Source: Rhodohalobacter barkolensis
GTDB taxonomy: Bacteria > Bacteroidota > Rhodothermia > Balneolales > Balneolaceae
Assembly (NCBI RefSeq): GCF_002834295.1
Contig: NZ_PISP01000002.1
Span: 1 to 64,000, forward strand
DNA length: 64,000 nt
Direction: 5' to 3'
Position 1 is the first letter of the stretch. Every line of letters begins with the position of its first letter. Shown in pieces: positions 1 to 64,000 of this stretch. The translations under genes were made by a program, and so were the position numbers. The notes under the pieces are model-generated. The model did not search any database, was not told where the DNA came from, and saw nothing but the letters and a program-made list of their open reading frames with translations.

Positions 1-302
1 AATACACCATATCCTTTTTACCATCCTGTGAATTTTGGAAATAAATTTTCCCTTTTGATAAAATCACTGCTGGCCAATTTAATATCCTTAATCAGATTAG
101 CCAGCGAAACCGAAGGGTGTAAGTGTATCAGGATATGAATATGGTTTTCAGTCCCATTGATTCGATAAAGATAACACCTGTTCTTTTTGAGAACTCCTCA
201 GATATATTTGTAGAGCAACTCGCGGTGCGGTTTCTCTAAAGAAGACAGTCTGTTCTTTGTACTAAAGACGATGTGATAGTGGATTTGGCGATAGGTACTC
301 AT
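1..302 (-). pseudogene. REP-associated (RAYT, IS200-like Y1) transposase, broken and cut by window edge
   Basis: Reading the minus strand from ATG at 302-300 gives MSTYRQIHYHIVFSTKNR, the start of an IS200-like Y1 transposase of the REP-associated type, with the metal-binding HIHIL motif further on. The frame is broken by TGA at codon 35 (200-198) and again by TAA at codon 95 (20-18). The copy at 48538-48984 is clearly homologous and carries the same TAA at codon 95, but not the TGA. The rest of this copy lies outside the window. RAYT proteins cut single-stranded DNA at REP hairpins; this copy cannot make a full protein without readthrough. Confidence 0.85.
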
Positions 303-377
303 AACAGTAAAGATTGATCATTATAAGATAGAGTTTCTACTTAAATGGAACACAAATTGAGGATTCCTTACAGAATT

Positions 378-465
378 GAACCCCATTCGGGGTTCTCTCA
401 AGGGATGTGCTCAATTGACCCGATTTTCAATCGGGGCTAATTACATTCATCCGCCTTAGGCGGAT
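378..465 (-). repeat. Three-hairpin REP block (C-B-A) upstream of the RAYT copy
   Basis: Three short perfect or near-perfect palindromes follow one another: C at 378-395 (GAACCCC/GGGGTTC arms), B at 419-435 (CCCGATT/AATCGGG arms) and A at 449-465 (ATCCGCC/GGCGGAT arms). Read on the minus strand the order is A-B-C followed by the RAYT gene. The same order occurs at 48377-48463 and 47897-47985. Such hairpins are the expected substrates of RAYT proteins. Confidence 0.85.
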
Positions 466-475
466 TGGTATTGTG

Positions 476-887
476 TTGAAACCGATTTGTTTGTGGCTTT
501 GGGAGAATAAACAGAAATTTAAAATTCCGATTTAGGATATCTTTTAAAAGACAAACAAGGCTGGTCGAATTGATAGGAATAGTAAAGGAAATTTAATGAA
601 GGTTTTACTTCAATAGAAGCTTGAAGCTGATAGGCCGTTATTCATTAAAGTATCTGAAACAGATGGTTATTCAGTAAAGATTCGCCAACCGGCGGATTGA
701 CGAATGAGAGGGGGTTGGTGGATGAAAAATATCGAATACTGAACAGAAGAATATCGAATAACGAAGGAGGCAAGAGTTTTCCAATTCAGCCTATTAGTGC
801 TGCCTTAGCACCTCTGCGGTGAATATTCCAATGCTGTCAGGTCGGTTTGAAATTAAAAGATTTTTGCCGAAATATTTATTCAGGGAA
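476..887. other. Non-coding stretch between two REP blocks
   Basis: No convincing gene on either strand. About 500-680 is recognisably homologous, in inverted orientation, to about 48180-48350 (for example the segments around CTATTGAAGT and TTTATTCTCCCAAA on the minus strand). A further A-type palindrome (CGCCAACCGGCG) sits at about 683-694. The stretch appears to be old repeat-element DNA with insertions. Confidence 0.55.
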
Positions 888-975
888 GATCCGCCAACCG
901 GCGGATCAATACGATTAGCCCCGACTGAAAGTCGGGTTATAGGAGTTAGGAGAATTCAGAACCCTGAAAGGGTTC
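888..975 (-). repeat. Three-hairpin REP block (A'-B'-C')
   Basis: Palindromes at 888-907 (GATCCGCC/GGCGGATC arms), 919-935 (CCCGACT/AGTCGGG arms) and 959-975 (GAACCCT/AGGGTTC arms). Read on the minus strand this is C'-B'-A', the same arrangement as 47599-47687 and 48079-48166. The linker between B' and A' (GGGGCTAATCGTATTGATCC) is the same as at 47652-47671. Confidence 0.85.
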
Positions 976-1020
976 AATTCTTCTCGGATTAGGCCAGTCA
1001 TGAAACGTCTTAAAAATAGA

Positions 1021-1048
1021 AAAGGCGACACCCTTTGGTATCGCCTTT
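1021..1048 (-). terminator. Intrinsic terminator after the OmpA-like gene
   Basis: Stem AAAGGCGA paired with TCGCCTTT. On the minus strand it is followed by a T-rich tract (TTTTCTATTTTT). It lies 27 bases beyond the stop of the OmpA-like lipoprotein gene. Confidence 0.7.
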
Positions 1049-1074
1049 CAGAATAAATTGTGTTTTAGGAAAAA

Positions 1075-1752
1075 CTACTGCTGAGCTCGCTCCAATCTTG
1101 AGATATACTCTTCACTGGCAAAGATGGCTACTTCAACGCGACGATTTTCCTGTCTTCCGGCTTCAGTGTCGTTCTCGGCAATGGGTTCGTATTCTCCACG
1201 ACCTTCTACCTGAACTCTGTCTGTATCTATACCTTGTTCAATCAAATAATTTGCTGCAGATTGTGCGCGACGATCACTCAGCCGAAGATTGTAATTTTCG
1301 TCACCGGTTGAGTCGGTATGGCCTACAATCATCAAATTGGTGTCATCATCATCGTTCATGATTCGGGCTAATTTCTGTAAATTTTCTTTGGATGCATCTC
1401 TAAGTGCTGAAGAATCGAACCCAAACAGCAATCCACTGTCGAAACTAAGTGCAATTCCCTCTTCAACTCGCTGAACGGTTACTCCCTCGAGTTCACGCTC
1501 AAGTTCTTCTGCTTTTTGATCCATATTACGGCCAATGATTGCGCCAACAGATCCTCCAACTGCAGCACCTGCAATTGCACCCGCTGCGGTATTTCCTAAT
1601 GTTTTACCAATCACTGCTCCTACGGCTGCACCACCACCACTGCCAATAACAGCGCCTTTAGCGGTGTTACTCCAATTCGAACAGCCCGAAATGATTAATG
1701 TGGAAGCCAGTATCAATAATATTATTGTGGACGTTTTTGTAATACGGAACAT
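1075..1752 (-). CDS. OmpA-family lipoprotein with glycine-zipper segment
   Basis: 225 aa. A hydrophobic leader ends in the lipobox IISGC (Cys at about residue 24), so a lipid-anchored envelope protein is predicted. Residues about 32-75 are a glycine/alanine-rich zipper (GAVIGSGGGAAVGAVIGK and a second copy). An OmpA C-terminal domain follows at about 100-215. It includes FGFDSSAL, GHTDSTGDENYNLRLSDRRA and GRGEYEPIAEN, carrying the conserved Asp and Arg that bind the diaminopimelate of peptidoglycan. The family tethers the outer membrane to the wall. The C-terminal 12 residues (SRLERAQQ) extend slightly past the domain. It is monocistronic with its own terminator. Confidence 0.9.
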   Translation of the reverse strand: MFRITKTSTIILLILASTLIISGCSNWSNTAKGAVIGSGGGAAVGAVIGKTLGNTAAGAIAGAAVGGSVGAIIGRNMDQKAEELERELEGVTVQRVEEGIALSFDSGLLFGFDSSALRDASKENLQKLARIMNDDDDTNLMIVGHTDSTGDENYNLRLSDRRAQSAANYLIEQGIDTDRVQVEGRGEYEPIAENDTEAGRQENRRVEVAIFASEEYISRLERAQQ

Positions 1753-1980
1753 ATTTTTTTGGTTTGGTTATTGTATAAAACAATCTCTCGTTAAAACTGT
1801 ATACAGATGAATTTGTTTCTTGTAAGGTTACCAATGCTTTACCAAACAAAAGTAAACACCTTACAATTTAGCTAAATAGTGCGCAGAGACCTAAACGAAT
1901 TTCATCACATGATGATGTGGTTGAAAAGGAAACATTAGTTCTTTAGAATTCAATTCGATTAAGCAATCAGATTAAATTTT

Positions 1981-2721
1981 ATGATTCAAAAAGCTCTTTT
2001 AGTCATAGCATTCAGCAGTACAATTTTAATTTCCGGCTGTGCTCCTGAACCGGTATTCAGGTTGGAATCAGAACATGATGAGGTTCTGAATTATCGTGGT
2101 ATGGAATACCTTCTCAGCGAAGGTGAACAATCATCGGTTACTATGGCGTACTACAGGCATATGGGGCAATATATTGTGATGGATATTGAAGTAATGAACC
2201 ATTCCGATTCTATTGTTCAAATAGACACACCAAACTTTAAATTCAGTGCAAAACACGATTACAGTGACGGGAGCTTTGACCCTCTGAATGGTGGCACTGC
2301 CTACGATCCGGAACAGATTTTATTAAACCTGGACTTAGCTTCATCCCGTGCTGAAGCAGATGAGCGAACAAGTCAGCTGCTTGATGGGCTTAGTGCTACA
2401 GCCTATATCGCTTCAGATATTGCAAATGCCGGAAATCAAACTACAGAGGAGAGAAATGCCAGAGACAATGAGAGGACCCGGTTGGCCATTGAACGTGCCG
2501 AACGCAGAGATCAGTTCTATGCCAGGGTTTCTAGTCTGAACGAGCAAAGGGCCTACTGGGAGACGGAGGTACTCAGGAAAACAGATCTATACCCCGACGA
2601 AGCGATTGCAGGAGAAGTGCTCTATCCGGTTGTAGAAGACGCAAATCTTATAGAATTTTCTGTGATTGTCGGTGAAGAGGAGCATCACTTTGTTTATCGG
2701 CAGAAAAAGTTTAAGCCATAA
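1981..2721 (+). CDS. Predicted lipoprotein of unknown function
   Basis: 246 aa. The leader MIQKALLVIAFSSTILISGC is a clear type II signal peptide with the lipobox Cys at residue 20. The mature part begins with a beta-rich region containing YRHMGQYIVMDIEVMNHSDS, which reads like an Ig-like or DUF4352-like domain. A charged helical stretch follows at about 155-200 (RNARDNERTRLAIERAERR), then another beta segment (LIEFSVIVGEEEHHFVY). No family was recognised with certainty. It is a single gene ending at a shared bidirectional terminator. Confidence 0.8.
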   Translation: MIQKALLVIAFSSTILISGCAPEPVFRLESEHDEVLNYRGMEYLLSEGEQSSVTMAYYRHMGQYIVMDIEVMNHSDSIVQIDTPNFKFSAKHDYSDGSFDPLNGGTAYDPEQILLNLDLASSRAEADERTSQLLDGLSATAYIASDIANAGNQTTEERNARDNERTRLAIERAERRDQFYARVSSLNEQRAYWETEVLRKTDLYPDEAIAGEVLYPVVEDANLIEFSVIVGEEEHHFVYRQKKFKP

Positions 2722-2759
2722 GAAAAGCGTGATCTGAAAACTCAAATCACGCTTTTCTT
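2721..2759. terminator. Bidirectional terminator between convergent genes
   Basis: Thirteen-base stem AGAAAAGCGTGAT / ATCACGCTTTTCT with A-rich and T-rich sides. It sits between the stop of the unknown lipoprotein gene (plus) and the stop of the nucleotidyltransferase gene (minus), so it can serve both. Confidence 0.85.
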
Positions 2760-2776
2760 CAGAAAATATCCCTACT

Positions 2777-3772
2777 CTACTGTTTCAGAATGGAGTGATC
2801 GCCAATATGAATCTCTCCTTTGGCATTGTGCGCTTCGGCATGGTTGCCAATGGTTGAACCTTCCAGTTTGCAGCCGTTTAATTGAGCATTTTTTTGAATA
2901 ATAGTACGCTCAATAGTAGAATTTTTGATTTTGGTTCCATCTTCAATACTCACGTTTGGACCAATTTCACTACCGGAAATCTCAACGCCTTTTCCAATAT
3001 AAACCGGAGGATGAATGGTCGTTCCTTTATAATCGTCGTACGGATGGTTCTCTTTTTTTAGAATTTCGCCGGTTGTTTCGAGCCATGCCGGTAGTGTGCC
3101 GCAGTCCAGCCACTCGTCAACAGTTGCTTTTTTGAACTTCTTTCCATCTTTCAACAGTCTGTCGAGGGCATCGGTAAGCTGATATTCGTCTCCGTGACCG
3201 GTCACATTGTTATCCAGCAGATATTGAATCTCTTTCATCAGATCTTCACCCTGCTTGAAGTAGTAAACCCCAATAATGGCCAGATTTGAGATAGGCTCAC
3301 TCGGTTTTTCTACAAAATCGGTAATAGTATCTCCGTCGTGAACGGCAACGCCAAATCTGGATGGATCTTCAACTTCTTTCAGCCAGATGACACTGTCGGC
3401 ATCATCTACGGTAACTTTTTCGTAGGAATCGAAAATGGTATCGGCAAATACGATAATCACTTCACCTTCCAGATCTTCGCCTGCACATGAGACGGCGTGA
3501 GCGGTTCCAAGTGCAACATCCTGTACACGAAAGGTAGCTTTGGCATTATGCCGCTTGCTCATATCGGTAAGCGTCTCCTTGATTTCACGACTAAAGTCAG
3601 GTCCCAAAATGTAAACAATTTCATCAATCGTACGATCGAGAGTTCGCGCAAATGTCTCTACAATTCTCTCAACGATCATGGTTCCGGCAACGGGAAGAAG
3701 TGGTTTGGGTGTTGTGTGGGAGTGCGGGCGCACACGTGTTCCGCGGCCGGCCATAGGTATTATAAGTTTCAT
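2777..3772 (-). CDS. Sugar-phosphate nucleotidyltransferase with left-handed beta-helix tail
   Basis: 331 aa. The N-terminal domain (1-240) begins MKLIIPMAGRGTRVRPHSHT, the G-x-G-T-R signature loop of NTP:sugar-1-phosphate transferases, followed by PKPLLPVAG with the substrate-contacting Lys. FVEKPSEP (about 155-162) is also typical. The last 80 residues carry hexapeptide-type repeats (VYIGKGVEISGSEIGPNVSI and onwards) forming a beta-helix. The enzyme probably activates glucose-1-phosphate (UDP- or dTDP-sugar) for envelope polysaccharide or LPS. The substrate cannot be fixed from sequence alone. It is monocistronic. Confidence 0.85.
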   Translation of the reverse strand: MKLIIPMAGRGTRVRPHSHTTPKPLLPVAGTMIVERIVETFARTLDRTIDEIVYILGPDFSREIKETLTDMSKRHNAKATFRVQDVALGTAHAVSCAGEDLEGEVIIVFADTIFDSYEKVTVDDADSVIWLKEVEDPSRFGVAVHDGDTITDFVEKPSEPISNLAIIGVYYFKQGEDLMKEIQYLLDNNVTGHGDEYQLTDALDRLLKDGKKFKKATVDEWLDCGTLPAWLETTGEILKKENHPYDDYKGTTIHPPVYIGKGVEISGSEIGPNVSIEDGTKIKNSTIERTIIQKNAQLNGCKLEGSTIGNHAEAHNAKGEIHIGDHSILKQ

Positions 3773-4013
3773 AAAATCAGTTTAATCTTTTTATAAATTA
3801 TCAGAAACATCCGGATTTTTAATCACTCTATGATTGTGAACTGTTTAGTTTTGGATGTTTACTATCTTGTTGTTTGGAATTAAGTCAATTTTCGGATCAA
3901 ATATAACGGTTCAACGGTTGATTATCGAACCGTGAACAAGAACTAATTTTTAGGGGTTGGTCCAATTACTTAGTTGCCAACGTTGAATTACTCACTTAAT
4001 ACATCGTTCAGAT

Positions 4014-5693
4014 TTGGATATCTACACATTGATTATGAACGCGATTATTATTCTGCTGATCGCGATTTTTATAAGGCACTCACTCCATCGTTTGCGATAC
4101 TTTTTACACATGTTCCAGCAATTGGGGTATAAAACCAATGAGTTTCGCCATTGGTTGATGGATCATTTTTACAGCCGTTTTTTTACTTCAGAGCATATCT
4201 TCTTTAATCTTTTGATTTTGGGTATGATCACCTTGCTGGTCGATCGCATCACGCTCACCGCCGGATCAATTACCATGTTTATTTTTACGCTATTCTGGTT
4301 TTTAGATCTTTCCCGGTATAAAGCCGAAAAAGAGAAAAAACCATTGGTATACACCGCCCGGCTAAAACGGCTGATGGTTACTACGTTGATCATCATTGGA
4401 TTTCTTTGGTTTTACATGATCGATATCGCATACAGAGGCGTGCAGCTTCGGGATTTTGTTGCACCTTTTATAAATGTTGATCCCTACTTTTTGAGTTTCG
4501 GGATGGTTGTAGTAGATATTTTTATCCCAATTTTTCTCTTTATGGCTGCCTATCTGATGAAGCCTGTAGAGAAGAAGATTCAGAATGGTTTTAAGAAGCA
4601 AGCCCGGAAAAAACTGGCGTCTCTTCCACATTTAAAAGTGATTGCCATTACAGGAAGCTACGGCAAAACGAGCACAAAGTTTTTGATGGACGCCTTTTTG
4701 AAAGAACGGGTGAGAGTTTGTGTTACCCCGGGAAGCTTTAATACACCGATGGGTATCTGTAAAGTGATAAACAACGATCTGGATGCACACCACCAGGTGT
4801 TGATTTTAGAAATGGGTGCACGCTATGAGGGGAATATCAAAGAGCTGTGTGATATTGCTCAGCCGGATATATCTGTCATTACAAATGTTGGGCTATCTCA
4901 TCTGGAAACATTCGGCTCTCAGGAAGCGGTAGCAAAAGAAAAATCGACCCTGGCCAAAGAGCTGAAATCGGGCGGAACACTCATTCTGAATGGAGATGAC
5001 CCGTTGGTTCGGAAGATGGCTGATCTTCGGGATGATGTGAATATTGTGTTCGCCGGCAGTGAGGGTAAAGTTCGCATTTCCGACAGTGAAACCGATGCAG
5101 AAGGGACACGGTTTGAAATGGGTATTTTTGATGATGAGAATAACCGGATTGATAAGGAAATATTTAAAACAAAACTCCTTGGTAAGCACAATATTCAGAA
5201 TATGTCGATCGCAGCGGCAGTTGCTCTCGAGTTTGATATTCGCCTCAAAACGATGTCAATCGCAGCTTCTAAAATGGAGCCGGTAGAGCATCGCCTGGAA
5301 CTCAAGGAGAGAAATGGATTAACCGTGATTGATGATGCGTTCAATTCAAATCCGGTGGGTGCAAAAAATGCAGTAGATATTCTGGCTTCTTTTAAAACGG
5401 GTAAGAAGATCATTATTACTCCGGGAATGATTGAACTGGGGGAATTGGAGGAGCAGGAGAATCAAAAACTGGGTGAGCACATAGCCAAAGCAGGTCTGGA
5501 CCTCGTGATTCTGGTTGGTGATAATCAAACAAAACCGCTACAAAAGGGGCTTTCTTCGGTGCAAAATGGTGAGGCTCCGGATGTTCGTGTGGTAAACACT
5601 CTGTTTGAGGCAAACGATCTTCTAAAGGATTACGCTTCTCCGGGAGATGTAGTTCTGTACGAAAATGACCTGCCCGACACGTACAATTCTTAA
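4014..5693 (+). CDS. MurF-like UDP-MurNAc-tripeptide D-Ala-D-Ala ligase with membrane-embedded N terminus
   Basis: 559 aa if the TTG at 4014 is used; an ATG at codon 8 (4035) is an alternative start. Residues 1-190 hold about five hydrophobic segments. The Mur-ligase ATPase domain then has the P-loop GSYGKTSTKF and the downstream motif EMGARYEGNI typical of MurF. The C-terminal domain contains DDAFNSNPVG, the conserved MurF motif before the dinucleotide-binding fold. MurF adds D-Ala-D-Ala to the cytoplasmic peptidoglycan precursor. The N-terminal membrane region replaces the usual short uracil-binding domain, which is odd for a soluble pathway step. It could be a MurF paralogue acting on another substrate. 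Confidence 0.75.
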   Translation: MDIYTLIMNAIIILLIAIFIRHSLHRLRYFLHMFQQLGYKTNEFRHWLMDHFYSRFFTSEHIFFNLLILGMITLLVDRITLTAGSITMFIFTLFWFLDLSRYKAEKEKKPLVYTARLKRLMVTTLIIIGFLWFYMIDIAYRGVQLRDFVAPFINVDPYFLSFGMVVVDIFIPIFLFMAAYLMKPVEKKIQNGFKKQARKKLASLPHLKVIAITGSYGKTSTKFLMDAFLKERVRVCVTPGSFNTPMGICKVINNDLDAHHQVLILEMGARYEGNIKELCDIAQPDISVITNVGLSHLETFGSQEAVAKEKSTLAKELKSGGTLILNGDDPLVRKMADLRDDVNIVFAGSEGKVRISDSETDAEGTRFEMGIFDDENNRIDKEIFKTKLLGKHNIQNMSIAAAVALEFDIRLKTMSIAASKMEPVEHRLELKERNGLTVIDDAFNSNPVGAKNAVDILASFKTGKKIIITPGMIELGELEEQENQKLGEHIAKAGLDLVILVGDNQTKPLQKGLSSVQNGEAPDVRVVNTLFEANDLLKDYASPGDVVLYENDLPDTYNS

Positions 5694-5795
5694 ACGCTTT
5701 GCAGCATCACATAAACATGTGATTTTGCCAAATTTGTGAAACAACTCCTTTCTCAGGCGGTTTAGGTGTGTAATGAATAACTAAACCACACTACT

Positions 5796-6116
5796 ATGAA
5801 AGGATGGATACTAAAAACCGGCTTATTACTCTTCTTAGGATTTACTGCAAGCGGTTGTATGGTTTCGGGCGGACTCGTTATTGAGCCGGAACCGATTATT
5901 ATCGGAGACCCGCCACGACATGCAGAGCACAGAGCAAAACAGAGCAGAAAGCATAATCGATCGCATTTCAGGATACCTCTGGGGCATATGCCACCCAGAG
6001 GGAAATGCCGGGTTTGGTATGTTGACCGACCGCCGGGACATCAGCCTCCGGCAGTATCGTGCCACAGAATTGGGCGCAGAGTGCCGCCAAATGCAGTTAT
6101 TATCAGGGGGAGGTAG
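5796..6116 (+). CDS. Small His/Pro/Arg-rich lipoprotein, unknown
   Basis: 106 aa. A signal peptide ends in the lipobox TASGC (Cys about residue 21). The mature part is unusual: rich in Pro, His and Arg (HAEHRAKQSRKHNRSHFRIP, PPGHQPPAVSC), with two more Cys residues. Similar small Pro/His/Arg lipoproteins occur in Bacteroidota without known function. Its stop abuts the 3' end of the convergent permease gene with no gap. Confidence 0.65.
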   Translation: MKGWILKTGLLLFLGFTASGCMVSGGLVIEPEPIIIGDPPRHAEHRAKQSRKHNRSHFRIPLGHMPPRGKCRVWYVDRPPGHQPPAVSCHRIGRRVPPNAVIIRGR

Positions 6117-7343
6117 TTATTCTCCCCTGAGGGCATCGGCGGGCTGGACCTGGGCGGCTCTTGTAGCGGGGTACCAGCTTGCAGCCAGGCATAAAATCAA
6201 ACTGCCGCCAACAACCAAAGCTATATCCAGTGGCTGAATGGAAACGGGATAGGCGTCAATAATAAAGGATGAGGTAAGTTTAACCAGTCCATACTCTTGT
6301 TGAATCCACGCTGTAAGAACACCCAGTACACCGCCAATTCCACAGCCAATCAATCCAATTTGAATTCCCTGGCTGATAAAGATCTGTTTGATCTTTTTGG
6401 ATGTCATACCCATGGAGATCAGCACACCAATATCCTTTTTCTTTTGAATGACGATCATTGTGAGCGAACCTACGATATTCAGTGCAGCAACCAGCACGAT
6501 AATCATCAGGATAAAATAGGATCCCCATTTTTCAAGATACATCACATCATAAAGAGGCTTTTGCAGGTCGTACCAGGTTTGCAGCCTGTAATCAGGTCCT
6601 AACATTTGCTGTAAATCCTGCTTAACATTTTCAGCGTTATCGGTGTCTACAAGCTGTAAGTCTAACCCGGTGATCTCGTTTCGCATGTTGAAAAGTCGCT
6701 GAGCGGCTTCGAGGTTGATGTAGGTTATGTCATCATCAATAATCTGTTGAATGTTATAACTTCCCCGAACCTGGAACCGACTCACCCTGGGTGCTGAAAA
6801 CTGAGTGATGGCCCTCCTCATGCCGGCGGAACTTAGCAGTGCAATTTCATCACCGGATTCCAACCCGTATTGATTGGTAATTGTGCTGCTGATTACAAGT
6901 CCCGGCTGGCCGTCTTGGACGGATAGATCAAAAACCCCATTTTGAACGCTCTGCTCAAGATCAGAGATTCTGATGTGCGAACTTCTTTCAATACCCCGCA
7001 CAATAACCACATCATTTTGATTATCTTCAGAGATAAGCATGGCTTTGCCTTCTACATAAGGGGCAACCTGTACAACTTCGGGATGGTTTTGTATTTGATC
7101 GATCAGATCGGGATCAAAAGGCATTGCATTAACTTCATTCATCTCAATACGAATATCAGGATCAAAAGAGAGCAAAAACCCGCGAATGACATCAAAAAAG
7201 CCATTAAAAACCGATAAAATGATAATAAGAAGTGCCGTGCCAAGAGTAATTCCGGCAATACTGATCGATGTCAGAACAGAGATCAGTGAAATGTGTTTCC
7301 TGGAAAACAGGTAGCGTCTTGATATAAAGCGAATGATATTCAT
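6117..7343 (-). CDS. LolC/LolE-type ABC transporter permease (FtsX superfamily)
   Basis: 408 aa. The start MNIIRFISRRYLFSRKHISLISVLTSIS is the standard opening of lipoprotein-release permeases. It is followed by a first membrane helix (about 25-50), a large periplasmic domain (about 55-265), and three C-terminal helices (about 275-300, 320-350, 370-390), ending in PATRAAQVQPADALRGE, the FtsX-family tail. In the Lol pathway this permease moves lipoproteins from the inner membrane to LolA. The partner ATPase (LolD-like) is not in the window. It could be another MacB/FtsX-type exporter, but the length and opening favour LolC/E. Confidence 0.85.
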   Translation of the reverse strand: MNIIRFISRRYLFSRKHISLISVLTSISIAGITLGTALLIIILSVFNGFFDVIRGFLLSFDPDIRIEMNEVNAMPFDPDLIDQIQNHPEVVQVAPYVEGKAMLISEDNQNDVVIVRGIERSSHIRISDLEQSVQNGVFDLSVQDGQPGLVISSTITNQYGLESGDEIALLSSAGMRRAITQFSAPRVSRFQVRGSYNIQQIIDDDITYINLEAAQRLFNMRNEITGLDLQLVDTDNAENVKQDLQQMLGPDYRLQTWYDLQKPLYDVMYLEKWGSYFILMIIVLVAALNIVGSLTMIVIQKKKDIGVLISMGMTSKKIKQIFISQGIQIGLIGCGIGGVLGVLTAWIQQEYGLVKLTSSFIIDAYPVSIQPLDIALVVGGSLILCLAASWYPATRAAQVQPADALRGE

Positions 7344-7446
7344 TGAGTTCGATTTCTACCCATTAGTTGAACTTTGTAAAAAAGGGCCCATCAATTTGGC
7401 TATAAAATTTTTATTTTAAAGTACTAATAAATCAAATATAGGGGAT

Positions 7447-9651
7447 GTGAATAACTTGACGCTTAAAATCGAAGAAATTCAGGCAATATCCAACGGTAAG
7501 CATGGCGATCTGTTTTCTGTTTTGGGATTACAGACTGTAAACGTGAACGGAAAAGAGAAATTAGTTCTGCGAGTTTTCCGGCCGAATGCTAAATCAATCA
7601 ATGTTTTACCGGAAAAAGGGAAGCCGATTGAATTGAAGCGAGCGTCTGAAGAGGGACTGTTTGAACACGTTTTTACTCGCAGAAAAAATCGTTTCCCCTA
7701 CAAAATTAAAGTTACACCTTACGAAGGCGAGGTCTATACAATTGAGGATCCCTATCGTTTCGCATCGCAAATTTCTGACTACGACCTGCAGCTTTGGGGA
7801 GAAGGAAATCACCACTACGCACATAATTGGATGGGGGCTCACCCTAAAACCATAGACGGAGTTGATGGAACTCATTTTGTGGTTTGTGCTCCATCGGCTG
7901 TTCGAGTGAGCGTGATCGGGTCATTCAATAATTGGGACGGGCGAATTCATGGCATGCGCTTTTACCCTGACCAGGGTATTTGGGAAACGTTTATCCCACA
8001 CGTAACCAAGGGTGATCTATACAAATTTGAGATTAAATCTCATCCCGATCAGGCGCCCATGAAAAAGGCAGATCCATATGCGCGTTACTCTGAACTCAGA
8101 CCGGGAACGGCTTCTAAAATCTGGACAGATTCCTACAGCTGGAAAGACAGTTCGTGGGTGGATAACCGCGCTGATATACAGCAGCATGACCGGCCCATTT
8201 CTATTTATGAAATTCATGCGGGATCGTGGAAGCGGAAAGTAGGGGAAGACCCGGGCTTTTTATCTTATCGTGAATTGGCGGATGAGTTGGTTCCGTATAT
8301 GGATGAGATGGAATTTACTCACGTTGAATTGATGCCAATTGCCGAACATCCTTATGATCCCTCCTGGGGTTATCAAATTACCGGGTACTTTGCGCCGACA
8401 AGCCGATTCGGTAACCCGGAAGATTTAAAATATTTTATTGATAAATGTCATCAGGCCAATATCGGTGTGATTGTGGATTGGGTTCCGGCGCACTTTACAA
8501 AGGATGATCATGGTTTACGCAGATTCGACGGTACGGCTCTTTATGAGCATGAAGATCCGCGTTTGGGCGAACATAAAGATTGGGGGACCAATATTTTTAA
8601 TTTTGGCCGGACGGAAGTTAAAAACTTTCTGATCTCCAATGCGGTCTATTGGGTTGAGGAGTTTCATATTGATGGACTGAGGGTGGATGCCGTAGCCTCC
8701 ATGCTCTACCTGGATTACTCGCGCGAAGACGGCGAGTGGATTCCAAATGAATATGGCGGGCGCGAGAATTTAGAAGCGATTTATTTTTTACGGCGATTTA
8801 ATGAGGTGATTCACGACTACTTCCCCGGAGTTCTTACTTTTGCTGAAGAGTCTACATCATGGCAGGGAGTATCACGTCCAACATCATCCGGCGGATTGGG
8901 TTTCGATTTTAAATGGAATATGGGTTGGATGAATGACACCCTCGATTATATGGAGAAGGACCCGATTTATAGAAAGTATCATCAGGATCAGCTTTCGTTT
9001 TCACTGATCTATGCATTTTCTGAGCAGTTTATCCTGCCTTTATCTCATGATGAGGTGGTTCATATGAAGCAGTCTTTGCTCTCGAAAATGCCCGGTGACG
9101 ACTGGCAGAAATTTGCAAACCTGCGGTTGCTCTATACATACATGTTTGGCCACCCCGGTAAAAAACTACTCTTTATGGGCGATGAATTTGCTCAATGGAG
9201 TGAGTGGACTGAACAATACTCCATAGACTGGCATCTTCTTCAATGGGAAAATCATAAAGGAGTGCAGCATCTTGTTAAAGACTTGAACCGCATTTATAAA
9301 AAGGAATCGGCACTTCACGAAGTTGATTATAAATGGGAAGGGTTTGAGTGGATTGATATTAGCGATGCGGATAACAGTATGCTTTCATTTATTCGTAAAG
9401 GCAAAAACCCGGATGATTATCTTGTTTTTCTGCTCAACTTCACGCCAACCTTACACAATCAATATAAATTTGGTGTACCGGAAGCCTGTGAATATGAGGT
9501 TGTGCTGAACAGTGATTCAGAATTTTATGGTGGCAGTAATGCCGGTCCGAAATTGATTCGGGGACAAGAAGGAGCCTGGCATAGTCAGCCTGCAAACATC
9601 ACAGTAACGGTTCCGCCACTTGCGGGAGTGATTTTACGCCCAAAGAAATAA
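7447..9651 (+). CDS. glgB: 1,4-alpha-glucan branching enzyme
   Basis: 734 aa from GTG at 7447. An N-terminal CBM48-like region (about 15-110) is followed by a second carbohydrate-binding module (about 125-225) and a GH13 (subfamily 9) barrel. Motifs seen are VDWVPAHF (region I), GLRVDAVASMLYLDY with the nucleophile Asp, TFAEESTSW with the acid/base Glu, and PLSHDEVVH with the third acidic residue. The C-terminal beta domain ends PPLAGVILRPKK. The enzyme introduces alpha-1,6 branches in glycogen. The next gene, malQ, starts 45 bases downstream on the same strand, so glycogen-metabolism genes are clustered here. Confidence 0.97.
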   Translation: MNNLTLKIEEIQAISNGKHGDLFSVLGLQTVNVNGKEKLVLRVFRPNAKSINVLPEKGKPIELKRASEEGLFEHVFTRRKNRFPYKIKVTPYEGEVYTIEDPYRFASQISDYDLQLWGEGNHHYAHNWMGAHPKTIDGVDGTHFVVCAPSAVRVSVIGSFNNWDGRIHGMRFYPDQGIWETFIPHVTKGDLYKFEIKSHPDQAPMKKADPYARYSELRPGTASKIWTDSYSWKDSSWVDNRADIQQHDRPISIYEIHAGSWKRKVGEDPGFLSYRELADELVPYMDEMEFTHVELMPIAEHPYDPSWGYQITGYFAPTSRFGNPEDLKYFIDKCHQANIGVIVDWVPAHFTKDDHGLRRFDGTALYEHEDPRLGEHKDWGTNIFNFGRTEVKNFLISNAVYWVEEFHIDGLRVDAVASMLYLDYSREDGEWIPNEYGGRENLEAIYFLRRFNEVIHDYFPGVLTFAEESTSWQGVSRPTSSGGLGFDFKWNMGWMNDTLDYMEKDPIYRKYHQDQLSFSLIYAFSEQFILPLSHDEVVHMKQSLLSKMPGDDWQKFANLRLLYTYMFGHPGKKLLFMGDEFAQWSEWTEQYSIDWHLLQWENHKGVQHLVKDLNRIYKKESALHEVDYKWEGFEWIDISDADNSMLSFIRKGKNPDDYLVFLLNFTPTLHNQYKFGVPEACEYEVVLNSDSEFYGGSNAGPKLIRGQEGAWHSQPANITVTVPPLAGVILRPKK

Positions 9652-9696
9652 AGCGCTATTCGGAAGAATTTTTTATTAAACAAAGTTTAGAGATAT

Positions 9697-11208
9697 ATGA
9701 GATTTTCACGTTCATGCGGCACGTTAGTGCACCCCACTTCATTTCCTTCAAAATATGGTATGGGTGATCTCGGATATGAGGCAGAAAGATTTATCGACTT
9801 TCTGGTTCGAACCAATCAAACCATTTGGCAAGTGCTGCCTCTGGGTCCTACCGGTTATGGTAACTCACCTTATGCTAGTTATTCGGCTTTTGCAGGTAAC
9901 CACTATTTGATCAGTCTGGACCGTTTGGTTGATAAGGGGTTGTTGAATAAAGATGAAGTGGAGAAAGCAGAACTTCCTGTGATGAATAAGGCAGAATATG
10001 AGAAATCATATGAGCTAAAAGAGAGGCTTTTTAAAAAAGCAGCGAAGAGTTTTTATGCTGATATGTCTGATGAGGATAAAGAAAACCTGAATTCATTCAA
10101 GAAGAAAAACAGCGTTTGGCTGCATGACTATTGCCTTTTTATGACATGTCTGAAAGCCAACGACAAACAGCCCTGGAATGAGTGGGATAAAGATTTGGCG
10201 CAACGCAAACCGAAAGCGATCGCTAAAGTAGAGAAAAATCAAAAAGAGGAGATTGAGTATCAGCTGTGGCTTCAGTTTGAGTTTTTCAATCAGTGGTATG
10301 AGCTGAAAAGTTACGCGAATAAAAAAGGGATTCGTGTTGTTGGAGACATCCCAATTTTTGTGGACCACAATAGCTCGGATGTTTGGTCTAATCCAAAATA
10401 TTTTGCTGTAGACAAGCAGGGAAATCGCCAGCTGGTAGCCGGTGTGCCGCCCGACTACTTTAGTGAAACCGGGCAGTTATGGGGGAATCCGCTCTATAAA
10501 TGGGATGCTTTGGAAAAAGATAATTTCTCGTGGTGGGTAGACCGTTTCCGGCAGATGTTTGATTTGTACGACTCCATCCGGGTAGACCACTTCAGGGGGT
10601 TTGATGCATATTGGGAAGTAAAGGCAAGTGAAGAGACTGCAATTAAAGGCCGCTGGGTTAAGGGTCCAGGAAAAAAACTTTTCAAATCCATAAAGAAAGA
10701 GCTGGGAGAGTTACCCATTATAGCCGAAGATTTAGGTGTAATGACTCCTGAGGTTGAAGAGCTCAGGGATTCATTTGATTTCCCGGGCATGAAAATTCTA
10801 CAGTTTGCTTTCGATTCAGATTCAACAAACAATTTTCTTCCGCATAATTATCCGCAAAATTGTGTGGTCTATACCGGTACTCATGATAATGATACAACCA
10901 TTGGCTGGTATGTTCAGGCACCGGATGTTGAAAAGCATAGAATGCGCGAGTATACAAAATCGGATGGGCGTGAGCCGGAATGGGAGTTAGTACGGCTGGG
11001 AATGCTCTCTGTGGCCGATCAGGCAATCTTTCCGCTGCAGGATTTTATGAGTCTTGGTACGGAGCATCGAATGAATTTACCCGGAACTGTTGGGGATAAT
11101 TGGCTTTGGCGATATACAAATGATATGCTCAATTCCGTTGATGAAGGAAGGATTAAACTTTTAGCTGAGATGGGGAATAGAGTCCCTTCAGCTAATAAGG
11201 AAGATTAA
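9697..11208 (+). CDS. malQ: 4-alpha-glucanotransferase (amylomaltase)
   Basis: 503 aa, normal length for GH77. The start MRFSRSCGTLVHPTSFPSKYGMGDLG and the motifs QVLPLGPTGYGNSPYASYSAFAGN, VGDIPIFVDHNSSDVW, RVDHFRGFDAYWEV (nucleophile Asp in the second D-containing strand), PIIAEDLGVMTPEV (acid/base Glu/Asp) and YTGTHDNDTTIGWY are all hallmarks of MalQ. It transfers maltooligosaccharyl units between alpha-glucans and works with branching enzyme in glycogen turnover. It probably shares a transcript with glgB. Confidence 0.97.
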   Translation: MRFSRSCGTLVHPTSFPSKYGMGDLGYEAERFIDFLVRTNQTIWQVLPLGPTGYGNSPYASYSAFAGNHYLISLDRLVDKGLLNKDEVEKAELPVMNKAEYEKSYELKERLFKKAAKSFYADMSDEDKENLNSFKKKNSVWLHDYCLFMTCLKANDKQPWNEWDKDLAQRKPKAIAKVEKNQKEEIEYQLWLQFEFFNQWYELKSYANKKGIRVVGDIPIFVDHNSSDVWSNPKYFAVDKQGNRQLVAGVPPDYFSETGQLWGNPLYKWDALEKDNFSWWVDRFRQMFDLYDSIRVDHFRGFDAYWEVKASEETAIKGRWVKGPGKKLFKSIKKELGELPIIAEDLGVMTPEVEELRDSFDFPGMKILQFAFDSDSTNNFLPHNYPQNCVVYTGTHDNDTTIGWYVQAPDVEKHRMREYTKSDGREPEWELVRLGMLSVADQAIFPLQDFMSLGTEHRMNLPGTVGDNWLWRYTNDMLNSVDEGRIKLLAEMGNRVPSANKED

Positions 11209-11285
11209 TGATTCATTTAAGCCTTTTCAATAAAAGTAGCGTTTTTGTATCTTATGCCGTCTCAATAATGAATAAATAGCATTGA

Positions 11286-12116
11286 ATGCAATTTCAACTT
11301 AATCATCTGCCAAAACGGACTGAAAAACCTCGAAACAAAGGAATTACTCTCGCACTCGATAAAGGGTATAGTGTTCGTCAAGTTGAAGATTTTTGTGAAG
11401 TAGCCTCTACCTATACAGATATTGTAAAGTTGGGTTGGGGAACTTCATATGTAACCCAAAATCTCTCAGATAAACTGGATGTATATAAAAAGTACGATAT
11501 TCCGGTTTACTTTGGAGGAACCCTATTTGAAGCGTACGTACTCCGCGATCAGCTGGATGCGTATGTAGAACTTCTGAAGCGGTATGAAATTCAGTACCTG
11601 GAAGTTTCGAATGGTACAATTTGGTTATCTGAAAACAAGAAGCTTGACATCATAAACAAATTAAGCCAGGATTTTACGGTGCTGTCTGAAGTGGGGAGTA
11701 AAAATCCAGACTCAATCATACCGCCCTATAAATGGGTTAAAATGATTCAGAACGAGATGGAGGCCGGAAGCTGGAAGGTTATTTGTGAAGCGCGAGAAAG
11801 TGGCACCGTTGGAGTTTTTCGTCCAAATGGTGAAATCCGGTCGGGATTAATTGATGAAATTACCGATCAGATCCCTATGAAAGATCTTATTTTTGAAGCC
11901 CCGCAAAAAGATCAGCAAGTTTGGTTTATCAAAAAATTCGGAAGTAATGTGAACCTCGGCAATATCCAGCCGGCAGAAGTAATTTCTGTAGAGACCATTC
12001 GTTTAGGTTTGCGAGGAGACACGCTATTTGATTTTTACTCAATAGAAGACAACCAGTTACAGGAAGCCTATTCCGGTAACTCTAATTCAAACGGTTCCCG
12101 AGAGAATAAAAAGTAA
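11286..12116 (+). CDS. ComA-family (phosphosulfolactate synthase-like) protein
   Basis: 276 aa. The sequence fits the PF02679 family: a TIM-barrel with KGITLALDKGYSVRQVEDF at the start, DIVKLGWGTSYV, IPVYFGGTLFEAYV, YLEVSNGTIWLS, VLSEVGSKNP, and FEAPQKDQQVWFIKKFGSNVNLGNI near the end. Family members add sulfite to phosphoenolpyruvate to make phosphosulfolactate, first described in methanogen coenzyme M synthesis. Related bacteria make sulfonolipids, so a role in sulfonate formation is plausible but inferred. It lies between malQ and a GlgA-like gene; the next gene starts 11 bases on, so co-transcription is likely. The last about 20 residues (SGNSNSNGSRENKK) are a low-complexity tail. Confidence 0.8.
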   Translation: MQFQLNHLPKRTEKPRNKGITLALDKGYSVRQVEDFCEVASTYTDIVKLGWGTSYVTQNLSDKLDVYKKYDIPVYFGGTLFEAYVLRDQLDAYVELLKRYEIQYLEVSNGTIWLSENKKLDIINKLSQDFTVLSEVGSKNPDSIIPPYKWVKMIQNEMEAGSWKVICEARESGTVGVFRPNGEIRSGLIDEITDQIPMKDLIFEAPQKDQQVWFIKKFGSNVNLGNIQPAEVISVETIRLGLRGDTLFDFYSIEDNQLQEAYSGNSNSNGSRENKK

Positions 12117-12127
12117 GATCTATAATT

Positions 12128-12934
12128 ATGAAAATACTATACGCAGCCGCCGAAATTGCCCCTTTTGCCCGAATGACATACACTGCAGATTTACTGCGAT
12201 TTTTGCCGGCATCTTTGCAAGACCAGGGTTTTGAAATTAGAATCTTACTGCCAAAATTTGGTACTATCAACGATCGCCGTAACCGATTGCACGAAGTGAT
12301 CAGGCTTTCAGGTATTGAAGTGGAAGTTGGTGATGATATAGATACCATGAAGATTAAAGTAGCCAGTATACCAAATGCAAAATTGCAGGTATACTTTCTG
12401 GATAATGATAAATACTTTAAGCGCAAAGGGATGTTTGAAAATCCTAAAACTGAAGAGTTTTATGATGATAACGACGAACGCCTGGCTTTTTACAATAAAG
12501 GAGTGCTTGAGACAGTTATCAATCTTGGATGGAAACCGGATATTATTCACTGCCATGACTGGCCGGCCGGATTGATTCCACTTCTTGTTCGTACCAAGTA
12601 TAAAAACGAGGACATTTTTCAGGATACACAGATTGTTTATAATCTTCATCATTCTGAAAACAAAGGCCATTTTGAAGGCACGAATATCTTAGACCTTTTG
12701 GGACTTCCCGAAGAAGTTGATGTAGATTCGTACCTGGAAGATGGTAAGATTGACCTTTTGAAAACCGGGCTGAAACACAGTGACCATGTCGTAACCGGAA
12801 ACCACTTAAAAGATCAATTCGACGATCTTTTTAAAGAATTGAATATTAACCCAACAAAAATTCAGGGTTCGCCCGAAGATGTATCTAAAAAATTTGCAGA
12901 CTACTACCGGCAGATCACCGGAAAAGATGAGTAA
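12128..12934 (+). CDS. Glycogen/starch-synthase-like protein, N-terminal domain only
   Basis: 268 aa, about half the length of a full GT5 glycogen synthase. MKILYAAAEIAPFARMTYTADLLRFLP aligns with the start of GlgA, and WKPDIIHCHDWPAGLIPLLV is the conserved HCHDW segment. However, the ADP-glucose-binding K-x-G-G-L-x-D motif after the first strand is replaced by ARMTYTADLL, and the whole C-terminal nucleotide-binding domain is missing. Short proteins of this kind are widespread in Bacteroidota. Catalysis as a glycogen synthase seems unlikely; a regulatory or structural role is possible. It is annotated by homology only. Confidence 0.75.
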   Translation: MKILYAAAEIAPFARMTYTADLLRFLPASLQDQGFEIRILLPKFGTINDRRNRLHEVIRLSGIEVEVGDDIDTMKIKVASIPNAKLQVYFLDNDKYFKRKGMFENPKTEEFYDDNDERLAFYNKGVLETVINLGWKPDIIHCHDWPAGLIPLLVRTKYKNEDIFQDTQIVYNLHHSENKGHFEGTNILDLLGLPEEVDVDSYLEDGKIDLLKTGLKHSDHVVTGNHLKDQFDDLFKELNINPTKIQGSPEDVSKKFADYYRQITGKDE

Positions 12935-12965
12935 TCCATCTCAAGTTAATCTCAATCCAAAAGAG

Positions 12966-14198
12966 ATGAATTTTAAAGGCAGTCGATTCTCTATCGCTGC
13001 CTTTCTTCTTCTAATTATTCCATTAATGATGGGCTGTGAATCGCCCGGTTCTGTAGGTGAAGGCTTAGGCCCTGACGGCAGTTCTGTTTCAAGTGAGGAG
13101 TTTTCTGTTGAAAATATTTCATCGATTGATGCAAATACTTTTTCCGGTCGGCTCTCCAATTCAGCGCTCGGCTATGTTGAGGATCCCGTTTATGGCACAC
13201 TGAATGCAGTTGCCGTTCTGAAGCCGTCCATTTCCAGGGCAGATGTGGATACGCTGGCTGAGGGAGATACAATGACCCTTCGGCTTGTATTCAATTCACC
13301 GGTTTACGGGGAAGAGATGAGCGTATCGGACTTTGAAATTTATGAGGTTGCCGAACCGTGGCGTGGAAATGAAATTAGGTACAACCAAGAGGCAGCAATA
13401 GACTTTGCCAGTCAGGTTGCGGACTTCCAGGTGGCCGAAGATGATACAGTTGAAGTTGAGTTGAGCAGTGAGTGGGTTGATAAGTTCAGCACTTATTTTA
13501 ACTCTACGGATGCCAATCGAGATTCTGTATATGTAAATGAGTTTCACGGATTGGCAATTGTACCGGCCGAAACAAACTCTAAAGTTCGGTTTTTGCGACA
13601 TACTCCTCAGGATGAAGATGAAGACCCGGATGTTACAGAGTTCCGTGCATACTCAACAGAACTGAATGATGAAGATGAAGAGGTGGAGATTGTTAATCCA
13701 ATCAGTCTTCGAGACTGGGGATCGTACTCCGTGCGCACAGATGAACAAGAGCATAACTCCGGTTATGTACTTCATAATATTGATCAGCTAATGGAACTGA
13801 ATCTGGATTTACCCACTGAGGATCTTCAGGCTGAAAATATTATAAATGCGAGTCTCGTTTTTAGTATTGATCGCTCAGAGGAACAGATGTTTAGTAATAT
13901 TGTACGCCCGGAAGTTGAAACAATTCGTGCACACTCATTCTCTTCCACTCCTTCAGACTTGATTTCTGAGATATTTATTTCCAGTCCGAGATTTGGAGCA
14001 GATCTGAATGAAGATGAAGATATTTTTAAAGTTGATGTTACACAGTATGTGTTAAATGCAGCCTATGGTGATGCAGATGAAGGACCGCTCTACTTTTCGG
14101 TACAAACTGTTAATGGAATTTTCTATTCAGTTAAACTGCACGATGACACCGCTCCCCAGGGAAAGCAGCCAAGGCTAATCATTACTTCAGTTGAATAA
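12966..14198 (+). CDS. DUF4270-like secreted lipoprotein
   Basis: About 410 aa. I place the start at ATG 12966 because it gives a compact lipoprotein leader (MNFKGSRFSIAAFLLL... LMMGC); an upstream ATG at 12927 overlaps the previous gene by 8 bases. The mature start CESPGSVGEGLGPDGS followed by a conserved YVEDPVYGTLNAVAV segment resembles DUF4270 proteins, commonly found next to the short GlgA-like gene in Bacteroidota. The C-terminal third has a DNRLRE-like beta domain (IINASLVFSIDR, LYFSVQTVNG, PRLIITS). Function is unknown; outer-surface location is likely. The following OMP gene starts 10 bases downstream. Confidence 0.7.
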   Translation: MNFKGSRFSIAAFLLLIIPLMMGCESPGSVGEGLGPDGSSVSSEEFSVENISSIDANTFSGRLSNSALGYVEDPVYGTLNAVAVLKPSISRADVDTLAEGDTMTLRLVFNSPVYGEEMSVSDFEIYEVAEPWRGNEIRYNQEAAIDFASQVADFQVAEDDTVEVELSSEWVDKFSTYFNSTDANRDSVYVNEFHGLAIVPAETNSKVRFLRHTPQDEDEDPDVTEFRAYSTELNDEDEEVEIVNPISLRDWGSYSVRTDEQEHNSGYVLHNIDQLMELNLDLPTEDLQAENIINASLVFSIDRSEEQMFSNIVRPEVETIRAHSFSSTPSDLISEIFISSPRFGADLNEDEDIFKVDVTQYVLNAAYGDADEGPLYFSVQTVNGIFYSVKLHDDTAPQGKQPRLIITSVE

Positions 14199-14208
14199 GG
14201 TTTTATAC

Positions 14209-15528
14209 ATGAAATATTTCGTATCCATAATCACAATACTATTAAGCGTTTCAATTAATGGAGTTGCGGGAGCCCAAAGCCTTGATGAGGATTTGGCAAA
14301 TTCCGGGTCATTCTATTCCGGATTTGGTTTTGGTTCACCATCAGATATAAATTCACCAAATACTATGGGAATGGGTTTATCGGGTGTAAGTACTTATTCC
14401 GGCTCTTCGGCAAGTATATCTAACCCGGCACAGTGGGGACTTTCGGGCTTTACACAAGGCTCTGTTGCGGTAGGTTTGCTGAACTACAATGCAAGAGATC
14501 AGTTTGAATCATCCAGTAAAGCGAAATTTGCTTTTGAACAGTTTCAGTTAGTACTGCCTGTAATGCGTAACAAGCTGGGAGTTTCTTTATCATTCAGTCC
14601 GGTTACAAGGTCCGACTTTCAAAGGATAACTGAGGATTCGTTTGCACCTGTTGATGGTATCCAGTTGGATGACATTGATTATATTACCAATACGCAAGGT
14701 TCAGGTGGAATTAATAAATTTGAGTTTGGTGCAGGTTATCGGCTTTTCAATAATGTTGCTGTCGGATATTCGATGGGAGCTTATTTGTTAACCCAGAACC
14801 AGCAGGTTACAGCATCATTTTCCGATTTGACATACAGGTCAATTACATACGACCGGGATATAGAAGGTTATTCGTTCAGTCATAAATTTGGAATTTTTGC
14901 CAACAAAAACTCACTATTTGGCTCTGAAGATCAAATAGCTTTGGGGGCAACGATTAGGCTGCCTGTCTCTATTGATGCAGAAAGATCTGTTTCTGCTTTT
15001 CGTTCTATTAACAACCAAAGAACACTGGTTGAACTTGAAGAGAGCGAAGCGGCCAGAAACGGAACTGTAAAATTGCCTATGGAAATTAACACAGGCCTTA
15101 CGTATAATTTAAATAGGTTTGTTGTTTTAACTTCCGAAATGTTGCTTCAAAGCTGGAGCGATTCGGAATACAGTTACAATCAAACTCAAGAAGCGTATTT
15201 TAAAGATAGGCTTAAAGCCGGATTTGGTGTTCAATACCATCCATATAGAACTGAACAGAGAGGAGGATTTTTCTCAAACTTCAAATATAGTTTAGGTTCA
15301 TCATACGATACAGGTCATTTAAACATAAATGGCGAAGATATTAATACACTTAACTTAAATGCCGGAATTGGCTTTATTTCAAGACAATCATCATCATCCA
15401 TTGATCTGAGTTTTCAATATGGTATTCGGGGAACAGAATCCGCTAGTTTAGTTAAAGAGAATATATGGGGTTTTAAACTTTCATTGAATCTTGCGGAATA
15501 CATGTTTGTAAGGCCAAAATTCCAGTAA
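14209..15528 (+). CDS. Predicted outer-membrane beta-barrel protein
   Basis: About 439 aa from ATG 14209 (MKYFVSIITILLSVSINGVAGAQS), which gives a normal Sec signal peptide; a TTG at 14191 lies inside the previous gene. NSPNTMGMGLSGVSTYSGSSASISNPAQWGLSGF resembles the N-terminal hatch region of FadL/PorV-like channels (the G-M-G-x-x-G and S-x-S-x-x-N-P pattern). Alternating hydrophobic strands with aromatic ends run to the C terminus (YMFVRPKF). It is co-transcribed with the DUF4270-like lipoprotein and the TPR gene. Function is unknown; a small-molecule channel or secretion partner is possible. Confidence 0.7.
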   Translation: MKYFVSIITILLSVSINGVAGAQSLDEDLANSGSFYSGFGFGSPSDINSPNTMGMGLSGVSTYSGSSASISNPAQWGLSGFTQGSVAVGLLNYNARDQFESSSKAKFAFEQFQLVLPVMRNKLGVSLSFSPVTRSDFQRITEDSFAPVDGIQLDDIDYITNTQGSGGINKFEFGAGYRLFNNVAVGYSMGAYLLTQNQQVTASFSDLTYRSITYDRDIEGYSFSHKFGIFANKNSLFGSEDQIALGATIRLPVSIDAERSVSAFRSINNQRTLVELEESEAARNGTVKLPMEINTGLTYNLNRFVVLTSEMLLQSWSDSEYSYNQTQEAYFKDRLKAGFGVQYHPYRTEQRGGFFSNFKYSLGSSYDTGHLNINGEDINTLNLNAGIGFISRQSSSSIDLSFQYGIRGTESASLVKENIWGFKLSLNLAEYMFVRPKFQ

Positions 15529-15577
15529 TTGGAGATCGTTTCAAGGTTTTATTACATAAGTAACCAACTGAAGAAAT

Positions 15578-16894
15578 ATGAAAAAGTATATTGCAGTCTT
15601 AGCATTACTGTTTGCATTCTCCTCTAATGCTTACTCACAAGGTGAGCCACCGTATGGGATGAGCGAATTGCAGGCCTACTCCATTTTTTACGAGAACTAC
15701 AGAACCGGTAGTTATGATATGGCTCTTCAGTTCGGTAAATGGATGTTAGAAGCTAAACCCAGGTCTATTGAAGGCGCTAATCGATTTAGCCTGCCTCGCC
15801 AGTTTGAGCGAATGATTAATGTATATACGGAGCTTTCTAAACAAGAATCAGATCCTTCATTAAGTACGGCATATCTCGATACCGTAGAGATTATTTATAA
15901 TGAAGCATTTGAAATATTCTCTGAAGATGAGATCGATCATTATACCTGGCACTTTAACAAAGGTCGTTTTTATCAGGAAAATCAAAGCAACATTTCCGGT
16001 GGAATGGATAAGGCGTACCAGGAATACGAAAAAGCATATGAGCTTGATCCGGAACGTCTTACACAAGCCGGAGACGGATATTACATTAATATCCTCCTCT
16101 CCAATTATGTCTCAAATGGCGAGCGTGAAAAAGCTCTTGAAGTGATAGATGAAGTTGAAGAGTTGGCAGGAAGTTCGCTTCAAGATCAGATTGACGAAAT
16201 TCGGGACGGTCTGTTTTCTGATCCGGAAGAACGAATTGAATTCTTGGAAGGCAGACTTGCAGAAAATCCTGGAGATATCACATTGCTGAAGGAGATCGCA
16301 GATCTTTATGAAGGAGAAGGAGATCGTGAAAAGGCTATTGAGTATGCTCAAAGAGTACTTGATGAAGAAGAAACCTTCGAAAATGCAGAGCGATTAGCTG
16401 AGTATGCTCTTGCGGATGGAGAAAACAGACAGGCCTTAACATTTTTAGAGCAAGCTTTAGATTTAGCTGAATCAAATTCACAAAAGAAAACAGTATTAAT
16501 GGAGCTTGTAGACGTACAGCAGAATCTTAAAAACTTTGAAACTGCCAGGAGATATGCTCGGCAGGGAATACAGTTAGATAGTAATTGGGGTGAACCGTAC
16601 ATAAAAATTGCAGGTATATATGCATCAGCAATTTCTGATTGTACATCGGGCCGCCAAATGGATCGTGATGACAGGTCTGTTTACTGGCTGGTATTAGATT
16701 ACCTGGACAGAGCGCGTAATACCGATTCATCTGTGGCTAATACGGTTCAAAGACAGTATAGAACTTACGAACCTGTAACACCTTCGTCAGAAGACAAATT
16801 TTTTAGAGGATGGGAACCCGGAGACGAAATTCAAATTGGCAGCAACATTTCTGATTGCTATGCCTGGATTGATGAAACAACAACAGTCCGATAA
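15578..16894 (+). CDS. Periplasmic TPR-repeat protein
   Basis: 438 aa with a signal peptide (MKKYIAVLALLFAFSSNAYSQ). Helical TPR-like units are visible at about 140-185 (GGMDKAYQEYEKAYELDPE), 230-270 (GDITLLKEIADLYEGEGDREKAIEYAQRVL), 270-300 and 305-350 (LKNFETARRYARQGIQLDSNWGEPYIKIA). The C-terminal 90 residues hold two Cys in matching contexts (AISDCTSG, NISDCYAW), possibly a disulfide. It is probably a scaffold for envelope complexes. It follows the OMP gene by 49 bases. Confidence 0.75.
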   Translation: MKKYIAVLALLFAFSSNAYSQGEPPYGMSELQAYSIFYENYRTGSYDMALQFGKWMLEAKPRSIEGANRFSLPRQFERMINVYTELSKQESDPSLSTAYLDTVEIIYNEAFEIFSEDEIDHYTWHFNKGRFYQENQSNISGGMDKAYQEYEKAYELDPERLTQAGDGYYINILLSNYVSNGEREKALEVIDEVEELAGSSLQDQIDEIRDGLFSDPEERIEFLEGRLAENPGDITLLKEIADLYEGEGDREKAIEYAQRVLDEEETFENAERLAEYALADGENRQALTFLEQALDLAESNSQKKTVLMELVDVQQNLKNFETARRYARQGIQLDSNWGEPYIKIAGIYASAISDCTSGRQMDRDDRSVYWLVLDYLDRARNTDSSVANTVQRQYRTYEPVTPSSEDKFFRGWEPGDEIQIGSNISDCYAWIDETTTVR

Positions 16895-17068
16895 TTTTTG
16901 ATCTATCAATTCCTTCCTTATCTTACTGAGCAGAGCGATGCAAACGGAGTGTCGCTCTCTCATTTCTTCGATTCTGCTACTCTGTGGAATTTTCAGCTCG
17001 TCTTATTTTCAAGCTATTTGAAATCGATACTTTCAAGAAATATTACTACTTAATAAAATCTATTGTGC

Positions 17069-18283
17069 ATGGCACGTTCGCGTAAAAATAAGGGCCGTAA
17101 TAAGCCTAAAGGGAAAAGCAAGGGAAATAATAAAAACGTTTTTATCCCAAAGTTTCATCATAATCAGCAGACCCGAATTGGCGGCCGCTATAATGGTGTT
17201 CTGGAAATAAACCAAAAAGGGTATGGTTTTATCCGGAAACTGGACTTTGAGTTTAGTCTGGATCCCAAAGACCCATTTCTGAAACCGGATGAAGTGAAGC
17301 ATCATGATTTACGTTCCGGACTGATTCTGGAAGGAGAATTTGAGCAGGATCAAAGCGGAAATCGTCACGTTCACTCTATCGAACGCATTAACGGCAAACC
17401 GGCTGAAGAGTGGCAAAAGGTAAATCGATTTGAGCTTCAGACTCCAATCATGCCTAATGAGTATATCAAACTTGGGTATAACGCGGATGATATTGAACTG
17501 AGAGTCATAGATCTGGTTTCACCAATCGGTCGTGGTCAACGTGCACTGATTGTTGCACCTCCGCGAACAGGGAAAACAGTTTTATTGAAGAAAATTGCCC
17601 GGGCCTTAACAGAGCACCATCCGGACATCTATACGGGGATTTTGCTTGTAGATGAGCGACCGGAAGAAGTAACCGATTTCCTTAGGTCAACCAATGCAGA
17701 TGTTTTTGCTTCATCAAATGATAAACCTACAGAAAGTCACGTTCGGATTTCAGAAATGGCGCTCGGCCACGTAAAGCGTAAAGCAGAAGCAGGTGAGCAC
17801 GCTGTACTGTTGATTGATTCGCTAACACGACTGGGCCGCGCATATAACGCCGTTCAAAGTAATAGCGGGCGAACACTCTCCGGTGGATTGGATATCCGTG
17901 CTTTGGAGATACCGAAAAAGATTTTTGGATCAGCTCGTAAAATTGAAGGCGGTGGTTCATTGACCATCATAGCTACTTGTCTTGTAGAAACGAACTCCAG
18001 AATGGATGACCTGATCTTTGAAGAGTTTAAGGGAACGGGGAATATGGAGTTGGTTCTGGATCGGGAAATTGCCAATGATCGAATCTATCCGGCAATTAAT
18101 ATTGCAGCTTCCGGAACCCGAAATGAGGATAAATTTATTTCAGACTCCCTGGAAGAGAGAAATATGGTTCGAAGATTCTTGCTTAAGAAATCACCAAAAG
18201 AGTCTATGAGCATGCTCCTTCAGGTTATGAGAAGAACTGAAAGTAATGAGGAGCTATTTCAGCAAATAGCCGCAACTACTTAA
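17069..18283 (+). CDS. rho: Transcription termination factor Rho
   Basis: About 404 aa from ATG 17069 (MARSRKNKGRNKPKGKSKG); a TTG two codons earlier is less likely. A short basic N terminus leads into a cold-shock-like RNA-binding domain (about 38-115; NGVLEINQKGYGFIRK). The hexameric ATPase core has Walker A APPRTGKT (about 163-170), Walker B AVLLIDSLTRLGRAYN with the Q/R-loop region, and LVLDREIANDRIYPAI with the arginine finger. The N-terminal helical domain of E. coli Rho is absent, replaced by a Lys/Arg/Gly-rich tail. It is convergent with the rhodanese gene, 7 bases away. Confidence 0.96.
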   Translation: MARSRKNKGRNKPKGKSKGNNKNVFIPKFHHNQQTRIGGRYNGVLEINQKGYGFIRKLDFEFSLDPKDPFLKPDEVKHHDLRSGLILEGEFEQDQSGNRHVHSIERINGKPAEEWQKVNRFELQTPIMPNEYIKLGYNADDIELRVIDLVSPIGRGQRALIVAPPRTGKTVLLKKIARALTEHHPDIYTGILLVDERPEEVTDFLRSTNADVFASSNDKPTESHVRISEMALGHVKRKAEAGEHAVLLIDSLTRLGRAYNAVQSNSGRTLSGGLDIRALEIPKKIFGSARKIEGGGSLTIIATCLVETNSRMDDLIFEEFKGTGNMELVLDREIANDRIYPAINIAASGTRNEDKFISDSLEERNMVRRFLLKKSPKESMSMLLQVMRRTESNEELFQQIAATT

Positions 18284-18290
18284 GAATGTC

Positions 18291-18608
18291 TCAGTATTGA
18301 GATAGCGACGGGTCGATTTTTTTGGCCCACTCGTTTATTCCGCCCTTCAAAACGGAAGCATTGTCGAATCCTTTCTTTTGGAGAAGCTCTGCAGCATCCG
18401 AGGCGGAGCTGCCGGTACGGCACATAATAATAATCTCATCTTCCGGATTGAGCTCCTCATACCGGTTATCTAACTCGTTATAGGGTATTCGAGTGGTCCC
18501 GTCCATATCCGCAATGTAATATTCGTGCGCCTCGCGAACATCCAGAAGTACAAAGGAGGAGTTGCTGTCTTGTTTTTCTTTAAGCTCTTCTACAGTTGTT
18601 TCTTTCAT
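18291..18608 (-). CDS. Single-domain rhodanese-like protein
   Basis: 105 aa. It contains LLDVREAHEYYIADMDGTTRIPYNEL and the active-site loop MCRTGSSASD with catalytic Cys63, ending in KGFDNASVLKGGINEWAKKIDP, the standard rhodanese C terminus. It probably carries persulfide sulfur or acts as a thiol sensor in the cytoplasm. It is the last gene of the purQ-M42-lptB operon, 7 bases after lptB. Confidence 0.92.
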   Translation of the reverse strand: MKETTVEELKEKQDSNSSFVLLDVREAHEYYIADMDGTTRIPYNELDNRYEELNPEDEIIIMCRTGSSASDAAELLQKKGFDNASVLKGGINEWAKKIDPSLSQY

Positions 18609-18615
18609 TTTCCTA

Positions 18616-19380
18616 TCACGATTGATATCTGTCTAATTTAAACTGTGTGCCGAGGTATAATTTCTTGGCTTCCTCATCTTCGGCAAGTTGTTCAGCGGTT
18701 CCTTCCCTGAGAATTTTACCTTCAAACATTAAATAAGCTCTGTCTGTAATGGCAAGCGTTTCGTGCACGTTATGATCTGTTATAAAGATTCCGATATTTC
18801 TTCCCTTTAAACCGGCTACAATTTCTTGAATGTCCTCAACGGCAATTGGATCTACTCCGGCAAACGGTTCATCCAACAGGATAAATTTGGGATCGGTTAC
18901 AAGAGCCCGAGCAATTTCAGTCCGTCTTCTTTCTCCACCCGACAAGCTGTATCCTTTACTGTTCACCACTTTTTGTAATCCAAATTCTTCAATCAATTCA
19001 TCCACTCTTTGACGGATCTCCTTTTTGGGCATTGAGTGAAATTCGAGAATCGATTTTAAATTATCGCGGACCGTTAAATTGCGGAATACACTGGCTTCTT
19101 GCGCAAGATATCCCACCCCCATTCGTGCACGCTGGTACATGGGTTTTCGGGTAATGTTTTTATCATTCAGATATACACTGCCGGAGTTGGGTTTAACAAT
19201 TCCTGTAAACATGTTGAATGTAGTGGTTTTGCCCGCACCATTTGGTCCCAGCAGGCCAACAATTTCACCCTGATTGACATTAATTGAAACGTGATCTACA
19301 ACCACGCGTTTCCGATAACTTTTCACAAGATCATGGCTGTGAAGCGTCATGGGTTGATATGTCTTATCTGTCTGAGTCAT
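18616..19380 (-). CDS. lptB: LPS export ABC transporter ATPase
   Basis: 254 aa. ABC ATPase with Walker [20 protein letters not shown]-loop [14 protein letters not shown], signature [15 protein letters not shown], Walker [14 protein letters not shown] and H-loop [10 protein letters not shown]. The LSGGERRR signature and [14 protein letters not shown] are diagnostic of LptB, which powers LPS extraction through LptFG and the Lpt bridge. It overlaps the upstream M42 gene by 4 bases (ATGA), indicating coupling. Confidence 0.95.
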
Positions 19381-20414
19381 TTAAATGAATAGGATCCAAT
19401 ATTCTCAATGCACAATGTAGTCAGTTTAATTCCCGCTTTCACATCCGAAATAGCGCAAGTTTCTGCTGTGCTGTGAATATAACGAACAGGGCAGGAAATT
19501 GAGGTGACATGGCTGCCTATTCCCACCAGATATTGCATAGCCGAAGTATCCGTGCCGCCGGCTGTTAATACTTCCCGCTGAATTTTGATCGAGTTTTTAT
19601 TTGCTAAATCCTCAAGGTGCCGAACCAGTGTAGGGGTGCAAATAACGCTTTTGTCCATGATCTTAATACCAATTCCTTCCCCCAATAGAGTACACACTTC
19701 GTGATCACTCACTCCGGGGAGATCATTTGCCAGCGTTACATCAAGATTTAAACCTATCTCAGGCTGAATGGCTTGTGCTGCTACCCTTGCTCCCCGAATA
19801 CCGACTTCTTCCTGTACGGTGAATGCGGCATAAAAATCACAGTTGGATTTTTTTGCCCGCTGTAAAGCTTCAATCAGGATATAGACAGAGATGCGATTAT
19901 CCAGTGACTTTGACGAGATACATTCACCCAACTCAAGCAGGTCCTTGTCGCGAGTTACCGGTGTTCCATTCGGAATCAACTCTTTTACCCTGTCGGCTGG
20001 TAGTCCGGTATCAATAAAGAGGTTTTTCAGTTTGGACTTGGACTTTTTTTCACTGTCGGTCTGAATGTGAATCGGTTTGGAACCGATAACTCCGGGAATC
20101 GTTTCATTCCCATGAATCAGTACCCGTTGAGTGATAAGCGTTTCGGGATCAAAACCACCGAGTGTCGAAAATCGAATAAATCCTTTGCTGTCGACATGGG
20201 TTGTGATCAAAGAGATCTCATCCATGTGAGCTGCCGCCATTACTTTCGGTCCGTCACCTTTAACCCGGGCAATAAGATTGCCCATTCGATCCACGGAGTA
20301 CTCATCAACATGATCCCTTATATGATTGATGAGTACACTGCGGATAGGAGACTCATGACCGGGTGCACCGGGCGTGGATACAATTTCTTTAAGAAGTTTA
20401 AAGTTTAACTTCAT
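19377..20414 (-). CDS. M42 family aminopeptidase
   Basis: 345 aa. Dizinc aminopeptidase of the M42 (glutamyl aminopeptidase/FrvX) family. [16 protein letters not shown] opens the protein and [10 protein letters not shown] holds the first metal ligand. [16 protein letters not shown] holds the bridging Asp, [16 protein letters not shown] the catalytic Glu and Glu ligand, [12 protein letters not shown] the Asp ligand, and [14 protein letters not shown] the last His ligand. It is cytoplasmic, with no signal peptide. Members trim short peptides. It starts 3 bases after purQ and overlaps lptB. Confidence 0.92.
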
Positions 20415-20417
20415 TTA

Positions 20418-21119
20418 TCAAGCGATTTGCAGTCTGTCGAAAACGGAATCGAAAAAGAGTTTACCGTCGTCGGATCCAAGTACTTTTTCCATCGCTCGTT
20501 CGGGATGAGGCATCATACCAAGAACATTGCCTTCTTTATTTGTAATTCCGGCGATGGCTGAAACAGATCCGTTAAAGTTGGACTCTTCTGTTAAATTTCC
20601 GTTCTGGTCGCAATAGCGAAAAGCGATTTGGTCATTCTCTTCCAGGGAAGTTAAACCGTCATCATCAATGAAGTAGTTTCCTTCTCCGTGAGAAACAGGA
20701 ATATTAATCACCTGACCTTTTTTCATGGATGTGGTGAATAGCGAGCGTGTGCTTTCAACTCGAATATTTACATTTTTACAAACAAATCGGAGTTTCTCGT
20801 TGTGAAGCATAGCTCCGGGCAGCAATCCCGATTCGAGCAGAATTTGAAAACCGTTGCAAATTCCTAAAACTGGATTCCCTTTTTCAGCGTATTCAATCAC
20901 AGAATTCATAATTGGAGAAAATCGCGCGATGGCACCGGAACGAAGGTAATCTCCATAGGAAAATCCTCCGGGAACAATCAGAAGATCGATATCCGTCAGG
21001 TCGGTATCTTTATGCCACAGAAATTTAGTTTCTGCGTTCATTACATGTTTCATTGCGTGATAAGCATCGTGATCACAATTGGATCCGGGAAATACGATTA
21101 CTCCTATTTTCTTTGACAC
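20418..21119 (-). CDS. purQ: FGAM synthase glutaminase subunit PurQ
   Basis: 233 aa from GTG at 21119. Class I glutamine amidotransferase: IGVIVFPGSNCDHDA start, nucleophile Cys88 in VLGICNGFQIL, and the His/Glu pair in MPHPERAME. PurQ supplies ammonia to PurL in purine synthesis and needs PurS. PurS (43242-43490) is separated from it by the 21.8-kb integrated element. In the reconstructed ancestral order purQ started four bases after the clpS stop. Its present upstream region is the left end of the element. Confidence 0.96.
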   Translation of the reverse strand: MSKKIGVIVFPGSNCDHDAYHAMKHVMNAETKFLWHKDTDLTDIDLLIVPGGFSYGDYLRSGAIARFSPIMNSVIEYAEKGNPVLGICNGFQILLESGLLPGAMLHNEKLRFVCKNVNIRVESTRSLFTTSMKKGQVINIPVSHGEGNYFIDDDGLTSLEENDQIAFRYCDQNGNLTEESNFNGSVSAIAGITNKEGNVLGMMPHPERAMEKVLGSDDGKLFFDSVFDRLQIA

Positions 21120-21127
21120 TGTATTAT

Positions 21128-21151
21128 CCTTTTATTTCTGTGATTAATTGA
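21128..21151. repeat. Left attachment site (direct repeat of clpS 3' end)
   Basis: 24 bases identical to 42906-42929. On the minus strand they encode QLITEIKG, the last codons of ClpS, followed here by TAA. This is the displaced original chromosomal side of the integration site, directly upstream of purQ. Confidence 0.9.
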
Positions 21152-21214
21152 TATATGCCCCTTAAAAATTTAAATAACAATAATTTACTGTAATTTTTTA
21201 ATGTATCATCGTGT

Positions 21215-21239
21215 AATTAGGACACGTATAGGACACAAA
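21215..21239 (+). repeat. Left arm repeat of the element (GGACAC motifs)
   Basis: 25 bases with two GGACAC copies, differing at one base from 42747-42771. It lies 63 bases inside the left attachment site. It is probably an integrase arm-binding site, inferred from position and duplication at both ends. Confidence 0.65.
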
Positions 21240-21742
21240 GTATTAATTTCAAAGGGATTTGATGGACGTTTGTGTTGGGAAATGCTAACCCATCTGTACT
21301 GCTTCTGCAATGATACGGGTTATTACTGAATTTTGCAGAATTAGTAAAGCTATTAAGTAGTTAATGCAAGGGGTCAATTTGATAGTATAAAAACATATTT
21401 TACAGGTGTTTATAGAAGTGTAAGTATACTGTTTTTAGTAAATTAGAAACAACAATCAATAAAACAGGTGGGATTAGGATCTTACACCCTGCAAAATTTT
21501 AGAAATACTGACTTAGAAGCAGATAAATTTTACTCTCAGATTTGTGTGTAAACAGTTTTAGTCATCTAATTAGATCATTTAAACTATATTTATGTAAACC
21601 TTATTGTTGCATTCATATATTGCACTTTTAAAACAAAATGCCTTGTCCAAGTCCAAAAGTAAGATAGTCGGTTCTTTGTTGTTTTGTTTAGAAAATTTCT
21701 AAGGGTTATGTTGCTAACATACCATAATAAAACTTATAGCTA
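21240..21742. other. Element left end, no gene seen
   Basis: About 500 A/T-rich bases with stops in all frames and no conserved protein fragment that I could recognise. It would have to supply any promoter for the lipoprotein gene at 21743 (plus), and perhaps for purQ on the other strand. Confidence 0.5.
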
Positions 21743-22231
21743 ATGAAATATATTTATATATCAGGGTTCTATATTTCCATCTTGTTTTTAAGCTTTTCTT
21801 TGACAGGTTGTTCAAAAACTGAAACTGATAATACTGTTCAAGAGACAGAAGCAGTACCAATAAATAAATTTGAAGAAACAGCTACGGGGGATAGTTTTAT
21901 AGTAAAATTCAAATATGATGATGGGCAAGAGAATGAGAAAATAGCAAATGCTTTGGTAACTATAGATGTATTTGATGACTTAGGATTTTCGGAAGGTGAA
22001 GTTTTATCATTGATTAGACTATCAATAATTCGTTCGCAATATGAATTGAACTATCCGAGATCTTTTAAGCTATCTGAAAAAGATAATGCTGTATTTGTTT
22101 CTACTGACGATGATGGATTGTCAATATTGATACGTGCCATAGGAGCTAATGCAATGGGAGTTGAAAGTACAATAACAGTGATTGATAAATATGATAAACA
22201 AGGAGAGCATATCGAGATGTTTTCAATGTGA
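21743..22231 (+). CDS. Small lipoprotein of unknown function (element cargo)
   Basis: 162 aa. Signal peptide ending in FSLTGCSK (lipobox Cys about residue 23), then an acidic linker. A compact domain follows (DSFIVKFKYDDGQENEKIANALVTIDVFDDLGFSEGEVLSLIRLS and on) of predicted alternating strands and helices. I do not recognise a family. It is the first gene inside the element's left boundary. Confidence 0.7.
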   Translation: MKYIYISGFYISILFLSFSLTGCSKTETDNTVQETEAVPINKFEETATGDSFIVKFKYDDGQENEKIANALVTIDVFDDLGFSEGEVLSLIRLSIIRSQYELNYPRSFKLSEKDNAVFVSTDDDGLSILIRAIGANAMGVESTITVIDKYDKQGEHIEMFSM

Positions 22232-22260
22232 TGAGCCTACTATAATTTTTTTTAGTTAAA

Positions 22261-22416
22261 ATGAATAAAGAGCGCTTAAAACCATGGGAACTGAGAGAGC
22301 AGCAGAACAAGCCGAAAGGCTGTATTGCTATCGTATGGCATAAATTAAAAATAGCTTTGATATGGATAGCGTTGGCAATCGCAGTAGCGATTGACCTTAT
22401 CTTAAGCTTATTTTAA
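22261..22416 (+). CDS. Small single-pass membrane protein
   Basis: 51 aa: MNKERLKPWELREQQNKPKG, then a hydrophobic helix (about residues 31-49; IALIWIALAIAVAIDLILSL) and immediate stop. The basic, Pro-containing head and single tail anchor look like a genuine small protein. It follows the lipoprotein gene by 29 bases on the same strand. Function unknown. Confidence 0.5.
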   Translation: MNKERLKPWELREQQNKPKGCIAIVWHKLKIALIWIALAIAVAIDLILSLF

Positions 22417-22581
22417 CTCATGTTATTTTTCTTGGATTATAATTTTAAATGCAAAAAATATAATCAGATTTCAAACCTGAAATAAATAAAAAGGGCTACC
22501 AAAATTTCTTTTCATAAAACTGTAAATGGCTAATAATTACTACTACAAGAAACAAATCAGTAGTAATAAAATTTAGCAAAA

Positions 22582-23133
22582 ATGATAACATCAGAAATTG
22601 AAGAGTCACTAATAAAAGAATTATTTGAGTACAGCCAACGGGCAATTTTGACACCCGCCAATCTTGGAATTTTTCAGAAGGGGACGAAAGATCAAGTTAT
22701 TGAAATATTGGAGCAGATAGACGTAAACCAACTTATTAATCTTGAATCAAGAAAAGAGTATGATGAGTGGTTTGACGAGATTGTACTGCCATTTCATGTA
22801 GGGTTATTTCCCTTGTTCAGAGAGAACTTAGTTGTTTCGAAGGGTAACCCATACTCATATAGTGCACGACTTCTCACACAGTATTTGAAGTACCTTTCAA
22901 CAAGGACAGTTGTGTATTATGTCTCATCTGAGATTCTCATAGGTTTGGTCCATCCTATTATTTCAAACAAATATTTGAGAAGTTTTTCTGATTTAGGGAT
23001 CAAAATGGTTAACCAAATTGAAAATCGTGAGCAGTACTACAAAGTAATTAAAGACTATAGAACGAGATTGGATATGGATCTATGTGAACAGAATGAGGCT
23101 TTATTGGAGATGGATTTTGGTATTGAAGTGTAG
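22582..23133 (+). CDS. Conserved helical protein, full-length copy of a gene with three dead copies nearby
   Basis: 183 aa with no signal peptide or membrane segment; mostly helical with many charged and Tyr/Leu residues. Family not recognised. Its last about 85 codons (from about RLLTQYLKYL to the end, RTRLDMDLCEQNEALLEM) have recognisable decayed relatives at 24098-24336, 27589-27825 and 31598-31833. Those share codon-by-codon alignment over HP..N.YL.....LG.K.V.QI.N...YY........RLD. The presence of one intact and three broken relatives suggests repeated duplication inside this element. Confidence 0.65.
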   Translation: MITSEIEESLIKELFEYSQRAILTPANLGIFQKGTKDQVIEILEQIDVNQLINLESRKEYDEWFDEIVLPFHVGLFPLFRENLVVSKGNPYSYSARLLTQYLKYLSTRTVVYYVSSEILIGLVHPIISNKYLRSFSDLGIKMVNQIENREQYYKVIKDYRTRLDMDLCEQNEALLEMDFGIEV

Positions 23134-23219
23134 GCTATTATTTAGTACCCAATATGTAAATAGAAAACCTTTTAAGCCACCTTATATGAAAACTTTTTGG
23201 TAAGAGTATTTAAAAATCT

Positions 23220-23756
23220 TCAATTATGAAGTATGACGAAGGTGTCTAAAAAATCAATAATATTATTTGACTTCTGATCTGAAAGTTCGCCTACTATTGT
23301 GATACCCACTCTGATAATTCTATTGTCATCTGATATCCAATATCCTTTCAATCTTAATAATGCTCCTTCATATTGAAAACTAAAGTCGTAGCTCAATTTG
23401 GGACGACCATCACCAAATTCTGTCCAATTATTATTTGCTCTTTCAGGATTAACACCCATAGATCGAATGAATTCATTATTCGATTCTTCCATATAATTCC
23501 TTAATTGAGTTACGCTTTGGTTCCTTGGAATAGATCCCGTAACAGTTATAGTGAAGAGAGCACCTCCATTACTATATTCTTCAATACTTTGATATGCGTA
23601 ACCTGAACCCATGCTTGTTGCTGCTTCTACTTTAGTTGGATTTGAAGGAAAGCGTGCGGCAAATCTTTCTTCGTTGTTAGTCCATAAAGATTGTGCATCA
23701 ACTGATGTCGATAATAGGATAAATGCTATAATTGTATTTAGGGTATATTTGTTCAA
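23220..23756 (-). CDS. Secreted protein of unknown function
   Basis: 178 aa. Signal peptide MNKYTLNTIIAFILLSTSVDAQS with a typical A-Q cleavage site and no lipobox, so exported. The mature part starts LWTNNEERFAARFPSNPTKVE, a pattern seen in small periplasmic proteins where WxxxxxxFxxxFPxxP begins a beta-sandwich domain. FDTFVIL-type strands end the protein. It lies 5 bases after the small membrane protein gene at 23762-24022 and is probably co-transcribed with it. Confidence 0.65.
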   Translation of the reverse strand: MNKYTLNTIIAFILLSTSVDAQSLWTNNEERFAARFPSNPTKVEAATSMGSGYAYQSIEEYSNGGALFTITVTGSIPRNQSVTQLRNYMEESNNEFIRSMGVNPERANNNWTEFGDGRPKLSYDFSFQYEGALLRLKGYWISDDNRIIRVGITIVGELSDQKSNNIIDFLDTFVILHN

Positions 23757-23761
23757 CGGTG

Positions 23762-24022
23762 TTAATTATCAGAGTTTTCGCTATAAAATGTTTGTTTCAT
23801 AGCAGTTGCATCTTTTTTTAGTTTTCTACTCATATAAAATGAAAAGACGATTAATACTATTATAACTACTGAAAATTTAGCATCATTGACTACTAAATCA
23901 TATAACAGTAGTAATGAAAATCCAATGATTGCATAAATGAACTTATCCGATTTACCTTCAATTCTCGATATGGTATTCATTTTCTCAAAATCTCGATCAA
24001 TTTTGTTTTCTCTTTCTCCCAT
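23762..24022 (-). CDS. Small membrane protein with two predicted helices
   Basis: 86 aa. Charged N terminus (MGERENKIDRDFEKMNTISRIEG), then two adjacent hydrophobic segments (about 28-45 IYAIIGFSLLLLYDLVV and 50-68 SVVIIVLIVFSFYM) and a basic tail. No family recognised. It precedes the secreted 178-aa protein gene by 5 bases. Confidence 0.6.
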   Translation of the reverse strand: MGERENKIDRDFEKMNTISRIEGKSDKFIYAIIGFSLLLLYDLVVNDAKFSVVIIVLIVFSFYMSRKLKKDATAMKQTFYSENSDN

Positions 24023-24097
24023 AAATGCAACTGTTAGTAGTTAATAAATTATACTACTTGATATCAAAGTATTCAATTTATGTCAAAATTATCTTCA

Positions 24098-24336
24098 CCT
24101 TCCTAACTTAATAGGTCATAAATCTCACAATCTTTGCTATCTCCCTAATCGATAGATCTCTCCATCCTATCATTTTAAATCAATATTTGAATCATTAGCC
24201 TGAATTAGGAGTTAAGATGGTTAATCAGATTAAGAATAGATTGAAATATTATGAAATTGTTGATCACTAAAGTACAAGATTGGATATGGGTCTGCGTGAA
24301 CTGAATGTGGCTGTATTAGAAATGATTTTTCTGTAA
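24098..24336 (+). pseudogene. Remnant A: decayed 3' end of a relative of the 183-aa gene
   Basis: Codon-by-codon alignment to the 22582-23133 gene: LHPIILNQYLNH, ELGVKMVNQIKNRLKYYEIVDH, then TAA where the intact gene has a Tyr codon, then STRLDMGLRELNVAVLEM. At least two in-frame stops (a TAG after NH and the TAA above). Remnant B shares the same TAA, so A and B descend from an already broken copy. Confidence 0.75.
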
Positions 24337-24393
24337 TAGATGTGTAATTTGAAAATGTGAAGTCAAAGGGTGAATTTATAAGCAGGCTGCTTA

Positions 24394-25254
24394 TTACTCA
24401 TAGTATTCATATTCTCGCTCTATTATATACTTTGGAATTTCATTAATAAACTGAATTCTCTTCGTCCAATTCCCATTTTCATCATAATCGTATTTATAAG
24501 TTTCTCTTTCTATCAAACTGTCCTCTGAATTAAACTGTTTCATTTCAATCAGATTACCATTTTTATCAAAATCAGAAAGATACTTGAAAGCTAATCTGTC
24601 GTCAGAATACGAGTTCCTTTCAATCTGATTACCATTTTCATCGTATTTGTAAGTATATTTAAAATCAAAGTCACCTTCTAAATCGTACTCTTTCCATTCA
24701 TTTACATATCCTCTCTCGTTATATTTATAAGTTGTTCTCGCAACTAAATTGCCGTCTGAATTGTACTTATTTGTTTCAATTTGATTTCCATTTTCGTCAT
24801 ATTTGTAAGTATAACTAATAGCCAAACTGCCGTCCGAATTGTATGAGTTTGATTCACTAATATCTCCCTTCTCGTCATATTTATAAGTATATTTAGATTC
24901 TAAACTGCCATCTGAATTATACATGTTCTCTTCAATATGATTTCCCTTCTCATCATATTTAGAAATATATTTATATTCTAAGCTACCGTCTGAACCATAC
25001 GAGTTAACTACAACTCTATTTCCTTTCTCATCATATTCTATCTGCTCATCATTTTGCCAAGAATATTGTTTTGCTCTTTTACCTTTTTCTATTTCTCCAA
25101 AACGGTCTACAGCTTCATATGAAATCTCAGTGTATGATTGAACTTCACCTTTTAAATTATCATTCGTCCAATCATTTTCATTTAATTGATTTGAACAGCT
25201 ATTTAATGTGAAAACCAAAGTAATGGCTAAGGCTAACTTTTGAATTTTATACAT
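24394..25254 (-). CDS. Lipoprotein with RHS/YD-like tandem repeats
   Basis: 286 aa. The leader ends in LNSCSNQ (lipobox Cys about residue 20). From about residue 65 the protein is a series of roughly 24-residue units of the form Y-K-Y-D-E-x-G-N-x-I-E-x-N-x-Y-N-S-D-G-S-L. This resembles RHS/YD repeats and the YwqK-like repeats of surface proteins, which fold as beta-sheets. About eight units are visible; the later ones are more divergent. No toxin domain follows, since the protein ends REYEYYE. Surface-exposed location is inferred. Confidence 0.75.
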   Translation of the reverse strand: MYKIQKLALAITLVFTLNSCSNQLNENDWTNDNLKGEVQSYTEISYEAVDRFGEIEKGKRAKQYSWQNDEQIEYDEKGNRVVVNSYGSDGSLEYKYISKYDEKGNHIEENMYNSDGSLESKYTYKYDEKGDISESNSYNSDGSLAISYTYKYDENGNQIETNKYNSDGNLVARTTYKYNERGYVNEWKEYDLEGDFDFKYTYKYDENGNQIERNSYSDDRLAFKYLSDFDKNGNLIEMKQFNSEDSLIERETYKYDYDENGNWTKRIQFINEIPKYIIEREYEYYE

Positions 25255-25443
25255 CTTACGTCTCTACATTATTTTCAAGTCAATTTGTGGATATGCTTTT
25301 TAACACAGGCATATCAACATTCAATTGAGGATGTCCTTATTTCGTAATTAAGTTTTGTTCAATTGCTTCTTAAAATGTTATGGTCAAGATTAAGAAAACT
25401 CACTTATTAACAAAGTACGAACATCATATTATGCTAAAGTGAA

Positions 25444-25833
25444 TTATTGATTTAAATCTTCATCAAGTATTGTCCCTTCTTCCTTCGCCTTATTAATTAA
25501 CCCCCAAAAATCATTGATAGGAATCATTGGGGTGTACTGTCCCCACGTCCATTTTCCATCCATGCGCCCATTTTTGCCAACTATGTAATATCCAATTCGG
25601 TATTCAACAACTATCTTATTAGCGTCTTTGGGATTTGCTAATTTACCTTCAATCTTGGTTCGCCTTAGTCTTTCAATGATAAAGTATTTCTCAGGATTAT
25701 TTTCCTGCTGCATAGTAGTCATGCTTTCAATTTCGAAATACACATTGGCTTTTCGTGAAATATCTTTTGTTTTAACTACTCTCTTTTTCCCTTTTCTTGT
25801 TCGGTTGATGAAATCAGCAAAGGATTCTTTCAT
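25444..25833 (-). CDS. Hypothetical protein, basic N terminus
   Basis: 129 aa, no signal peptide. The basic start (DFINRTRKGKKRVVKTKDISRK) is followed by a beta-rich domain (KIVVEYRIGYYIVGKNGRMDGKWTWGQYTPMIP) and a helical end. NGRMDGKWTWGQYTPMIPI is distinctive but I cannot assign a family. A nucleic-acid-binding role is possible from its basic charge only. Confidence 0.6.
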   Translation of the reverse strand: MKESFADFINRTRKGKKRVVKTKDISRKANVYFEIESMTTMQQENNPEKYFIIERLRRTKIEGKLANPKDANKIVVEYRIGYYIVGKNGRMDGKWTWGQYTPMIPINDFWGLINKAKEEGTILDEDLNQ

Positions 25834-26081
25834 GATATAATGATTGAATTAAGTTTATTTCCGTGAATTAACTCGACATTTTCCTCATTGACGATTTCAT
25901 TTAGCCTCAGAGGATTTTGTGTGAAAATTAGTTTTAAACGATACTTTTTAATTTGTTTTACTTCAACAATAAAATCATCAAAATTGTACCTGATGAAAAT
26001 AACTTGCTTATAAAAGTATATTTTGGTTTTATGGCTTAAAGTTATACACAAAGAAATATAATATCGGGGATTCGATGTCAT
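25830..26081 (-). CDS. Possible small protein coupled to the 129-aa gene (doubtful)
   Basis: 83 codons, Lys/Ile/Asn rich, ending in an ATGA overlap with the 129-aa gene, which argues for it. Against it, its start overlaps the divergent 497-aa gene by 7 bases, its composition is that of A/T-rich non-coding DNA, and there is no alternative ATG. It may be only the leader region of the downstream gene. Confidence 0.25.
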   Translation of the reverse strand: MTSNPRYYISLCITLSHKTKIYFYKQVIFIRYNFDDFIVEVKQIKKYRLKLIFTQNPLRLNEIVNEENVELIHGNKLNSIIIS

Positions 26082-27568
26082 TAAAGGAGTTTTTAGATAA
26101 GAACCATTCTACAATCAATACAACAGGGCATGTTTTAAGTTATTTGCAAAATAACAAAATTCAAAAAAATCAGAGACAGTTAGCACAACTTGAAGTGCTC
26201 AATAATTCACTTCTTAATGAGCAGAATGAGTTAAGGAAGAAGGAAGTTGAAAGATTCGAAAAATTGATGGATCAAAATGAAAAGGATAAAAGAGAAAAAG
26301 AAAAAAAGGAGAAATTAAAAACGGAGGTGTTAGAATTAGGACCTGCCACCAAATCTTTGTTGAAAAAAATTGAGCATAACAAAGACGAATATGGTGATTT
26401 AACAATCAGTTTTTTGCTAAGACATTCAGAATTAAATATCAAAAAAATGCGAGAGCATAAAGGGTTGGTAAATGATATTAACTTCTTTGATTATTTACAT
26501 GAGTTAGATGAAAAGTATAGTGAGATCAACTCAAATTATGAAGGTGTTATCGAAGAATTTTCAAGTGAGTTGGCTGAATCATTAATTCAATTTCAAAGTG
26601 TTGTTTTAGGGGCAGAACTTTTAAGCAAATCAAAAAAGGATGTTCTAAGTGAGCAGAGCGAAAACACTAAAAAGTATCTTAAGAGATTAAAAATAAATAT
26701 TGCAAATGAATTAAATGGCGGTAGCTCTTTAACAAGTCTTATTACCCATTTGAAGAAATACAATTCACTTGGCGATAAAATAAATGGGATGGGAACATTA
26801 CACGACTTAAGAGATTATCCTCTACCAATTAGTTTTGATGAAGCACAGTATTTACATGGTTTGTTAACTGAGATAGAGGACGATACGGATACTTTTATAA
26901 ATGAGGTTGATACTAAGGTTGATGAACTCCTATCAGTGTTTGAAGGTAATGGAGAAGATACTCTTGGCAAAGTTGAGAAAATCATTAAAAAAAATACGGA
27001 TGTACTCTCAGTTGAGGACTTAGAATTCTTACTTCGTAATTCTTCTAAAGAGGTGGTTTTAATTGCTAAAGAAAAAATAGAAAATGGTTTAGATAAACTG
27101 AGAATTGCTTTAAATAATGATAAAAAAATTATAGACAAGGTTCCGATATCTAATCAAGAATTAAAAAGTGAGGGCTACAAAGGATTCAGTCTACCGTCAA
27201 CAGTAATGAATAGAAATTTTTTTATCAGCGCAGAATACAAAACATCTATAGTAGAAGGGTTTCTAAAATCAAACATAAAGGAATTTATCCCTGAAGTGGA
27301 CAAGTTGCATAAAATGGCTCTTGGTTTTGGGATGGCTTCATTTTTTTTGTTGTTTATGCTTGTTTTGGCCGATCCTGAACTAAGTAATCAGGTAGAGCTC
27401 ACTATGATTATATTTCTCTTTTTTATTCCTATGACGTTTTCTTTGATATTTATTTTTCAGTCTCAGAACAAATTAAAGAAGGGTTTAAAGCAACTAAAAA
27501 AAGAAGTTGAATCAGAAATTGATGATATAGATCGCAAAATTTCAACTATTAAAATTAATATGAGGTGA
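26075..27568 (+). CDS. Coiled-coil protein with a C-terminal membrane hairpin
   Basis: 497 aa. Residues about 30-90 are strongly charged coiled coil (RQLAQLEVLNNSLLNEQNEL, DQNEKDKREKEKKEKLK). A long helical middle part follows, with a second coiled coil around 255-350. Two adjacent membrane helices (about 413-433 and 442-463: LGFGMASFFLLFMLVLADP; MIIFLFFIPMTFSLIFIF) precede a final short coiled coil. The layout resembles membrane-anchored structural or dynamin-partner proteins, but no GTPase or other catalytic motif is present. Function unknown. Confidence 0.65.
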   Translation: MSLKEFLDKNHSTINTTGHVLSYLQNNKIQKNQRQLAQLEVLNNSLLNEQNELRKKEVERFEKLMDQNEKDKREKEKKEKLKTEVLELGPATKSLLKKIEHNKDEYGDLTISFLLRHSELNIKKMREHKGLVNDINFFDYLHELDEKYSEINSNYEGVIEEFSSELAESLIQFQSVVLGAELLSKSKKDVLSEQSENTKKYLKRLKINIANELNGGSSLTSLITHLKKYNSLGDKINGMGTLHDLRDYPLPISFDEAQYLHGLLTEIEDDTDTFINEVDTKVDELLSVFEGNGEDTLGKVEKIIKKNTDVLSVEDLEFLLRNSSKEVVLIAKEKIENGLDKLRIALNNDKKIIDKVPISNQELKSEGYKGFSLPSTVMNRNFFISAEYKTSIVEGFLKSNIKEFIPEVDKLHKMALGFGMASFFLLFMLVLADPELSNQVELTMIIFLFFIPMTFSLIFIFQSQNKLKKGLKQLKKEVESEIDDIDRKISTIKINMR

Positions 27569-27588
27569 CATGCTATTGGTAAGGATCA

Positions 27589-27825
27589 GGCTAACTTCTT
27601 AACCTTACCAACCTTATATGTAGAACACCCTACAATCTTTGCTACCTCCCTATCGATAGTTATCTCTATTCGATAATTTCAAATAAATCTTTGAAGCATT
27701 ATCCCGAATTGGCAATTTAGATGGTCAAGCAGATTAAGAATAGATTGAAATACTATGAAATTGTTGATCACTAAAGAGGAAGGTTAGATATGGAATTGTG
27801 TGTTCTAAATGAGGCTAAATAGATA
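27589..27825 (+). pseudogene. Remnant B: decayed 3' end of a relative of the 183-aa gene
   Basis: Aligned with remnants A and C base by base: the stretch reading CAGATTAAGAATAGATTGAA and the following TATGAAATTGTTGATCAC is nearly identical to A. It has a frameshift around 27655-27665 and in-frame stops, including the TAA shared with A. It is followed by a spacer that is also repeated before the gene at 32163. Confidence 0.75.
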
Positions 27826-27844
27826 AGGAATGTATCACCTGTTT

Positions 27845-28011
27845 AATTTAAAGGCTGATTTGAAAACTATCTGTTAAGTATCTGCAACTATCTGTCAATT
27901 AAATTAGTGGTGAAGTATACCCTGATTCAGTAGATTGTAAATTACTATTAATAATATCATCTACGTTTCAGCTAAAAGAGAGCTGATTAATTAACAAATC
28001 TACATCGGGCT
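27845..28011 (+). repeat. Spacer repeated upstream of two DUF285 lipoprotein genes
   Basis: Contains GTTAAGTATCTGCAACTATC at about 27876-27895 and ATCATCTACGTT at 27956-27967. The same words occur in the same order at about 32034-32053 and 32149-32160, just before the related gene at 32163. So remnant, spacer and lipoprotein gene form one duplicated module. The spacer probably holds the promoter. Confidence 0.65.
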
Positions 28012-29493
28012 ATGCGTTATTCACCATTACTCCTTCTTGCATCCTTTTTTACCTTTTCTTCCTGTTCAACAGAGAGCACTCCTGTTTATCAGTTAAACAC
28101 ATCGGCTGAACCAAATGAGGCAGGGACTGTTTCACCGTCAAATTCAGAAGCTGAAGAGGGTGAATCTATTCAGATAACAGCTTCAGCAAATGTCGGATGG
28201 GTGTTTGATCGATGGCAAGGTGATCATGCAGGGATGAGCAATCCTGCAAGTATCTCAATGAATAGTGATAAGAACATAACAGCTCTGTTTGTGAGGAAAG
28301 ATTATCCACTAACTATTTCGACTGTAGGTGAAGGGGAGGTAGAAGAACAAATTGTATCACAACCAAAGCAAACAGATTATACCTACGAAACAGTTGTTGA
28401 ATTGATTCCCATTCCAAGTGATGGATGGAAGTTTATTGAATGGAAGGGTGATTTGGTAGGAGGAGAGAGTCCTGTTCAAATTACGATTGATGGGGAAAAA
28501 AACGTAACAGCAGTATTCGAACCTATTGCATATTTAGCTAAAAATGGAGTCACAATTATGTGTCCAAATGCAAACTTAGGAGATATTGGGATTGTAAATG
28601 GTGTAGAGTATGAAGTTGTATCAAGAGAAAGATTATGGCAAAAAGTTGAAGAAAATGCAGATCTGACTAAAATTTGTGTTTCTAAGATAATAAGAATGTC
28701 TGATTTGTTTAAAGATAATGATTTTAACCAAGCTATCGGAAATTGGGATGTCAGTTCTGTAACAAACATGTCGAATATGTTCAGAAATAGCACATTCAAT
28801 CAACCCATTGGAAATTGGGATGTCAGTTCTGTAACAAGAATGGATTGGATGTTTCATGGAAGTCAATTTGACCAACCAATTGGTAATTGGAATGTCAGCT
28901 CAGTAACAAGAATGGATTGGATGTTTGATGGAAGTCAATTTGACCAACCCATTGGGGATTGGGATGTAAGTTCAGTGGTGAGTATGTTTGACATGTTTAA
29001 TAACAGTCAATTCAATCATCCGATTGGAAATTGGGACGTCAGTAATGTGGAAAATATGGTAAGAGTGTTTTCATTTTCTGTATTTAATCAACCCATTGGA
29101 AATTGGGATGTCAGCTCAGTAACAACTATGGAAGCTATGTTTTATGATAGTAATTTTAACCAACCAATTGAAAATTGGGATGTAGGCTCAGTAACAAACA
29201 TGTATAGAATGTTCTTTATGAGCCCATTCAATCATCCGATTGAAAATTGGGATGTTAGCTCCGTTGCAGATATGGATGGTATGTTCTCAAATAGTCCTTT
29301 CGATCAGCCAATTGGAAATTGGAATGTTAGTTCTGTAATAAATATGGATTACATGTTTAATTCGGCAGTCTCATTTAATCAAGATATATCTAAATGGTGT
29401 GTTCTGAATATCGATTCTGAACCACAAGGTTTTTCTGATGGTTCACCTTTAGATGAATCTAATAAACCCATATGGGGAACTTGTCCTAATTAA
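28012..29493 (+). CDS. Surface lipoprotein: two InlB-like B-repeats plus DUF285 (BspA-like) repeat array
   Basis: 493 aa. The leader ends FSSCSTES (lipobox Cys about residue 19). Two divergent InlB B-repeat domains follow (about 25-92 and 93-168; EEGESIQITASANVGWVFDRW, then DGWKFIEWKGDL). After a linker with a Cys pair (ITIMCPN-like, then KICVS), nine 24-residue DUF285 units run from about 235 to 465, consensus F-N-Q-P-I-G-N-W-D-V-S-S-V-T-x-M-x-x-M-F. A C-terminal cap (KWCVLNI... PIWGTCPN) ends the protein. DUF285 repeats are known from BspA-like surface proteins that bind host or matrix components; the ligand here is unknown. It is closely related to the gene at 32163. Confidence 0.85.
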   Translation: MRYSPLLLLASFFTFSSCSTESTPVYQLNTSAEPNEAGTVSPSNSEAEEGESIQITASANVGWVFDRWQGDHAGMSNPASISMNSDKNITALFVRKDYPLTISTVGEGEVEEQIVSQPKQTDYTYETVVELIPIPSDGWKFIEWKGDLVGGESPVQITIDGEKNVTAVFEPIAYLAKNGVTIMCPNANLGDIGIVNGVEYEVVSRERLWQKVEENADLTKICVSKIIRMSDLFKDNDFNQAIGNWDVSSVTNMSNMFRNSTFNQPIGNWDVSSVTRMDWMFHGSQFDQPIGNWNVSSVTRMDWMFDGSQFDQPIGDWDVSSVVSMFDMFNNSQFNHPIGNWDVSNVENMVRVFSFSVFNQPIGNWDVSSVTTMEAMFYDSNFNQPIENWDVGSVTNMYRMFFMSPFNHPIENWDVSSVADMDGMFSNSPFDQPIGNWNVSSVINMDYMFNSAVSFNQDISKWCVLNIDSEPQGFSDGSPLDESNKPIWGTCPN

Positions 29494-29554
29494 ACTCTAT
29501 CAATTTCAGTATTAATACAAATCAGGTTTCTCCGAACTCTATACTTAAATAAAC

Positions 29555-31306
29555 ATGAAAAACTGTTCTATCCTGCTCACCTTCTTTGTTTTAATTTTAA
29601 CCTCGTGCGGAACTGAATCCACACCTGTATACACCCTTACCACAGTTGTTAACGGTGAAGGAACTGTTACTCCCTCGAGTGGTGAATTTGAAGAAGGTGA
29701 AGTGGTAACGCTTACTTCAAATTCAGATGAAGGATGGATGTTTCAAAGTTGGAGTGGTGATGGTTCAGGGTCATCAACTTCAGTTTCTATTAATATGGAT
29801 TCTGATAAAAATGTAGTAGGGAATTTTCAGCGTAAAGATTATCCATTGAATATTACAGTTGAGGGAGAAGGAACTGTCCAAGAAAGAATCATATCTCAAC
29901 CAAAAAGTACTGATTACCCATTTGAAACTATTGTAGAACTTACCCCTATTCCCGAAGAAGGATGGGGATTTATAGAATGGAGTGGTGATTTAAATGGAAA
30001 TGAAGAACCAATACAGATTACAGTTTCAGGAGAAAAAAATGTGATTGTAAAATTTGAGTCAAAAATTAAGACTTTTGGTGGGAGCAAATCTGATGCAGGA
30101 TCAGATATCATCCAAACAACCGATGATGGGTATATTCTGACGGGAAATACACGTTCCAACGATGGTGATTTCAGTGGGATGAACAAAGGTTCAAACGATA
30201 TTATAGTAATGAAACTCTCCTCCAACGGAGATATTCAATGGAATAACTCCTACGGTGGTAGTGAATCTGATATGGGAAATAGTATCATCCAAACAACTGA
30301 TGGTGGGTATGTGTTGACAGGGTTCATAGGTTCCAATGACGGTGATTTTAGTGGGATGAACAGAGGTTCAAATGATATTTTCGTCATGAAACTCTCCTCC
30401 AACGGAGATATTCAATGGAACAATACCTTCGGTGGTAGTGGATCTGAGGGGGGGCAAGATATCATCCAAACAACCGATGGTGGATATATTTTGACGGGGA
30501 GTACAGGCTCCAATGATGGTGATTTTAGTGATATGAACAGAGGTCCAAATGATATTTTCGTCATGAAACTCTCCTCCAACGGAGATATTCAATGGAATAA
30601 GACCTACGGAGGTAGTGGAAATGATGGAGGATCAGATATCATCCAAATAGCCGATGGTAGATATGTTTTGACGGGGTATACACGCTCCAACAACGGTGAT
30701 TTCAGTGGGATGAACAGAGGTTCAAATGATATTTTCGTCATGAAACTCTCCTCCAACGGAGATATTCAATGGAACAGCACCTTCGGTGGCACTGAATCTG
30801 ATGTAGGATCAGATATCTTCCAAGCAACCGATGGTGGTTATGTATTAACGGGGAATACACGTTCCAACGATGGTGATTTTAGTGGAATGGACAAAGGAGG
30901 TGCCGATAGTTTTGTCATAAAACTCTCCTCCAACGGTGATATTCTATGGAATAACACATTTGGTGGTAGTGAATATGATGTAGGATCGGATATCTTCCAA
31001 GCAACCGATGGTGGTTATGTATTAACGGGGAATACAGGTTCCAATGACGGTGATTTCAGTGGGATGAACAAAGGAAGTGTTGATATTTTCATAGTAAAAC
31101 TCTCCTCCAACGGAAATATTCAATGGAATAAGACCTACGGTGGTGGTGGAATTGATATGGGGTATAGTATGACTTCAACAACCGATGGCAGGTATATTTT
31201 GACAGGATTTACAAATTCCACGAGCGGTGATTTCCGCGGTATAGATAAAGGAGATATTTATATATTCGCTATGAAATTCTCCTTGAATGGTGATATAGAA
31301 TGGTAA
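29555..31306 (+). CDS. Surface lipoprotein: two InlB-like B-repeats plus seven 59-residue beta-propeller-like repeats
   Basis: 583 aa. Leader ending LTSCGTES (lipobox Cys about residue 18). Two InlB-like domains occupy about 25-165, closely matching those of the 28012 gene. Then seven 59-residue repeats run to the stop, each with F/Y-G-G-S, D-I-I-Q-T-T-D-G-G-Y-x-L-T-G, S-N-D-G-D-F-S-G-M-N and V-M-K-L-S-S-N-G-D-I-Q-W. Seven blade-like units suggest a closed beta-propeller. An eighth, decayed repeat follows the stop. It starts 61 bases after the DUF285 gene on the same strand. Confidence 0.85.
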   Translation: MKNCSILLTFFVLILTSCGTESTPVYTLTTVVNGEGTVTPSSGEFEEGEVVTLTSNSDEGWMFQSWSGDGSGSSTSVSINMDSDKNVVGNFQRKDYPLNITVEGEGTVQERIISQPKSTDYPFETIVELTPIPEEGWGFIEWSGDLNGNEEPIQITVSGEKNVIVKFESKIKTFGGSKSDAGSDIIQTTDDGYILTGNTRSNDGDFSGMNKGSNDIIVMKLSSNGDIQWNNSYGGSESDMGNSIIQTTDGGYVLTGFIGSNDGDFSGMNRGSNDIFVMKLSSNGDIQWNNTFGGSGSEGGQDIIQTTDGGYILTGSTGSNDGDFSDMNRGPNDIFVMKLSSNGDIQWNKTYGGSGNDGGSDIIQIADGRYVLTGYTRSNNGDFSGMNRGSNDIFVMKLSSNGDIQWNSTFGGTESDVGSDIFQATDGGYVLTGNTRSNDGDFSGMDKGGADSFVIKLSSNGDILWNNTFGGSEYDVGSDIFQATDGGYVLTGNTGSNDGDFSGMNKGSVDIFIVKLSSNGNIQWNKTYGGGGIDMGYSMTSTTDGRYILTGFTNSTSGDFRGIDKGDIYIFAMKFSLNGDIEW

Positions 31307-31460
31307 TATTCAACGTAAGAAGACTATAGGTGTCAGTAAAAGAGAACAAGGTTTAGATATATTCTTCACAATCGGTGGTGGGTATATTTTGATGGGATAA
31401 ACGGATTCAAACGCAAGCAATAAGATCAGTAGGCTATGGATAGAATCAGACTGAAGTTTT
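31307..31460 (+). pseudogene. Decayed eighth repeat of the propeller gene
   Basis: In a frame shifted relative to the preceding gene, the DNA still reads NIQRKKTIGVSKREQGLDIF, then GGGYILMG, a stop, and TDSNAS. This matches the repeat words N-I-Q-W-N-K-T-Y-G-G-S, D-I-F and G-G-Y-I-L-T-G. The array was once longer, or a duplication decayed at its edge. The remaining bases to about 31590 hold no gene. Confidence 0.7.
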
Positions 31461-31597
31461 TAACAAGATAGATAGAAAGCATCTCTGCCATAAACAATAA
31501 AGGTGCGAATTTGTTTAGAACGATGATTTTCACTGAGTTTCTGTGGGAGTCTAAGAACTGAACTCAAGTAGAAATTTCTTTTGACTTTTTTCAACTA

Positions 31598-31833
31598 ACT
31601 ATCTTCATAACCTTCCCAACCTTAAAATCGAAGACCCAACGATCTTTGCAGTCGCCCTGATCGATAAGTCTCTCAATCCTTCCGTTTCAAATCAATATTT
31701 GAAGCATTGTCTTGAATTGGGAGTTAAGATAGTCTGTCAGATTAAGAATGGGTTGAAGTATTATGAGATCATGGATCACTACAGAACGAAGTTGGATGTG
31801 GGGCTGTGAGAACTGAATTTGGATATTAGATAA
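31598..31833 (+). pseudogene. Remnant C: decayed 3' end of a relative of the 183-aa gene
   Basis: Reads TIFAVALIDKSLNPSVSNQY then LKHCLELGVKIVCQIKNGLK then YYEIMDHYRTKLDVGL, stop, ELNLDIR, stop. It lacks the internal TAA shared by remnants A and B and keeps the longest open stretch, so it branched off earlier or decayed less. The bases between here and 32163 hold the repeated spacer and no gene. Confidence 0.75.
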
Positions 31834-31984
31834 ATTTTGGATGTAAGGCTCAAAAAGAATAATGGTGGCGTGGTATGTGCCTTACCTTGATGAACGGGGA
31901 TGTCGTTGGAATATGGAAGGCTGAAGGAATGTTAGGAGTTATAGATATGTAGTTTCTATTCTGACCTTCATTCCATTATAGCTA

Positions 31985-32162
31985 TAAAAAGCCCATTAAA
32001 GTATCTAAGAGGCAATTAGGAAAATATCAGTTAAGTATCTGCAACTATCTGTTAACTATTTTTTTTACCGATTTTGGGCTTGAAACGTTAAGTTATAATT
32101 AAATCAAGATTTAAGAAGTCTTCGGGGACTCATTTAAAATCATACAAATCATCTACGTTATT
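31985..32162 (+). repeat. Second copy of the repeated spacer before a DUF285 gene
   Basis: Counterpart of 27845-28011 with GTTAAGTATCTGCAACTATC and ATCATCTACGTT in the same order and at a similar distance from the next start codon. It probably carries the promoter of the 32163 gene. Confidence 0.6.
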
Positions 32163-33962
32163 ATGGGGAATCTGTACTATTCATTTGCCGTTATTTTTTC
32201 ACTATTTCTATTCTTGTCTTGCTCCACAGAGAGTACTCCTGTCTATCAACTATCCGTGGATGTTGAACCAACAGAAGCAGGTAGTGTTACACCGTCAAAT
32301 TCAGAAGCTGAAGAGGGTGAATCTATTCGAATAACAGCATTAGTAAATGAGCATTGGGTGTTTGACAGGTGGCAAGGAGATCATAGAGGAACGAGTAATC
32401 CTGCAAGTGTATCAATGGATAGCGATAAAAATGTAACAGCTCTGTTTGTGAAAAGAGATTACCCATTAACTGTTAATGTTGAAGGGGAAGGTTCAGTAGA
32501 AGAGAAAGTTGTGAATACAAAAAACACTGACTATGAACATGGTACTGTAGTTGAGTTAACAGCAGTACCTACAGACGGTTGGTATTTTTCTCATTGGAGT
32601 GGATCTGTTGAAAGCGAAGAAAACCCTGAAACCCTTGAAGTTGACTCAGAGAGGGAAGTCACCGCAGTTTTTGAAAGAAGAGACTATCCGCTTACAATAA
32701 ATATTGAAGGAGAGGGAACAGTATCTGAAGAAGTTATTCAAGCCAAAACTACAGAGTACCCATATGAAACTGTTGTTCAATTAACAGCAAATCCATTAGA
32801 TGGGTGGAGTTTTATAGAATGGAGTGGTGATTTTTCAAGTAATGAAAGTCAGATTAACATTTCTGTAAATAATGAATTAGTAGTTAAAGCATTGTTTGAA
32901 AAGACATTTTACTTACATGATAATGGAATTACCATAATGTGTCCGAATGCAAATGTTGGAGAAAAGGGAATTGTAGAAGGGGTCGAGTATGAGGCGGTTG
33001 ACAAAAATTTAGTAATTCAGCGATTAGATGAAAATAAAGATTTAACTAAGGTTTGTACTTCATTGGTAATAGACATGGTAGACCTTTTTAGAAATAGAGA
33101 CTTTAATCAACCTATAGGAAATTGGGATGTAAGTAATGTAACTGATATGAGTGGTTTGTTTTGGAATTCCAATTTTGACGAATTATCTAATTTTAACCAA
33201 TCAATAGAGGAATGGGATGTTAGTAGTGTAAAATCTATGTATGCGATGTTTAGAGGAACGGTTTTTGATAAAAATATTGAGAAATGGGATGTAAGTAATG
33301 TAACAGGAATGTCTTCCATGTTTAGGGAATCACAATTCAATCAGCCCATTGAAAGTTGGGATGTTGGGAATGTTACACAAATGTCGGGTATGTTTGTAGG
33401 TGCTGAATTTAATCAACCATTAAATAAATGGGATGTAAGTAATGTAGAACGTATGAGTATGATGTTTAACTCCGCTGAATTTAATCAACCTATAGGAGAT
33501 TGGGATGTTAGCAGTGTAGTAGATATGAGTAATATGTTTTTTATTAATTCTACTTTTAATCAACCAATAGGGAATTGGGATGTAAGTAACGTGGAAAATA
33601 TGAGATTAATGTTTCACACTTCTGTGTACAATCACCCTTTGGATGGTTGGGACGTGGGTAAAGTTACTAATACGGTGGGAATGTTTGCACGCTCTTCTTT
33701 TAACCAACCAATAGGGAATTGGGATGTCAGTAATGTTGAGAGTATGTACAATATGTTTGGACACTCGCCATATAATTATCCATTAAATGAATGGGATGTG
33801 AGTAATGTTTCTGAAATGGATCTCATGTTTAGGAATACCAATTTTAATCAACCAATAAATAAATGGTGTGTTTCGAACATAATATCTGAACCAAGCGATT
33901 TTGCTACAGATAGCCCTCTCGTTGAAGAAAACAAACCAATATGGGGAACTTGCCCTGAATAA
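32163..33962 (+). CDS. Surface lipoprotein: three InlB-like B-repeats plus DUF285 repeat array
   Basis: 599 aa. Leader ending FLSCSTES (lipobox Cys about residue 20). Three InlB-like domains lie at about 25-255, one more than in the 28012 paralogue. A shared linker follows (ITIMCPNANVGEKGIVEGVEYE), then about ten 24-residue DUF285 units (F-N-Q-P-I-x-x-W-D-V-S-N-V-x-x-M-x-x-M-F) and the same Cys-containing cap (KWCVSNI... WGTCPE). One unit has a six-residue insertion (after SNF, around 345). Unit number differs between paralogues, as expected if 72-bp units are gained and lost by recombination. Confidence 0.85.
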   Translation: MGNLYYSFAVIFSLFLFLSCSTESTPVYQLSVDVEPTEAGSVTPSNSEAEEGESIRITALVNEHWVFDRWQGDHRGTSNPASVSMDSDKNVTALFVKRDYPLTVNVEGEGSVEEKVVNTKNTDYEHGTVVELTAVPTDGWYFSHWSGSVESEENPETLEVDSEREVTAVFERRDYPLTINIEGEGTVSEEVIQAKTTEYPYETVVQLTANPLDGWSFIEWSGDFSSNESQINISVNNELVVKALFEKTFYLHDNGITIMCPNANVGEKGIVEGVEYEAVDKNLVIQRLDENKDLTKVCTSLVIDMVDLFRNRDFNQPIGNWDVSNVTDMSGLFWNSNFDELSNFNQSIEEWDVSSVKSMYAMFRGTVFDKNIEKWDVSNVTGMSSMFRESQFNQPIESWDVGNVTQMSGMFVGAEFNQPLNKWDVSNVERMSMMFNSAEFNQPIGDWDVSSVVDMSNMFFINSTFNQPIGNWDVSNVENMRLMFHTSVYNHPLDGWDVGKVTNTVGMFARSSFNQPIGNWDVSNVESMYNMFGHSPYNYPLNEWDVSNVSEMDLMFRNTNFNQPINKWCVSNIISEPSDFATDSPLVEENKPIWGTCPE

Positions 33963-34004
33963 TACATTTATTTTTACTGATGCGAATTATGAACCCCAAC
34001 CTTT

Positions 34005-35705
34005 ATGATACGATTTATGAATAATTTTAAGCTTTCTCTAAACTTGCTGATTTTTATGTCACTAATAGTGATCGCATCATGCAGTGATTCTCCATCAAAC
34101 ACAGAGCCTGAAGAATTAGGTGAAATTTCAATTACAAACATTTCAAATGGGGACATTTTAAGCGGTGAAGTAGATTTGAATTTATCAATAAATGCCGCTG
34201 ATGAGCTGAATCAAATTATTATTAAAGTGAGAGGAAACAAAATTGCTTCATTACAACCCAATGAAAGTAATTTTAGTTTAACAACTTGGGAATTCGCAAA
34301 TGGTAATGCAGAGGTGAAATTAGAAGCCATTACTACTAACGGAGATTTAATAAGCAGTACAACTAATGCAGTCTTTGAAAATTATCTATTTAAGTGGCAA
34401 GTTGGAAACTTTGTAAATGACTTAACTGACAACCCATTGGATGATCAAGTTTATTTAATTGCATCTAAACCAAATGGGGAATTAATAGGAATAGAAGAAA
34501 TTACGAGTAAATCACATGAGTGGGTTGGTATTGGGGCTCCTGAGGAATTTGATTTTAATCTACCGAGCTACTTTAACCTGACATTAATGCATACGTGGTA
34601 TTATTCTAATAATAGTGATTACAAATATTTGAAGTTACAATCAGTAACAGGAAATGAAATATGGACAGAGATTAATCAGGATGAACTTGGAGGATTTCCA
34701 TCAGTCAGTAAATTTAATGATTCCTACCAAGAAGATTTAAGAACCATTGAAAATAACGAGGATAATATATATATAATGGAGCCATTTCCATCAGTTAATT
34801 CAAATTCTGAACATGAAGGGGGAGTAAACGTAATTGTTGAAAACATAGAAGGGAGTGGGTCTAATTGGTTCTTAGTATATGTAGGGAAGGGAGATCAAAA
34901 TAGCGGATATGAATATTTCCAATTTAACGAAAATAATGATTTATATGATTATGAGTTAAATATTGATGTTGCAAATCATTCGTCAGATATTCTAATTGAA
35001 CATAAACTTTCATCAAGTTTTTATTTTATAGAAAACGCAATAAAGGATTCAACTTATACTATAGATTATAATGATGATAGAATAGGTACAGTTGAAAGTT
35101 CGTTACTAATACCCAATAATTTGAATTTTATTTTTAACGGAATTTATGTTCGATATGGCGAGAATAGATATGTCTACTCATTAACTAATTTTATTACGGA
35201 CAGGACTACAAATATTCCACGAGTTAAACATTTTACCCCTACAAATGCAGAGGTAGAGGAGCATATCGTTCAGCTTTATGATGAATTAAATAGTAATTCT
35301 GAAACCACTATTTATTATGAGCAAAGATCGATTGGTAATATAATTAACGAACTTGATTTAATTGATGTTAAATACGAATTGATAAATATTGATAACGAGC
35401 ATTATAATATTTTCAATGAAGGGGATGCAGACATTTATAGGTATAATAATTATTACGCAGGTGAAACCTACACCTCTCAGTGGGAAGTTTTTTCATCATC
35501 TGACATACATGAATTTGCTTATCCAAATATTTCTGATTTTCTAAGTGATATTGCACCACAATTTGAATGGTCAGATTTAAATTTGACAAACTTAGAATAT
35601 TATAAACAATTAAATTCTGATGAAAACATCATCCTCCTGAAGCAATTCTTGATGTATCAAGGTTTATCTACAGAAAATACTTCTTCTATGTCCATTCGAT
35701 TTTGA
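34005..35705 (+). CDS. Large lipoprotein with an N-terminal Ig-like domain
   Basis: 566 aa, or 562 from the ATG at 34017. The signal peptide ends IVIASCSDS (lipobox Cys). Residues about 38-125 look like a bacterial Ig-like domain (ISITNISNGDILSGEVDLNL... AEVKLEAITTNGDLIS). The remaining 430 residues are Asn/Tyr/Asp-rich with predicted beta structure and no recognised family. It follows the DUF285 gene by 42 bases on the same strand and is probably the last gene of the lipoprotein set. Confidence 0.7.
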   Translation: MIRFMNNFKLSLNLLIFMSLIVIASCSDSPSNTEPEELGEISITNISNGDILSGEVDLNLSINAADELNQIIIKVRGNKIASLQPNESNFSLTTWEFANGNAEVKLEAITTNGDLISSTTNAVFENYLFKWQVGNFVNDLTDNPLDDQVYLIASKPNGELIGIEEITSKSHEWVGIGAPEEFDFNLPSYFNLTLMHTWYYSNNSDYKYLKLQSVTGNEIWTEINQDELGGFPSVSKFNDSYQEDLRTIENNEDNIYIMEPFPSVNSNSEHEGGVNVIVENIEGSGSNWFLVYVGKGDQNSGYEYFQFNENNDLYDYELNIDVANHSSDILIEHKLSSSFYFIENAIKDSTYTIDYNDDRIGTVESSLLIPNNLNFIFNGIYVRYGENRYVYSLTNFITDRTTNIPRVKHFTPTNAEVEEHIVQLYDELNSNSETTIYYEQRSIGNIINELDLIDVKYELINIDNEHYNIFNEGDADIYRYNNYYAGETYTSQWEVFSSSDIHEFAYPNISDFLSDIAPQFEWSDLNLTNLEYYKQLNSDENIILLKQFLMYQGLSTENTSSMSIRF

Positions 35706-35715
35706 TTCGCATTTG

Positions 35716-36021
35716 TTAGTTAAGTGTTAACTCATTCTTTAAAAGCACAGAAGAATTTTTAAGTAATGTTGGAAAAGAATCAACGGACACCGATTCCTTT
35801 CCGCCCTCGGGCAGGAGAAACAGCACACATTTCTTACTCGGGAAAGTAGGATCTATGTATTTCTGTAGGTCCTCAATACTAATTAATTTCTTCATCTTAT
35901 TGCCGTTGCAAGCTTTCTTAAATTTTCTCTTGGATTTGGGTGTCAAGAAAGAATAGAGAACCTGAATTCTCATAATCATATCCTTGACTTCATTGATTGT
36001 ATATGTTCTATCCTGATCCAT
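35716..36021 (-). CDS. Hypothetical protein downstream of the AAA+ ATPase
   Basis: 101 aa, no signal peptide. Helical N-terminal half (YTINEVKDMIMRIQVLYSFL, then a basic patch TPKSKRKFKKACNGNKMKK) and a mixed C-terminal half. No family recognised. It lies about 190 bases after the ATPase gene on the same strand, so it may belong to that transcript. The basic patch could contact nucleic acid; that is a guess. Confidence 0.55.
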   Translation of the reverse strand: MDQDRTYTINEVKDMIMRIQVLYSFLTPKSKRKFKKACNGNKMKKLISIEDLQKYIDPTFPSKKCVLFLLPEGGKESVSVDSFPTLLKNSSVLLKNELTLN

Positions 36022-36214
36022 TCATCTATTTATTAAATTTCCGTTTATAGGTCGTTCTGAGTTTTACTCATCTCATTGTATCACTTGCTGAATTGGGGTC
36101 GGCAGAATTGAAATATGGAAGCCTCATGAGGAATTGTAATGGTAGTTGACGGGTGTGGAATTATAAAAGAGAATCACCAAAATGATCCTCCTGTATTTTG
36201 ATTTCAAAATTGGA

Positions 36215-37333
36215 TTAAAAACCCAAATGCGCAGTAGATTGGAACCGTCTTTCAACGATCCGATTTCTCTTTTGTAGCTGTTTGAACGAAGTGTCGATAT
36301 CAACGTCGTTAATCTTTGCAAAAAGAAACAGTTCTTTTAAATCTGCAGGATTTAACTTCATTTCCACCCACTCTGATTCTCTATATTTCTCGGGGAATTC
36401 CTCTTGAAATATGAACTCATAGAAATCAATCGGGAATTGGTCATTGTAGTTGTCAGCTCTGATTTCCTCAAGTACATCCACCCTTTGGTTTCTAAGTACA
36501 TTGGATGGAATTCGATCAGGTGTATTTGTTGTCGAAAGAACGAGTAGATTCTCCCTAAGTAAGGAATTATCCAAGATGTTCAATAATCCAATATGCCCGT
36601 CTCGACCTGTCACAATGGATGCGACTTCTTCAATTACGAGAACAATGAGTCTATTTTCTACAACTCTGTTAAGGGTCAACAGCCCGAAGTCATTAAGCAG
36701 CTTAACATCTTGAGAACTACCAATTCTAATTATGATTGCGTCAAGTTCGTCAATGAGCAAAAAATTTATTGCATAATCAATAAATCGACTCTTGCCAACC
36801 CCATGTCTACCATATAGTAATATAGACCTCTTAAACCCTAAATTATTATTCTGATAGAATTCTTTGTTGTTTAAAAAATTGATTATGCCTTCATGTACTC
36901 GTTTCAAGGTGCTGTTATACTCGTGGGTCGGAAAGTAATGGCTACCGAAATACTTAGTCCGATTTTCTTTCTGTAGCAGACGCAAGTACTCTGATCCCAT
37001 TTCCCTATAAAGGTCAGGCTCATCACCGAGAGCTTCGAGTAGATCCATCATATCTTCATCGGCATCATTATAATTTTCTCGTGCAGATACTTTTGATAAA
37101 ACGAAATTATCTTGACGAGTAGAAGACGGATAATATATGCCTGATGGAATTTCAGATTCAATCGTATGAGGGGGGAATGACAGAAGGGGTCCCTGATCTA
37201 ATACGACGTTCTTGTATTTCTTTGAGTTGTTAATTGAGAAGTACTTTTTCGCTTCTGTTAATAGGTGAGCAACGGTATTATCAGATTTTTTGGAGGTTGA
37301 CGATGTGAATGTGGTCAAGGTTTCCATAGGCAC
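36215..37333 (-). CDS. AAA+ ATPase
   Basis: 372 aa. An N-terminal region without known domain (1-165) precedes an AAA+ core: Walker A GRHGVGKS (175-182), Walker B LIVLVIEEV (229-237) with Glu in place of the usual Asp before the catalytic Glu, sensor 1 STTNTPDRIPSNVL (Asn270), and Arg281/Arg284 as finger candidates. A helical C-terminal domain follows. There is no signal peptide. The fold resembles single-copy bacterial AAA proteins of mobile elements. It could act in element replication, partition or defence; nothing in the sequence decides which. Confidence 0.8.
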   Translation of the reverse strand: MPMETLTTFTSSTSKKSDNTVAHLLTEAKKYFSINNSKKYKNVVLDQGPLLSFPPHTIESEIPSGIYYPSSTRQDNFVLSKVSARENYNDADEDMMDLLEALGDEPDLYREMGSEYLRLLQKENRTKYFGSHYFPTHEYNSTLKRVHEGIINFLNNKEFYQNNNLGFKRSILLYGRHGVGKSRFIDYAINFLLIDELDAIIIRIGSSQDVKLLNDFGLLTLNRVVENRLIVLVIEEVASIVTGRDGHIGLLNILDNSLLRENLLVLSTTNTPDRIPSNVLRNQRVDVLEEIRADNYNDQFPIDFYEFIFQEEFPEKYRESEWVEMKLNPADLKELFLFAKINDVDIDTSFKQLQKRNRIVERRFQSTAHLGF

Positions 37334-37684
37334 ATTTTTGATTAGGGATGGGAATTTTCATGCCTTTAAAGATAAGAGATTTAACCTTTGATCACATCCA
37401 TATCTTCCCAGAAAATAATGGTTTATAAACTAAATAATTAAGGTTAGATTAGTAGTGGCGTATTCAAAATATGAAAGCTGTATTATTTCAGATTGTAGAT
37501 TTTAAAGTACTAATTCATAGTCAGGCTATTATTCTTTATAGTTTGCAGGAATACGTTATTTGAATTACTATTTAAAAAATTTAAGTGTGCGGTACCCTAA
37601 ATGGAATTATATGTTATAACTCAGAATGATTTTATTGAGAACTGCTAAAAAATAACAACATCACTAATTACTATTGAGAGAAAA
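37334..37684. other. Divergent intergenic region between AAA+ and DUF2806-like genes
   Basis: 350 A/T-rich bases without a gene. It must hold divergent promoters. It contains TTCAAAATATGAAAGCTG at about 37463-37480, similar to ATCAAAATATGAAAGTCG at 38821-38838, a possible shared operator. Confidence 0.45.
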
Positions 37685-38668
37685 ATGGAAATAAAGGACG
37701 TGACAGGATTAAGCGATCCACTTAAGAAATTGATTGAGGTAATATCTCAAGGGGTTGGTGCAGTATTCAAGCCGTATTTAATCAGAAAAACAGCTGATGC
37801 TAAAGCATATGAAATAAAAAAAATTTCTGATGCAATAAAAGTGAATCAAGTTAATCTAAAAGAGATCACTTACTCTGATAACCAATTAAGTCTTACTTCA
37901 ATAGATAGAAAGGAATTAAAAACAGAAGATACTTTAGAAGTACGAGCAGAAAATAGAAATCAATTTCAAGAGCAGAAAAAACAAAAAAACATAGAAAATA
38001 TAACTCAAAAAGCTGCTCAGCAGTTGGGGAATGAGGAAAATGTTTCAAAAGAACCTGTAGATGAAGATTGGACGACAAGGTTTTTTAATTATGCAGAGGA
38101 GATTTCAAATGAAGAAATGCAAAATTTATGGGCTCAAATTTTAGCAGGGGAAATTAAAAGACCAAATTCATATTCATTAAGAACCTTGCAAGTTCTTAGA
38201 AATCTATCAAGGGAAGAGGCTTTTATATTTGCCAAAGTAGCAAATTATGCAATCAAATCTCAAAATGAATGGTTTGTATATAATGAGAAAAATGTATTAA
38301 AAGATTTTGGAATAAGTTTTAAAGAGACAACCTTATTACAAGAGATTGATCTATTGCATTCAGGAATAAGCTATAATTTAGATAAATCATCATCTGTTGT
38401 AAGTGCGAACTTCATAGTAGGAAACAAATTTGTGGTTGTTGAGAAAAAACCTAATGCCCCAAGAATAAATTTCTCAATTTTATTATTTACTTCAATAGGT
38501 AGTGAAATGCTCAATTTAATTCAGCCAAAACCTGATTTTAAGTATATACAGAAATTAGCTTCCGATTTAAGATCTAATGATATTACTGTGAAGTACGCAG
38601 ATATTCTTGAAAGAAATGACAGTAAAGTAAAATATTCTAAACCATTAATGGATATACCTGAATTATAA
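37685..38668 (+). CDS. DUF2806-like protein
   Basis: 327 aa, no signal peptide. The N-terminal start (EIKDVTGLSDPLKKLIEVISQGVGAVFKPYLIRKTADAKA) and the central block DDW-type (DEDWTTRFFNYAEEISNEEMQNLWAQILAGEIKRPNSYSLRTL; about 125-170) match the DUF2806 pattern. A Lys/Gln-rich coiled segment links the two parts (about 85-115). The family is common on prophages and islands but has no firmly known function. The C-terminal half is a mixed domain ending in an LNLIQPKPDF segment. Confidence 0.65.
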   Translation: MEIKDVTGLSDPLKKLIEVISQGVGAVFKPYLIRKTADAKAYEIKKISDAIKVNQVNLKEITYSDNQLSLTSIDRKELKTEDTLEVRAENRNQFQEQKKQKNIENITQKAAQQLGNEENVSKEPVDEDWTTRFFNYAEEISNEEMQNLWAQILAGEIKRPNSYSLRTLQVLRNLSREEAFIFAKVANYAIKSQNEWFVYNEKNVLKDFGISFKETTLLQEIDLLHSGISYNLDKSSSVVSANFIVGNKFVVVEKKPNAPRINFSILLFTSIGSEMLNLIQPKPDFKYIQKLASDLRSNDITVKYADILERNDSKVKYSKPLMDIPEL

Positions 38669-38840
38669 CCAACAGATTCTGCTAATGGGATTCACGTAGT
38701 ATACTATGGTCAGTGTTGATATATACTACAGATATTGCGTCAGAAGCCATGCGTTATATGAGTAAGGGTTATTCATTGTAATAATCAATTTCTCCCCTAT
38801 TTTAATTTGAAGCATTTAGAATCAAAATATGAAAGTCGTT

Positions 38841-39047
38841 CTATTTTAGTTTATACCACTTCTTCAAAAATGCTAAATACCCCTGCTTATCGTGGTGTTC
38901 TTCAATTTGATCAATTTCAAAACAGATTACAGAATAGTTATCGGGATAAAATGTCAGTACTATTTTTTTTAACCCCTCAACGGTAAACGAATTGTTATTT
39001 ATAGGCTTGTAAAATTGATATATAAGATTATAGTGTTCTCTCTTCAT
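38841..39047 (-). CDS. Small hypothetical protein downstream of the polymerase-like gene
   Basis: 68 aa: MKREHYNLIYQFYKPINNNS, then a strand-rich middle (FTVEGLKKIVLTFYPDNYSVICFEIDQIEE) and a basic end (FLKKWYKLK). It starts 16 bases after the polymerase-like gene's stop on the same strand and is probably co-expressed. Family not recognised. Confidence 0.55.
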   Translation of the reverse strand: MKREHYNLIYQFYKPINNNSFTVEGLKKIVLTFYPDNYSVICFEIDQIEEHHDKQGYLAFLKKWYKLK

Positions 39048-39063
39048 TGTATTTTGATTGTGA

Positions 39064-40353
39064 TTAATTAAAAGTTTCTTGTTTAAATGGTACGGCTTGA
39101 GCTGATCCGTATAGACTTATATTCAATTGGCATATGATAGAAAAGATTTCTAATTGCATTGATTCAGGTACTATAATTGAATCGTAACGTGTAGCCAATG
39201 GTATTGATGGATACTTTGTATAAATCATTGATAGCAATGATAATATATACTGAGACTCCCATTGAGTATACAAGTAATAGATATATGATTTATCTTTTTC
39301 TACTTGATGTAACCTGTCGCCAAATACGAGTTTGAATCTCTTTGCTGTATTCAATGATTTGAGTGTAACTATCCATTCAGGATATTTTGAGTCAATCACT
39401 TGATGCAATTGATTTACAATAGTTCCTTTCCAATGATGGGTATAGTGTGAACGGTAAGCCAATGTCATAAACGCTTCTTTAACCGTATTTCTCAAGAATT
39501 TTTTGAATAGGGTATCATTTAGATGATCTTTTGGATGATAGATACACTTACGAATATGGGCTAATTCCCTATACTTGTAATCGTGTTCATCTTCATCAAT
39601 GAGATTGGCTAATGATTTATCTAAGGTTGATTCGATTTCATCATTTGAAAATTTCTTAAAAATAAGATCCTGTAAATGTTCATAGATGTTACCGTTCTCT
39701 AAATGGTTGAATAGGGTATAATTGGTTGGCAGATCATCTCTCTGTTTGAGTTGTAGAAGCGTATATGTAGCCATTGAAGACCGTATATCATAGAAAGATA
39801 CATTTTCACCTGTATTTGTTTTGAAGTGTCTAAGGTGTGATTTTTTGATGTGGCAATGATCCGTAATAATACGGTTATCAATTAAACGTTTCTTGTAAAT
39901 CCTTGTATCACAGTTTTTTACGTTATTGTAAGCAGTGAAATTCTCTCGTTTTTTAATCTCTTTTTCAGGTAAATCAAGGGTAATTTTCTTGGATGAGTTA
40001 AACAGAGATTGTAATGCAGGATTATCATTTAGATCCGAATAGGTATAAAAATCCTTAAGCATGTGATAGGTCTTACTATGTGGTTTCAGGTTCACAGTAA
40101 TTGATTCAAAACCGTTTACAGTAGCATCTAATTCTATATTGGGATTCATTTTGTATTTTTTACACGTGCCGTAAATGTCAGGCTCATTAATCCCTCTTGA
40201 CCGTGCTAACTCTTCTGCCATCTCTTGAGGTATATAGCTATGTACCCATTTATTTTGACTGTAAGACCATTTGCGAACGGGATGTATTATTTCATATTCA
40301 TCTAATACGTCTAACACCGTTGAATACCATTCCCTCGAAAATAGCTTAATCAA
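39064..40353 (-). CDS. Polymerase A-like palm-domain protein, probable replication protein of the element
   Basis: 429 aa from a TTG at 40353, but the open frame continues about 65 codons further upstream. Three segments match the order of family-A polymerase palm motifs as seen in mobile-element proteins. Motif A-like is FYDIRSSM (Asp189). A motif B-like helix is FLRNTVKEAFMTLAYRS (about 286-302). Motif C-like is ATRYDSIIVPE (Asp391), preceded by WESQYILSLLSMIYTKYP. DIYE-like NGNIYEHL (221-228) supports this. No exonuclease domain is visible. A role in replicating the excised element is inferred. The gene is probably frameshifted at its 5' end. Confidence 0.6.
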   Translation of the reverse strand: MIKLFSREWYSTVLDVLDEYEIIHPVRKWSYSQNKWVHSYIPQEMAEELARSRGINEPDIYGTCKKYKMNPNIELDATVNGFESITVNLKPHSKTYHMLKDFYTYSDLNDNPALQSLFNSSKKITLDLPEKEIKKRENFTAYNNVKNCDTRIYKKRLIDNRIITDHCHIKKSHLRHFKTNTGENVSFYDIRSSMATYTLLQLKQRDDLPTNYTLFNHLENGNIYEHLQDLIFKKFSNDEIESTLDKSLANLIDEDEHDYKYRELAHIRKCIYHPKDHLNDTLFKKFLRNTVKEAFMTLAYRSHYTHHWKGTIVNQLHQVIDSKYPEWIVTLKSLNTAKRFKLVFGDRLHQVEKDKSYIYYLYTQWESQYILSLLSMIYTKYPSIPLATRYDSIIVPESMQLEIFSIICQLNISLYGSAQAVPFKQETFN

Positions 40354-40586
40354 TCTATTTGATGATTGTTCAACCTGTGAATAGGTTTTTAATGAATTAT
40401 TCTCTGAATCTATCTCATAAAAATCATTGAGGAAAAAGGAAAGTTTTATTCTAAATCTCTCTTTGAACTTTGAGAAGTAATAAGGGGAAAGCTGTTTATT
40501 TTTCTTCTCAAGAAATGAGTGATATATATCATCATTATCTAATAATGAACTGGGTTATTTGGTGTTTTAAACGTGAAAGTTTCCAT
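40354..40586 (-). pseudogene. 5' part of the polymerase-like gene, out of frame
   Basis: Upstream of TTG 40353 the same frame stays open for about 65 codons (SSLLDNDDIYHSFLEKKNKQ, then LSPYYFSKFKERFRIKLSFF and so on) back to a TAA at about 40557-40555, with no start codon. In a second frame an ATG at 40586-40584 gives METFTFKTPNNP. One lost base near 40550-40557 would join the two. Either the gene is damaged, it uses frameshifting, or the assembly has an error here. Confidence 0.5.
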
Positions 40587-41145
40587 CTGTAATTTTGGTG
40601 TCTATCTGATTCTATATCAAATCATATATTTGTTATTATTCATTGTTGTATTTCTTGGTGTTAATACTCTGATCAATATTTGAGAGTGGATAACAGGGTA
40701 GATCATTATTCCACCCTGTTTCACTTTCACTTTCACCAAAGCATCTATAAATAACTATTGTACTACTCTCTTTTTTAAATAAAATCCTTTGATTCTATAA
40801 ACCATTGGAATGGTTAAACTTACAAGTTTATAGATCTATATAAGAGTTAAAAGTCTTTTAATATTTGAGAGTGGATAACTATTATTACTTTTTCTCTTTG
40901 TATATAATCCCTTTTACATTAATAAAGAGTATGTTAAATCCATATTGTTACAAGCAATCTTTATTATTTATGTATATATATTAAAATAAAATTAATACAT
41001 AATAAGTGTATAATAAATATTATAAGAGAGGAGAGAACATAAGACACCGTATATTGTTTTCATTAGTGCTGTAACTCATTGATATAAATATAATTACAGC
41101 GATTAAAAACCCAATCTAAATGATAATATGAGTTATAAGTAGTTA
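40587..41145. other. A/T-rich gene-free region with direct repeats; candidate replication origin
   Basis: About 560 bases with no gene, upstream of the polymerase-like gene and downstream of the AlpA-like gene. It contains the 20-bp repeat AATATTTGAGAGTGGATAAC at 40675-40694 and 40860-40879, runs of A/T only (about 40970-41030), and a short inverted repeat around 40698-40722 (CAGGGT... ACCCTG). This layout fits an origin or a regulatory region for the replication gene; it is not proof. Confidence 0.45.
40675..40879 (+). repeat. Pair of identical 20-bp direct repeats
   Basis: AATATTTGAGAGTGGATAAC occurs at 40675-40694 and 40860-40879, spaced 185 bases start to start. The first nine bases of its core (ATATTTGAGAG) recur at about 42693-42703, just before the integrase gene start. 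They are possible binding sites for an element-encoded DNA-binding protein. Confidence 0.7.
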
Positions 41146-41337
41146 TCAATTGATTGTGTTATCTTCTCTTAGTGATTCCATGTAGTTATTGACATCTGAC
41201 TCTTTGAATCGTACTAACTTAGTGCCAATTCTAAGTACAGGTGGAAAATTATTATTTCTTTTCCTTTCCCGATCAACCGTTTGAACACTAACGTTTAGTA
41301 ATTCCGCTAATTCATTCCGTGTAACTAATCCATTCAT
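41146..41337 (-). CDS. AlpA-like/excisionase-type HTH protein
   Basis: 63 aa from ATG 41337 (MNGLVTRNELAELLNVSVQT), chosen over an upstream ATG at 41394 because the domain begins here. The sequence is a complete winged-HTH of the AlpA/MerR-like excisionase family: RNELAELLNVSVQTVDRERK recognition helix, PPVLRIGTKLVRFKESDVNNYM wing and terminal helix. Such proteins control integrase expression or direct excision. It sits between the integrase and the replication gene, all on minus. Confidence 0.75.
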   Translation of the reverse strand: MNGLVTRNELAELLNVSVQTVDRERKRNNNFPPVLRIGTKLVRFKESDVNNYMESLREDNTIN

Positions 41338-41501
41338 TTTACATACGCTTCCATTTCTTAATACATTCAATTGTGTATTAAAAGAGCATATCAAATCCGT
41401 ATTGTTACAAGCTATATTTATTACTTGAGTGTAATAAAAACAGATATTTATGGAATATTATTTATTATATAAAAAGTAATTCATGATACTTGAGAATGGA
41501 A

Positions 41502-42695
41502 CTACTTGTCTAATCTAATCTCATTTAAAAATGATTCATACTCTTTTAAAGCTTCTATCTTTTCTGAATGATAATCATAGCGATTATATATTGAACGGAT
41601 TGCAGAGTGTTCATTGGCAGAAGCATTATTTAACAGATGATCAATAATATGTGGCTGTATACCCTTTTCACTAAGATGTGTATTGAGAGTCCGTCTTAAA
41701 TCGTGAAAATTGAAATTATCAATACCTGTTTTCTCTCTGATCAGTTTTTTCATCGGCTTGAATGTTGTCGGATATGTATGATAATGGCTCTTCCAATTGG
41801 AATGAAAGACATATTTAGATTTTTTATTCTTGGATCTTGGAATAATGATATCATTCATAATAGTATCGCAGAGATACACCGTATCACCATTTCCATTTTT
41901 TGTATTTTCAGGCGGTATAGTCCATATCTGATTATCAAGATCTAATTGATCCCATGTCATTTTGAGCGTTTCTTTTTTCCGTTTGGCTGTATAAAAAAGA
42001 ACCTGTACTAAATCTTTAAATGGTTGAGTTGTTAAATCTACGTGTTTGAAGATGCTTTTTATCTCTTCTTTACTATAAAAAACTTCCCTTGGTTTTGGTT
42101 TTGGGAGACCTACCATTGCATTTATAACAGGATTGTGTAACTCGTCTGCTAAAGATCTACCATGAATGAAAAGTGATGAAAGCATTTGCTTTAATTTTCG
42201 GATATGTGATACAGAATACTCTTGTTTTTGGTAATCCTGTAAAAAGTAGGTGATATCTTTTGTTCTAATTTGATCCATTTTTTGAGATCCGAATACAGGT
42301 AATATATGTTTTTCAATCGTGGATGTATTGGTAGTATATGATGCCTCACGTAGATTGGGTTTCATTGTGTAATCCCTGTAATTCTCATACACTTCTTTTA
42401 GAGTTGGTACAGATGAAACAGATTCCTTATTCAAATCATCAGGATATACACCTTTTTGAATGTTGAGATAGTATTCCGTGGCTATCTCTCTTGCTTCCGC
42501 CAATGATAGAGCAGGGTAATCACCTATATTTTTTCGTTTCGATTTACCTTTTGAATCTCTGTATCTGAAACAGAAGACTTTTTTAGTTTTGGACACTCTT
42601 AAACTTAAACCTTGGGTTGTGTCTGTGTATTCTTTCTGTTTTTCCGTGAATGGGTAGCTTTCAATTGCCCTGTGAGTAAGCTTAATAGATGCCAT
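41502..42695 (-). CDS. int: P4-type tyrosine integrase
   Basis: 397 aa. N-terminal DUF4102-type arm-binding domain (about 1-85; LTHRAIESYPFTEKQKEYTD, FCFRYRDSKGKSKRKNIGDY, ALSLAEAREIA). A SAM-like core-binding domain spans about 110-190. The catalytic domain has the first Arg in TAKRKKETLKMTW, the H-x-x-R box HDLRRTLNTHL, and the Tyr nucleophile in the YNRYDYHSEK region. It lies 210 bases inside the right attachment site and presumably recombines the clpS 3' end. P4-type integrases usually target tRNA genes, so a protein-gene target is less common. Confidence 0.92.
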   Translation of the reverse strand: MASIKLTHRAIESYPFTEKQKEYTDTTQGLSLRVSKTKKVFCFRYRDSKGKSKRKNIGDYPALSLAEAREIATEYYLNIQKGVYPDDLNKESVSSVPTLKEVYENYRDYTMKPNLREASYTTNTSTIEKHILPVFGSQKMDQIRTKDITYFLQDYQKQEYSVSHIRKLKQMLSSLFIHGRSLADELHNPVINAMVGLPKPKPREVFYSKEEIKSIFKHVDLTTQPFKDLVQVLFYTAKRKKETLKMTWDQLDLDNQIWTIPPENTKNGNGDTVYLCDTIMNDIIIPRSKNKKSKYVFHSNWKSHYHTYPTTFKPMKKLIREKTGIDNFNFHDLRRTLNTHLSEKGIQPHIIDHLLNNASANEHSAIRSIYNRYDYHSEKIEALKEYESFLNEIRLDK

Positions 42696-42746
42696 ATTTG
42701 AGAGTCATTTAATTGATGCGTGAATCCAATATAAAAAATTTGAGAC

Positions 42747-42771
42747 AATTAGGACACATATAGGACACAAA
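42747..42771 (+). repeat. Right arm repeat of the element (GGACAC motifs)
   Basis: 25 bases matching 21215-21239 with one difference, followed at 42772-42780 by a third TTAGGACAC copy. It lies about 135 bases inside the right attachment site and upstream of the integrase gene start. It is a likely integrase arm-binding site. Confidence 0.65.
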
Positions 42772-42901
42772 TTAGGACACTTGGAAAGAATAAGATAGAG
42801 AAAGGAAAAACGAGACGTTCAGAGATAAGTTAATGTATTACAGTGCCTTAGGCTGTATTATGTGGTGTCTTAAGATGGGATAGGGTAGGGTGTGATAATA
42901 T

Positions 42902-43234
42902 CTACCCTTTTATTTCTGTGATTAATTGAATTTCCTGCAGCACGCCGTTTACTTTCAGGCACTCCTCAAAACTTCCTTCAAAAACGGTGGCTTTACCTTC
43001 ATTATGAACCTGAAGAGTATACTTTTCGGCCTGATGAACGGTGCACCCCAAAGCCTTGATGAGCTGATTGATCACTTCATCAAATGTGTGAATATCATCA
43101 TCATAAAGAATGACTCGCCATGGAGTATCTACAGACTCTTCCTCTTCAGTTTTTTCGAGCACGTCCGCACCGGGTGTCTCAGCCGGTTTTTCACCGGAGT
43201 TGAGAATAGTTCGTATGTGCGAAGGCTGGGTCAT
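42902..43234 (-). CDS. clpS: ClpS adaptor protein
   Basis: 110 aa. A variable N-terminal tail (about 1-35) is followed by the ClpS core: WRVILYDDDIHTFDEVINQL (the DD/H-containing binding pocket), GCTVHQAEKYTLQVHNEGKATVFEGSFEEC. ClpS delivers N-degron substrates to ClpAP/ClpCP. It follows purS by 7 bases. Its last codons are the attachment site of the integrated element; the stop codon differs (TAG now, TAA in the displaced copy at 21126-21128). Confidence 0.95.
   Translation of the reverse strand: MTQPSHIRTILNSGEKPAETPGADVLEKTEEEESVDTPWRVILYDDDIHTFDEVINQLIKALGCTVHQAEKYTLQVHNEGKATVFEGSFEECLKVNGVLQEIQLITEIKG
42906..42929. repeat. Right attachment site inside the 3' end of clpS
   Basis: 24 bases identical to 21128-21151. 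It encodes the last eight residues of ClpS (QLITEIKG) on the minus strand. The element therefore carries the replacement 3' end and ClpS stays intact. Confidence 0.9.
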
Positions 43235-43241
43235 GTGAGGT

Positions 43242-43490
43242 TTAATTATTTTCGATCTGGATGGTATAATCTTCCATTACCTCATTAGCCAGTAACTGGG
43301 TACACGCGGTGTCGGCAATTTTCCGTGCCTCATCTTCTGTTTCGGCTTCAATGTCCAATTCAATCAGCTTGCCGATTCGAACTTCTTTCACGTCATTAAG
43401 TCCCAGGTTTTGCAGAGCGTGGTGTGTAGCTTTTCCTTTTGGATCAAGGATAGACTTGCGAAGGGTGACATTAACTTTTGCTTTGTACAT
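43242..43490 (-). CDS. purS: FGAM synthase subunit PurS
   Basis: 82 aa: YKAKVNVTLRKSILDPKGKA, then HHALQNLGLNDVKEVRIGKLIELDIEAE, the standard PurS motifs. PurS bridges PurQ and PurL in formylglycinamide ribonucleotide amidotransferase. It sits between miaA (35 bases upstream) and clpS (7 bases downstream). Its partner purQ is now 21.8 kb away because of the insertion. Confidence 0.95.
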   Translation of the reverse strand: MYKAKVNVTLRKSILDPKGKATHHALQNLGLNDVKEVRIGKLIELDIEAETEDEARKIADTACTQLLANEVMEDYTIQIENN

Positions 43491-43525
43491 AGGTGGTTTT
43501 TGGCGGTTTTTGGAAAAAGTATAAG

Positions 43526-44458
43526 TTAACCTTTCTGCGACTCAGCTGCTACCCGTTGTTGTATATACTCAACGCACTCCTTTTCGCTTTTTGTATGCCT
43601 GTCAATAACATCTGCAAACGTCCATTTTCGGATCCAGGTGATCTGTCTTTTGGCGTATCTTCGGGTAGCTGTTTTAATATCTTCAACCATCTGTTCGTGC
43701 GATATCTCACCGTTCAAAAACTGAATGGCCTGTTTGTATCCCACCGTTTGAAGGGCTTGAAGATCGGGGCTGTAACCTGCATTCAAAATGGATTGGGTCT
43801 CTTCTACGATGCCCTGCTCAATCATCTGATCTGTTCGCTTTTCAATTCGTTGATGAAGGACTTTTCTTGGGTGATGAAGAGCAAAAAAAGCATAGCGATC
43901 CGGCAGAGTCAGTTCTTCATTTGAATGAAAGCTGCTGAACGGTTTTCCGGTCTGCATCCAAACGTCCAGGGCGCGAATAATTCTCTGTCGGTTCATCCCA
44001 TCCATTTTTTTGATGTACTCGGGATCAACTTCACTCAGTTTTTGGTAGAGAGCTTCGAGTCCCTCATTTTCTGCTTGTTGATTAAGCCGGGCAATGTTCT
44101 CATCGTTTGAGGATGGAAGATCATCAAGCGGCTGGATTAGTGACTTTAAGTGCAGGGAGCTTCCGCCGCAAAAGATCACAGTTTTACCGCGTTTCTCAAT
44201 ATCGTCGGCCATTTTGAGCGCACGCATTCGGAAGTCTGCTACGGAATCCGGCTCATTTAAATCAAGTATGGATACATTGTGGTGAGGTACCAGATTCAGC
44301 TGATTTGAAGTGGGTTTTGCGGTACCGATATCAATTTTTTTGTAGCACTGACGGGAATCGACAGAGATGATTTCTCCATCAATTTTGAGAGCAAGTGCAA
44401 CGGCCAGTGAACTTTTACCGGAAGCTGTTGGACCGGCAATAATAATTCGTTTTTTCAT
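43526..44458 (-). CDS. miaA: tRNA dimethylallyltransferase
   Basis: 310 aa. P-loop GPTASGKSSLAVALA, the DSRQCYKKIDIGTAKPT motif (Asp general base), FCGGSSLHLKSLIQPLD and GMNRQRIIRALDVW are MiaA hallmarks, with ATRRYAKRQITWIRKW near the end. It adds the isopentenyl group to A37 of tRNAs reading UNN codons. It is the first gene of the miaA-purS-clpS run. Confidence 0.96.
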   Translation of the reverse strand: MKKRIIIAGPTASGKSSLAVALALKIDGEIISVDSRQCYKKIDIGTAKPTSNQLNLVPHHNVSILDLNEPDSVADFRMRALKMADDIEKRGKTVIFCGGSSLHLKSLIQPLDDLPSSNDENIARLNQQAENEGLEALYQKLSEVDPEYIKKMDGMNRQRIIRALDVWMQTGKPFSSFHSNEELTLPDRYAFFALHHPRKVLHQRIEKRTDQMIEQGIVEETQSILNAGYSPDLQALQTVGYKQAIQFLNGEISHEQMVEDIKTATRRYAKRQITWIRKWTFADVIDRHTKSEKECVEYIQQRVAAESQKG

Positions 44459-44665
44459 AATGCCTTAAGATACCGGATATCAAGGAACTCTACAGATAGA
44501 AATCATCTAGCAGAGGTCATCTAAATAAATGAAATTGTCTGCTAAAGGCGTTACTTTACAGTTGCAGGACGAGGCAGGATTTATTAGTATAGATCTTTTG
44601 AACTGACCTGCATTTATTGCAAAAAAGAGACTTATCAGTCATTTAAAATAGATTGACATCAGATT

Positions 44666-45781
44666 ATGAAATTTAATGTATCCAGCAGTGATTTAAATCA
44701 GGGACTTGCAGCTGTATTTGGTGCTGTTCCAAGCAAAGCAACTCTCCCAATTTTAGAAACCGTTCTGTTTGAATCTGAAGAGGGGCGGTTAAAACTGACG
44801 GCAACCGATCTGGAAATTTCCATCATTGAATATATTGATGCAGAAATCGAGGAAGAAGGAGCTGTTGCCATTCCTGCAAAACGTCTGCTCGAGACGCTGC
44901 GTCAGCTGCCTGATATTTCTGTCTTTTTTGACGTGGACCCTTCCCACAATGTTAAGTTCAAGACAGATAAGGGGAATTACAAGCTGATGGGTGAGGAAGC
45001 CGATGAGTTTCCCGAGATACCGAATATGAATGAGGGAATGACGCTCACAACTGAAACGGAATTGGTTCAGGACGCTATCGGAAAAACCATGTTTGCCGTT
45101 TCAACAGACGACTTGCGTCCGGCTATGATGGGTGTCTATTTTGACATCAGTGAAACAGAAAGCAAATTTGTAGCTACCGACGGTCACCGATTGGTCCGGT
45201 TTGTGAACAGGAATTTGAAATCAGAAAAACCGGTCTCCTTTATCGTCCCGGATAAGGCGTTAAACCTTATTTCGAAAGCTTTGGATGGTGCAGATTGCGA
45301 CTTAACGGTATCTGATGATCACGCTCAATTTAAGAGTGGAAATACAATTATTATCACACGTCTCATCAACGAGCAGTATCCAAACTATGAGTCCGTTATT
45401 CCGCGCGATAACGACAAAGAACTTACCGTAGACAAAAACCAGATGCTCTCTACCGTTAAACGGGTGTCTGTATTTTCGAGCTCAACCACGAGGCAGATTC
45501 GATTACAGCTCAGTCCGGATAAACTGACAATCCGTGCCGAGGATATCGATATGAGCAGTGAGGCTAAAGAAACCATTGCCTGTGATTACAGTTTTGATGA
45601 CATGGAGATTGGTTTCAACGCAAAATATTTGGCTGATGTGCTGTCTAATGTGGATGGTGAAGAAGCTAAGTTTGAGTTCTCAACACCAAACCGTGCGGGT
45701 ATTGTAAAACCTGTTGAGGAGAGTGAAGGTGAAGAGATGCTGATGCTCGTTATGCCTGTGATGCTAAACAATTATGCATAG
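44666..45781 (+). CDS. dnaN: DNA polymerase III beta subunit (sliding clamp)
   Basis: 371 aa, standard length, three clamp domains. MKFNVSSSDLNQGLAAVFGAVPSKATLPIL opens it; FVATDGHRLVRFV is the typical domain-2 motif; LMLVMPVMLNNYA is the C terminus that binds polymerase and loader peptides. The clamp makes replication processive. It is not next to dnaA here. The upstream 207-base gap (44459-44665) holds the divergent promoters with miaA. Confidence 0.97.
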   Translation: MKFNVSSSDLNQGLAAVFGAVPSKATLPILETVLFESEEGRLKLTATDLEISIIEYIDAEIEEEGAVAIPAKRLLETLRQLPDISVFFDVDPSHNVKFKTDKGNYKLMGEEADEFPEIPNMNEGMTLTTETELVQDAIGKTMFAVSTDDLRPAMMGVYFDISETESKFVATDGHRLVRFVNRNLKSEKPVSFIVPDKALNLISKALDGADCDLTVSDDHAQFKSGNTIIITRLINEQYPNYESVIPRDNDKELTVDKNQMLSTVKRVSVFSSSTTRQIRLQLSPDKLTIRAEDIDMSSEAKETIACDYSFDDMEIGFNAKYLADVLSNVDGEEAKFEFSTPNRAGIVKPVEESEGEEMLMLVMPVMLNNYA

Positions 45782-45787
45782 GCAAAT

Positions 45788-46576
45788 ATGTCGAACATTG
45801 TTACACTTACAACAGACTTTGGCCTGCAGGATCACTACGTAAGTGTAATGAAAGCGGTGATGCTGGGGATCAATCCCGATCTTCGCTTTGTTGATATCTC
45901 CCACCAAATTCCACCTCAGGATATCATGGCGGGAGCATGGGTGGTTCGAAATGCCTCTCTGGAGTTTCCCCCTAAAACAGTTCATCTTGTAGTAGTTGAT
46001 CCAGGAGTGGGCACCGAGCGCGATGCCGTTGCGGTAAAGATTAAAGATCAGTTGTATGTTGGTCCTGATAACGGAATTTTTTCTCTGATTGGCGATGAAT
46101 TTGAATACGAAGCTTATCGCTTAACAAACCAGACTTTCTGGAAAAAGGAACCCTCAAACACCTTTCACGGCAGGGATATTTTTGCACCGGTAGCGGCTCA
46201 CCTTGCAAGTGGTGCAAACCTCAGTGAACTTGGAGATCCGGTTGAGGAACTGGTTACCTACCGCTGGGCAGTTCCGATTTCAGATAAGGATGGCATCCAG
46301 GGTTGGGTGATGCATATCGACAGGTATGGTAATCTGATTACCAATATTTCGTCTTCACTGATTGACGAAGCGATTGGATCATCCAAGTTTCGGATTTATA
46401 CCGGAAATACTATTCTGGACGAGATCGTACCAACGTTTAATTCTGTAGCCGATGGCGAGCCTGCCGCATATATTGGCAGCTCTGATACTCTTGAAATTGC
46501 GATCAATAAAGGCAATGCTCAGCAGATGCTCGGTGTGCAGAAAGGAGCTCAGGTATCTATAATCATACAGAAGTAG
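45788..46576 (+). CDS. SAM hydroxide adenosyltransferase (SAM hydrolase, DUF62 family)
   Basis: 262 aa. VTLTTDFGLQDHYVSVMKAV (with the conserved Asp), FVDISHQIPPQDI, VDPGVGTERDAVAVK, VGPDNGIFSL and the C-terminal domain HIDRYGNLITNI match the fluorinase/chlorinase-like SAM hydroxide adenosyltransferases, which split SAM to adenosine and methionine. It starts 6 bases after dnaN, so it is probably co-transcribed. Confidence 0.9.
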   Translation: MSNIVTLTTDFGLQDHYVSVMKAVMLGINPDLRFVDISHQIPPQDIMAGAWVVRNASLEFPPKTVHLVVVDPGVGTERDAVAVKIKDQLYVGPDNGIFSLIGDEFEYEAYRLTNQTFWKKEPSNTFHGRDIFAPVAAHLASGANLSELGDPVEELVTYRWAVPISDKDGIQGWVMHIDRYGNLITNISSSLIDEAIGSSKFRIYTGNTILDEIVPTFNSVADGEPAAYIGSSDTLEIAINKGNAQQMLGVQKGAQVSIIIQK

Positions 46577-46676
46577 CAATTTTTGCTATTGGAGTTGGAT
46601 TGTAACTCTGCTGAGATCTGTTCGTAGAATTAATGTCAGGAAGTTATAGTTCATCAATGAAAAAGCTCCATTCAAT

Positions 46677-47480
46677 ATGAAATTACAGGTTCGCTCTCCA
46701 AAACACGATCGTGAAGTGATTGAGATTCCGATTAAGGCTGCTGAGTTGTCATCACTGTTTAATGGCACGATTGCCTCTCCAAAAGGTGATGAATACCCGA
46801 TAAAGAATAATATTATTGATCTACTGCCGGAAGAAAAAAGCTACTCGATGGCACAGAGCACAAATCACTGGAAACTGACGGCCTCTGTATATGAGGATTT
46901 GTGGAGAAAAAGATCACTATCACTGCTCACCGGTGATGAATTTCCAATAGAAAAAGAACAGGAACTGCTGGCGGATTGGATTAATCCAAAACCCGGAAAA
47001 TGGTATCTGGATGTTGGTTGTTCTACGGCTCTTTATGCCAGAACTCTTAAAAAGCGTGAGCCGAAAAGTCACCATGTTGCTGTAGACTTTTCAAAAGTGA
47101 TGCTTGAAGAGGCGAGATTGAAAGCAGAAGCAGAACAGATGGATCTCTTTCTGATCAGAGCTGACGGGCGGGATCTCCCATTTTTTGCCGGTACATTTGA
47201 TGGACTGAGTATGGGCGGAACGTTGAATGAATTGACTGACGAATTGAAAGTGCTGTACGAATGCCGGAGAGTTTTAAAGAGCGACGGTGTTTTTTTTATG
47301 ATGCATCTTGTTAAAGCTGCTTCCTGGTACTGGAGGTTATTTCAAGACTCGGCAGAATGGGGCGGGCTGCAGTTTTGGTCGGTAGAAGAGAGTAACGAAC
47401 TCTTCAGAAGAGCCGGTTTTAAAGTAGAAGAACAGTTTACAAAAGGAATCGTCTGCTTTTCGAAACTGAGACCGATCTGA
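46677..47480 (+). CDS. SAM-dependent methyltransferase with degenerate Trm112-like N terminus
   Basis: 267 aa. Residues 1-60 resemble the Trm112/UbiE-type leader (NGTIASPKGDEYPIKNNIIDLLPEE) but without zinc-binding Cys. The class I methyltransferase core has motif I YLDVGCSTALYART, motif II HVAVDFSKVML, motif III LPFFAGTFDGLSMGGTLNEL and a post-motif. Substrate unknown; quinone-, lipid- or small-molecule methyltransferases are the nearest style. It follows the SAM hydrolase by 100 bases on the same strand. Confidence 0.85.
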   Translation: MKLQVRSPKHDREVIEIPIKAAELSSLFNGTIASPKGDEYPIKNNIIDLLPEEKSYSMAQSTNHWKLTASVYEDLWRKRSLSLLTGDEFPIEKEQELLADWINPKPGKWYLDVGCSTALYARTLKKREPKSHHVAVDFSKVMLEEARLKAEAEQMDLFLIRADGRDLPFFAGTFDGLSMGGTLNELTDELKVLYECRRVLKSDGVFFMMHLVKAASWYWRLFQDSAEWGGLQFWSVEESNELFRRAGFKVEEQFTKGIVCFSKLRPI

Positions 47481-47512
47481 TTACAGCTTCCTGAAGGGAA
47501 GCAACATGATTA

Positions 47513-47687
47513 GCCCCGGGTGCAACCCGGGGAATTAAGGATACATAAATCTTCAACCCTGAAAAGGTTGAATTAAGAAATTTAGCATCTGAAAGATTGA
47601 ACCCTTTTCAGGGTTCTGAATTGCTTTGAATCTTTCTACCCGACTTGCAGTCGGGGCTAATCGTATTGATCCGCCGGTTGGCGGATC
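47513..47687 (+). repeat. Deletion derivative of the RAYT element: hairpins only
   Basis: Hairpins in the order B (about 47514-47534, CCCCGGG/CCCGGGG arms), C (about 47551-47568, imperfect), then C' (47599-47616), B' (47639-47655) and A' (47668-47687). This is the two ends of the element with nothing between, lacking the outer left A hairpin. It lies between the methyltransferase gene and the next element. Confidence 0.7.
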
Positions 47688-47896
47688 TGGATTGAGACAA
47701 CTCTCCAATAAAAACAACTACATTTGCTTCTGAAGCTTGGAGTAAACCTGATCTTACAAGAATCTTGTACCCTACACGATCATACATCTAATACTATAAT
47801 CAAAGATCAAATTTGCATTTATCTGTTTTCCAGGTCGACTAGTCTTTGAACTCCGAAGCGTGATGGTCCCTCCTCTATTCGAACCTTTTTTTATCA

Positions 47897-48166
47897 ATCC
47901 GCCTAAGGCGGATGAATGTAATTAGCCCCGATTGAAAAATCGGGGTCATCATACACATCCATTGAGGGAACCCCATATGGGGTTCAATTCTGGTAAGATA
48001 GGGAGGAGTTCACAACTCTTCTGAAGGAGCATGAAATAGATTTTAACGAAAAGTATTTGGTACAGTCCGAGTACTATTGAATCCCTTCAGAGTTATGTAT
48101 TCTTCTTACCCCTCCAACCCGACTTCCAGTTGGGCCTAATTGTATTGATCCGCCGATTGACGGATC
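47897..48166 (+). repeat. Deletion derivative of the RAYT element keeping the gene's last codons
   Basis: Left block A (47897-47913), B (47926-47945), C (47968-47985). Then about 48003-48068 reads EEFTTLLKEHEIDFNEKYLV, the C terminus of the RAYT protein, running on to a stop at about 48078-48080. Then the right block C' (48079-48094), B' (48118-48134), A' (48147-48166). A non-autonomous, MITE-like form of the same element. The rest of 47481-48537 holds no gene. Confidence 0.8.
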
Positions 48167-48376
48167 TTCACTGAACAACCATCAGTTTCGGGTTGCTCTA
48201 ATGTATATCGGTCTACCAGCGTACCCCAGCTAAAAGCTATTATTGAAGTCAAACCTTCACAAAGTATTCTTTTCAATTCAACAAGCCTTTTTATTCGAAT
48301 GAAATTCCAATGCAGATAGATCATTCTCCATTTATTCTCCCAAAACCACATACGAATCGGTTTTAATACAATCCCT

Positions 48377-48463
48377 ATCCGCCTTAGGCGGATGAATGTA
48401 ATTAGACCCGATTGAAAATCGGGGTGTCATGCACATCCCTTGAGAGAACCCCGAATGGGGTTC
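48377..48463 (+). repeat. Left three-hairpin block of the best-preserved RAYT element
   Basis: A at 48377-48393, B at 48407-48423, C at 48446-48463; same sequences and spacing as 378-465 in reverse. The RAYT start codon lies 75 bases downstream. Confidence 0.85.
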
Positions 48464-48537
48464 AATTCTGTAAGGAATACAGAATTTGAGTTCCATTTCA
48501 GTGTAGACTCAATTGTTTAAAATCAAAAATTACTGTT

Positions 48538-48984
48538 ATGGGAACCTATCGCCAAATCCACTATCACATCGTCTTTAGCACAAAAAACAGAGTGCCTTAT
48601 TTAGATAAACCGCACCGCGAGTTGCTCTACAAATACATTTGGGGCATTCTCAAAAAGAATAGGTGTTATCTTTACCGCATTAACGGAACTGAAAACCATA
48701 TTCATATCCTGATACACCTGCACCCTTCGGTTTCGCTGGCGAATCTGATTAAGGATATTAAACTGGCCAGCAGTGATTTTATCAAAAGGAAGAATTTGTT
48801 TCCCAAATTCAAAGGTTGGTAAAAAGGATATGGTGTATTTACTCATCACGTGCGGGATAAACCTCGACTGATCGAGTACATTAAAAATCAGGAAGATCAC
48901 CACAAAACGATGAGCTGGAAGCAGGAGTTCAAATCTCTTTTGAAGGAGCACGAAATAGATTTTAACGAGAAGTATTTGGTTTAG
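48538..48984 (+). pseudogene. REP-associated (RAYT, IS200-like Y1) transposase with internal TAA at codon 95
   Basis: MGTYRQIHYHIVFSTKNRVP opens a Y1-type transposase with the metal-binding HIHILIH (residues about 63-69). The frame stops at TAA (48820-48822) after KFKGW. Immediately after it the same frame reads on for 53 codons without damage: KGYGVFTHHVRDKPRLIEYI (containing the expected catalytic Tyr helix), KNQEDHHKTMSWKQEFKSLL, KEHEIDFNEKYLV and a TAG at 48982. The usual residue at the stop position in relatives is Gln (CAA to TAA). The copy at 1-302 shares this stop. It could be a single-mutation pseudogene or be read through. Confidence 0.85.
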
Positions 48985-48991
48985 CCTGAGT

Positions 48992-49075
48992 AGAATTGAA
49001 CCCTTTCAGGGTTCTGGTGCCTTGTTCGTTCTTCACCCACGGGTTGCGCAGACATTGTCTGCTGCGCCCGTGGCA
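48992..49075 (+). repeat. Right end of the RAYT element, altered hairpins
   Basis: C' (GAACCCT/AGGGTTC arms) lies at about 48994-49010. In place of B' there is a different, longer hairpin (CACGGGTTGCGCAGACA paired with TGTCTGCTGCGCCCGTG, about 49039-49075), followed by the familiar CAATTCGTATT linker. A' is missing. Confidence 0.65.
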
Positions 49076-49117
49076 ATTCGTATTCAAGTACTGAAGCCGA
49101 TCTGATTGCTTTGATTA

Positions 49118-49148
49118 GACCTGTCAGGTTTTGGAAACCTGACAGGTC
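49118..49148 (-). terminator. Hairpin downstream of argS
   Basis: Perfect stem GACCTGTCAGGTTT / AAACCTGACAGGTC, five bases beyond the argS stop. It could act as terminator for argS or belong to the neighbouring repeat family; there is no long T tract on the minus strand. Confidence 0.5.
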
Positions 49149-49153
49149 TTGAA

Positions 49154-50788
49154 TTACATCCGATCCGGAGCGGTAATTCCCAGAATGGAGAGTCCGTTTG
49201 CCAATACTTGAGCGGTCGCTTTTGCCAACTCGGTTCGGGCCTGCATCAGGTCTTCATCCTCTCCTAAAATTCTACAGTCGTGATAGAATGTGGTGAAACC
49301 CGAAGCCAGTTCATTCAGGTATGTAATGACCCGGTGAGGTTCACGGTGCTTCGTGGCGAGTTCAACGGCCTCAGGGAATCCCAGCATCTTTTTGATGAGA
49401 GCAACTTCTGCTTCATGCTTGAGAAGTGAAAGGTCAACATCATCAGATAAGTTTGTAGTTTCATTTACTTTTCGAAGAATGGATTGAATCCGTGCATGTG
49501 CGTACTGCAGATAGAAAACAGGATTTTTCTCACCGGCTTCTTTGGCCTGAGCCACGTCAAATTCCAGGTGTGTGTTCGGGGAGCGCATCAAAAAGAAAAA
49601 TCGGGTTACGTCCTCTCCCACTTCATCCATGAGTTCATCAAGCGTGACGAAATTTGCTTTACGCGTACTCATTTTGAAAGGTTTGCCATCTTTTACCAAT
49701 GTGACAAACTGATACACCAACACGTCAACTTTTGATTTATCATAGCCCAAAACGCTGATGCCGTTCATTACATCGGGGTACGTATCGATGTGGTCGGCAC
49801 CAAAAACATCAATACAGAGGTCAAAACCGCGGTCTAGTTTATTGGCGTGGTAGGCAATATCGGGCAGGCGATAGGTCGGCTCTCCAGTGCTTTTTATCAA
49901 TACCGTGTCTTTATCTTTTCCGAACTCCGTGGTCTTAAACCAAACGGCACCGTCTTTGTCGTAAGCCACATTCTTTTTACGGAAAGTCTGAACGGTTTCG
50001 TCGATGGAGCCATCTTCGTACAGTGTATTTTCGTTGAAGAAGGAGTCCATTACAATGTTCATCCGCTCCAGGGTTTTTCGAATTTCATCGAAAATGGCGG
50101 ATTCTGCTTCCTGCTTAAATTTAGATTCGTCGTCCTGATCTAAAAGAGCATCACCGTGCTGATCAACTAGTTTTTGTGCAATCTCCTTAATGTACTCACC
50201 CTCATAACCGCCCTCGGGCAGTTCGGCATCTTTTCCTAAAATCTGCAGGTATCGCACCTGAACACTCTGTCCCAACACACGCATTTGCCGCCCCGCGTTG
50301 TTGAAGTAATACTCGCGCTGAACGTCAGCACCTGTCCATTCAAAAAGACGGGCAACCGTATCACCTAAAACAGCATTTCGCCCGTGACCAACGGTAAGCG
50401 GCCCTGTTGGGTTGGCGCTAACAAACTCGACCAGTATTTTTTTACCGCTGTGTTGATCAGACTTCCCGTAGTTCTCTGAAGCTTTCAGAATTTCAGACAG
50501 CTCATCATAAAGATAATGGGTAGCAAATCTGAAGTTGATAAAGCCGGGCCCCGCAATTTCTGTTGAGCTGACTTTACCCGGGTCCGTTTCCATTTCTTTA
50601 ACCAGCTGTTCAGCAATTTTCCGGGGATTGTTTCGAAGTGGTTTGGCAAGCTGCATCGCCACATTGGTTGCGGCGTCACCGTGCGAAGGATCGCGTGGTG
50701 TTTCTATCACAATTTCGGGAATCTGATCTTCATTCAGCCCCATATTTAGCAGTGCATTTCGAATGGCGTCTTGCAGATATTGATCCAT
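49154..50788 (-). CDS. argS: Arginyl-tRNA synthetase
   Basis: 544 aa. The N-terminal tRNA-recognition domain is followed by the class I core with the HIGH-type motif NPTGPLTVGHGRNAVLGD, DVFGADHIDTY, and KPFKMSTRKANFVTLDEL (KMSK-type loop). The DALR anticodon-binding domain (FYLQYAHARIQSIL onward) ends LSILGITAPDRM. It charges tRNA-Arg. It is transcribed alone, towards the repeat cluster. Confidence 0.97.
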   Translation of the reverse strand: MDQYLQDAIRNALLNMGLNEDQIPEIVIETPRDPSHGDAATNVAMQLAKPLRNNPRKIAEQLVKEMETDPGKVSSTEIAGPGFINFRFATHYLYDELSEILKASENYGKSDQHSGKKILVEFVSANPTGPLTVGHGRNAVLGDTVARLFEWTGADVQREYYFNNAGRQMRVLGQSVQVRYLQILGKDAELPEGGYEGEYIKEIAQKLVDQHGDALLDQDDESKFKQEAESAIFDEIRKTLERMNIVMDSFFNENTLYEDGSIDETVQTFRKKNVAYDKDGAVWFKTTEFGKDKDTVLIKSTGEPTYRLPDIAYHANKLDRGFDLCIDVFGADHIDTYPDVMNGISVLGYDKSKVDVLVYQFVTLVKDGKPFKMSTRKANFVTLDELMDEVGEDVTRFFFLMRSPNTHLEFDVAQAKEAGEKNPVFYLQYAHARIQSILRKVNETTNLSDDVDLSLLKHEAEVALIKKMLGFPEAVELATKHREPHRVITYLNELASGFTTFYHDCRILGEDEDLMQARTELAKATAQVLANGLSILGITAPDRM

Positions 50789-50924
50789 CAGTGTATTTGT
50801 TCCTTCAACAGCCTGTGCGGCTTCATTAGTTGATCCGTTACCGAGATATTTGAAAATTATCGGTGCGATTTGTTCAGATCCAAAGATATGATTTTTTAAA
50901 GCTCATTTCTTGAAGAAACCGGAA

Positions 50925-51482
50925 TTAAAAAAGAGTGGCCTGGTCGTTTCCGCGTTTATCGTCTTTAGAGAGTGAAGGATCCTGGTGATAGGCGTGAAGC
51001 ATCTCCGGCATGAAGCGTTTGCCGTAAATTCTGCGGGCAATACCTTGGAGTGCCTGTTCACCCCGTGGTGCTATTCGTAAAAAACCGTGTTCATCTTCTT
51101 GAATAAACCCAAACTGTTTGATGTCGTTTACAATGAGGTAAGCCAATTTTGGGAGTATACCGATATTTTTTTCAACGTACTCCCGGTGAGGAGGTTCTTC
51201 AGAAACGACGATAAGACCAAGTAGATTGAGTTCCGATTCCGTTAAGGGGTATCCCTCAGAGCCTTTCGTTAAAAGTTCGTCCCAGGCGGTTTGGCTGTAG
51301 TAGAGGCCGAACCACCATTTTGCCTCCTTTAATAATTTTTTTGTAATGGCACATGCTAAATACTTGCCGGGAGCAGCCCGCCGGGGTTCACCTCTGTCTC
51401 GGTACATGCTAACCATGGTGGCCAGGTCCAGCTCCTGAAGGTTTGGCGGATAAGAAAAAATGAAGTCAGATATCTTCTGCAT
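50925..51482 (-). CDS. Conserved hypothetical protein
   Basis: 185 aa, cytoplasmic by sequence. DLATMVSMYRDRGEPRRAAPGKYLACAITKKLLKEAKWWFGLYYS is a striking N-terminal helical block. The middle and C-terminal parts (LTESELNLLGLIVVSEEPPH, LIVNDIKQFGFIQEDEHGFLRIAPRGEQAL) look like a winged-helix domain. Family not recognised. Divergent from the S9 peptidase gene; the 168-base gap between them holds both promoters. Confidence 0.7.
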   Translation of the reverse strand: MQKISDFIFSYPPNLQELDLATMVSMYRDRGEPRRAAPGKYLACAITKKLLKEAKWWFGLYYSQTAWDELLTKGSEGYPLTESELNLLGLIVVSEEPPHREYVEKNIGILPKLAYLIVNDIKQFGFIQEDEHGFLRIAPRGEQALQGIARRIYGKRFMPEMLHAYHQDPSLSKDDKRGNDQATLF

Positions 51483-51650
51483 AGTGAGTTTATTTTTGGT
51501 GCGCCTAACTCATTGAAATTGTACCCTTTTTTTGATAGAAATGGAAGCCACAAAAAGTTAAGCAAAAAAATGTAAACTAGAATTGTCTGTTAGGGTGATT
51601 GTTTGTAGTGTGAAAAAGATGATTGTATAAACAATAACTAAATTCAGTAT

Positions 51651-54143
51651 ATGAATAAGATTAACGGAATAGTTTTTTGGGTTGTTTCATCCATTTTGTT
51701 GTTGAGCTTTAATATTGCCTTGCAAGCCCAACAGTCTCCTGACTTCAACGATAGGTACCTCACCCCGCCGGAAGAAATTTCTGAAGAAATTCTTGCACCA
51801 AATCATTTGAATGTGTCATTTGATGAGTTTAGTCCCGATGGGAATTACGTCATCAACAGAAAGCGATCGGGTATAAGCCCGCTTTCTAAGTTTGCCAAAC
51901 CGTACTACAACATTGCTGGTTTGCAGATCGATAAAAACGCCAATCGAGTTCGGTCGCTGACAACCCAGCGCGCCACAACCGGCCTAGAACTGGTGGATGT
52001 GAGATCGGGAGATAAACGAGAGCTGCAAACTCCGGACAATATAACCATTAGTAATGTGGAGTGGGCACCGGATGCTTCTAAGATTGCGTGGCTTGGTCAT
52101 ACAGAGGATGCCACACATATTTATGTAACGGATTTAAATTCCGGAAATTCGAGCCGGGTTACACGAAGACCGCTTTTAGCAACGATGCACAACTCCATTC
52201 AGTGGGCGTCCGACAGCCGGTCTCTATTCACAGTACTGATCCCTGAACAGCGCGGAAGTGAGCCGGTTCGTCCGGATACGCCTGCAGAACTGATTGTTCG
52301 CTCTACTACAGAAGGGAAAAACAGCCTGAGAACGTATCAGTCACTCCTCGAAGACAGGTTTGAAGGTGAACTGCTTGAGTACTATATCACGGGGCAGCTT
52401 GCTAAAATTGATACTCAAAACAGAAGGGTAACTAATATCGGTTCGCCCGCGATGATTCGAAATGTCGATGCAGCTCCATCCGGAAATCATGTAATTGTAC
52501 AGACCGTTCAGAAACCGTTCTCCTACATCGTTCCGGTAAGCCGTTTTGGCTGGACCGAAGAAGTTTGGAATCTGGATGGGGAGTCACTCGTTACTTTACG
52601 TTCAAGCGAAGCCAATGAGGGCGATTCGGATGAAGAGTACATGGAAGATAACGGCCGCAGAAATATTCAGTGGCGACCGGATGGAGATGGCCTCAGCCTG
52701 CTAGTGAAGCCCGAAGAGGAGGATGAAGAAGAGGGAGATGAGAACCCTGAAGAGGAGGAAGAGGAATCGGATGAGACAAAAATTGCGGATCGCGTCATTC
52801 AGTGGCTGCCACCGTTCGGTGAGAACGATCAGAATGTGATTTTTGAGTCTGAACGTGAAATGCAGTCTGTTGCATATTCGGATGATGGTGAAATACTGTT
52901 CATTACCCAGCGAAGAAATGGAAATGAAGAACTGTTTGCTGTTTATTCCGACAACACAGAGGAGACGTATCAAATCTATCGATACGATACGGACGACTTT
53001 TACGACAATCCCGGAAATCTTTCTTATCAAACATCACCCAACGGTAAATGGGCCGTTCGTCTGAATGATGAACAGTCGCACGTTTTCCTTACGGGAACGG
53101 AATACTTTGAGGATGTTGAGGAAGAGGCTCCCCGGCCATTTATTGACCGTGTGGAGATCGAATCGGGTGACAGTGAGCGAATTTTTCAAAGTGCGGCTGA
53201 CTATTATGAATCTGTGGAGTCGATTCTGACATCAAATTCAGATGAGATTATCATCGAGCGTGAATCTTCTGATGAGTTCCCAAATTATTGGTACGTAGAT
53301 GTAAACTCAGGTTCACGCACTCAACTCACTGAAAATACTGATTACAATGAGGCTCTTGCCCAGGCACCAAGAGATCGGTTTAAAGTGACTCGTGCAGACG
53401 GGATTGAATTTTGGATGGAAATTGTGATGCCCCCGGAATGGGACGGTGAGCCGCTGCCGGGATTTATCTGGCACTACCCTCGTGAGTATGATGATCAGGA
53501 AGATTATAACGAGAGTTTACGCCGGCACAACAAGAACAGCTACCCGAGAATCGGAGCCCGTACGGCCGATATCATGGCAAAGGCGGGTTATGCGGTTCTG
53601 AAGCCCGACTGGCCGATAATGGGTGAGAGCGGCACGTCGAATGACAACTTTGTATGGAGTATCGTCCAAAACAGCACTGCCGTGATTGACAGCTCCGAAG
53701 CTAAAGGATATGTGGATCGTCACCGAATGGCGATTGGCGGTCACAGCTACGGAGCATTCGGTGCATCCAATGCGATGATTCACACCTCGTTCTTTAAAGC
53801 GGGAATTGCAGGTTCCGGTAACTACAACCGAACGCTTACACCGCTTGGTTTTCAGCGTGAGCGGAGTGATCTGTGGAGAGGAATGGATCGGTATATGCAG
53901 ATGTCTCCGATTTTCTGGGCCGACCGTTTGGACGGTGCGCTACTGATGTATCATGGCGAGGAGGATCAGAATGTCGGAACCTGGCCAACGAACTCACGCA
54001 GAATGTTTCATGCACTGAACGGACTCGGCAAAACAGCTGCACTTTACAGGTATCCGCACGAAGCTCACGGACCTGCAGCCGAAGAGACACTGCTCGATAT
54101 GTGGACTCGCTGGGTCGACTGGCTGGATGTTCATGTAAAGTAA
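51651..54143 (+). CDS. Exported S9 (prolyl oligopeptidase-type) peptidase
   Basis: 830 aa with a signal peptide ending ALQAQQ. Residues about 100-560 are a propeller-like region, with WD-like words (NVEWAPDASKIAWLG, IQWASDSRSLFTV) and an acidic stretch around 355-380. The alpha/beta hydrolase domain has the catalytic triad: Ser699 in AIGGHSYGAFGA, Asp772 in YHGEEDQNVG and His806 in PHEAHGP. The subtype resembles plant glutamyl endopeptidase-like S9D enzymes. It probably degrades peptides in the periplasm or outside. Confidence 0.9.
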   Translation: MNKINGIVFWVVSSILLLSFNIALQAQQSPDFNDRYLTPPEEISEEILAPNHLNVSFDEFSPDGNYVINRKRSGISPLSKFAKPYYNIAGLQIDKNANRVRSLTTQRATTGLELVDVRSGDKRELQTPDNITISNVEWAPDASKIAWLGHTEDATHIYVTDLNSGNSSRVTRRPLLATMHNSIQWASDSRSLFTVLIPEQRGSEPVRPDTPAELIVRSTTEGKNSLRTYQSLLEDRFEGELLEYYITGQLAKIDTQNRRVTNIGSPAMIRNVDAAPSGNHVIVQTVQKPFSYIVPVSRFGWTEEVWNLDGESLVTLRSSEANEGDSDEEYMEDNGRRNIQWRPDGDGLSLLVKPEEEDEEEGDENPEEEEEESDETKIADRVIQWLPPFGENDQNVIFESEREMQSVAYSDDGEILFITQRRNGNEELFAVYSDNTEETYQIYRYDTDDFYDNPGNLSYQTSPNGKWAVRLNDEQSHVFLTGTEYFEDVEEEAPRPFIDRVEIESGDSERIFQSAADYYESVESILTSNSDEIIIERESSDEFPNYWYVDVNSGSRTQLTENTDYNEALAQAPRDRFKVTRADGIEFWMEIVMPPEWDGEPLPGFIWHYPREYDDQEDYNESLRRHNKNSYPRIGARTADIMAKAGYAVLKPDWPIMGESGTSNDNFVWSIVQNSTAVIDSSEAKGYVDRHRMAIGGHSYGAFGASNAMIHTSFFKAGIAGSGNYNRTLTPLGFQRERSDLWRGMDRYMQMSPIFWADRLDGALLMYHGEEDQNVGTWPTNSRRMFHALNGLGKTAALYRYPHEAHGPAAEETLLDMWTRWVDWLDVHVK

Positions 54144-54160
54144 GTAAACTGATATTTACA

Positions 54161-54188
54161 AAAGCCTGGCATTTCCGTCAGGCTTTTT
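54161..54188 (+). terminator. Intrinsic terminator after the S9 peptidase gene
   Basis: Stem AAAGCCTG / CAGGCTTT followed by TTTT, 17 bases after the stop codon. Confidence 0.8.
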
Positions 54189-54252
54189 TAGTTTGCTCCA
54201 TAGATATAATTAAGCTCAATTATCATAATCTTTCCATAGATATAGTTTTGAT

Positions 54253-55842
54253 ATGAAACAGTTCACTCTTCTTGTATTTCTAATCAGTTGGTTTACTCAA
54301 CCAATTGGCGTTAAAACTCAATCAACACCCCATAACTATGACATCCTTATCAAGAATGGAAAAGTGCTGGATGGTACAGGAAATCCCTGGTACTATGCAG
54401 ACATAGGAATTAATGACGATCGGATTGTTTGGGTTGGTAAATCGGATAACGTTACGGCTGATGAAGTGATTGACGCCACCGGTCTATACGTTTCACCGGG
54501 TTTTATTGATGTCCACTCACATGCGGGATCCGGACTGGCATCGGAGTCATTGAGTCATGGCAGGCCTTTGCTTGCGCAGGGTATTACCACGGTGATGGTA
54601 AATCCGGATGGTGGCGGAAGTACAGATATCGCCGGACAAAGAAGTTCACTTGAAGAGCATGGGCTGGGGGTGAATGTTGCTCAATTTGTCCCGCATGGAT
54701 CTGTTCGTCGTCGCGTGATGGGTGAAGAAGATCGTGCTCCAACACCGGATGAACTCGAAGAGATGAAATCGATTGTGGGAGAGGGAATGCAAAACGGAGC
54801 CTTCGGACTCTCAAGTGGTCTTTTTTATACTCCCGGCGCCTATGCCGAAACCGAAGAGGTGATTGAACTGGCGAAAGTAGCCTCAAGATATAATGGGGTG
54901 TACAGCAGCCATATCCGCGATGAATCGGATTACAATGTTGGCCTGATCTACTCTGTGGATGAAGTGATTCAGGTTGCTGAAGAAGCCGAACTTCCCGGAA
55001 TTGTTTCTCACATTAAAGCTTTGGGAACGGGAGTTTGGGGATATTCGGCAGCGGTTGTGAGCCGGGTTGAGCGTGCGCGCGATCGTGGTGTTGAAGTCTT
55101 TGCCGATCAATATCCATATCCGGCATCTTCAACAAATCTGACGGCTGTTCTGATTCCCGCCTGGGCACGTGAAGGCGGAAGAACCGAGATGCTCCAGCGA
55201 CTGGATGACCCGGAATTGATCGACGAGATTAAAGTTGAAATGGAGGCAAACCTGGTCAGGCGAGGAGGTGCGGAGAGCATTCAGATTGCTGACTATTCTG
55301 CAGACCGTTCACTTGAAGGTCTTCGCTTGAATGTAATAGCTGATCAGATGGACACCAATGCAATTGATGCGGCTCTGAACATGATAAAAGAACAGAATCC
55401 AAAAATTGTCTCATTTAATATGCATGAAGATGATGTTGCCCGATTTATGAAGCAGCCATGGATGATGACAAGTTCTGACGGCGGGTTGGTTGAAATGGGC
55501 GATGGAGTTGTTCACCCAAGGAATTACGGTTCATTTCCCCGAAAAATATCAATGTATGTAAAAGAGAAGCGAGCCATTGATCTGGAGTACGCAGTCCGAA
55601 GTATGACCAGCTTGTCGGCATCAGTATTTAACCTCCACGACAGAGGTGTTATTCGATCCGGACAGGTTGCGGATATAGCAATTTTTGATCTGGAGCAAAT
55701 TCAGGATAAAGCAACGTTTGACGATCCTCATCAACTCTCGGAAGGTGTTGAGTATGTGTTGATTGGCGGAAAGTTTGCCATGAAAGCCGGCGAATACCAG
55801 CAGGAGCTCGTAGGAAAAGTTCTCTTTAATAAATTTGATTAA
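54253..55842 (+). CDS. Exported N-acyl-D-amino-acid deacylase (D-aminoacylase-type amidohydrolase)
   Basis: 529 aa. Leader MKQFTLLVFLISWFTQPIGVKTQS precedes YDILIKNGKVLDGTGNPWYYADIGI, the opening of the family. The metal motif DVHSHAGSG, YSSHIRDESDYNVG, VSHIKALGTGVWG and the Asp in MTSSDGGLVEMG complete the amidohydrolase site. The enzyme removes acyl groups from D-amino acids. The leader suggests periplasmic location, unusual for cytosolic D-aminoacylases but common in Bacteroidota relatives. It lies 65 bases downstream of the S9 terminator. Confidence 0.88.
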   Translation: MKQFTLLVFLISWFTQPIGVKTQSTPHNYDILIKNGKVLDGTGNPWYYADIGINDDRIVWVGKSDNVTADEVIDATGLYVSPGFIDVHSHAGSGLASESLSHGRPLLAQGITTVMVNPDGGGSTDIAGQRSSLEEHGLGVNVAQFVPHGSVRRRVMGEEDRAPTPDELEEMKSIVGEGMQNGAFGLSSGLFYTPGAYAETEEVIELAKVASRYNGVYSSHIRDESDYNVGLIYSVDEVIQVAEEAELPGIVSHIKALGTGVWGYSAAVVSRVERARDRGVEVFADQYPYPASSTNLTAVLIPAWAREGGRTEMLQRLDDPELIDEIKVEMEANLVRRGGAESIQIADYSADRSLEGLRLNVIADQMDTNAIDAALNMIKEQNPKIVSFNMHEDDVARFMKQPWMMTSSDGGLVEMGDGVVHPRNYGSFPRKISMYVKEKRAIDLEYAVRSMTSLSASVFNLHDRGVIRSGQVADIAIFDLEQIQDKATFDDPHQLSEGVEYVLIGGKFAMKAGEYQQELVGKVLFNKFD

Positions 55843-55844
55843 AA

Positions 55845-55988
55845 AAATCCCCCTTCGAAGGGGGTATGGGGGATGATATAAACCAAATTAATGTTTTAAT
55901 CTAAATTTTTTTAACTCAGTTCGTACATAGCAGGTCATCCCCCTTGGCCCGCCATTTGGCGGACTCTTCCCCCTTCAAAGGGGGAATT
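55845..55988. repeat. MITE-like palindromic element with CCCCCTT ends
   Basis: Left arm 55848-55864 (TCCCCCTTCGAAGGGGG) then TATGGGGGATGA. Right arm 55937-55988 mirrors it (CATCCCCCTT ... CCCCCTTCAAAGGGGGAATT), with an extra GCCCGCCATTTGGCGGAC hairpin in the right arm. About 60 A/T-rich bases lie between. It begins within two bases of the D-aminoacylase stop and could also act as its terminator. Confidence 0.7.
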
Positions 55989-56024
55989 TTCACCTTAGTT
56001 CTCAATTAACATCAAACCATCCCT

Positions 56025-58325
56025 ATGCGATATTTACTTACCATAATTATTATTTCGTTGAGCTTGTTTTCATGCGGGGCAACCTCATCGTCTTCCGGTG
56101 ATCCGGATGAGCAAATCGAAACACAAACCGATCCGGATGATCTGTCTCAACAGGTTGTGATCCGGAGGACTGAATTTGGCGTACCGCATATGAATGCCGA
56201 AAACCTGGAAGCGGCCGGATTTGCTCTTGGATTCCTTCAGATGGAGGATCACGGTGATCGAGTTGCAGAATTGTTGCTGAAGTCTCGCGGTGAGTGGGCG
56301 AAATATAATAATTTGACCGGATCAGAGCGGTCATCCGCTATAGACAGCGATGCCTCAAACCGGCTCGACTACAAACGTGCGGTTGAAACCTGGCCTGCCC
56401 TTGAAAAAGATACACGTGATTTTATCAGTGGATTTGCCCAGGGTGTGAACCGCTATATTGAGATGCATCCTGATGAATTTGATGATTGGGTCAAGCCTCA
56501 CTACACGGCGTACGATGTGCATGCCAGAAATATAGTTTCTCCAAGCAGCGGTTCCATTCGGCGGTTTCTATCGGCTTTTGAAAGACAAAGGGAACGAGAG
56601 GATAATGAAGTTGCAATGGGCGACAGGTTGAATGAAATTTCCCTACTGGAAGATCAAACGGTCTGGGCCAGACTGGCCGCAAAATCCGAAGAACCTCATC
56701 CGGATGTAGGGTCAAATGTTTGGGCCTTTGCGCCCGAGAGAACCACATCAGGGAATGCCATTCTGATGAGAAATCCCCATCTCTCCTGGGATGCTGGATA
56801 TTATGAGGCTCAAGTGAAAGTGCCGGGTAAGTTCAATTTTTACGGTGATTTCAGAATTGGTCAGGCAGTAGGAATCATTGGTGGTTTTAATGAAAAGCTT
56901 GGGTGGTCAACCACAAATAACAGTCCCGACCTGGATGAGATCTATTCATTCACAGCTGATCCCGAACGTCCTGATCACTATCTACTGGATGGAGCGTCCG
57001 TTCCACTTCAAAAGGAGACCGTTTCTGTTGAGTTTAAATACGGTGAAGCAACTGGTACAGAAACCCGGGAGTTTTGGTCTACACCTTACGGGCCGGTCAT
57101 CCTTCGGGAAGACGGAAAGGTTTATGTAATAAAGTCGGCCGGTGACGGTGAATTCAGAACAGGTGAGCAATTTTTCAAGATGATGAAGGCTCAAAATCTG
57201 GATGAATGGAAAGAGGCGATGCACATGCGCGCGCGGGTATCATCCAATTTGACCTATGCGGATGCCGATGGAAATATCTTTTATGTTTGGAATGCGAGCA
57301 TGCCGGAACGGCCGCATGAAGCCGGAGGGGATACAACCGCATTTCACGTGACCTCATCGGATGAGATGTGGCACGATTTTACCGATTGGGAGATGCTTCC
57401 CCAGCTCGAGAATCCTGAAGGCGGATATCTGCGGAACGAGAATGACACGTTTCATTTTACGAATATGAATGAAATACTGCGTCCCGAAGATTACCCATCT
57501 TTCTACCCCGAACCACAGTTGCGTCTTCGCAGTCAGCACTCTCTTGAATTGATTGATAATGATGAGAAATTCTCCCTGGAGGATATAGTTGAGCTTAAAC
57601 ACAGTGAACGAATGCTGATGGCCGACCGGGTGAAAGCTAATTTGATTACCGCCGTTGAACAGACGGAACCGGAGGGTGAAATTGCCGAAGCTCTTCAGCT
57701 AATGAGAGAATGGGACAATACTGTTGCAAGAGACAGCCGCGGTGGAGTCCTCTTTAAAACCTGGTGGAACCGTTATTCTGCCACAGCCGACAGCCAGCGA
57801 GTTCAGAGCTCTCCGGAATCTGTTGGATACTCGGCAACTCCGGAGAAATTGTTTACTCAACCCTGGTCGTATGATGATCCGGTAAAGACCCCCTATGGAC
57901 TGGCGGACTTTGAACGTGCAGCCGAGTCGTTTGAATGGGCGGTTGAAGAGGCCAAGGATCGTTACGGCCACTGGAATTTACCATGGGGCGAAGTCCACCG
58001 TGCGGTGATTGGCGAACTGGACCTGCCGGTTGGCGGTTGTACAGGCCTGCTTGGCTGTTACAGGGTGATCTGGTTTACAGATCATGAAGAGGATGATCAG
58101 AAGTTACAGGTACGTGGCGGCGACGGCTGGGTGTTTGCGGTTGAGTTTGGTGAAATTCCAAGAGCCTACACCGTGCTGGCTTATGGACAGAGTATCAAAG
58201 AAGATTCACCTCATTTCAATGATCAGCTTTTGATCTTCACCAATAATGAGATGACTCCGGTTGCCTTTACGGATGAAGATGTAGAAAAACAGCTGATTCG
58301 TGAGTATCGGCCCGGTGTGAAATAA
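56025..58325 (+). CDS. Penicillin acylase family (Ntn hydrolase) lipoprotein
   Basis: 766 aa. Leader ending LSLFSCGATS (lipobox Cys about residue 17), so probably outer-membrane anchored. The alpha-chain part includes RRTEFGVPHMNAENLEAAGFALGFLQMEDH. The autoprocessing site precedes Ser230 in DVGSNVWAFAPERTTSG; this Ser becomes the beta-chain N-terminal nucleophile. NAILMRNPHLSW and the catalytic-Asn region STTNNSPDLDE follow. Family members cleave N-acyl bonds (penicillin, acyl-homoserine lactones, acyl peptides); the substrate here is not decided. It follows an exported D-aminoacylase, hinting at acyl-amino-acid scavenging. Confidence 0.9.
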   Translation: MRYLLTIIIISLSLFSCGATSSSSGDPDEQIETQTDPDDLSQQVVIRRTEFGVPHMNAENLEAAGFALGFLQMEDHGDRVAELLLKSRGEWAKYNNLTGSERSSAIDSDASNRLDYKRAVETWPALEKDTRDFISGFAQGVNRYIEMHPDEFDDWVKPHYTAYDVHARNIVSPSSGSIRRFLSAFERQREREDNEVAMGDRLNEISLLEDQTVWARLAAKSEEPHPDVGSNVWAFAPERTTSGNAILMRNPHLSWDAGYYEAQVKVPGKFNFYGDFRIGQAVGIIGGFNEKLGWSTTNNSPDLDEIYSFTADPERPDHYLLDGASVPLQKETVSVEFKYGEATGTETREFWSTPYGPVILREDGKVYVIKSAGDGEFRTGEQFFKMMKAQNLDEWKEAMHMRARVSSNLTYADADGNIFYVWNASMPERPHEAGGDTTAFHVTSSDEMWHDFTDWEMLPQLENPEGGYLRNENDTFHFTNMNEILRPEDYPSFYPEPQLRLRSQHSLELIDNDEKFSLEDIVELKHSERMLMADRVKANLITAVEQTEPEGEIAEALQLMREWDNTVARDSRGGVLFKTWWNRYSATADSQRVQSSPESVGYSATPEKLFTQPWSYDDPVKTPYGLADFERAAESFEWAVEEAKDRYGHWNLPWGEVHRAVIGELDLPVGGCTGLLGCYRVIWFTDHEEDDQKLQVRGGDGWVFAVEFGEIPRAYTVLAYGQSIKEDSPHFNDQLLIFTNNEMTPVAFTDEDVEKQLIREYRPGVK

Positions 58326-58366
58326 AGTGTCTCCGTCAGACCGCTTCCCGCGGTCAGATGGGTATA

Positions 58367-58402
58367 AAAACCTTGGAGGTTTTGAAAACCTCCAAGGTTT
58401 TT
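58367..58402 (+). terminator. Intrinsic terminator after the penicillin acylase gene
   Basis: Long perfect stem AAACCTTGGAGGTTTT / AAAACCTCCAAGGTTT with T-rich tail (TTTTGTTTTG). A second small hairpin (GACCGCTTCCCGCGGTC, about 58339) precedes it. Confidence 0.8.
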
Positions 58403-58444
58403 TTGTTTTGAGGATTATTTAATGAACCTCACTACATTTCCACC

Positions 58445-59311
58445 ATGAACGATGATTATCATCAAATAGAAAAAGTCATTCAGTTTTATCTGAAAAGCTC
58501 GAGAGAAGATTTTCAGCCGGATAGAGCTGCAGCACATGTGGGTTTGGACTCCTCTCAGTTAAAAATATTATTTGAAGAATGGGCGGGTGCAGATCCTGCT
58601 GTGTTTTTTAAATGTTTAAAACCTGCTTTTATCAAATCGCAAATGGATGGGGCCGTCACACTTTTCGATTATATGTTTGATGGTGAGAAATCTGAGCCAG
58701 AAATAAGTCCGGATCGCTATGTTGAAATAGAACCGATAAAACCCGCCGATCTCCAAAATGGATTAAAAATCTTTTACAGTTCGTCTCAAACGATGTACGG
58801 TGATATTTTGATCGCATCCTCAGGAAAAGGGATCTGTTATGTTTCATTCATAGATCAACCTGCTTCAGGAGCGGACCTATTAAAAAGGGCGTTTCCGGGA
58901 TCTTTTGTGATCAATGAACAACATGATTTTCACAAAGAGGCATTGAAGTTCTTTCAAGAGAAAGCCGGTGATTCCAATGAGAAAAGGTTGAATCTTCATG
59001 TCAAAGGCACACCTTTTCAGTTAAGTGTTTGGAGAGCTCTACTCACCTTATCTAAAGGAGAGTTAACCACGTATGGGGATTTGGCCGGAATAAACGGTCG
59101 ACCCAAAGCATCTCGAGCTGTGGGATCGGCAGTTGGGAAAAATCCGGTGGCCTTTATCATTCCTTGTCACAGAGTGATTGCATCAAGCGGGTTGATTGGT
59201 AATTATCGGTGGGGAAGTGTGAGAAAAGCAGCGATGGTGGGAAGAGAGTTAGCTGGAAATAAAAAGCCCGCCTCCAAAAAGGAGACGGGCTTTGAGTTAA
59301 GGAATTTATGA
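58445..59311 (+). CDS. O6-alkylguanine-DNA alkyltransferase with Ada-like N-terminal helical part
   Basis: 288 aa. The C-terminal DNA methyltransferase domain (about 185-272) has FQLSVWRALLTLSKGELTTYGDLA and the acceptor Cys241 in FIIPCHRVIASSGLIGNYRWG. The middle part (about 100-180) is the usual N-terminal fold of the domain. Residues 1-75 resemble an AraC-type HTH as in Ada (FQPDRAAAHVGLDSSQLKILF, then FEEWAGADPAVFFKCLKPAF) but there is no Ada zinc domain. It repairs O6-methylguanine by suicide transfer. Its last codons contain the hairpin that terminates the opposing susD transcript. Confidence 0.9.
   Translation: MNDDYHQIEKVIQFYLKSSREDFQPDRAAAHVGLDSSQLKILFEEWAGADPAVFFKCLKPAFIKSQMDGAVTLFDYMFDGEKSEPEISPDRYVEIEPIKPADLQNGLKIFYSSSQTMYGDILIASSGKGICYVSFIDQPASGADLLKRAFPGSFVINEQHDFHKEALKFFQEKAGDSNEKRLNLHVKGTPFQLSVWRALLTLSKGELTTYGDLAGINGRPKASRAVGSAVGKNPVAFIIPCHRVIASSGLIGNYRWGSVRKAAMVGRELAGNKKPASKKETGFELRNL
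59263..59293 (-). terminator. Terminator of the susC-susD operon, inside the 3' end of the opposite gene
   Basis: Stem AAAGCCCGTCTCC / GGAGGCGGGCTTT with one mismatch. On the minus strand it is followed by TTATTTCC after a T run, a good terminator for the susD gene ending at 59319. It lies within the last about 16 codons of the alkyltransferase gene (coding for KKPASKKETGFE). Confidence 0.75.
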
Positions 59312-59318
59312 GGGATTT

Positions 59319-60695
59319 TTAGTTGACATCCCACCAAACTTTTCCATAGAGTGTATTTTCACCTCCAAATTGTCTCTGGATAGCTTCTTCGTAATTTTCA
59401 GTATTATTGAATGATTCTTCAGAAGTGTACGCCTGACGGGTGGGTACATCATTTCCACCGGAAGTAACAAAATTGGGAAAACCTGTACGTCTCCATTCTG
59501 CCCAAGCCTCATATCCATTTAAGAAGAGATGAACATATCGTTGGGTGGCAATCTGTTCGATTGCAGTTGATACATCAAATGCAATATCTGGTTGCGAGAG
59601 GAAGTCTGTTGCATCATCATCACTCCCAGTCCACTGGATAATTGATTGTGTGATAGCTTGATTGTAAAGATCTTCAGCATCTTCAGTTGTCCACCCACGT
59701 GCAGCGGCTTCTGCTCTTGCAAACAGAATTTGAGAATAAGTTACCAAATGGATTGTAGCATCTTGCCTTCTAATATCTTCACCGATCAGTGAAAACGCTT
59801 CTGTATTTTCACTAACAGGATCTGAACCAATTGGTAGCCCACGGTATTCCCCATCTGTTCTAGCAGGTTCACCATAAACTAAAAGCCTTGGGTCATCTAC
59901 GGGTTCCATAATGTTGACTAATGTTTCAGTAAGTGCCCACCATTCTCTCGATTGGCGTTCAACCTGATTATACCAATAGTTTTCGTTGCTTTGGTCATCT
60001 AAGTGTTGATAAGCGAAATTATCATCTATGGAATCGATAATTGGAGAGGAAAGTGCATCATTAAATTGATCCTCAGCCTTAATTTCATCAACTTCTGAAA
60101 GGCGTAGTGCAATTAGTAGTTTTAATGAGTTTCCAAATTTTCTCCATTTTGCCATATCCCCACCAAACATTATATCACTGCTCAGAGATGTGGATTCATC
60201 AATCTGATTCACTCCTTCTTCTAAGAGTTCAAATAAATTATTATAGATTGATTCCTGTGTGTCATAGGCAGGGGTAATATTATCTCCTCCATTTAATGCT
60301 TCCGAAAATGGTACATCTCCCCATCGGTCGGTTACGTGCCAGAAGAAGTAAGCTTTAAGAATTTTAGCTACAGCTAATTGATTATCAGCAGAAGCTGTAT
60401 TAATTACAGTTTCAACATTAATCAATGGGTTTTGATACCAGCCATAGAAGCTCGTGCCCTCCTGAGGATACAGTGATGCTACAACATATTGTGTTTCAGA
60501 CATATACTGTCCCAAAAATTGGCCGGAAGTGTTTGAACTTGTATCGTATGTGTAGCGCATTGCATTTGCGAGTAGTTGCGGAGCGGATGCTTCGCTAGGC
60601 GAATTTGGGTTGTTATTGATATCATCATCTAACTCGATTAAATCGCAACTCACGAACAAAATTACTGTAAAGAATAATAAGGTTATTTTTTTCAT
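59319..60695 (-). CDS. SusD/RagB-family nutrient-binding lipoprotein
   Basis: 458 aa. Leader ending ILFVSCDLIE (lipobox Cys about residue 16), then DDINNNPNSPSEASAPQLLANAM, the usual opening of SusD-like (SusD_2-type) proteins. TPR-like helices follow, including QLAVAKILKAYFFWHVTDRWGDVPFSEAL and LLIALRLSEVDE, and FARAEAAARGWTTEDAEDLYNQAI near the end. It forms the lid of the TonB-dependent transporter encoded just upstream. The ligand is not predictable; without glycosidases alongside, a peptide substrate is possible. Confidence 0.93.
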   Translation of the reverse strand: MKKITLLFFTVILFVSCDLIELDDDINNNPNSPSEASAPQLLANAMRYTYDTSSNTSGQFLGQYMSETQYVVASLYPQEGTSFYGWYQNPLINVETVINTASADNQLAVAKILKAYFFWHVTDRWGDVPFSEALNGGDNITPAYDTQESIYNNLFELLEEGVNQIDESTSLSSDIMFGGDMAKWRKFGNSLKLLIALRLSEVDEIKAEDQFNDALSSPIIDSIDDNFAYQHLDDQSNENYWYNQVERQSREWWALTETLVNIMEPVDDPRLLVYGEPARTDGEYRGLPIGSDPVSENTEAFSLIGEDIRRQDATIHLVTYSQILFARAEAAARGWTTEDAEDLYNQAITQSIIQWTGSDDDATDFLSQPDIAFDVSTAIEQIATQRYVHLFLNGYEAWAEWRRTGFPNFVTSGGNDVPTRQAYTSEESFNNTENYEEAIQRQFGGENTLYGKVWWDVN

Positions 60696-60706
60696 GGTAG
60701 TAAATT

Positions 60707-63700
60707 TTAAAAAGTGAGATTAAGATCAATTCCGAATGAACGAACGGTGCTAAGTTGTCCGGATTCGTACCAGCTTATTGCCTGACTACCGGAGGATAAT
60801 TCGGAAGGATCTAACCCTTTTGGTGCGTCTTGCCAAATCATAAATGGATTTTTTGCAGTTAAAGCAACATTTAGCTGTTGAATTGGCAAATGACCCAAAA
60901 TATTAGAACCGAATGTATAGCCTAGTCTAACTTCCCGAAGCTTGATGTAGGATGAGTCATAGATATACTCTTCTGCAATACGCTGCCCCAAGATGCCATA
61001 ATAAGTTTTGGCATCCGCATAACCAGTAACTTCTTCACCAGTTTCAGCGGATATACCTGTTACCTTAACGCCTCCGCCTTCATCAACGGGGTCGCGTACG
61101 TTATTTCCTAGATCGTTTAAAGCAGCCGTTTTTTCTGATTGCCCAGTTCGGTCAGCTAAAGATTGAGTTCTGCTGAAAAATTGCCCGCCGATTTGGAAGT
61201 CAATCATGGCGCTTAACTGAAAATTACGATAGTAAAATGAGTTCTGAAGCCCGCCAGTTGCGTCTGGGACTGCACTGCCGAAATCATGAGTTGCTTCTGT
61301 GTAGAGTGGTATAAAATTTTCATCTACTAGAATTTGTCCTGTGTCTTCATCCCTTTGGTATGCCTGGCCAACAATACTTCCGAAAGGTTGGCCTTCAAAA
61401 GAATCTAAATAGGTTGTAACTCCAGAATATGTTGTAGATGAGTAGCCATAAACGTCGATACCTGGATAAAGTTCTACAACTTCACCTTGGTTTCGACTGA
61501 TGTTAAATGTGGCGTCCCATGTAAAGCTTTGGGTTTGAACTGGTGTAGCGTTTAAGCTGAGTTCTATCCCGGAATTTTCGATCAACCCTGCGTTAATTGT
61601 AGCTCCGCCATATCCACTGGTACCTGATATATCCAGATTAATAATCTGGTTTTCATTACGTTGTGTATACCATGTAAATTCTATACCGAATCGGCTGTAA
61701 AAATCGAGATCGAAGCCTGCTTCATATGAGTGTGAAAACGAAGGTTCAATATTAGGATTGTTTAGTGTGCCGGGGAGTCTTAATGTACTGATTGATCCAT
61801 ATTCGGTTCCAACAACAAAAGACTGAGTGGTTTGATATGGAGAAAGGTCAGACCCAGCCTGTGCATAACTCATTCTCAGTTTACCTAGTGTTAAAGGCTC
61901 CCAATCAACAACTTCACTAAAAACAAAACTACCTGAAATAGAAGGATACCAGTAGGAGTTATTGTCTTCGGGAAGTGCAGAAGATTTATCATTTCGAAGT
62001 GATACGTCAATGAAATATGTATCCATATATCCAAATGATGCCAAGCCATAGGCACTCAGGATTTTTTTCTGAAGTAGATAAGAACTTGTATTTGGTCTGT
62101 CAATTGAGGCATCAATATTGAAAAACCCGGGTGCGGATAAACCGCCAGAAGTAGATTGTGATACATATGAATATTTGCGATCATAGATATTTGCTCCAAG
62201 ACTACCATCGAGTGAGAATTCTCCCCAGCGATTTTCATATTGTGCAAGCAGTTCATAATTCATCTCGCGGTTTTCATACTTACCTGTAGAATATGAGGGG
62301 GTACCGGTTCCTCCAAAAGCAGTCCGGCTCTCAATATTCTGTGTATACATATCAGATCGAACGAAAGCGCTGATTGACAAAACTTCGCTTGGTTGATAAG
62401 TAGTTCCTATATCTCCAAAAAGCCTTGTGCGACTATCTTCGCCAATATTTTCATAAGCATTGAAATAGGGATTATTAAAATAGAGTGGGTTGAAGTGTGC
62501 TGCTTCTCCTTCAGCAGTACGCAATCCTGTTAAATTCCAATGTTTTATGGTCCCATCCTCATAGCGGTAGTCTTTCATCCTGTTCATATCGATATTTCTT
62601 TGGAACCACTGGCCAAAATATCTTGAGCCGGCCTGTACGCCTTGTGAAGGTCTGCGTGCACTATTTGTAGCAAAGTTGACATTTGACGAAACACTCCATT
62701 TGTCAGACATATCTGCTCCGGCACTTACTCCTACATTATTTCTCTGTAATTCAGTATTAGGTTCTACACCAGTTATGCTAGTATTGTTAAAGCTAATGCG
62801 AAGCTGAGTGTTTTCTCCTCCACCTGAAATGGTAGCACCCTGACTAAAATTAGTACCGGTTTCATAGTAATCTTTAATATTATCCGGTTGTGGATCAAAC
62901 GGGCGTAGTTCTCCATAACTTGGATCTTGTGGATAGAAACTGTCGTAATGTCTGACTGGTGTTCCGTCCATTCTTGGTCCCCAACTTTCATCATAGTTAG
63001 TTTGCACGTATGGGTCTCCATTGGGAAGAGTAGGAAAAGTCTGCATACTTCCGGCGCCGTATTTATTTTGAAGAGGCATTAAATTTCCAACACGATCAAT
63101 AGATGTACTTGCGTTTAGCTCAACAGTAAATCTTTCGGAGTCTTTTGCACCTTTTTTGGTTGTTATCATAATAACACCGTATTGACCCCGAATACCATAG
63201 AGAGCAGAAGCTGCGGGTCCTTTTAGAACGTTTATGGATTCGACATCCTCTGGGTTTACATCTTGGGCAAGGTTACCATAATCTCGTCCGGTACTACCTG
63301 CAAAATTGGCATTTGAAATTGGTGTTCCATCTAAAACTACAAGTGGTTCACCTCCTCCGCCGATAGAGTTTACACCCCGAATTTTAATTTTTTGTGTCCC
63401 TCCCATGCTTGCTCCGGATGAACCGACAACTTGCACACCGGAAATTTTACCTGCCAGGGAACCGATTACATTTTTCTCGTTTGCATAGGTTATGTTTTCA
63501 CTCGATACAGATTGAGTAGAGTATCCGATGGATCGCTGATCTCTAGTTATACCAAGAGCTGTGACGACCACTTCTCCGAGTTCATCAACAGCTTGGCTCA
63601 TTTCAAAATTGACTATGGATTCCTCGCCATCTTCTACTGTTATGGTGCGGCGGGAGGTTGTATACCCGATATAACGGGCCTCGATGCGGTATTCCCCTTC

Positions 63701-64000
63701 CGGAATATCTGCTAAAAGATATGTACCATCAGAGCCCGTAGCATCTCCGATATTTAATGACGGAATAACAACGTTTACTCCAATGAGAGGATCACCATTT
63801 TCAGAATCTGTTACTCGACCTGTGATGGAGCCCTGAAATAGTTCAACTTCCTCCGCAACCTCCACTTCCTTCTCATAGAGGATGAGGGTTTTTTGATCCT
63901 CGCTGAGCATGATGCTTAGATCGGTTCCCTCCAACAGATCATTGAGAACTTCGTAAATCAATTTATCATCCACATTGTATGTGACATTCGTGTCATCTAT
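60707..64000 (-). CDS. SusC/RagA-family TonB-dependent outer-membrane transporter (5' end beyond window)
   Basis: About 1,097 codons in the window, frame open to the edge; the GTG at 63973 is not the real start, since codons before it (DTNVTYN) continue an STN-type domain (VDDKLIYEVLNDLLEGTDLSIMLSED). A carboxypeptidase-like beta-sandwich follows (GSITGRVTDSENGDPLIGVNVVI to IVNFEMSQ), then the SusC linker ELGEVVVTALGITRDQRSIGYS, a plug domain (SLAGKISGVQVVGSSGASMG, NVLKGPAASALYG, GVIMITTKKG) and the 22-strand barrel ending SFGIDLNLTF. The STN domain indicates control by a FecR/anti-sigma system outside the window. It forms an operon with susD, 11 bases apart. Confidence 0.95.
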   Translation of the reverse strand: MDDTNVTYNVDDKLIYEVLNDLLEGTDLSIMLSEDQKTLILYEKEVEVAEEVELFQGSITGRVTDSENGDPLIGVNVVIPSLNIGDATGSDGTYLLADIPEGEYRIEARYIGYTTSRRTITVEDGEESIVNFEMSQAVDELGEVVVTALGITRDQRSIGYSTQSVSSENITYANEKNVIGSLAGKISGVQVVGSSGASMGGTQKIKIRGVNSIGGGGEPLVVLDGTPISNANFAGSTGRDYGNLAQDVNPEDVESINVLKGPAASALYGIRGQYGVIMITTKKGAKDSERFTVELNASTSIDRVGNLMPLQNKYGAGSMQTFPTLPNGDPYVQTNYDESWGPRMDGTPVRHYDSFYPQDPSYGELRPFDPQPDNIKDYYETGTNFSQGATISGGGENTQLRISFNNTSITGVEPNTELQRNNVGVSAGADMSDKWSVSSNVNFATNSARRPSQGVQAGSRYFGQWFQRNIDMNRMKDYRYEDGTIKHWNLTGLRTAEGEAAHFNPLYFNNPYFNAYENIGEDSRTRLFGDIGTTYQPSEVLSISAFVRSDMYTQNIESRTAFGGTGTPSYSTGKYENREMNYELLAQYENRWGEFSLDGSLGANIYDRKYSYVSQSTSGGLSAPGFFNIDASIDRPNTSSYLLQKKILSAYGLASFGYMDTYFIDVSLRNDKSSALPEDNNSYWYPSISGSFVFSEVVDWEPLTLGKLRMSYAQAGSDLSPYQTTQSFVVGTEYGSISTLRLPGTLNNPNIEPSFSHSYEAGFDLDFYSRFGIEFTWYTQRNENQIINLDISGTSGYGGATINAGLIENSGIELSLNATPVQTQSFTWDATFNISRNQGEVVELYPGIDVYGYSSTTYSGVTTYLDSFEGQPFGSIVGQAYQRDEDTGQILVDENFIPLYTEATHDFGSAVPDATGGLQNSFYYRNFQLSAMIDFQIGGQFFSRTQSLADRTGQSEKTAALNDLGNNVRDPVDEGGGVKVTGISAETGEEVTGYADAKTYYGILGQRIAEEYIYDSSYIKLREVRLGYTFGSNILGHLPIQQLNVALTAKNPFMIWQDAPKGLDPSELSSGSQAISWYESGQLSTVRSFGIDLNLTF

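What the first reader, a model, noticed from the sequence alone, without database searches (positions are those of the whole stretch)
21128..42929. A 21.8-kb element integrated in the 3' end of clpS has split a purS-clpS-purQ operon
Seen: a 24-bp perfect direct repeat at 21128-21151 and 42906-42929; it encodes the ClpS C terminus (QLITEIKG). Joining the flanks gives miaA-purS-clpS-purQ-M42-lptB-rhodanese with gaps of 35, 7, 4, 3, -4 and 7 bases, a coherent minus-strand operon. The left copy even keeps the old clpS stop four bases before the purQ GTG. Inference: the insertion cut purQ, the M42 peptidase, lptB and the rhodanese off from their original promoter. The first and third of these are expected to matter for growth, so the element must supply transcription or an internal promoter must exist.
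Basis: partly seen in the sequence, partly recalled or inferred. Interest (0 to 1): 0.72.

Follow-up and report, generated by a model that had tools for sequence, protein, structure and literature searches.

The report
Mobile element splitting clpS–purQ operon
A 21.8-kilobase mobile DNA element has inserted itself at the very end of the clpS gene, without changing the protein, between genes that close relatives keep side by side; the kind of event is familiar, but the target gene is unusual and the genes left downstream must now be switched on from the element.

Summary
A perfect 24-bp repeat bounds a 21.8-kb, AT-rich block (33% vs 43% GC) and has no other place in the 3.6-Mb genome at up to 2 mismatches. 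In 33 of 33 relatives whose locus was read, clpS lies directly against purQ; the sister species G009 carries the uninterrupted junction (empty site). No capsid, relaxase or secretion gene was recognised in the proteins scanned, so I call it an integrative genomic island. The insertion is silent for ClpS and keeps the AAAAGG in front of purQ, but leaves at most 32 bp of host DNA upstream of purQ, so transcription of purQ must come from the element. Most likely source (inferred, not shown): an outward promoter in the 591-bp left end without a long ORF, which in the excised circle would face int, as reported for ICEKp1. Consensus scans gave no promoter signal above chance. Known kind of event; the target turned up in none of my paper searches; interest moderate.

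The parts
21128..21151 (.). left copy of the 24-bp direct repeat (attachment core), carrying the old end of clpS and the AAAAGG in front of purQ
42906..42929 (.). right copy of the 24-bp direct repeat; encodes the last eight residues QLITEIKG of the intact clpS
21217..21239 (+). putative integrase arm-type site, TTAGGACACGTATAGGACACAAA
   Evidence: 2 places in window and genome, 0 mismatches; arm function inferred
42749..42771 (+). putative integrase arm-type site, TTAGGACACATATAGGACACAAA, followed by a further AATTAGGACAC at 42770-42780
   Evidence: arm function inferred
21152..21742 (-). 591-bp left end without an ORF of 60 aa or more; would hold the outward promoter for purQ (integrated) and int (circle)
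   Evidence: no ORF listed; promoter inferred; consensus scan not above chance
41502..42695 (-). tyrosine recombinase (integrase), 397 aa: Arm-DNA-bind_3, SAM-like and catalytic domains
41146..41394 (-). small HTH_17 protein, excisionase-like by PHROG
   Evidence: phrog_66
39064..40353 (-). 429-aa protein without any family match
37685..38668 (+). DUF2806 protein (TIGR03899 match below its cut-off)
36215..37333 (-). AAA ATPase; 47-48% identical relative in a sister element of G020
35716..36021 (-). 101-aa protein next to the AAA gene; 33% identical relative behind the AAA gene in G020
34005..35705 (+). 566-aa protein without a family above Pfam cut-off
28012..33962 (+). three genes with InlB B-repeat domains (28012-29493, 29555-31306, 32163-33962), two of them with DUF285 repeats; lipoprotein-like starts by eye
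26075..27568 (+). 497-aa protein, no family above cut-off
21743..26081 (.). seven small cargo ORFs (21743, 22582 plus; 23220, 23762, 24394, 25444, 25830 minus); only 24394-25254 has a Pfam match above cut-off (RHS_repeat, 30.8 bits, cut-off 22)
42902..43234 (-). clpS, intact, its last codons and stop supplied by the element side of the junction
43242..43490 (-). purS (upstream part of the split gene string)
20418..21119 (-). purQ, separated from clpS by the element; one copy in the genome
19377..20414 (-). M42-family aminopeptidase (matches aminopeptidase models below their NCBIfam cut-offs)
18616..19380 (-). lptB (TIGR04406, above cut-off)
   Evidence: homologue behind lptB in the 4 loci

Best explanation
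This is an integrative genomic island, brought in by its own tyrosine integrase, that recombined a copy of the clpS 3' end on the element (attP) with the clpS 3' end of the host (attB). SHOWN from sequence: boundaries, empty site in relatives, unchanged ClpS protein end, preserved AAAAGG in front of purQ, at most 32 bp of host DNA left upstream of purQ. INFERRED: in the integrated state the miaA-purS-clpS transcript runs on into int (same strand, 206 bp after the clpS stop), while the displaced purQ-M42-lptB-rhodanese genes are transcribed from an outward promoter in the element's 591-bp left end. In the excised circle that same left end would lie directly upstream of int and drive it. So one promoter would do two jobs: int in the circle, the host's purine and LPS-export genes when integrated. 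Likelihoods: site-specific element in clpS 0.97; purQ transcribed from the element 0.8; from the left-end outward promoter in particular 0.6.
For: 24-bp repeat confined to the two ends; second 23-bp repeat confined to the two ends; integrase with arm-binding domain next to the right repeat and an excisionase-like HTH gene behind it; GC step; clpS adjacent to purQ in 33 of 33 relatives read, with G009 holding the joined sequence over 33 bases. purQ has one copy and shows no decay: 2 amino-acid changes unique to G000 in 232 codons against 7 in G009 and 8 in G019. No minus-strand terminator-like site between clpS and int. Precedents: ICEKp1, ICEclc and ICEEc1 use the host tRNA promoter for int when integrated and a far-end promoter when excised (PMC13023037, abstract and two Results sections); for dusA islands putative -10/-35 regions are reported upstream of dusA before and after integration (PMC4482086, passages).
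Against: No promoter was demonstrated: the sigma-70 scan of 20900-22300 found 2 sites (both on the minus strand, facing purQ, at 21424-21384, 9 of 12 matches) against 7.1 expected in shuffles; three looser TTG/TAnnnT matches in the left end had no chance control; a promoter-motif count on 154 upstream regions of this genome found no enrichment. A weak minus-strand promoter-like match at 42922-42895 (15 sites found, 12.4 expected in that region) means int might have its own promoter. Excision was not shown. The integrase has N357 where 7 of 8 aligned relatives have His (the eighth, L052, has His one column on), so its activity is uncertain. Synonymous sites are near saturation between species, so the constraint test cannot separate selection after the insertion from before it.
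Confidence: 0.62

Rival explanations
1. The element is real, but the cut-off genes are served otherwise: purQ by long read-through from inside the element, and M42/lptB by a promoter inside purQ.
For: Minus-strand genes exist inside the element (23220-26081), and no terminator-like site was found in 20900-22300.
Against: Two plus-strand ORFs (21743-22231, 22582-23133) lie between purQ and the nearest minus-strand cargo gene, so read-through would run antisense to them over about 2.1 kb.
Confidence: 0.25
2. The cut-off genes are poorly expressed and the insertion is a recent, costly event on its way out.
For: Seen in one genome only; the integrase matches reported from the other genomes of the genus (27, at E <= 1e-30) and of a phylum sample (393, at E <= 1e-45) are at most 33% identical; element GC differs from the flanks.
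Against: purQ has one copy and lptB no close second copy, and neither shows lineage-specific decay.
Confidence: 0.12
3. Assembly or binning artefact that placed foreign DNA between clpS and purQ.
For: The genome is a 7-contig assembly of unstated origin and I have no reads.
Against: Both borders fall on a perfect repeat coding for the ClpS end, next to an integrase and a second terminal repeat; a chance join would not give this.
Confidence: 0.02

Closest known systems
Genomic islands of the SGI1 type (3' end of trmE)
   Same: Integration at the 3' end of a protein gene (PMC8409611, abstract start in the listing); an integrase beside the site and a restored protein end are recalled, from no call
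   Different: Target is clpS, with the next gene 4 bases behind it; no relaxase or conjugation-related gene recognised here. The SGI1 integrase itself was not compared
dusA-associated islands (5' end of dusA)
   Same: Island sits in a protein gene, and the question of a new promoter for the gene at its edge was raised there too (PMC4482086, passages)
   Different: Those replace a 5' end; here the 3' end of one gene is replaced and a different gene downstream loses its promoter
ICEKp1 / ICEclc / ICEEc1 int promoter switching
   Same: int on the same strand directly behind the target gene; the far end would face int in the circle (PMC13023037)
   Different: tRNA targets whose terminator is displaced to the far end; here the displaced DNA is a gene string. 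No conjugation genes recognised here. Promoter not shown
Sister element in G020, contig 72
   Same: Gene order int - 564-aa protein - AAA (47%) - 103-aa and 101-aa proteins (the latter 33%) - converging B-repeat gene
   Different: Integrase 32% identical, beside a partial tRNA-Arg-like sequence at the contig start (read by eye); the 564-aa protein has no match to the window's 429-aa protein; G020's own clpS-purQ is uninterrupted (L019)

Membership tests
Site-specifically integrated genomic island | direct repeats at both borders that equal the end of the target gene | tested here: met
Site-specifically integrated genomic island | empty site in relatives | tested here: met
   33 of 33 loci read; joined sequence over 33 bases in G009
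Site-specifically integrated genomic island | integrase gene next to one border | tested here: met
   206 bp from the clpS stop
Site-specifically integrated genomic island | excision as a circle | not testable with these tools
   needs PCR or reads
P4-type (arm-binding) tyrosine integrases (label recalled) | Arm-DNA-bind_3, SAM-like and Phage_integrase domains | tested here: met
   all three above Pfam cut-offs
P4-type (arm-binding) tyrosine integrases (label recalled) | catalytic set R, HxxR, H/W, Y (recalled) | tested here: inconclusive
   R239, H331, R334 and Y370 invariant in 9 sequences; N357 where 7 of 8 relatives have H
P4-type (arm-binding) tyrosine integrases (label recalled) | repeated arm sites inside both ends | tested here: met
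   23-bp repeat at 21217 and 42749 only; binding itself not tested
Integrative and conjugative/mobilisable element | relaxase or type IV secretion genes | tested here: not met
   none in Pfam scans of 18 of the 24 element ORFs of 80 aa or more; the other 6 overlap a scanned ORF on the opposite strand
Prophage or phage satellite | capsid, portal, terminase or tail genes | tested here: not met
   PHROGs on 10 element proteins: integrase, excisionase-like/HTH and unknown families, plus one weak terminase-small-subunit match of the HTH protein, E 0.0023; the other element proteins were not scanned with PHROGs
State-dependent int promoter switching (ICEKp1-like) | promoter at the end far from int, facing outward | tested here: inconclusive
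   591-bp left end without an ORF of 60 aa has the right geometry, but promoter scan below chance

The most novel reading that the evidence does not exclude
The island has taken over transcription of host genes: a promoter that evolved to drive int in the circle now drives purQ, an aminopeptidase, lptB and a rhodanese, so host purine synthesis and LPS export are under the control of mobile DNA, while the host's miaA-purS-clpS promoter in turn drives int. clpS may be a recurrent, so far unlisted target of this integrase lineage.
Probability: 0.45. Interest if true: 0.55.

Novelty: new member of a known kind. Interest (0 to 1): 0.4.

Why it matters
Islands are best known from targets whose downstream side can do without the old promoter, such as tRNA genes (general knowledge). 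This one sits between clpS and purQ, which stand side by side in all 33 relatives read, keeps the ClpS end and the AAAAGG in front of purQ intact, and yet removes the host promoter from genes without a close second copy. It makes a clean, testable case of how an element that breaks a gene string stays tolerable.

Tried and rejected
More clpS islands through the integrase: one scan of genome contigs gave one distant Caulobacteraceae integrase (24%); viral contigs gave none; in 28 genus genomes, own included, 4 had matches at E <= 1e-30, that is 3 others at 27-32%; in 394 phylum genomes, own included, 5 had matches at E <= 1e-45, that is 4 others at 30-33%; plasmid records gave 665 with a match, all under 60% identity, the best listed 30.3%. 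Ten stretches around such integrases and one AAA relative held no ClpS or PurQ match at E 1e-3; the attachment sites of those integrases were not worked out. So no second clpS island was found. ClpS as a query in viral contigs: none.

Promoter: sigma-70 scans and a home-made motif count on 154 upstream regions with crude ORF starts gave nothing usable; the second is a weak test.

The 429-aa protein 39064-40353: by eye (recalled motifs) I thought of a single-subunit polymerase. Pfam to E 10, PHROGs, NCBIfam and PDB sequences gave no support; no relative in 91 other family genomes or viral contigs; the structure model was unusable (mean pLDDT 32.8), so no fold search was run. Left open.

AAA ATPase: no relative in viral contigs, two uncultured-phage records at 26-27%; relatives in G003, G040, G043 and G045 lie in stretches without a match to the window's integrase and were not used as elements. 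Defence cargo: PADLOC on 10 proteins, no match better than E 0.0019. Rfam on 18000-46000: none. G008 and G026 match neither clpS nor purQ, so they say nothing about the site. 18 weak ClpS matches in other families of the order were not read.
Full report
WHAT WAS CHECKED. The element is 21,778 bp counting one repeat copy. GC is 0.329 inside and 0.431 in the rest of the window; the step falls near both repeats (1-kb steps). ARAGORN finds no tRNA gene in the window.

THE EMPTY SITE. A ClpS search of 58 genomes, the own one included, found a match in 52, that is 51 of 57 relatives. I read the locus in 33 of these 51: 29 fetched by that search (25 in the same genus, 4 in other genera of the family) and 4 taken afterwards (G030, G031, G032 of the family, G035 of another family in the order). 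In 33 of 33 purQ follows clpS directly, in the order purS, clpS, purQ. In the 29, 4 to 9 bases, stop codon included, lie between the last aligned clpS codon and the aligned purQ start (L006 is cut by its contig end after 24 purQ residues, and in L031 and L032 the first purQ residues are not aligned); in the 4, at most about 18 bases. The other 18 matches, in other families of the order, are weak and were not read. G008 and G026 match neither gene. In G009 the uninterrupted junction reads GAAATTCAATTAATCACAGAAATAAAAGGATAA: five bases of the upstream flank of the right copy, the 24-bp repeat and four bases of the downstream flank of the left copy in one piece. Beyond purS-clpS-purQ the order varies: M42 is next to purQ in 11 of the 28 fetched loci that reach so far, lptB in the other 17.

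ANATOMY. The integrase (41502-42695) has arm-binding, SAM-like and catalytic domains above Pfam cut-offs and lies 206 bp behind the clpS stop on the same strand. An HTH_17 gene with an excisionase/regulator PHROG match follows. A second repeat, TTAGGACAC(G/A)TATAGGACACAAA, lies 65 bp inside the left core and 134 bp inside the right core, with 2 places in the window and 2 in the genome at up to 3 mismatches, and none in 100 shuffles of the window. Its place in both ends and the arm-binding domain make it the likely arm-type site; this is inference. The integrase has N357 where 7 of 8 aligned relatives have His, so it may be impaired. Cargo is a DUF2806 protein, an AAA ATPase, B-repeat/DUF285 genes and unassigned proteins. 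No conjugation or virion gene was recognised in the proteins scanned (18 by Pfam, 10 by PHROGs), one weak terminase-small-subunit match of the HTH protein aside.

A SISTER ELEMENT. G020 contig 72 begins in what reads by eye as part of a tRNA-Arg gene (ARAGORN calls none there), followed by an integrase (32%), a 564-aa protein, an AAA ATPase (47%), two small proteins (the second 33% to the window's 101-aa protein) and a converging B-repeat gene. The order matches the window's element, apart from the excisionase-like and DUF2806 genes, which were not seen there, and the protein between int and AAA, which is not recognisably related. So a similar island exists elsewhere in the genus with another integrase and apparently another target.

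HOW IT WORKS. The repeat on the element carries the end of clpS with a stop codon of its own, so ClpS ends alike in the occupied site and in the old remnant. The repeat also includes AAAAGG, 8 bases before the purQ GTG. But at most 32 bp of host DNA remain upstream of purQ. A host promoter has no room there; transcription must come from the element. The left end has 591 bp without an ORF of 60 aa, and the first two cargo ORFs read away from purQ, so read-through would have to cross about 2.1 kb. In the circle the same left end joins the right end in front of int. ICEKp1, ICEclc and ICEEc1 are reported to use such a far-end promoter for int when excised and the host tRNA promoter when integrated (PMC13023037, abstract and two Results sections). 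I therefore propose that the far-end promoter transcribes purQ and its followers in the integrated state. Against it stands that consensus scans show nothing above chance (2 sites against 7.1 expected; no motif enrichment), and that a weak promoter-like match in front of int itself exists. purQ has one copy; lptB has no close second copy. Amino-acid changes unique to G000/G009/G019 are 2/7/8 of 232 codons for purQ, 12/14/38 of 343 for M42 and 2/7/13 of 173 for lptB, against 15/15/39 of 309 for miaA, 3/5/5 of 79 for purS and 1/8/8 of 98 for clpS; the rhodanese could not be compared in G019. So no decay is seen downstream, but synonymous changes are near saturation and this is weak evidence.

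LITERATURE. (clpS, integrase, attB, genomic island): no paper holds all four terms; of 156 with three, 20 were listed, none with clpS. (clpS, prophage, integration site, integrated): 2 papers, where 'CLPs' means collagen-like proteins and lipopeptides (passages); 12 of 126 listed, none with clpS. Island tables such as TIGER/Islander (PMC12424338, listing only) could not be searched, so 'unreported target' is limited to these searches of open-licence papers.

VERDICT. A well-supported, ordinary kind of event at an unusual target, with a clear and open question about transcription of the displaced genes.

Noticed in passing
window 21217-21239 and 42749-42771: Second terminal repeat (23 bp, one variable base), confined to these two places in the genome; likely integrase arm sites.
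   Followed up: yes
window 41502-42695: The integrase has N357 (in LLNNAS) where 7 of 8 aligned relatives have His; may affect activity.
   Followed up: partly
L052 1-7400 (G020 contig 72): Similar island backbone beside a cut tRNA-Arg-like sequence (by eye).
   Followed up: partly
window 28012-33962: Three neighbouring genes sharing B-repeat domains, two with DUF285 arrays: looks like local duplication of surface lipoproteins.
   Followed up: no
L091 12835-14470 (G040 contig 34): Repeated peptide SQSYLCGIAT in spurious ORFs, possibly a CRISPR array, near an AAA relative.
   Followed up: no
L092/L093 (G043): Two paralogs of the AAA ATPase with one other ORF between them, in a setting shared in part with G045.
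   Followed up: no
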